From a virus, in the IMG/VR virus record IMGVR_UViG_3300010885_018109, positions 1 to 22,505 of that record: DNA of 22,505 bases, one strand, 5' to 3'. The notes beneath the pieces are model-generated. The model had not been told where the DNA came from and did no database searches. It saw only the letters and a list, made by a program, of their open reading frames with translations. Shown here one piece after another: positions 1 to 22,505 of the stretch. Every line of letters begins with the position of its first letter. The first letter of the stretch is position 1. The position numbers and the translations under genes were made by a program.

Positions 1-459
1 ATTTCAGGTGGGCAATTCTTCAAAATCAAGTGCGTGGTTCTCCATCCGAATTACAAAATTGGTGAGATCGTTTTCGTGGATCTAGCCGTGCTGGTGCTAG
101 AGTCCCCGTGTGCTACCACTCCCTCTCCGCTGCCACAGGAACGGCTCCAGGCTGACCGTGGCGACCCGCTGACCGCTGTGGGGTACGGAGGGGGCATCAA
201 GCGCAAAAGCCTTCCTGAAGTGTTCTGGTACTACGGAACGCTGGTGGAGGAACCCACAGTATTTAAAATGCTCCCCCTAGACGGCACGGTGTGGTTTGGT
301 GATTCGGGTGGGGCAATTTACGACAATAGCGGAGTTCTCGTTGGGATCATCTCCTCTTTGGGTATCAAGAGGGGACACCTTTACGAGAACTCCGCTACCA
401 GACTTGATCTCTTCTCCAATTGGATACGGGAAACCGTGGAGGGTAACCCATGCAACTGA
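1..459 (+). CDS. Trypsin-like serine protease, 5' end missing
   Basis: The frame is open from the first base of the window, so the start and the catalytic-His region lie outside. The visible 152 codons contain the trypsin pattern VVLHPNY, followed by DLAVLVLE with the presumed catalytic Asp at visible codon 27. A GDSGGAIYD motif puts the nucleophilic Ser at codon 102. VGYGG near codon 57 resembles the conserved strand of chymotrypsin-fold enzymes. Spacing and order fit a peptidase of the S1 (PA clan) type that hydrolyses peptide bonds. A GTG at 34 could be taken as a start but would remove conserved sequence, so I treat the gene as truncated. It is rightward, convergent with the coiled-coil gene at 498-734. 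Target and location are unknown; maturation of virion proteins or host cleavage are both only guesses. Confidence 0.85.
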   Translation: MSGGQFFKIKCVVLHPNYKIGEIVFVDLAVLVLESPCATTPSPLPQERLQADRGDPLTAVGYGGGIKRKSLPEVFWYYGTLVEEPTVFKMLPLDGTVWFGDSGGAIYDNSGVLVGIISSLGIKRGHLYENSATRLDLFSNWIRETVEGNPCN

Positions 460-497
460 ATAGAACTCAAAGAGTCCTGTTGTCAGCGTGTTCTTTT

Positions 498-734
498 TTA
501 GTCGGGGTTCTGCTCGCCCGTTGGTGTGGGCTGTAGAGCCTGCGCTGCCTGAAGTGCCTGTAGTGAAGTGGCTACTTCACCCAAACGGTTCTCCAGAGCA
601 GCATTCTCCTTCTGTGCAATCTGCAACTTGGCTTCAAGCACAATGGTCTGTGTAACAAGTTCGTTCACCTTGTTCTGGAGAATGGGAATAAGAACAGTCT
701 CATTGTAATTTTCTGTCTGCTGTTTTGGAATCAT
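498..734 (-). CDS. Small coiled-coil phage protein
   Basis: This 78-residue protein is mostly one amphipathic helix. From about residue 12 to 66 it has hydrophobic residues at heptad-like spacing among Gln, Glu and Ala, followed by a Pro/Gln-rich tail. No catalytic motif is seen. The ATG at 734 follows a strong Shine-Dalgarno (AAAGGAGGAA), which supports the start. Similar short coiled-coil proteins are common beside structural genes of T4-like marine phages, but I cannot assign a function. It is divergent from the RuvC-like gene, sharing a 48-base spacer, and convergent with the protease gene. Confidence 0.7.
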   Translation of the reverse strand: MIPKQQTENYNETVLIPILQNKVNELVTQTIVLEAKLQIAQKENAALENRLGEVATSLQALQAAQALQPTPTGEQNPD

Positions 735-769
735 GAATGGATTCCTCCTTTCTACCTTTATGTAGGCGG

Positions 770-777
770 GATAAATA
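770..777 (+). promoter_or_regulatory. Possible late-type promoter box before the RuvC-like gene
   Basis: GATAAATA lies a few bases before the rightward start at 783 and differs from the T4 late promoter TATAAATA at one position. It would leave almost no leader, so it could be chance. AGAGG at 777-781 is the only ribosome-binding candidate and sits closer to ATG 783 than normal. The GTG at 786 is slightly better spaced. Confidence 0.3.
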
Positions 778-782
778 GAGGT

Positions 783-1361
783 ATGGTGATAGCGGGTATT
801 GATTATTCTCTCTGCGGTCCTGCGGTATGCTTGTTCCGCGCAAACTCAACGGGAAAATTCTCGTATGGTGGTTGCTCGTTCTATTTTTTGACGGACAACA
901 AGCGGCAAAGCGAGATCCGCACACTAAACATATTCGGTGAGCGGTTGAGCGATTGGGACAACGATCAGCATCGCTACGAAACAATTGCAGACTGGGCTTT
1001 GGACATTGTGATGGGCTGCGCCCATGTTGCGCTTGAAGGGTATGCGTACTCTGCTAGTGGACGGGTGTTCCACATTGCAGAGAACACTGGAATACTAAAG
1101 TACAAACTGTACCAGTTGAGCGTTCCTGTCACGATCATTCCGCCTACAGAAGTAAAAAAGTACGCCACGGGCAAGGGCAACGCAGACAAGAACGCCATGT
1201 ACGATTCGTGGCTAAAGGAAACAGGAGTGGACCTGAAAGGACTCTTGACACCGAAGCGTCAAGAGTCCGTGAGTCCTGTTTCAGATATTGTTGACTCGTA
1301 CTATATCTGCAAGAAGATGTACGAGAGCCTGCCTGAAGATGTCCGCGTAGCGGACGATTAA
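783..1361 (+). CDS. RuvC-like Holliday junction resolvase
   Basis: This 192-residue protein has the RNase H-fold pattern of RuvC-type endonucleases. An N-terminal strand carries the first acidic ligand (GIDYS, D7). VALEGYAY carries E85, a basic PPTEVKKYATGKGNADK region spans about 120-136, and a C-terminal DIVDSYYIC helix holds D168 and D171. These are the expected four acidic metal ligands. In phages such enzymes resolve branched recombination or replication intermediates before DNA packaging. The length matches the bacterial enzyme of about 170-190 residues. It is one of only two established rightward genes here. Its TAA stop (1359-1361) overlaps the stop of the leftward lipoprotein gene. 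ATG 783 has poor ribosome-site spacing, and GTG 786 is an alternative start. Confidence 0.82.
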   Translation: MVIAGIDYSLCGPAVCLFRANSTGKFSYGGCSFYFLTDNKRQSEIRTLNIFGERLSDWDNDQHRYETIADWALDIVMGCAHVALEGYAYSASGRVFHIAENTGILKYKLYQLSVPVTIIPPTEVKKYATGKGNADKNAMYDSWLKETGVDLKGLLTPKRQESVSPVSDIVDSYYICKKMYESLPEDVRVADD

Positions 1362-1642
1362 GGAGTAGGCTGTTGCGGGTCGCTAGGAGTTTCTTCCTTG
1401 TCGTCAATGTGAATAGGCTTGTTCACAAATTCCTTCCACACCCACGCAAGCACAAGCAGCAGCACAGGCAAATACCACAACACCCACCCCCAATTGCTGC
1501 TGATCTTATCGCCATTGGTAATGTCGTGCTTTAGTTTCATCATAATTGGACTGTCTGTTGTATTGTCAGGGACAATCACGGGTGAGGTGTTGCAGCCCAC
1601 AAGAAACAGAAAAGCCAGTGTTAGAAAAATTCGATTGATCAT
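1358..1642 (-). CDS. Small lipoprotein with one membrane segment, lysis candidate
   Basis: The 94-residue protein begins with MINRIFLTLAFLFLVGC, a lipoprotein signal peptide whose lipobox ends at C17. About 33 polar residues follow, then one strong membrane segment (about 51-70, Trp- and Leu-rich) and a charged, Pro-rich tail. I start it at ATG 1642 because AAGGAG lies just upstream; upstream extension only adds non-signal sequence. It lies 10 bases after the holin-like gene, so the two are probably co-transcribed. A lipobox plus transmembrane segment recalls unimolecular spanins, which fuse outer and inner membranes in lysis. Here the linker is short and the segment is followed by a tail, so spanin is only one option; antiholin or inner-membrane lipoprotein are others. 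Confidence 0.75.
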   Translation of the reverse strand: MINRIFLTLAFLFLVGCNTSPVIVPDNTTDSPIMMKLKHDITNGDKISSNWGWVLWYLPVLLLVLAWVWKEFVNKPIHIDDKEETPSDPQQPTP

Positions 1643-1652
1643 GGCTTTCTCC

Positions 1653-2090
1653 TTACGACTTATTTGAAGCAGCGGCACTACCGAAGTAGAAGCCAACAAT
1701 GCTCACCAGAATCTGACGGGTTTCGGACGCAAACAGGAAGCCGTTGATCTCCACGAAATACTTGCGTGTGGACTGCGGGATAAGTCCAAACAAGCCTTCA
1801 GGTGTGGTAGAGTCCACTTCCACGAATGTTGGCAAGCCAAAGAACGGCAGGATGAACGGGGCAAGCAGGGTGGCAAACAGGACAGACAGCACGATGAGTT
1901 GACGAATGCCTCTACCCACATCAAGCGGAACACGCTGTGCTGCTTTGTCTTGGTTTTCGGTGGTCTGCTTGTTTGCAGCAATCAACCGCTCAAAGATTTC
2001 TTTCTGATCCTGACTCTTCTGAGCCATGTAACGGAACAAGAAACCTGTGGCTGCGCCGCCTACCAACGAAATGAGTTCAGGACTAATCAT
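1653..2090 (-). CDS. Holin-like membrane protein
   Basis: This 145-residue protein has a short N-terminal hydrophobic segment (about 5-21), a charged helical stretch (22-60) and a long membrane segment (63-85, LIVLSVLFATLLAPFILPFF). A C-terminal membrane segment ending FYFGSAAA (125-141) follows. The pattern, especially the ending, is one I recognise from holin-like proteins of marine phages and three-segment holins. Holins form holes in the inner membrane that time lysis. The start at 2090 has AAGGAAG upstream, and a CTAAATA box lies 34 bases ahead, consistent with late expression. No endolysin is visible nearby, so the lysis role rests on topology and family resemblance. Confidence 0.7.
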   Translation of the reverse strand: MISPELISLVGGAATGFLFRYMAQKSQDQKEIFERLIAANKQTTENQDKAAQRVPLDVGRGIRQLIVLSVLFATLLAPFILPFFGLPTFVEVDSTTPEGLFGLIPQSTRKYFVEINGFLFASETRQILVSIVGFYFGSAAASNKS

Positions 2091-2123
2091 GTAGTCACTT
2101 CCTTTCTAAAGCGGATTACCTTG

Positions 2124-2130
2124 TATTTAG
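2124..2130 (-). promoter_or_regulatory. T4-late-like promoter for holin unit
   Basis: The minus strand reads CTAAATA, close to the T4 late box TATAAATA, ending 33 bases before the holin-like start. The TAA stop of the upstream 60-residue gene is contained in the box. The same box recurs ahead of four other leftward units. Confidence 0.55.
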
Positions 2131-2309
2131 GTCTTCGGCAGTTTCCGCTTTAGAATTTTTGATTTCTTTCGTGGTGAAACAGGAGGAAGGTCGGGAGGCA
2201 GACCCGCGATATTTCCACCACCAGCAATATTTGAAGGACCAACTGCCATAGGAGGAGGAAACTCTTCCCCTATGAAACTAGTAAACGATTTAATTTTACG
2301 ATGAGCCAT
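2127..2309 (-). CDS. Small tagged phage protein (60 residues)
   Basis: This short protein begins MAHRKIKSFTSFIGEEF and continues with a Gly/Pro-rich middle (about 18-45) and a strongly basic end. F9-x3-I13-x-E15 has the geometry of the T4 capsid-targeting sequence and gp21 cleavage site. The NIAGGGNIAGLPPD stretch resembles small proteins I associate with T4-like marine phages. The start at 2309 is chosen for its strong ribosome site (GGAGGAGGAA); the frame extends upstream to 2435 but that part lies inside the tail-fibre gene. It overlaps the end of that gene by 14 bases. Possibly an internal head or structural peptide; function unknown. Confidence 0.65.
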   Translation of the reverse strand: MAHRKIKSFTSFIGEEFPPPMAVGPSNIAGGGNIAGLPPDLPPVSPRKKSKILKRKLPKT

Positions 2310-3855
2310 AGGTTCCTCCTCCGAACACCATGAAGTGAATTTTTTCATACACTCCCGCTGTGGTACTACTATACGAAGTTTGAACAAACTGATTGTCGGA
2401 TGCTCTTTGCTTGTATGCGGAAACGGTAAATCCATCAGTGGTCTTAAGATTATTCGAAGAGCCTCTGTTCACTGCTAGTATGGACCACTCCCGTATGTCT
2501 CCGTAGTCGGGATTAGATTTAATTGGCTCGTACTCTCCATCCAAAATGACGCAGTAGTTTGTGTCTTTTGCGTGCTTCAAAAAATTCACGCGGACGCTGT
2601 ATGGAGAGTCAAGCATTGCGGACACACCAGCAACATTGAAAGCGTTTTCAAGATAGCAATCAATGTACTCTACATGATTGTTTTTCTTTGGAACGATAAC
2701 GATTGTTCCGTATGCAGTAGCCGTTCTCTTTGAGAACAGATTTGGCATATGGCTGTTGTATGTGTTTCCTGTGAGTCCGTAACCAGCAGAGCCAGGTGTG
2801 AGTGTCTTTCTTGCGTCTTGGTCGCCAAGAACGGGAACAGACGCACCTGTTGGAGTGAATCGTGTAGCCTGTGTGCCTTCTTCGAATTGCGGACCCCACA
2901 GCAAAAACTCTTTGGCGTTCATTTGAAGCAAAGGTTGTAATGTTGTTGGAACTGCGTTTCGCACAGTCACTGCACAGCGTTTCCACCCATTACCCATGTC
3001 CATTATGCTTCCAGAAGCAGTCTTTCCCAAGGCTCCACCAACAGTTCCAATTGGAACTACTGCACCTGTGTCGCAGTTAAATTCGCATCCAAAGTTGTTT
3101 CCGACTCCACCAATGAGCATTGATAGACTTGCCCCCTCAACAGGCAAAGCAAAAAGACTGAAGGTATAGTCTTTTAAACCAGATGCAACATTAATAATTG
3201 TTGCGTTAATGTAAGTTAAGTATCCAGCCCCTGCTGATGGATCGGCAGTGAATCCAATTACTCCTGAGAGTGTTCCTTGTGGAGACAATATGTCGGGATA
3301 CTCACTAGGTGTTGCTACACGGAAAGAGTACGCATTTCCACCCTGAATAGCCCACGAAGTCCAATCGTTTGTATTGGTAAACAGATTAGCCACTTGATGG
3401 CTGTAGATGTCACGGTCGTAGCCAAGGTTGAATGCAGCAAAGTTTACGCGCAGGCTGTTGTATGTGAAATCAGCAGGAGAAAATGTTCCACCACTAGGAC
3501 CAACAGGAGTTTGCTGTGCGTATGTTGTAAAGACAAACCCAAGAGTTCTTCCTGCGGCTGTTGATCCACCCACTCCACCCATCCACCTTTGCGATCCCAC
3601 GATTGCGGGTGTTCCCGTGATTTCAGGTGTGAACAGCATGATGTATCCACCAGATCCGTATTGGTTGGGGTTAGTGAATGTTACTCCGTATAGCCCTGGT
3701 GATGTCCTGCTTACATTCAGCACACCAGCACCGTCACCCAAGACTGTTGGTTGACCCGTGTTTGCAGTTCCTACAAGTATGTTTCCCCAACTGTCGCAAA
3801 CAGGAATGTTTACGGTAAGAGAATCGGAATTTGTTGCTGTGGTTGAGTTGAACAT
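2296..3855 (-). CDS. Tail-fibre-like structural protein with carbohydrate-binding-type domain
   Basis: This 519-residue protein is rich in Gly, Thr, Ser, Asn and aromatic residues, with few charged helices, as in phage fibres. The middle (about 150-340) has a recognisable fibre domain. It opens with a region naming an experiment-like NLFTNTNDWTSW motif. The core (240-300) ends in DMGNGWKRCAVTV, and a closing strand LLWGPQFEEGTQATRFTP follows. That pair (NGW.RC...WG.Q.E.G..AT...PT) is common in adhesin and fibre domains resembling carbohydrate-binding jelly rolls. It probably helps bind the host surface or forms part of a tail appendage. The start overlaps the previous gene as TAATG (3853-3857), so the two are likely translationally coupled. 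Confidence 0.72.
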   Translation of the reverse strand: MFNSTTATNSDSLTVNIPVCDSWGNILVGTANTGQPTVLGDGAGVLNVSRTSPGLYGVTFTNPNQYGSGGYIMLFTPEITGTPAIVGSQRWMGGVGGSTAAGRTLGFVFTTYAQQTPVGPSGGTFSPADFTYNSLRVNFAAFNLGYDRDIYSHQVANLFTNTNDWTSWAIQGGNAYSFRVATPSEYPDILSPQGTLSGVIGFTADPSAGAGYLTYINATIINVASGLKDYTFSLFALPVEGASLSMLIGGVGNNFGCEFNCDTGAVVPIGTVGGALGKTASGSIMDMGNGWKRCAVTVRNAVPTTLQPLLQMNAKEFLLWGPQFEEGTQATRFTPTGASVPVLGDQDARKTLTPGSAGYGLTGNTYNSHMPNLFSKRTATAYGTIVIVPKKNNHVEYIDCYLENAFNVAGVSAMLDSPYSVRVNFLKHAKDTNYCVILDGEYEPIKSNPDYGDIREWSILAVNRGSSNNLKTTDGFTVSAYKQRASDNQFVQTSYSSTTAGVYEKIHFMVFGGGTYGSS

Positions 3856-4328
3856 TAGATCACCAACACCCCAATGCTAAAGGTGGCGTTTCCCCATACG
3901 CGCCGATTCACTAGTTGATTGTTTGTTCTTCCTGTTTCTGGTGCAGCGGGGGTTGAGTCCGTGGCAAAGTAACCAGATCTAATCCAAAACGAGTCTCGTG
4001 TTTTGGGATACTCAGGCGAGTTCAGTGCGTGTGCAAGGCTCACAAGGGTATCGGGAAAATACGGTTGAACAAAAATCTTGTAGTTCGTGTCTGGCATGGG
4101 ATTAACAAAGGAAAACTTTATTGCGCCAGCAAGAGCAAGCACACCAGAGGTTGATGCCTGTGTCTGTGTTACAGCATCAATATACAGATTGTGTCCGTCT
4201 ATGAAATTTTTTTCAGAGAATCCGTACTGCGTGACGGAACTCGAATTGTGGTTTGAAACAAGACACCACGCCTTAACATAAGCGTTGTGCTTGAACAGTC
4301 CAGATCTGACAATTCCCGTATTTAGCAT
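3855..4328 (-). CDS. Small tail-fibre or fibre-tip-like structural protein
   Basis: This protein of 157 residues is beta-rich. It has a FSFVNPMPDTNYKIFVQPYF stretch (72-91) of the kind found at the C-terminal tips of phage fibres, where a pattern such as sF..pMp..nY.v recurs. No enzyme motif is visible. It is placed directly before the 519-residue fibre-like protein and shares a TAATG stop/start with genes on both sides (3853-3857 and 4326-4330). This is good evidence that the three are translated as a set. Host recognition or appendage assembly is inferred from context. Confidence 0.62.
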   Translation of the reverse strand: MLNTGIVRSGLFKHNAYVKAWCLVSNHNSSSVTQYGFSEKNFIDGHNLYIDAVTQTQASTSGVLALAGAIKFSFVNPMPDTNYKIFVQPYFPDTLVSLAHALNSPEYPKTRDSFWIRSGYFATDSTPAAPETGRTNNQLVNRRVWGNATFSIGVLVI

Positions 4329-4711
4329 TACAGCCTCTTTAGTATTTCTGCCAACCTCATGTCCATAGGAATCTCTACTACGGAGATGTCATCAATGGTT
4401 GCGTCATCATCTATGTATTCCAAATACAGGAGAACTGTTTTGAGTGGTTGGTGTATATCACTCTCTAATTTATGAAAAAGCATACGAGCCGTGGGTGTTC
4501 TACCAAACACATTCCCCAAAATCATCAGATGATTCAACAGGAGTATTGGTCGTATCTTCCCTGTGCGGCGATACTTTTTTAGTAATCGTTTCACATACTT
4601 GATTTTTGAAAGGTCTTCATTGAATTCAGCCATACCAAGACAATCGGGATTCGTGTAGTTCCCCATTGCGTACAACATGAAGTTGTCTTTGGTCAATTGC
4701 TTGAATTCCAT
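4328..4711 (-). CDS. Conserved T4-like marine phage protein
   Basis: This 127-residue helical protein has a pattern I recognise from many T4-like cyanophage genomes. That pattern is an opening TxDNFxLYAM, then NPxC, then an IKYVKRLLKKYRRTGKIRPI segment (about 37-56) followed by LLNHLMILGNVFG. The segments LFHKLE and LLYLEYI come later. The function of that family is not known to me. The start at 4711 is supported by the conserved N-terminus, although no good Shine-Dalgarno precedes it. It sits 18 bases after the 615-residue gene, and its stop overlaps the next start, so coupling may control its level. Confidence 0.72.
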   Translation of the reverse strand: MEFKQLTKDNFMLYAMGNYTNPDCLGMAEFNEDLSKIKYVKRLLKKYRRTGKIRPILLLNHLMILGNVFGRTPTARMLFHKLESDIHQPLKTVLLYLEYIDDDATIDDISVVEIPMDMRLAEILKRL

Positions 4712-4729
4712 GATAAAGAGTGGTTGGCA

Positions 4730-6577
4730 TCACCAACGCATATTGTGTTTTTCAAGACGGCTCTTGATAGCCTTGTTTCTGCCAATCACATTTGCCGCAC
4801 CTTGGTGGGGGCTTGACTTCTTGACCTTCTTTCCCTTTGCAACGGCTTCTTCCACGGACTTCAATGCCTTCTTATGGAACCGCTTGCTCTTGCCGCTCTT
4901 GTCTGCCATTGCAGCAGTAGGATCAGGAGCAGTAAGGGGGATTCCGCCCAGCATTTCCGTGTACTCCTTCACAGCCTTCTTTGGAGTGTACGCCGAAATG
5001 AGTTTGGTGGACACCTTCTTGCCGTCCTTGATCTTGGTCGCAGCGATCATCTTCTTGGGCTTGCTGCGAACAGCGTCACGACTGCTGCTCAAGAGTCTGT
5101 CCAAACGAGGAGTCCACTGCTTCATCTTGGCTTCCTCTACAGTCTCTTCTTTGACCGCCTTCTTCTTGTTACGGAGCATGGCGAAGTCCTGTGAGTCAAG
5201 ACGCTTGTTCTTGTTGACATCAAGTCGCTTCTGACCGCCGATGAGGGCTTCTTCTACTGGCTTCTTTTTGGAGCGGAGCATCTTGAAGTCCTGTGCGTCA
5301 AGTCGCTTGTTCTTGTTGACATCAAGTCGCTTCTGACCGCCAACGAGTTCTTCCTTCACGGTATTTTTGGCACGACGAATTTCGTACTTCTTGTGGAGGG
5401 CTTCTAGTTCACGCTCTTTGTCAAAAGTTCCTGCTGCAACTCGCTTGGCTTTGTTGGCTTCAACCTTTTCACGCTGCTTGTAGTACGCATCACCCATTTG
5501 CTGTTTGCGCTCGGGATTGTTGACACCGCGAGAACCAACTCGCGCCCTGTCGTATGCGTATCCCATACGAGCCAGTTTGGCTGCGCCTGCTTCATCAATC
5601 TGCTCTGCGCCTTCCTTTACAACTTTGCCGCCCTTACCGTACATTTTCTTAGCGAAAAATTCATTACGATTTTTCGACAGGATACTGTTGTACTTTTTCT
5701 TTGCTGCGGGTTGATCGCCAACTTTGTTGCGTATCTTACTGGCAGTCGCATCTAATTTTCCTTGCATTTCCTTGACACGCGCAGGAGTCTGTGCCATCTC
5801 GTCAACGACTTCTTCCTTCACGGGCTTGCGCTTGCCCTTCACGATCTTGCCGCCGCGACCGTACAGTTTTTCGGACTCGTATTCCTTGGTATCACGCGCA
5901 ATCAGACGGCGCACAGCAGCATCGTGCTTGTCTTCCAGTTTGCGTCCACGCTCCGCAGCCTTGCCCGTCTTGTTCATCTTGGCTTCGTAGCCGCGTTGAG
6001 CCTTGGCATCGTGCCGCTGAATCGCGTGTTCCATGTCTCGCTGACGAGCAGGAGTCTGTGCCATCTCGTCAAGGCTGTCGCCGTCATGCTCCACGCCTTC
6101 TTCAGCCACAACAGGCTCGGTCTTGGGAGCGAGTTTGGCGGTGACGCGGTACAAGCCGTCTTCGGCAGTCTCAACAGTCACCGACAGGTTGAACTCTTGC
6201 AAGCCAGCGTTGGGGTTAGCCCGTCCGTCAAAACGGATGCTGCCTGAAGTGCCGTCTACACCGTCAACGCGACCAAACAGGGTCACGGGGAGGGCGAACG
6301 CTCCAGTCGCGTTGTTTTGCCACATCCACGGAGTCCACTGAAAGTCAAGCATGAACAGGTTCAGGCGAGTGCGAATCTTGATGAGGGCTTCGCTGGTGTG
6401 CTGATAGGTGTAGCGGTTCATTGCCGTGAGAACAGCGTTAACCTTGGGCAGCAAGTCCTTGTTCACAGGACCGACATCAGTGTCAATGCCGCGATTGGGA
6501 TAGCCCGTGAGGGTTTCCTTGTACTCGCTCTCGTTCAGTTCGCTACGGAATGCCTTGAATCTCTTGTGTTCGCTCAT
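4730..6577 (-). CDS. Repeat-rich tagged virion-type protein with EF-hand-like loops
   Basis: The 615-residue protein starts MSEHKRFKAFRSELNES, where F10-x3-L14-x-E16 matches the head-targeting/cleavage geometry. Residues 40-155 form a Trp-containing beta-rich domain. After that the protein becomes highly charged and modular: DEMAQTPAR occurs at 170-178 and again 89 residues later, each followed by Lys/Glu-rich helices and a YGxGGKxVK ending. Two 34-residue repeats hold GGQKRLDVNKNKRLD-type loops, D419-D430 and D453-D464. Asp/Asn at positions 1, 3, 5, 9 and 12 resemble EF-hand or dockerin calcium sites. ATG 6577 follows AAAAGG. Likely structural or an internal head protein; no enzyme motif seen. 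It follows the 407-residue protein, which shares the TPAR module. Confidence 0.75.
   Translation of the reverse strand: MSEHKRFKAFRSELNESEYKETLTGYPNRGIDTDVGPVNKDLLPKVNAVLTAMNRYTYQHTSEALIKIRTRLNLFMLDFQWTPWMWQNNATGAFALPVTLFGRVDGVDGTSGSIRFDGRANPNAGLQEFNLSVTVETAEDGLYRVTAKLAPKTEPVVAEEGVEHDGDSLDEMAQTPARQRDMEHAIQRHDAKAQRGYEAKMNKTGKAAERGRKLEDKHDAAVRRLIARDTKEYESEKLYGRGGKIVKGKRKPVKEEVVDEMAQTPARVKEMQGKLDATASKIRNKVGDQPAAKKKYNSILSKNRNEFFAKKMYGKGGKVVKEGAEQIDEAGAAKLARMGYAYDRARVGSRGVNNPERKQQMGDAYYKQREKVEANKAKRVAAGTFDKERELEALHKKYEIRRAKNTVKEELVGGQKRLDVNKNKRLDAQDFKMLRSKKKPVEEALIGGQKRLDVNKNKRLDSQDFAMLRNKKKAVKEETVEEAKMKQWTPRLDRLLSSSRDAVRSKPKKMIAATKIKDGKKVSTKLISAYTPKKAVKEYTEMLGGIPLTAPDPTAAMADKSGKSKRFHKKALKSVEEAVAKGKKVKKSSPHQGAANVIGRNKAIKSRLEKHNMRW
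5202..5341 (-). repeat. Tandem coding repeat, period 102 bases
   Basis: A 38-base block is identical at 5202-5239 and 5304-5341, with diverged sequence between. The 102-base period encodes the two 34-residue EF-hand-like units of the 615-residue protein. Near-identity at DNA level suggests recent duplication or gene conversion. Confidence 0.85.
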
Positions 6578-6589
6578 GTGATTTACCTT

Positions 6590-7813
6590 TTACTCTGAAG
6601 TTGTGTCTGAGCGGTAGTCCGCATCGGACGCTCGCTTGGTTCCTGTTCCGCTCTTCTTGCGGCGATCAGCCGCCCAATACATCTTGCCGCTCTTGGTGTC
6701 CTGTCGCGCCATCGGATTGGTGGAACCCTTTGGTGGAGGAACAGGTTTGCTCATTTCAGCGGAGTGCTTGGCATAGTCAGCCTTGGCTTTCTTTAGTTTG
6801 GATTGGGCAGGAGAGCCTTCCCATCCTTCTCTCATGCTGTGTTCAGCCTTGCGCCACTTGTTCAGTTCACGCTTGTTTACCTGATACGGACTGCCTTCTT
6901 TGTCCGACTTGCGTCCGTACTTGTGTACGAGTTCAAGGTAGTTGATGCGCGAGCCACGGGCGTATCCTCTGTCGCGTTCTTTGGCGGTCTTGCCCTTGTT
7001 CAGAGCCTTTGAAGCCTTTTCCTTTTCGCGGTCAATCACAGCCTGACGAGCGGGAGTGATCTCCTCGTCCAACTCGTCCATGAAGTTGAAGAATGTCTTG
7101 CCTTCGCTGACACTCTTCCATCCGCCGCCCTGCTCGTTGTACCACTTCACTGCCCAACCATTGGCATAGGCAGACGGGTACACATCAAACTTGGCGCGAG
7201 CCTTGGCTTTGGCGCGTGACCAAAGTTCAGGCTTCGTGGGCTTGTTCTTCTCCATGAGGGCTTGTGCATCCTCACACAACCAGAACATATCCATGCCTTC
7301 TTGCGTGGGAACTTCGAAAGACTCTTCCACCTCTTCTTTGCCTAGTGTTGTCTTGAAAGCGTTGAACAACACAGGAGAGCCAGTGATCTTCTTCACCATT
7401 GAATCAAGCATGGTGATCATCATGTCACGATACACTTTGGACGAACCCATGCTCTTGGCTTTTGCTGGTGATTCAAGGGCGCGGCGTGCTGCAAGCACAT
7501 CCTTTTTCTTTACCAAGCCGCTGCGGAGCAGGGTCTTTTCCCGCTCCTTTTCCACGCCTTCGATCACGGTGGCGGGTTCTTTTGAAACCGATGCACGCAT
7601 GGTGGCGTACAGGCTCTTGTTGTTGACAACGCGATCTACAACATCCATCAGAATCTCCTGCATGAGCATTCGATACGCAGGGTTCTTCATTGCCTTCTCG
7701 GGATCGGCAAACAGGGTCATGGCGCGGCGAACATTGTTCTTCGACACCAACCCCATGCGGAGCAGAGTGTTTAGTTTAGATGCGATGGCAGGGGTTTTGC
7801 CCATTGGTTCCAT
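6590..7813 (-). CDS. Phage protein with internal duplication and PSAYANGW domain
   Basis: This 407-residue protein contains two copies of a helical unit, about residues 15-79 and 93-160. Both open with TLLRxGLV plus a Lys-rich turn and close with a Lys-Glu pair. Next is ELWSRAKAKARAKFDVYPSAYANGWAVKWY (rough span 196-225), seen by me in many marine phage and some giant-virus proteins without known function. A TPAR motif at 253-256 starts a charged helical module like those in the 615-residue neighbour. The C-terminus is Ser/Lys/Pro-rich. ATG 7813 has CAGGAG upstream, and a CTAAATA box lies 22 bases ahead. Probably a virion or assembly protein; no catalytic residues identified. Confidence 0.72.
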   Translation of the reverse strand: MEPMGKTPAIASKLNTLLRMGLVSKNNVRRAMTLFADPEKAMKNPAYRMLMQEILMDVVDRVVNNKSLYATMRASVSKEPATVIEGVEKEREKTLLRSGLVKKKDVLAARRALESPAKAKSMGSSKVYRDMMITMLDSMVKKITGSPVLFNAFKTTLGKEEVEESFEVPTQEGMDMFWLCEDAQALMEKNKPTKPELWSRAKAKARAKFDVYPSAYANGWAVKWYNEQGGGWKSVSEGKTFFNFMDELDEEITPARQAVIDREKEKASKALNKGKTAKERDRGYARGSRINYLELVHKYGRKSDKEGSPYQVNKRELNKWRKAEHSMREGWEGSPAQSKLKKAKADYAKHSAEMSKPVPPPKGSTNPMARQDTKSGKMYWAADRRKKSGTGTKRASDADYRSDTTSE

Positions 7814-7833
7814 AAGAGTCTCCTGTTGTCCCT

Positions 7834-8916
7834 TTATTTAGATTTCTTCAGATGGCTCGTCATACGGGGAGAGTTGCCTTTTCCGCTGCGATCCGTTTCG
7901 GGTTCCACCCGTCTTTTTTGAATCACGGCGCGTTTCCGCTCCTTGGGAGTCATCTCACCCACCGTTTCGGGGGTTTCGCTGCTCACTTTGTGCAGGGGGC
8001 GGCACTTCGGATACTTGCCCTTGGAGGTGTCAGAGCGACCACACGGGGGATACTGACCCGTCTTGGGGTCTTTCCTCCCACCAATGTTCACCCATTTCTC
8101 CTTGAACCACCGAGACAGGTCTTCATCAATTGCACAAGGTGGAGTTTTAAATTTAGTGCTGTGCTTGGAGAAGCCGCCAGTCTGACCAGGCGTGGGAGGT
8201 CGCCGCTTGTACTTGTCGCTTTCAATTAATCGCGCAGCAGCAGCAGAGTATATTTCATTGTAGTCAATGCCTTCTTTCAGAGCCTTGCCCACTTTTGCTC
8301 GCTTGGGCTTTGCTGCTGCCATGCCTGCTTGGAGATCCGTAAACAGTGCCTTGATATCCTTTTGGTTTGCGCGGCGTGGCATACCACTCTTAAAGGTAGC
8401 CATGTCGTTTTCCGCAACAGCAAGACGCAGTTTCGACGCACTCATTCCCTGTACACCACTCGCACTATCATCACGCTTACCCGCGCTTATCATGTTGACC
8501 GATTTTAGTTTGAGAGGAGTCTTAGCCTTCGGACTCATCAGGTCTTTTATCAAGGCTCCGTATTTGCCTTCTCTGTCTTGACCGCCAACAAGCAACACAT
8601 GATCATAGCCTCTGTCTGCAAGCCAATACAACATATCCGCAGGGTTTTTAATGTTTGCATCGTCTATGAAGTTGCCGTCAGGGAAGAACTTCTTCAGATA
8701 GTGAAACTTCTGACGAGGGGTCAGAGGATTTTTTTGCGGGTCATTAGTGCGACTGCTGAACATGGCGTGTTCTGCGCCGTGCTTCTTAGCAGCCTGCACC
8801 ACTGTATCAACGAGCAGTTGGTGTCCAGAAGTAGGTGGCTGAAAGCGACCGAATGCAACCACGATGGTTTTGCTTGGTCGCGCAGACTGAGATTTACCTC
8901 TAACCTGTTTTGCCAC
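7834..8916 (-). CDS. Cytidylyltransferase-type nucleotidyltransferase fused to Cys-rich domain
   Basis: Residues 17-200 of this 360-residue protein match the HxGH nucleotidyltransferase superfamily. FGRFQPPTSGH (22-32) holds the first motif in TSGH form. LLVGGQDR (108-115) is the central strand. MSASKLR (158-164) is the ISSTxxR-like nucleotide-binding motif. Such enzymes transfer a nucleotide, as in NMN adenylyl- or cytidylyltransferases, and are frequent in T4-like phages; the substrate here is unknown. The C-terminal part (about 260-330) has a separate WFKEKWV...CGRS...YPKCRP domain with conserved cysteines. I choose GTG 8916 because GGAGGTGAT precedes it with normal spacing; GTG 8925 overlaps that site. 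Its TAA stop lies within the next CTAAATA box. Confidence 0.82.
   Translation of the reverse strand: MAKQVRGKSQSARPSKTIVVAFGRFQPPTSGHQLLVDTVVQAAKKHGAEHAMFSSRTNDPQKNPLTPRQKFHYLKKFFPDGNFIDDANIKNPADMLYWLADRGYDHVLLVGGQDREGKYGALIKDLMSPKAKTPLKLKSVNMISAGKRDDSASGVQGMSASKLRLAVAENDMATFKSGMPRRANQKDIKALFTDLQAGMAAAKPKRAKVGKALKEGIDYNEIYSAAAARLIESDKYKRRPPTPGQTGGFSKHSTKFKTPPCAIDEDLSRWFKEKWVNIGGRKDPKTGQYPPCGRSDTSKGKYPKCRPLHKVSSETPETVGEMTPKERKRAVIQKRRVEPETDRSGKGNSPRMTSHLKKSK
7835..7841 (-). promoter_or_regulatory. T4-late-like promoter for structural unit
   Basis: CTAAATA on the minus strand lies 21 bases before the start of the 407-residue gene, leaving room for a short leader with CAGGAG. The stop codon of the nucleotidyltransferase gene is part of the box. 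Confidence 0.55.
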
Positions 8917-8958
8917 GGGGATCACCTCCGATATTGCACTTCAGACACCAACTGCTCG

Positions 8959-10167
8959 TTACTCTTTTTTCCAAGTCTTCTCAACGGTAAAGTTGCTCCG
9001 CGAGAAGTCAAGGCGATCTACTAGTTTGACGGCTTTGTTGCTCATGCGGTCAATTGCCACATAGCCTTCGGGAGCGGTAACGCGATATCCCTTGCCGTCT
9101 TTGACGAATGTTCCTACCCCGCTCTTCAGCGAGGACAGTTTATTGACGATGCTGAGTTTCAGCGTAGCCAACGCATTATGTAGGGCGAAAACCCGATTGA
9201 TCTGGTTGCGATTCGCTTTGATCCAGTCCATAGACGGAGTGGGTTTCGTGCTTGGCTTCTTGCGAATGATCTGCGCTTTCTGTGACATCATAGCCAACAA
9301 CTGGTTTACATCGGCGTGACCGCTGCCCATGTTGCCACGCACAAGACCGTTGATGTAGGTCTTGATAGCAATCTTCACCCCTTCGTTCCGCGATATGCCG
9401 TTCATGGTGGTCTTCAGTGCAGAAGCAGTCTGTGTAAGCGTGGCAATGGAACGCTCAATTCCTTCTCGTTCGATAGGGGAGAACAGTGCGCTGCCGTTTG
9501 CAACACGCAGAGTGGCGTTGTCATACCACACATCGCGTGTCTTCTTCAGGTACGAGATGTCGGGATTGAACCGCGCAACCATCGTGGACATGGAGTTACC
9601 TTCGTAGGCGGTGTGGAACACGATGCCGATCTTTGCGGCTACAACACGCTTGCCCAACTCGCTCTTGGGGTCTACGGCGTAGGTAATCGTGTTTGCGCGG
9701 AATGTCAAATAGGTGCTGCCGTCAATCTCTTCACGCACCACCGTGTCTTTGTCGAATAGGAGATCACCTTGCAGCACTCCACGAATTCCCAATTTAGAGA
9801 AATGCTTTAGTGCGAGTTTGAGTTTCTCGTTCAAGCCTTCGGCGGGGTGGTTTGCGTCAATGTCGGCAGGGGTGAAATTCAGTTTGGGTGTCACATTGAA
9901 CACGCTCTTTGTGCCGACAAAAAAACGACCGCTTGCAGGGTCGATGCCGCACACGATTGCGGGTGCGCCGTCCCATTTCACTGTGATGTCGTATGCGCTT
10001 GGCTCGTTTGCGGCAAACACATCAAGCACACCACGGATAGCGGATACTGCACGGGTAAACCCTGTGTAGCCGTCATTCAGAATTTCGTCTTCAAGGTGTT
10101 CCAAGTGGACATTTTTGCCACTCTTTGCCTTGAACGCTTCCGTGAGATGTTCGGTGAATCGAATCAA
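8959..10167 (-). CDS. Tagged KxDG ligase-like phage protein
   Basis: This 402-residue protein starts MIRFTEHLTEAF (F4, L8, E10), a head-targeting-like tag. Then ITVKWDGAPAI places K64 in a KxDG motif, the nucleotidyl-lysine motif I of DNA/RNA ligases and capping enzymes. GDLLFD (134-139) and KIGIVFH (179-185) resemble motifs III and IV. From memory it belongs with a T4-like phage family annotated DUF6267, which has the same K.DG and GDLLF pattern. Whether it is an active ligase is unproven. The start is TTG 10167: GGAGG is seven bases upstream and no ATG fits the tag. A CTAAATA box lies 20 bases ahead, and the nucleotidyltransferase gene follows after 42 bases. Confidence 0.75.
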   Translation of the reverse strand: MIRFTEHLTEAFKAKSGKNVHLEHLEDEILNDGYTGFTRAVSAIRGVLDVFAANEPSAYDITVKWDGAPAIVCGIDPASGRFFVGTKSVFNVTPKLNFTPADIDANHPAEGLNEKLKLALKHFSKLGIRGVLQGDLLFDKDTVVREEIDGSTYLTFRANTITYAVDPKSELGKRVVAAKIGIVFHTAYEGNSMSTMVARFNPDISYLKKTRDVWYDNATLRVANGSALFSPIEREGIERSIATLTQTASALKTTMNGISRNEGVKIAIKTYINGLVRGNMGSGHADVNQLLAMMSQKAQIIRKKPSTKPTPSMDWIKANRNQINRVFALHNALATLKLSIVNKLSSLKSGVGTFVKDGKGYRVTAPEGYVAIDRMSNKAVKLVDRLDFSRSNFTVEKTWKKE

Positions 10168-10187
10168 AAACAGTCCTCCGCTTCCGT

Positions 10188-10194
10188 TATTTAG
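10188..10194 (-). promoter_or_regulatory. T4-late-like promoter for nucleotidyltransferase unit
   Basis: Minus-strand CTAAATA lies 20 bases before the TTG start at 10167. It includes the TAA stop of the exonuclease gene. The leader contains GGAGG. Confidence 0.55.
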
Positions 10195-10859
10195 GAAAAT
10201 TGGAGGGGCTGCTCTTCCCGATAGGTGCGTATTGCATCCACCAAATCTTCAATGTAGTCTCGGGGATCGGCGGTGAAAACCTGTGATCCTCCGTCTTCCA
10301 CGCCTATCAGAATGGCAATATTTCGCAATTTCTGACCCGTCCGATCCTGCCACATGAGCGCATACGCGGTAGCCTGCATGAAGTAGTCTTGAATCGCGTC
10401 CTCGGATTTTGGATAATTGGATGACTTGAAGTCGATGACCGATGGAACTCCGTCAAATTCCCCAATGCAGTCCGTGCGACCCGCCAGACCCACCTTTTTC
10501 GACCACAGTGGCACTTCAATAGCGTAGATCGTCCCGATACGATTGATGTCCTCACGCATCGACACAAAGAGATCGGCTTCACTTGTTCCCGCTGCTTCAG
10601 AGAGCGCAGTTGGCGTAAGATCGTTGCGGAGATAGGTTTCAATGATCGAATGTAATTTGGTTCCACGGGATAGTACTCGCTTGGATTCTTCGGGATTGTC
10701 ACGCCGCCACTTGGCAAAGAAAGCACGCTTCTTCCATCCTGTCACGGTGGTAACAGACGGAAAAATACCGTCAGGAGTACTGTATCTCCTGCCGCTGCCG
10801 CTTTCTACGCTTTCTACATTTTCGTTTAGCGTCACAAATTCATGATGAAAGGTTTTCAT
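10191..10859 (-). CDS. MGME1-like PD-(D/E)XK exonuclease
   Basis: The 222-residue protein shows the RecB/MGME1-type exonuclease order. RGTKLHSIIE gives H70 and E74, and IEVPLWS gives E115. AGRTDCIG holds D130, VIDFKSS holds D143 and K145, and a QATAYALMW helix (162-170) closes the set. D130, D143 and K145 form the metal-binding core of PD-(D/E)XK nucleases. Related enzymes degrade single-stranded DNA ends, and homologues are common in T4-like cyanophages. A role in recombination or host-DNA breakdown is inferred. Its N-terminus MKTFHHEF is only loosely like the tag of other proteins here and lacks L/I at residue 8. The start at 10859 overlaps the preceding stop as TAATG. Confidence 0.82.
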   Translation of the reverse strand: MKTFHHEFVTLNENVESVESGSGRRYSTPDGIFPSVTTVTGWKKRAFFAKWRRDNPEESKRVLSRGTKLHSIIETYLRNDLTPTALSEAAGTSEADLFVSMREDINRIGTIYAIEVPLWSKKVGLAGRTDCIGEFDGVPSVIDFKSSNYPKSEDAIQDYFMQATAYALMWQDRTGQKLRNIAILIGVEDGGSQVFTADPRDYIEDLVDAIRTYREEQPLQFS

Positions 10860-11038
10860 TACTCTTCGGGCTTCTCCTCAACCACTTCCATGCCTTCGGG
10901 TAGTTTGCTTTCACCTGTTGGCTTGGGCTGATTCACTGGCGACTGATTGCGGTTTTGCCACCGATTCGCGGCTTGCCACTCAGGGTTGTTCTGTTGGTTT
11001 TGCTTTAGCCAAGCAAGATAGTTTCTCATGTTTGTCAT
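10859..11038 (-). CDS. Small Gln/Asn/Pro-rich protein (59 residues)
   Basis: A short reading frame fills the space between the 280-residue gene and the exonuclease. It begins MTNMRNYLAWLKQNQQ, has two Trp-containing polar segments (NPEWQAANRWQNRNQ) and ends in a Pro/Glu-rich tail. ATG 11038 follows AGAGGAGAT at good spacing, and the TAA stop overlaps the exonuclease ATG as TAATG. Both features argue for a real gene despite its size. It may serve partly to couple exonuclease translation. I recognise no family. Confidence 0.65.
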   Translation of the reverse strand: MTNMRNYLAWLKQNQQNNPEWQAANRWQNRNQSPVNQPKPTGESKLPEGMEVVEEKPEE

Positions 11039-11049
11039 AGGGATCTCCT

Positions 11050-11892
11050 CTAGTATGTAGTGTCATCATCGGAGGGTTCCGATTTTCCATTTAGTATTTC
11101 ACGACAGTCGTTCAAGAACTTCTCAGATGATTCTGTATAAACCGATGCTTGTTTTGAAAACTCGGTGAACACAGCAGCCGTGAAAGGATGTGTGGTTCCG
11201 TATTTTACAAGTGCTGGCAGAACGATGCCCACAACGGCTTCTTGAATGTACGAGTATTTTGTATCGAATCGAAAAGATTCTTGTTGTTGCTTGGTGATAA
11301 TTTCTTTGGTGACTTCAGTGAACGCACCGCGATCCCTTTGTGGAATGGTGTAGAGATGGGCTTTTGCCGACTCTGCGAGTGTGCGGAGACAACCCGCAGC
11401 ACAGGTTCGCATGGAGTAGTCACATTCTTCTTTCAGCGACAGAAACTCGAATGGTGTGCTGTTCTCTCGCAACCGCTTTACCACATCATAATAGCCAAAC
11501 AACTTGATCTCATCATCTTCCACACGCACAAAGTCACAGTTCTGCATGGCGTAGGAAAGACTGCACACACGCTCAAGAAGTTTTCTTGACGCGAACGCTT
11601 CTGCGTACACTGTTTGGTCACCCTGTGTCCAACAGCGAAACAGATCACCCGCCTTCGGACGAAAGCGAACAGCGGTGTCCTTTGACTTCATCAACAGCAC
11701 CGTGGGTTCGTGTTTTTCCAAAAGAGAAGACACCACTGCTGCTACAAGGTCAGGAGTGGAACCATTGCCCACGCTGCATTGCATAGACAGAGGAGTGGTT
11801 TTGTTGGACAGATTGTAGGTCAGCAAACAAATACCTTCACCGCAGTTCACGCGGACCGATCCACCACTATCGGTCTGTTCATAATTAATCAT
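11050..11892 (-). CDS. Unrecognised phage protein (280 residues)
   Basis: This protein is of mixed alpha/beta composition with several scattered Cys residues (in about 17-40 and 150-170) and a polar C-terminal tail ending DDDTTY. I recognise no motif, signal or membrane segment. The start at 11892 is three bases after the stop of the previous gene, with only a weak A/G-rich ribosome site, so re-initiation is likely. It ends 11 bases before the 59-residue gene. Position between a core-like protein and an exonuclease suggests co-expression with late or DNA-processing genes, nothing more specific. Confidence 0.65.
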   Translation of the reverse strand: MINYEQTDSGGSVRVNCGEGICLLTYNLSNKTTPLSMQCSVGNGSTPDLVAAVVSSLLEKHEPTVLLMKSKDTAVRFRPKAGDLFRCWTQGDQTVYAEAFASRKLLERVCSLSYAMQNCDFVRVEDDEIKLFGYYDVVKRLRENSTPFEFLSLKEECDYSMRTCAAGCLRTLAESAKAHLYTIPQRDRGAFTEVTKEIITKQQQESFRFDTKYSYIQEAVVGIVLPALVKYGTTHPFTAAVFTEFSKQASVYTESSEKFLNDCREILNGKSEPSDDDTTY

Positions 11893-11895
11893 GTG

Positions 11896-12435
11896 TTACT
11901 TTTTCTTTCTTGGTCGCAGTCCGAATGTGAGTCTTTTCCTCAAGGACAGTTTACGCTTGCGCCCCGCTTGCGCTCGTTTTCCTCTAGCCTTTCGTGAACT
12001 ACGCTTGGCTGTAAGTTTCATCTTGCGTAGTTGTGATGCTCCACGCCGAACACAGGTTCGTGGTCCTTTCTTTTTGAGACCAGGAGCGCACTTGAAGATG
12101 ATGCGCTTCTTGCCCTTGCGTACCACGATCTTACGCCTGGCAGCGACCTCGTTCAACATCTGACTCTCTACTTCAAACTCTTCTTCTATTTCTTCGTCCT
12201 CTTCCACTTCAACCGTGATGTCTGCTTCCTCCACGGGGTCAACAATGTAGACAACGCCGTCTTCTTCTTCCCACTCAATGCCTTCCTGCTCCAAATAGTC
12301 CACCACATCTTCATGTGAGAAATTGGGCATATCAAGCACGATCTTCTGCTCGGTGAGTTCGGCATCGAACTCTTCGAACACCATGCGTTGCAGGGATGCG
12401 AATGCGTGATCGCGTAGGTCTTTGAATGGTTTCAT
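11896..12435 (-). CDS. Acidic/basic prohead-core-like protein
   Basis: The 179-residue protein is split by charge. Residues 1-50 are helical, 52-90 are extremely Glu/Asp-rich, and 99-179 are strongly Lys/Arg-rich with a conserved KGKKRIIFKCAPG segment and two Cys (116, 128). The basic domain matches one I know from T4-like cyanophage proteins, some annotated as prohead core proteins. L94-N95-E96 lies at the boundary and fits the L-x-E cleavage rule of the T4 prohead protease. Packaging-associated or DNA-binding function is inferred from charge. The start overlaps the upstream stop as ATGA, and an AGGA lies upstream. Confidence 0.65.
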   Translation of the reverse strand: MKPFKDLRDHAFASLQRMVFEEFDAELTEQKIVLDMPNFSHEDVVDYLEQEGIEWEEEDGVVYIVDPVEEADITVEVEEDEEIEEEFEVESQMLNEVAARRKIVVRKGKKRIIFKCAPGLKKKGPRTCVRRGASQLRKMKLTAKRSSRKARGKRAQAGRKRKLSLRKRLTFGLRPRKKK

Positions 12436-13337
12436 GTTTGGAATCCTGGTTTCTCTGCTCGCTTCTCGCCTGCTTCTCTTCCCTTTCCACGGAAATACAC
12501 GCGAGGCTTCATGTCTTCTTTGCTTGGGACACGCTTAAGACTTTTGCCGTCCTCAAATATTATATCTACTCCGTCATTCACGCGGTCATACACGGGAGTT
12601 CCACCATCCAATCCAAACTTGATGAAGTTCAGTTCTCCGTTTTCTATAGCAAGCCAGAACAGGTCATTCATTTGCTTGCCGAAAGAGTTAGCGGGGTCTT
12701 TCGTAATATCCTCAAAAATAGTTTCACACATAACTTTTTTTGTGAATGTCTTGGCTGGCACATCTTGCACCTTCTTAGACTGCAAATACTTCATTGCCAT
12801 TTGTGAGCCTTCATTCGTGCTGTTTTCTGAAATTATACGCACGAACTCATATGCAGTCTTCAAGTTCTGGGGAATTTCTGCTCCCTCTAGCAATTTCAAT
12901 ATATCGCCAGGCTTTACCGTGTTCGACTTTCCTGTTTTTGCTTTTGCAGACAGTTTTTTCCATGACTTTCCACGATTGAAAGACATCATGTAGTCATACA
13001 TTCCCTGATTTTGTGCAGTGGGATATTGGATCAGTACATCATCGGGTCGTCCATCAAACAATTTGAATTTGACAACACCAAGAGGACCAAGAGTTTCACC
13101 GAAGTCGGTGAGAATCTTTCTTTTGTGCGCTTGCACCGAAGGCTTTTTCAAATGCTTCTTGAGGTTGTCATCGGTGACTCCCTCTCCTCTGAGATAAGAA
13201 ACCACCATGTCAAGATAAACACCGAGATCCTTTGGCAATTTGTTGATTCCCGCATCAAGAAGTTTCTGATACTCCTTGAATGTCAGGGCATCTCCTGCCA
13301 TTTTAAATACACGGGGATCTAGTTTTGCGTCTGCCAC
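12432..13337 (-). CDS. Unrecognised phage protein (301 residues)
   Basis: The 301-residue protein is helical at the N-terminus. A middle segment runs DFGETLGPLGVVKFKLFDG (about 78-96), then KLSAKAKTGKSNTVKPGDI (128-146). This pattern has a family feel for marine phage proteins, but I cannot name a function. A PD-(D/E)XK nuclease was considered for the strand ending SAKAK and not accepted. The C-terminus is basic and glycine-rich. The start is GTG 13337, preceded by GAGGTGA; no ATG lies near. It starts eight bases after the ParB-like gene and ends with an ATGA overlap into the next gene. Confidence 0.68.
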   Translation of the reverse strand: MADAKLDPRVFKMAGDALTFKEYQKLLDAGINKLPKDLGVYLDMVVSYLRGEGVTDDNLKKHLKKPSVQAHKRKILTDFGETLGPLGVVKFKLFDGRPDDVLIQYPTAQNQGMYDYMMSFNRGKSWKKLSAKAKTGKSNTVKPGDILKLLEGAEIPQNLKTAYEFVRIISENSTNEGSQMAMKYLQSKKVQDVPAKTFTKKVMCETIFEDITKDPANSFGKQMNDLFWLAIENGELNFIKFGLDGGTPVYDRVNDGVDIIFEDGKSLKRVPSKEDMKPRVYFRGKGREAGEKRAEKPGFQT

Positions 13338-13345
13338 AGGTCACC

Positions 13346-15691
13346 TCACTTTTTCCAAGCAGCCTTGCCCTCGGCAGCACGCTTGTTGATTGCCGCGTCC
13401 TTTGCAGCCATTACTTTCTTCCTGCGCTCTGCATCAGCCTTTGCGAGTTCCGCGTCAGAGAGTTTGCGGATTTCGCTGATGTAGATTCTACCCACATCAG
13501 TAAAGTCTGCGCTCTCCCAAATCATGTCGTTGCCTGCATCAAGCACGGCTTTGCGAGTCTTCTTGTTCAGAACCTGCAAGCCAGTTCCTGCGGCGTACAA
13601 TTCTACTTCGATGGTTCCCACCATGTACACCACATCACCCATCTTCATAACCTTCTTCACCTTCACGGTGGCTTCCTTGCCACCCTTCTTGCCGTAAATT
13701 TCAAATGTAGTTCCCACTGGCTTGATCTCTGCGGTGTCGATCAGGTCTTGAGCGGTTGCAATGTTGCTCTGCACAGTTGCCTGTGTCTTTGCCCAACCAG
13801 CGGAAGCCTTTTCCTTCTGCTTCTGTGTCCTCAGCATATTTCCTGCCGCATCGGTCTTGCGAGGCTTTGACTTCAATGCACCAGCGTAGTACTGCGGATC
13901 ATCGGTGTCAACCTGCATTCCCGAACGGAATGTACCAAGAGCAGGAGTCTTATCAAACTTTTTCTTTGCTGCTTCTTCCAACTCTACACGAGACTGTGCA
14001 GACTCATGGAGTGACTGAACGATACGACCAAAACGACCGCTTCCGAACTTGCTCATAGTCCATTCCTTCTGTTGTTGTGGCTTTGTCTGTGGCTTATTTT
14101 CTTTGATGCCAAGTCCCTTGGCAATCTGTTCCGATGTCTTCAATTCCGCATCGGAGAAGTTCTTGCGAGTGGGCTTGCTGTTGCGGTCTTGATTCGTGAT
14201 TCCCATTGCGTGTTGGAATGCGTTGGAGAAAGCAACCATCTCGTCAATGTCAACATCCTTGCCGCCCTTCTTGATGTTGCGTGTCTTCATTCTCATGTCT
14301 GCGCCTCTGCCGTTTGCCATGTCTGCACCAATCATAGCAGCCCAACGGTGGTGACCGTCAATAACATAGCCACCCGATGTAAAGATGGGAGCCTTGAGGC
14401 GGACTGCTTCTGACCCATATGTTTTTGGATCAACTTCAGCAGCCGCAATTGTGCTGTACATTCCTGCAATCTTTGATCCCTGCATCTCTGTTTGAATGGG
14501 TCGGAGAGTAGAAGGATTAACTTCCACATCATCCACTTCATAGCCAGAGTTCTTCAGTGCTTCTATAAATTTCTCTTCAAAGTTCACTTCAACCGAACCA
14601 ATTTCTTCAGGAGAGGGGTTTGCAGCCTCCACCTCTTCATCGGTTATATCTTTCTTCTGTTCTTTCGTGGGGTCATCCGTCTTGAACTTGTCTTTTGCAG
14701 CACGAAGACGCTTGGCTTGCTTCAATGCTTCTTTGTATGCAACAGAATCGGTTCTTTCTGTGTCAACGATTCCCGACAACTGCGGCATCTCTGGACGCTT
14801 GATGCCCTTGTCTTTTTGCTTGCCTTCATTGTCGTAACAGAAACCCAGTGCAGCAAACATCTTGGAACACGGTTCGTGGTCAATGATATCTCCACCCATT
14901 CCTGATTGCAGAGCAGCGTGGTTTAGTTCTGCAACATAGGCTCGTTCTGCTTCTGCATTGCCAGTGAGCGATTCGGAATCGTCCTTTGGACCAGTCATGT
15001 TTCCGCTCTTGATCGCGGACGCAATCAGTTTAGACTTTCTTATGCTCTTGGCTTTGTCTTCTTCGGTCTTGAACTTTGCCTTCTTGCCTGTCTTCTTGAA
15101 ACCAGCGTTGTCCTTGCCTGTATCACCCTGCCCCTGAGAGTCAAACGAAGACTGAGGATCTTCTCCTGCTACAGACTTTACTTCTGGGTCTTCCGCTGGC
15201 TGCTGTTGCGCTTGTACAGGCTTTTGTTCTGCACCTTTTTGACTACCTTGCGGTTGTGCTTGACGCTGCGTATTAGCGGCTGTCGCTTGCGCTTTGGGGG
15301 CGGCTCCTCCTGCGGGTTGAGGAGCGGGTCGGGTTGCTGCGGCTGCTGTGGGCTTTGCATTCGCGGGTGATCCTCCTGCGGTTTTCTTTACTTCATAACC
15401 GTCACGATCCAATTCAACAGGAACAGATGTGTCGCCTGGCTGATCTGAACGACCAGCAGGCTTGAACTGTCCGCTGATCCACGCCTTTGCACTGTCTTCG
15501 TCTTCGAAGTAGTCAACGGCTCCGTCCTTGTTCTTTGCGCCAATCTTGCCGCTTGCGGTCTTCCAAGTGTCTCCTGCCTTGTGTCCCGTCTGTGCAGAGG
15601 GCTTCTTCTCCGCAGGCTTTGTAGGCTTGGCGGTGGCTTGCACCTCAAAGATCGTGGTGCGTAGACTCTTGTAAGGTTCAAGGTTTTCCAT
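13346..15691 (-). CDS. Large ParB/sulfiredoxin-like domain protein
   Basis: This 781-residue protein has an N-terminal WKTASGKIGAKNKDG unit (43-57). An Ala/Pro/Gln low-complexity linker follows (about 105-170), then a conserved ELNHAALQ...IDHEPCSKMFAALGFC stretch (about 255-290). A ParB-like domain comes next: a strand with NPSTLRPIQ and KIAGMY, then VIDGHHRWAA at 443-452. The GHHR motif is the phosphate/nucleotide-binding loop shared by ParB, Srx and related CTPase or nuclease domains. The C-terminal 200 residues are Lys/Glu-rich with a small beta unit. Activity is unknown; DNA-binding, nicking or ATP-dependent roles are possible. ATG 15691 follows CGGAG and lies just after the previous stop. 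Confidence 0.75.
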   Translation of the reverse strand: MENLEPYKSLRTTIFEVQATAKPTKPAEKKPSAQTGHKAGDTWKTASGKIGAKNKDGAVDYFEDEDSAKAWISGQFKPAGRSDQPGDTSVPVELDRDGYEVKKTAGGSPANAKPTAAAATRPAPQPAGGAAPKAQATAANTQRQAQPQGSQKGAEQKPVQAQQQPAEDPEVKSVAGEDPQSSFDSQGQGDTGKDNAGFKKTGKKAKFKTEEDKAKSIRKSKLIASAIKSGNMTGPKDDSESLTGNAEAERAYVAELNHAALQSGMGGDIIDHEPCSKMFAALGFCYDNEGKQKDKGIKRPEMPQLSGIVDTERTDSVAYKEALKQAKRLRAAKDKFKTDDPTKEQKKDITDEEVEAANPSPEEIGSVEVNFEEKFIEALKNSGYEVDDVEVNPSTLRPIQTEMQGSKIAGMYSTIAAAEVDPKTYGSEAVRLKAPIFTSGGYVIDGHHRWAAMIGADMANGRGADMRMKTRNIKKGGKDVDIDEMVAFSNAFQHAMGITNQDRNSKPTRKNFSDAELKTSEQIAKGLGIKENKPQTKPQQQKEWTMSKFGSGRFGRIVQSLHESAQSRVELEEAAKKKFDKTPALGTFRSGMQVDTDDPQYYAGALKSKPRKTDAAGNMLRTQKQKEKASAGWAKTQATVQSNIATAQDLIDTAEIKPVGTTFEIYGKKGGKEATVKVKKVMKMGDVVYMVGTIEVELYAAGTGLQVLNKKTRKAVLDAGNDMIWESADFTDVGRIYISEIRKLSDAELAKADAERRKKVMAAKDAAINKRAAEGKAAWKK

Positions 15692-15692
15692 T

Positions 15693-16184
15693 TCAGACTC
15701 CGAATGAGCGGGTTAGAGCGGTGATTTTATCAATCTGTGCCGCTAGTTTCTCTGTTCTGTTTTCCCACTTGATATAGGGCTTGTCAGAATTCTTCATCAG
15801 GTTCTGCAAAAGAGGCAGAATCAGTTTTTCAACTGCAAGCAGTTTTTCTTTGCACTCTTCACGGGTAGCATTCGACCTCTCTTCTACTTCATCAAGCACA
15901 GAAGAAATGCTCTCTCCTTGACTTTGCAGTGCTGCATTCATTTCATGTAGTTCCATATTAAGAACACGATCAATTTTTTCTTCTACTCGCGTCATCTGAG
16001 CAGAAGACACCGTAGGTGTTGGCTTTATTGCTGCGACTGCTGTTCGGAGTTCAGATATTTGAGCAGCAATGGCAGCGATTGCATCGGGTGAAATTGACGG
16101 AGTGGGAGGAGTTGGGGGCGTTGCCGCTAGTCCCAACTCCTCCTCATCTACCGCCGTGAAGCCAAAATCAAACTCATCTGACAT
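15693..16184 (-). CDS. Coiled-coil phage protein with conserved C-terminal motif
   Basis: The 163-residue protein has an acidic start, a Pro/Thr linker (about 23-30) and long helices (35-130) with heptad-like spacing. It ends in KPYIKWENRTEKLAAQIDKI (about 135-154). The tail resembles one I know from T4-like cyanophage proteins, where an IxWxNR motif is conserved near the end. No enzyme motif is present. No clear Shine-Dalgarno precedes ATG 16184, only six bases after the upstream stop, so translation probably depends on coupling. Likely a structural or assembly factor. Confidence 0.68.
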   Translation of the reverse strand: MSDEFDFGFTAVDEEELGLAATPPTPPTPSISPDAIAAIAAQISELRTAVAAIKPTPTVSSAQMTRVEEKIDRVLNMELHEMNAALQSQGESISSVLDEVEERSNATREECKEKLLAVEKLILPLLQNLMKNSDKPYIKWENRTEKLAAQIDKITALTRSFGV

Positions 16185-16190
16185 TTTGGA

Positions 16191-16901
16191 TCAGTTGACC
16201 CAGTAGGTCAATCCATCTGTTCCAAAGTAAACTGTGGCAGTGTATCCAAAGTTTCCGCCGTTTCCGACAAAGTTCTCGAATGTTCTACCAGCGACACCAG
16301 AGGTTCCGCGTGTAACACCAACTACTTGAACATCAAAAGCGGTTCCTGCGCCATACGCAGCATTAGGTGCGCCAAGCAGTTGGATGAACGCGGTTGCTCC
16401 TACCGCAGCACTGTTGTTTTGAGCAACGGTAAACACATGGTTGTTGAATACAAGACGGTCTTGACGGAAAACCGTGAATGGTCCCCATGCGGTAACACCT
16501 GTTAGTCCAGGAGCCATTACAGCATTGAGGGTGACTCCGCGATTGGTGAAACTAATGAAGTCTTCTCCTGTGCGGACAAACTTGTGCATATAGATGCCAA
16601 CTGTGCGTCCTGAAATAATGCCAAGCGTAATTCCGCTAGCCATTGTTTCGCCACGGGGATTCTGTAGAACAGCAGCGAGTCCTGAGTTTAGATCGGGGGT
16701 AAAAGAACCAAAGGGAGGGAATCCTTGTCCTGTGGTGATGCCTGTTACTCCGAAACCCAGTTTCTCGGCGTACTGCTCAATCATGAGTGCGCCTGTTGCT
16801 CCTGAAATTCCTGTTGCTCCGAATGTACTAAACAGGTGAGCCAACTGAGATCCTAGTTTCTGTGCCTTTGCGAGTTCTGGTGAGCCTGCGGTGAATGCCA
16901 T
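16191..16901 (-). CDS. Structural-type protein with short collagen-like segment
   Basis: This 236-residue protein has a helical start, a short Gly-x-x run (GATGISGATGA, 28-38), then a beta-rich, Gly/Thr/Asn-rich body without catalytic motifs. The composition fits a virion surface or fibre-associated protein. Short collagen-like runs occur in phage fibres and decoration proteins. A strong AAAAGGAG precedes ATG 16901, and a CTAAATA box lies 37 bases ahead. It leads the longest presumed late unit. It may be well expressed for a structural role, although I cannot place it in the particle. Confidence 0.65.
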   Translation of the reverse strand: MAFTAGSPELAKAQKLGSQLAHLFSTFGATGISGATGALMIEQYAEKLGFGVTGITTGQGFPPFGSFTPDLNSGLAAVLQNPRGETMASGITLGIISGRTVGIYMHKFVRTGEDFISFTNRGVTLNAVMAPGLTGVTAWGPFTVFRQDRLVFNNHVFTVAQNNSAAVGATAFIQLLGAPNAAYGAGTAFDVQVVGVTRGTSGVAGRTFENFVGNGGNFGYTATVYFGTDGLTYWVN

Positions 16902-16938
16902 ATGATTTCTCCTTTTGAGTGATTTTGGCTTGTACTAT

Positions 16939-16945
16939 TATTTAG
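16939..16945 (-). promoter_or_regulatory. T4-late-like promoter for the long late unit
   Basis: Minus-strand CTAAATA lies 37 bases ahead of the start at 16901, in the 96-base space after the HNH gene. The leader carries AAAAGGAG. The rest of the gap shows no convincing terminator. Confidence 0.58.
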
Positions 16946-16997
16946 TAACGCCAGCGGGTTGCCTTCAACGAATGGAACAGTTCAAATATTGCTTTGA

Positions 16998-17726
16998 TTA
17001 ACGCTTTCGCCACTTGTTGTTGTCTTTCGACCTGTTGGTGTGGCGTGAAACCAAACGGAGATTAGACGGACGGCTATCCAAGGCATTGCCGTTCTTGTGG
17101 TCAATCTCTTTGCCGTCATTCGAGCGACCTTCCCGACCCATGCGCCGCAGCACACGCTTCCGAGCGGTTTTCTTCTTCATGGCTTTGCGCTGCTTGGGCG
17201 TGGGGTTGTCGCCGCCGTACATCTTGGCGTATTCAGCCTTGTAGTCACGCGCTTCCACCAGTTTGGCTGTGGTCACGGTGCGTTGGTCTTTGCGGGGATA
17301 ACCGCGAGGCAGTACTTCTGTGCCAGTAATCTTGTAGCCGTACTCCTTGCCGAATCTCCGCATCATGGCACTGTAGACTGCATCGCGCTTGCCTTCGCTC
17401 GTCTTGGACACCATGTCAAACCGCTTCGGCAATTCCTCAAATGTTTCGGTGTGCCACTTCAGGAATTGCTTTACGGCTTCCACCACCGTAGCCAGTATGC
17501 GGTACGGCTTGCCTGCGTGGGTGAGTTCAAGCGAGTCATCCAACATGAAATTGATTTCCCACCCGTTGCCGATCTTGGTGATATCAACTATCAGGTTCTT
17601 TCCACCGTCAACAACGGCATGATACCGTATTTCAATGGTGGTCATGCCAGACCCAATGCGCCGTGTTTCACTCACGGGAAACGGACGCTCGAAAAGTTCG
17701 GTGAGATATGAGCGAAATGTGTTCAC
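16998..17726 (-). CDS. Tagged phage protein with C-terminal HNH nuclease domain
   Basis: The 242-residue protein opens MNTFRSYLTELF (F4, L8, E10), identical in eight of twelve residues to its upstream neighbour's start. Residues 55-130 carry a conserved phage domain with AGKPYRILATVVEAVKQFL and a YSAMMRRFGKEYGY end, related to the same region of that neighbour. A Lys/Arg-rich linker (about 178-200) leads to GKEIDHKNGNALDSRPSNLRLVSRH, with H210, N222 and H229 fitting an HNH fold that cuts DNA using a metal ion. GTG 17726 is supported by GGGAGGTAA, and a GTGA overlap links it to the previous gene. A packaged nuclease is one reading; intron-type homing activity is another. Confidence 0.78.
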   Translation of the reverse strand: MNTFRSYLTELFERPFPVSETRRIGSGMTTIEIRYHAVVDGGKNLIVDITKIGNGWEINFMLDDSLELTHAGKPYRILATVVEAVKQFLKWHTETFEELPKRFDMVSKTSEGKRDAVYSAMMRRFGKEYGYKITGTEVLPRGYPRKDQRTVTTAKLVEARDYKAEYAKMYGGDNPTPKQRKAMKKKTARKRVLRRMGREGRSNDGKEIDHKNGNALDSRPSNLRLVSRHTNRSKDNNKWRKR

Positions 17727-18466
17727 GCTTTACCTCCCTGATACAACTCACCAAACTTGTGCTGTTTGTCCAACCAAATAATGGTGGGTGCTGCCATGCC
17801 CCCACGCGCAAAGTCCAACTCATGCACCGTTCCTCCCACTGCTCCTGCTGCTTTACGCGCAAGTGCTTTGTAGATGCGACCACGCGCAGGGTTGGCACTG
17901 GTCTTCGTTCCAATAATGATTCCGCGAACGGGATTGTTGTTCTTGACGAATTCACGCGAAGCGTTCACCACCGTGCCAAGTACAGAAGCCGCGCCGCCTG
18001 TACTCAACCAGTTCAGGTCTTCGTCTGTGCCTTCATCGTATCCCCAATAAAACGCACTGATGTCTTTGGGCTTCATGCCAACAGGACGCGGACGGGGCGG
18101 CATACGCTCAAGCGATGCGGAGCGGCGAGAAAACGACAACTCGTAGATGCCGTCAGGCTCCAAGCCGTAGAACAGCAAAAATTCAGGGTATTCGTTTCGG
18201 ATGTGTACAAGAGGAGTAAACTCCACCGAATACACATACACACCTGCCTTTATTCCATAGAAATCCTGCTTGTGGTCTTCGTGACTCTGTGGCGTGACTC
18301 CCAATTCCTTTTCCACCCACCGCGTGAGTTCTTCTCCACGCTCAGGAACAGGTGTCAAACGACCGCCCTTCTCCTGTACATAAAAAATGAATTGGTTGTA
18401 ACCCATGCTGTGCAGGGGAAACTTTGTGTCAAACAGTTCGGTGAGGTAGGAGCGGAAGTCTATCAT
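17723..18466 (-). CDS. Tagged phage protein, paralogue of the HNH fusion's N-terminal domain
   Basis: The 247-residue protein begins MIDFRSYLTELF, the same tag as the following HNH protein. Its middle is beta-rich (SVEFTPLV about 76-83). Its C-terminal half has GGAASVLGTVVNASREFVK, then IIIGTKTS and RIYKALARK, in the same order as GKPYRILATVV...DMVSKTS...VYSAMMRRF of the neighbour. I know this pattern from many marine phage proteins; an acetyltransferase-like fold has crossed my mind but no catalytic site is clear. The start at 18466 overlaps the preceding stop as ATGA and has a weak ribosome site, so coupling is likely. Confidence 0.7.
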   Translation of the reverse strand: MIDFRSYLTELFDTKFPLHSMGYNQFIFYVQEKGGRLTPVPERGEELTRWVEKELGVTPQSHEDHKQDFYGIKAGVYVYSVEFTPLVHIRNEYPEFLLFYGLEPDGIYELSFSRRSASLERMPPRPRPVGMKPKDISAFYWGYDEGTDEDLNWLSTGGAASVLGTVVNASREFVKNNNPVRGIIIGTKTSANPARGRIYKALARKAAGAVGGTVHELDFARGGMAAPTIIWLDKQHKFGELYQGGKA

Positions 18467-19533
18467 ACGGCTTTACGCTTCACCTTTCCGTGCAGTTGAC
18501 GAGAGAACTTCGCGGAGCGGTAGTCCACCTCTTTGTCTGAAGTTTCGCTGTAGCCGCCCTTGATGAACGGATCAGCGTATGTCATCTGGTTTCCGCCCGT
18601 GCGAACGGACAGAATCAGATTCGTGACTTCAACCGTATCGCCCAAGCGAATGGGCGGCAGGGATTCCTTTGTCTTCGTGCTGCCAATGTAGCCCATGAGC
18701 ATCCAGCCTTCGTCCGTCTGAATGCGAACGCGCCACCGCCACACGCTCATCTTGGTATCATACGCTTTCTGACCAGGAGAGGCTTCTCCTGGTCGGTATC
18801 CATCACGACCACCGATGGAAGCGCGTATTCTGCGATAACTCTTCGTCTTCACTGGCACATCGTACACAGGATACAACTGCACGATCTTGCCGCTGATGCT
18901 GAACGAACGCTTGAAATACTCGGGCTTGGGCTGCGGTGTGTCACCGTGTTCCACGCCTTCGCGCAGTTCTCCCTCCACATCCATGTCAACCACTGTGTAG
19001 CCTGGAAACATACGCGCCAGATTGTTTGCCACGCGATTCTTGCCGCGCTGAAGCGCACGATCACGCAGCAGGTTCTCGCCTGTTGCCGCAGAGATGAGCG
19101 ATACGGTCTTGCGGAAGCGGTCAACGCGACCCTGATAGTCCGTCATGCCACTAGAGTTGCGTGTTCGCTTTGCAGCAGCAAGGTATTCAGGAATGTCACC
19201 GTGAATCACATTCTGTGCGGTTTCGCCTTGCGGAATCTCGTACACCACGATCTTGCCGTGATCCCACCACCACAGCAGCGGCAAGTACTGGCGCAGAGTC
19301 TTCACATCGGTTGTGGGTGGCAGTCCCCACTTCTCAAGCCAACGAGCATTGGGGTTGTCATGTCCTGTGTCGGTGTACGATGCGTACTGTTTGCCGTCAT
19401 AGGTGGTTTCGCCACGCAACCGCTCAAGCGTCTTTGCAGCGGTTTTTTTGTAGCCGCGTGGCTTGCGTGCGCCCTTGACCGCTTTGGTTGCAGAGATCAC
19501 GGCTTCGCGTAGATGCTGAGTGAAAGACTTCAT
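18463..19533 (-). CDS. Tagged phage protein of unknown function (356 residues)
   Basis: This protein starts MKSFTQHLREAV (F4, L8, E10), then has a basic helical stretch (to about 45). A Trp-rich part (LPLLWWWDHGKIVVYEI, about 86-102) is followed by a long charged region, and the C-terminal half is beta-rich and basic (about 210-330). ELREGVEHGD (about 189-198) includes another L-x-E site and recalls EEGVEHDGD in the 615-residue protein. I recognise no enzyme motif. ATG 19533 overlaps the previous stop as ATGA, with AAGGA upstream. The tag and operon position suggest a protein packaged in the head, by inference only. Confidence 0.68.
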   Translation of the reverse strand: MKSFTQHLREAVISATKAVKGARKPRGYKKTAAKTLERLRGETTYDGKQYASYTDTGHDNPNARWLEKWGLPPTTDVKTLRQYLPLLWWWDHGKIVVYEIPQGETAQNVIHGDIPEYLAAAKRTRNSSGMTDYQGRVDRFRKTVSLISAATGENLLRDRALQRGKNRVANNLARMFPGYTVVDMDVEGELREGVEHGDTPQPKPEYFKRSFSISGKIVQLYPVYDVPVKTKSYRRIRASIGGRDGYRPGEASPGQKAYDTKMSVWRWRVRIQTDEGWMLMGYIGSTKTKESLPPIRLGDTVEVTNLILSVRTGGNQMTYADPFIKGGYSETSDKEVDYRSAKFSRQLHGKVKRKAV

Positions 19534-20267
19534 GCGCGGTTCCAGTCCTTGGCGCGGACACTCTTGTACCGCCTGCTGTTGCGATCCGCTGTCAGCATCT
19601 CCAGCACCACATCGGTGTCTTCGCCCATTACTCCACCAATTTCGCGCAGTGCGGCTTTGGCTGACGAATGCTCTGTGCCTTCAAGCGATGGGCGGTCTTT
19701 GCCGTACACCTTGAGCCAGCCCTTCTTGTACGCAACCAGTTGCACTTCGTGGGCAAGATCAATGTCGGTCTTCAGAATGCTGGCGCGCACGCTTTCGGGG
19801 TTGTGATCCTTGCGCTCACCGTCAGCATCGTACCACTTTACATTCTGCACATACAGATAGATGGCTTCCCGCTCCAGTGCTGCGTCCAGTTCTGCTTTTG
19901 AAATACCGAACTTCTGCGGCGACTTTACAATCTGGGTGACATGGAAGCCGTCTGCGTTGTGGTTGAAGGTGAACCACTGCTTCGTGGGATGCCACCAGCC
20001 TGGCTGTCCGTCTGTCCACCCTGACCGCTTGATGCCCTGCCACGGGAACGGTTGCCGCTTGGCTGCTGTGGTGCGGTGCTTGGCGCGGGACTTGGCGAGT
20101 TGCTGTGCGGCTATCCGTGTCATGAGCGCACCGTACTTGCGCTGCTGACGGCGGTCGAATGCCTGATCCGCTGCCGTTGGCGTGTACCGCTCGGTGGGCG
20201 GAATGTACGCATTGGGGTTGTCCTCAATGGCAAGACGCTCGGAGATGTACTGGCGGAATCTCTTCAT
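19530..20267 (-). CDS. Tagged phage protein, first gene of four-gene cassette
   Basis: The 245-residue protein starts MKRFRQYISERL (F4, I8, E10). After a basic region (about 35-70) it has GWWHPTKQWFTFNHNADGFH (about 86-105), then paired elements ending KKGWLKVYGKDRPSLEG (about 198-214). This layout of a GWxxP...H unit followed by a KGWxxV unit recurs in marine phage proteins of unknown function. I take ATG 20267 because it yields the tag; a TTG at 20285 would run through the CTAAATA box. The ATG is only six bases from that box and has no Shine-Dalgarno, so the message may be nearly leaderless or come from read-through. Confidence 0.68.
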   Translation of the reverse strand: MKRFRQYISERLAIEDNPNAYIPPTERYTPTAADQAFDRRQQRKYGALMTRIAAQQLAKSRAKHRTTAAKRQPFPWQGIKRSGWTDGQPGWWHPTKQWFTFNHNADGFHVTQIVKSPQKFGISKAELDAALEREAIYLYVQNVKWYDADGERKDHNPESVRASILKTDIDLAHEVQLVAYKKGWLKVYGKDRPSLEGTEHSSAKAALREIGGVMGEDTDVVLEMLTADRNSRRYKSVRAKDWNRA

Positions 20268-20272
20268 ACGGA

Positions 20273-20279
20273 TATTTAG
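20273..20279 (-). promoter_or_regulatory. T4-late-like promoter at the four-gene cassette
   Basis: Minus-strand CTAAATA lies between the hairpin terminator and ATG 20267, five bases before the start codon. The position fits a new unit, but a T4-like start point would fall at or near the ATG. Confidence 0.5.
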
Positions 20280-20281
20280 AC

Positions 20282-20308
20282 CCAAAGAAAAGCCCCCTTG
20301 CGGGGGCT
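20282..20308 (-). terminator. Rho-independent terminator
   Basis: On the minus strand a perfect 7-base stem (AGCCCCC / GGGGGCT) with a 4-base GCAA loop is followed at once by TTTTCTTT. It comes 26 bases after the stop of the 258-residue gene. The plus-strand reading has no T-run after the stem, so it should act on leftward transcripts only. Confidence 0.85.
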
Positions 20309-20333
20309 AGTCGTTTGCCAAGGTGGATTGTTT

Positions 20334-21110
20334 TTACCTTTTCAGTATCCCGCTGATGGTCTTGTGGAGCCGCTTGTGCGCCCTCTCGCCCTTCTTCCCA
20401 GGATACTCCTTCAGGTCGGCGGATTCCGCGCTCTTCAGGCGTTGCAGTGCAGCGGTTTCGCAGGGGGTCATCGCTTCCGCCACGGGGGTCTTGCCCTTCT
20501 TCTTTTTCTTCTTTTGCATTGCTGCCATGTTTGCATTCACCCGTGCGCCAACCACATCGCGGTCGGTCTTGAAGCCTTTCCCTGTCACAAGGTTCTTTAC
20601 CCCTTGCAGATAGTCCGCGCCCCCCACCATGCGCGATTCGTCCAGGTCACCGTGGAAGGTGTCCCAGTTGTCGATCACGATCTGTGCAGACGAGCCACCC
20701 AGTACCATGCTGGGAACGCCGTTGCGCTTCAGGATTGCCCCCACCTTTGCACGGAGTGTTCCGCCACGAATGGAGGAGTCACCCATCACGGGACGCAGTG
20801 CAGCAACAGCCTTGGGGGGAAGCCCTTCCATGAAGTCGTGGAGTGCAGCCTTTACCCCGCCTTCGTGGAGTACCCCTTCGTCCACCACCACGCCTGCGCC
20901 CTTGGCACGGAGGATGCCACGAATGTCTGCCAGTTCACGGGAAGCGTCCTTGTCGCCCCGCAGCACCAACCGCTCGTACTTCTTTTTCAATTCACGCAAC
21001 TGGGTGGTACTCAACTTTTCTAATTGAGTGCGGGTGTGACTTTCGTTTACCACCCCTAGAATGGCTTTGGTCAGGTCAGGGTGTGGATCGCGGTGGAAAG
21101 GGTTGCTCAT
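20334..21110 (-). CDS. Unrecognised charged phage protein (258 residues)
   Basis: This helical, Lys/Arg/Glu-rich protein has an N-terminal coiled stretch (about 25-65) and a Gly/Leu-rich middle. A KKKKKKGK run lies near residue 200, and a basic C-terminus includes ETAALQRLKSAESADLKEYPGKKGER. I recognise no enzyme motif. ATG 21110 has AGGAGAA upstream, located inside the end of the overlapping CxxC gene (35 shared bases). It is the last gene before the hairpin terminator. The rich charge could suit nucleic-acid or scaffold contact, but no function can be claimed. Confidence 0.65.
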   Translation of the reverse strand: MSNPFHRDPHPDLTKAILGVVNESHTRTQLEKLSTTQLRELKKKYERLVLRGDKDASRELADIRGILRAKGAGVVVDEGVLHEGGVKAALHDFMEGLPPKAVAALRPVMGDSSIRGGTLRAKVGAILKRNGVPSMVLGGSSAQIVIDNWDTFHGDLDESRMVGGADYLQGVKNLVTGKGFKTDRDVVGARVNANMAAMQKKKKKKGKTPVAEAMTPCETAALQRLKSAESADLKEYPGKKGERAHKRLHKTISGILKR

Positions 21111-21348
21111 GGGGGTTCTCCTGTAGAGGCGTTTGTGAAATTATGTAGGCGGTCACGGGGTCTGGTGCAGAGGAGATGCGGAGCAGACGATTGAAGAATT
21201 CACGCCGTTTACCGCAGGAGGCACACTCGGGAATGCCTAGAGCGTGTGTGATGGAGGATATGGCATCACCTAGACCGAAACCCGCACTGGTAGCACCAGA
21301 AGGCGGATTTGAAGTAATATTTGAGAATGTCACCCCACTCTGCTCCAC
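21076..21348 (-). CDS. Small CxxC phage protein (90 residues)
   Basis: The 90-residue protein contains GLGDAISSITHALGIPECASCGKRREFFNRLL (about 25-56), where C42 and C45 may bind a metal. I have seen the same GLGDxI...GIxxCxxCxxR...LN pattern in many small phage and bacterial proteins of unknown role, so I regard it as real although it overlaps the next gene. The start is GTG 21348, with AAAAGGTGG ahead at normal spacing. The last dozen codons are Pro-rich and overlap the ribosome site and start of the 258-residue gene. Confidence 0.6.
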   Translation of the reverse strand: MEQSGVTFSNITSNPPSGATSAGFGLGDAISSITHALGIPECASCGKRREFFNRLLRISSAPDPVTAYIISQTPLQENPHEQPFPPRSTP

Positions 21349-21402
21349 TTTGTCCCACCTTTTGAAATGCTGAAAATAATAGGGTTGTGCGTGTGAGTGT
21401 GT

Positions 21403-21687
21403 TTATTGGGGTCCGTACTTGCGACCACGCAGAGAGGCAGCGCGATCCAAGTTCTCGCGGTATTTTTTCGGCACACCCCGTGAGATCTTCCGCGTTAATT
21501 CCTTAAAGTCCGCGCCTGGTCCCACATTTGCGTCTGCGCCCATTACAGGCAGGGACACGCCACGGGTCACACGCCGTACCCCGCACCGTGGGCAAGGGTC
21601 TGCACAGGGGGAGTCACGGTCATCAATTTTCTGAAGTAGTTCGAATGCGTGCTTGCACTTGTCACAAGAGTACTCATAGGTGGGCAT
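21403..21687 (-). CDS. FmdB-family zinc-ribbon protein
   Basis: The 94-residue protein starts MPTYEYSCDKCKHAFELLQ, the hallmark of the FmdB (CxxC...CxxC) zinc-ribbon family. C8/C11 and C32/C35 are the likely zinc ligands, with an extra C28. Members are small putative regulators found in bacteria and phages, and their precise role is poorly defined. The length is typical. ATG 21687 is fixed by the family start; GGAG lies further upstream than usual. The 54-base gap to the next gene shows no promoter or terminator I can support. It probably belongs to the same leftward unit as the metallopeptidase. Confidence 0.82.
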   Translation of the reverse strand: MPTYEYSCDKCKHAFELLQKIDDRDSPCADPCPRCGVRRVTRGVSLPVMGADANVGPGADFKELTRKISRGVPKKYRENLDRAASLRGRKYGPQ

Positions 21688-21712
21688 GGTGTAGATTCTC
21701 CACCTCTATGTA

Positions 21713-22132
21713 TCAGCACTCCCGTGCGAGTTTCCTCATGTACTTGCGGTGTTCCTGTAGCAGTACACGGCGAGGGATGGGCAATTTAAACTTTTTGCAC
21801 AGTTCTAATGCCTCGGTTTCGGTCTGTGCTTCCAGCGTGTAGTAGTCCTTCTCTCTGTAGATGGGATCGTCACGCTGCCACTGTAGAAAATGGGCGTACT
21901 CATGGACAAGGGTGTACAGCCAGTCAGAGGTGCGGCGACCACCAACGGCGACACGCAGCACGCCGTTCTGTCCTCTGGCGTGCCACGGCTCCAAGAAATA
22001 GCCTTGGCAGCGTTCACCCCCACCATTTACTTCATGACCAGGTGACAGGATGAACCGCACATTGCACTTCTTGCACTGCTGGCGCACGGTTTGGAGAAAG
22101 GTTTGTACGCGGGGGTTTTTCATGTAAGCCAT
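21713..22132 (-). CDS. HExxH zinc metallopeptidase-like protein
   Basis: The 139-residue protein has a TLVHEYAHFLQW helix in which H77, E78 and H81 form the HExxH zinc site of gluzincin-type peptidases. The EAQTETEALEL helix after it (about 101-111) offers glutamates as a third ligand. C20 and C23 (CKKC) near the N-terminus add a possible second site. Phage proteins of this size with HEYAH are frequent but their substrates are not known to me. ATG 22132 follows GAGGAG. It is the first leftward gene after the right-end control region and probably transcribed early from the sigma70-like promoter at 22164-22191. Confidence 0.78.
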   Translation of the reverse strand: MAYMKNPRVQTFLQTVRQQCKKCNVRFILSPGHEVNGGGERCQGYFLEPWHARGQNGVLRVAVGGRRTSDWLYTLVHEYAHFLQWQRDDPIYREKDYYTLEAQTETEALELCKKFKLPIPRRVLLQEHRKYMRKLAREC

Positions 22133-22163
22133 TGGAACTCCTCGGGTTAGACCACTAGTAGGT

Positions 22164-22191
22164 AGTCTAGTATACGGGAGAAATGTGTCAA
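22164..22191 (-). promoter_or_regulatory. Sigma70-like promoter, leftward
   Basis: On the minus strand a perfect TTGACA (22186-22191) is followed after 16 bases by TAGACT (22164-22169), four of six matches to TATAAT. It precedes the metallopeptidase start by 31 bases. Unlike the CTAAATA units this resembles a host-recognised early promoter. Confidence 0.55.
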
Positions 22192-22323
22192 GAATAGGTG
22201 CAGTGAATCATTTCATTCGCATTCAAAAATTTGTCCTGCTGGGCGGGTGTTTCGAGAGTGTGTCGAGAGGGGTTCTTGAGGCATTGCGGGAATGGGTTAA
22301 CAGTGGGCGCGGCTCGTGCGCTC

Positions 22324-22343
22324 GTGCAGGCGCGTGCAGGCGT
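22324..22343. repeat. Two-copy 10-base tandem repeat
   Basis: GTGCAGGCGC is followed directly by GTGCAGGCGT. It sits in a GC-rich non-coding stretch between the divergent promoters. Too short to assign as an iteron or operator. Confidence 0.5.
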
Positions 22344-22429
22344 GCCCCCGAGGTTATCGGACTCGCTGTCCCCGTAAGTCCTTTAATACCAAGGGTTTAC
22401 GCAATCTATATTTGAATCCCCTGTTTCGC

Positions 22430-22458
22430 TTGCAAATATGCCCATTTTCCAGTACAAT
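22430..22458 (+). promoter_or_regulatory. Sigma70-like promoter, rightward
   Basis: TTGCAA (22430-22435) and TACAAT (22453-22458, five of six matches) are separated by 17 bases. The transcript would begin about at the ATG at 22465, so the message might lack a leader. Confidence 0.45.
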
Positions 22459-22464
22459 TTGGGT

Positions 22465-22505
22465 ATGTCTATGCCTCTCGTTTCGACCGTCCCGACCGCA
22501 CCCAC
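22465..22505 (+). CDS. Possible start of a rightward gene, cut by window end
   Basis: ATG 22465 opens a frame (MSMPLVSTVPTAP) that stays open to the end of the window. It follows a plausible -10 box but no Shine-Dalgarno. Only 13 codons are visible, so no family can be judged. Confidence 0.28.
   Translation, partial: MSMPLVSTVPTAP

Follow-up and report, generated by a model that had tools for sequence, protein, structure and literature searches.

The stretch of viral DNA analysed here (the window, 22,505 nt) raises the question of why proteins with unlike bodies should begin with the same short peptide. The original prediction had listed seven such N-termini, all of which were found at the implied positions and on the minus strand. 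Phe at residue 4, Leu or Ile at residue 8 and Glu at residue 10 had been claimed for five proteins, and the exact geometry M-x2-F-x3-[LI]-x-E is present in all five: a 402-aa DUF6267 protein (8959-10167, start codon TTG) with the tag MIRFTEHLTE (residues 1-10, 10138-10167), a 242-aa protein (16998-17726, start codon GTG) with MNTFRSYLTE (17697-17726), a 247-aa protein (17723-18466) with MIDFRSYLTE (18437-18466), a 356-aa protein (18463-19533) with MKSFTQHLRE (19504-19533), and a 245-aa protein (19530-20267) with MKRFRQYISE (20238-20267), whose ATG start lies within an ORF opening at TTG 20285. The motif F-x3-[LI]-x-E, said to stand slightly further in on two more proteins, was located as SFTSFIGE in a 60-aa ORF (2127-2309; KIKSFTSFIGE, cut predicted after residue 15) and as AFRSELNE in a 615-aa ORF (4730-6577; FKAFRSELNE, cut predicted after residue 16). 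The leader MKTYQEFIAE, with which these N-termini had been compared, is present on two proteins of the T4 genome. We consider it highly probable that this common start is a capsid-targeting sequence like that of the T4 internal proteins, and that in a group of uncultured T4-like viruses it serves a changeable cassette of unrelated, partly multi-module cargo.

Constraint on the shared N-terminus

When the window was scanned for the strict motif with starts chosen mechanically, three matches were obtained versus 0.02 in shuffled sequence, and the relatives G001, G002 and G003 gave 3, 3 and 7 matches versus about 0.1-0.2 expected. Related contigs supplied 7,664 unique N-termini; 48 of these have F-x3-[LI]-x-E with its Phe at residue 4, against 1-10 for each other start position from 2 to 31, counts which are not independent events because homologues are included. 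With Phe fixed at residue 4 the gap pair 3 + 1 again yields 48 N-termini and most other gap pairs 0-9; the two exceptional pairs (16 and 18) probably represent the same N-termini. The bodies behind the tag fall into nine groups without a sequence link between them, and wherever one of the seven proteins has relatives, the tag is kept in these homologues. The occurrence of one leader on unlike bodies exceeds chance.

In 16 distinct DUF6267 tags Phe4 and Glu10 are invariant, position 8 is Leu or Ile and position 7 is His or Tyr, while positions 2, 3, 5, 6 and 9 vary. Position 7 is Tyr or His in 51 of 56 tags of a wider set, selected for Phe4, Glu10 and Leu, Ile or Met at position 8, and in diverged relatives position 8 is nearly always Leu or Ile and position 7 almost always Tyr or His. 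In mutants of T4 IPIII residues 4 and 7 have been assigned to targeting and residues 8 and 10 to processing (PMC9026906). At these functional positions (4, 7, 8 and 10) the shared tag agrees in sequence with the T4 leader; the aromatic residue or His at position 7 was absent from the original prediction and is added by this analysis. An RNA-level signal was considered as the cause of the tag and is spoken against by the synonymous codons, which differ at the fixed positions, so that the constraint acts on the protein. In the AlphaFold model of the DUF6267 protein residues 1-22 have very low confidence, which fits the expectation for a detachable leader, and a helix is predicted at tag residues 4-11. 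The tag is missing from some DUF6267 homologues (the L045-L054 clade, S-WAM1, S-PRM1 and P-SSM3), and HTVC008M has gp21 and no credible tagged protein; the tag is thus not required of the family.

Proteins of the cassette

The DUF6267 protein matches the profile PF19782 with an E-value of 7e-100 (335 bits versus a curated cut-off of 27) over residues 19-397, i.e. from beyond the tag. It carries a nearly invariant KWDG at residues 63-66. When its model was compared by VIA-align the top rows were nearly all RNA/DNA ligases, with Z-scores not above 6.4; provided that the alignment begins without a gap, residue 63 would correspond to K170 of the Naegleria ligase. A Foldseek search with the same model returned nothing significant. 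On this model-based evidence the protein is predicted to be a nucleic-acid-ligase-like enzyme.

In the 60-aa protein F-x2-F-[IVM]-x-E is held in most relatives and the adjacent residues are variable. The basic 615-aa protein contains many internal V/L/I-x-E sites and the repeated modules MAQTPAR and GGQKRLDVNKNKRLD (dockerin/EF-hand-like); no relative of it was found among 50,697 phage records even at the protein level, and its ELDE-MAQT module recurs in G001, in the gp67-like core gene that adjoins gp21. A 179-aa core-like protein (11896-12435, minus strand; phrog_3503 head scaffolding, E 6e-5) is acidic in its front half and strongly basic in its rear half, with MLNE at residues 93-96, and its homologues in L034, L036 and L039 possess a perfect tag. 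A 781-aa protein (13346-15691, minus strand) has the near-tag LRTTIFE ending at residue 16, with I/V-x-E at this site in most relatives, and its DGHHRW segment resembles, by eye, ParB-like nucleases. Two untagged proteins of the minus strand are a basic modular one of 407 aa (6590-7813), which has VSE and LDE sites inside the chain where modules end, and a cytidylyltransferase-like one of 363 aa (7834-8925), whose cyanophage homologues are tagged, two of them being virion proteins. A PD-(D/E)XK exonuclease (10191-10859, MKTFHHEFVTLNE) was dropped as a carrier of a tag variant, its relative in L006 reading LND with no Glu. The window as a whole has no near-identity match in the 50,697 phage records.

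Several tagged proteins consist of more than one module. The 356-aa protein comprises module A, the junction ELRE (residues 189-192, 18958-18969) and module B. For these two modules no relative was found among the 50,697 records even at the protein level; G002 and L002 encode them in two separate genes, each with a tag. In the 242-aa protein module C extends to about residue 155 and is followed by LVE (residues 156-158, 17253-17261) and an HNH nuclease module (HNH_3 profile, E 1e-8); the 247-aa and 245-aa proteins represent modules D and E. One and the same cargo unit occurs either alone behind a full tag or within a longer tagged protein: module B is preceded by full tags (HLCE, YITE) when alone and by ELRE, ELSE, TVKE or GMSE when fused, and the HNH module by LVE, LAE, LKE, VPE or VHE. 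At such internal junctions [LIVM]-x-E is kept and the targeting residues are lost. In a coarse test, with cases that are not fully independent, module boundaries coincided with [LIVM]-x-E in 72 of 180 non-tail cases versus 36 expected and in none of the 73 tail-protein cases. A HAD-like unit is also found among the cargo of relatives, and its fused junction in L016 is without [LIVM]-x-E. Neither these junctions between swapped modules nor the variability of the cassette formed part of the original prediction.

Proposed packaging and processing, and the alternatives

The original prediction had proposed a search for a gp21-type (S77 family) protease gene elsewhere in the genome; such a gene was found in the contigs of the relatives G001, G002 and G003, and none is present in the window, which is only a 22.5-kb fragment. 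The gp21 family occurs also in Melnitz-3, HTVC008M and cyanophages; SPO1 has no gp21 match and a single motif match of no weight. At the place of FLTE in T4 gp23 the gp23 proteins of three relatives have MLVE, MLTE and MLVE. By published mass spectrometry two cytidylyltransferases with the exact tag, gp190 of S-SM1 (MKKFSAFLNE) and gp154 of S-CREM2 (MKNFSSFLTE), are present in purified virions. The suggestion of a common packaging signal thus draws support from the match at the functional positions, gp21 in relatives, L-x-E in gp23 and two tagged virion proteins of cyanophages.

For this phage we infer docking, cleavage, packaging and injection, as well as the functions of the cargo, in the following way. 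Phe4 and residue 7 (Tyr, His or Phe) would dock the protein onto the prohead core, and a gp21-type prohead protease would remove the tag by cutting behind the Glu10 of [LI]-x-E. The cargo body would stay in the head, be packed there along with the DNA and, probably, enter the cell. A single front tag may carry in a whole chain of modules, whose units this protease is predicted to free at the [LIVM]-x-E junctions. Of the tag these junctions retain the processing half alone, so that units could move between stand-alone and fused states. A polyprotein cargo in the head of a DNA phage, i.e. one tag and a chain cut by the head-maturation protease into separate injected proteins, seems to us slightly better than an even prospect.

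Its direct competitor, which we find rather unlikely, takes the internal [LIVM]-x-E for ordinary flexible linkers, the fused modules staying one multidomain protein like polyvalent proteins. The linkers between modules are indeed rich in Glu, Lys and Ala, one HAD junction lacks the site, and AlphaFold modelling of the A-B fusion (mean pLDDT 46 with 11 sequences, the linker among the lowest regions) is too poor to judge the linker. However, [LIVM]-x-E closes each of the different sequences that precede module B, its middle residue changing, and the enrichment at boundaries is about twofold in non-tail proteins and absent from tail proteins. Short E/K-rich linkers may contain [LIVM]-x-E by chance. 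The linker reading is compatible with a real tag and competes only with the cleavage of strings.

Two other explanations concern the tag itself. It could be the ancestral start of paralogues that arose by tandem duplication and kept the peptide by descent, with no packaging role; the cassette genes are in tandem with 4-base overlaps, some bodies align weakly, and families C and D both have FRSYLTELFD, so that their likeness just past the tag points to common descent for part of the similarity. The tagged bodies nevertheless form nine unlinked groups, besides the cyanophage cytidylyltransferases, only positions 4, 7, 8 and 10 are held while their neighbours vary, and T4 and other phages have an equal geometry on other bodies, which makes this origin very unlikely. 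Most unlikely, in our judgement, is a peptide that docks to some other target of assembly or of the host (baseplate, membrane or chaperone), its Glu not being a cleavage site. A helix such as the one predicted for residues 4-11 may be able to bind many partners, and cleavage after Glu in this clade is something that we infer, but L-x-E recurs without the aromatic residues at module junctions and in gp23, as for a protease site, and tagged homologues are present in virions.

If the packaging reading is true, sequence alone would reveal which proteins a T4-like phage brings into its host cell, also for the many uncultured aquatic phages, and most genes marked by the tag are otherwise unlabelled. 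It would also explain the repeated finding of cytidylyltransferases in cyanophage virions, and would point to a means for DNA phages to bring in several effectors behind a single tag. Effectors that reach the cell first face restriction and other early defences, and counter-defence proteins might therefore be sought in the changing cassette; T4 Ip1-3 are such proteins (PMC12373910).

Among the closest known systems is that of T4 IPI-IPIII (MKTYQEFIAE, cut by gp21), with which the tag shares the aromatic residue 4, a residue of aromatic type at 7, L/I8 and Glu10, and the cassette shares unlike bodies behind one leader and a variable gene content. Residue 7 is Tyr or His in this clade versus Phe in T4 and cyanophages, His being a departure from T4. 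Unlike the T4 proteins, the cargo described here is longer and often multi-module, includes an HNH nuclease and predicted nucleic-acid enzymes, has processing-type sites between modules and occurs outside the T-even group. The head proteins of phiKZ and SPN3US bear propeptides and are cleaved after Glu by diverged gp21-like proteases in head maturation; the available portion of these accounts does not describe a tag of the present geometry. Polyvalent proteins of phages and conjugative elements have several effector domains per chain and have been proposed to be head-packed and proteolytically released (PMC5512222, Iyer et al. 2017). Similarly, two or more unrelated domains are joined here in one polypeptide; for polyvalent proteins an embedded metallopeptidase, not universal among them, has been proposed, whereas here release is predicted to occur by the head-maturation protease in trans. 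No peptidase was among the Pfam matches of the cargo chains scanned, most domains of which had no match. The NMNAT-like cytidylyltransferase of S-SM1 and S-CREM2 virions has the exact tag, and in S-SM1 the neighbourhood is alike, with DUF6267 adjoining the cytidylyltransferase; there the cytidylyltransferase is tagged, whereas in the window the tag is on the DUF6267 neighbour and not on the cytidylyltransferase homologue.

Position and occurrence of the tag

All seven tagged N-termini of the original prediction were found in the window, on the minus strand. Five have the exact geometry M-x2-F-x3-[LI]-x-E, and the remaining two, in the 60- and 615-residue proteins, keep the same spacing displaced five and six residues inward. 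The expected enrichment was borne out: with mechanically chosen start codons the window holds three strict matches vs 0.02 in residue shuffles, and the related viral contigs G001 (150 kb), G002 (96 kb) and G003 (113 kb) hold 3, 3 and 7, respectively, vs 0.10-0.16 in shuffles. Related contigs supply 7,664 unique N-termini, and F-x3-[LI]-x-E starts at residue 4 in 48 of them, homologues included and thus not 48 independent origins. At each of the other positions from 2 to 31 it starts 1-10 times, which is a strong positional signal. The bodies behind the tags fall into nine groups without sequence links.

The window, a complete 22,505-base virus record, is a fragment, and no near-identical relative was found among 50,697 cultured phage records. 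Its DUF6267 protein (402 residues) has 59 relatives in viral contigs (97% down to 33% identity) and distant ones in 464 phage records, chiefly of T4-like cyanophages, the nearest including Methylophilales phage Melnitz-3 and Pelagibacter phage HTVC008M. This distribution places the source in an uncultured clade of T4-like phages, in the broad Kyanoviridae neighbourhood. Elsewhere in the window, 34-459 (+) encodes what by eye is a trypsin-like serine protease fragment (GDSGGAIYDNSG), unusual for a phage and with relatives in G001 and other contigs; 783-1361 (+) resembles by eye a RuvC-like Holliday junction resolvase (MVIAGIDYSL...), with no Pfam match at E 0.01.

Conservation and likeness to the T4 signal

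The DUF6267 tags differ between homologues (MIRFTEHLTEA, MRAFTEHLVEA, MNRFKQHLLEG, MKPFRQHLTEA, MIRFNEYLSEA; MINFSKYITED in Melnitz-3) and retain F4, L/I8 and E10. Over 16 distinct versions the entropy is zero at positions 4 and 10, 0.3 at 8 and 0.5 at 7 (His or Tyr), and 1.3-1.8 at 2, 3, 5, 6 and 9. Codons at the invariant positions vary, so the constraint acts on the protein. Of 56 tags chosen for F4, [LIM]8 and E10, 51 have Tyr or His at residue 7. The displaced tags are retained as F-x2-F-[IVM]-x-E in most relatives of the 60-residue protein and as F-R-x2-L-x-E in many of the 615-residue one.

Amber-suppressor work on T4 IPIII assigned targeting to residues 4 and 7 and processing to residues 8 and 10 (PMC9026906); the tags of the clade are fixed at the same four positions. 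The gp21 prohead protease family was found in G001, G002, G003, Melnitz-3, HTVC008M, four cyanophages and KVP40, and was searched for but not found in SPO1. The product adjoining gp21 in relatives is T4 gp67-like by eye, and gp23 of three relatives carries MLVE, MLTE and MLVE around residue 54, at the place of FLTE in T4 gp23. Exact tags also stand on the cytidylyltransferases of S-SM1 (gp190, MKKFSAFLNE) and S-CREM2 (gp154, MKNFSSFLTE), which passages of PMC3037559 and PMC10665884 report in purified virions without comment on the tag; this presence links the tag to the particle. It is highly probable that the window proteins carry a T4-type capsid-targeting tag, and by analogy with T4 they may be injected into the cell.

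T4 and KVP40 also showed the tag: T4 gene 61.1 (NC_000866 18966-19130) encodes a 54-residue protein with a perfect tag (MKTFKEFIKED), not a named internal protein, and KVP40 39187-39834 a 215-residue protein starting MKQFCNFLAEV.

Probable modular cargo and internal junctions

Compared across relatives, the tagged proteins show recombining units. Module B (~165 residues, starting GVEHGDTPQPKPEYF) occurs by itself, with a complete tag ahead of it, in G002 (MKSFTDHLCE) and contig L002 (MRGFSGYITE), and follows module A in the window (junction ELRE) and L031 (ELSE), other sequences in L012 and L018/L019 (TVKE), and the HNH unit in L020/L022 (GMSE). Module C precedes either the HNH unit, across LVE, LAE, LKE or VPE, or a HAD-like unit (FDFDDTL), across LAE or IPE, with the HNH unit next after VHE; the HAD junction of L016 is without an [LIVM]-x-E site. 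Internal junctions keep a hydrophobic residue at -3 and Glu at -1 around a variable middle residue, and do not keep residues matching targeting positions 4 and 7. In all families together 72 of 180 module boundaries of non-tail proteins lie at [LIVM]-x-E (36 expected), vs 0 of 73 in tail proteins (4 expected). The 615-residue protein is a run of repeated units carrying such sites, one of which units recurs in the gp67-like gene adjoining gp21 in G001. The 179-residue core-like protein, which weakly matches a head scaffolding family, is acidic ahead of MLNE and strongly basic behind it, and its homologues in another clade bear a perfect tag. On balance we lean slightly towards processing of the internal junctions by the protease that would cut the tag.

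The 615-residue protein (4730-6577, minus strand), which is head-like, also contains two dockerin/EF-hand-like calcium-loop repeats (GGQKRLDVNKNKRLDAQDF). The HNH unit (G002 10745-12019; homologues in L004, L011 and L019) is 90-97% identical vs 60-75% for module C of the same proteins, which points to its probable recent movement or gene conversion.

Predicted cargo functions, cassette and known systems

KWDG is nearly invariant in DUF6267. The best structural alignments of its AlphaFold model (pLDDT 73, about 25 in the tag region) are to RNA and DNA ligases, which fill nearly all leading rows (T4 RNA ligase 2, Z 6.4 over 160 residues). With Z under 8 and no significant match from Foldseek by itself, a ligase-like enzyme is a lead. 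Together with the HNH nuclease unit of the 242-residue protein, this lets the tagged cargo be read as proteins that would act on nucleic acids and be delivered to the cell, their individual functions being predictions.

The cassette varies. Five tagged genes with partly different bodies lie nearly consecutively in L189; G003 has seven and a more distant 177-kb contig (L192) three. In cultured Vibrio phage D479 (L194 4001-6209) four consecutive short genes start with the tag or near variants (MEFRTFLTE, MNDFKQFMVE, MKTLQTYMVE, MGFMDFYSE), the first being related to module C; this phage offers a testable host system. The D479 row adjoins a gene annotated as RNA ligase. Close to the tagged cassette of the window, 21713-22132 (-) encodes a 139-residue protein with a zinc metallopeptidase pattern (HEYAH) and homologous starts in L187, L189 and L190.

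Our searches, confined to the open-access literature, turned up neither an account of such tags in cyanophages nor one of cargo strings cut by a prohead protease. The tag is a known kind of signal, here on new bodies and in a new clade; strings of tagged modules cleaved in trans would, if true, be a new variant of it.
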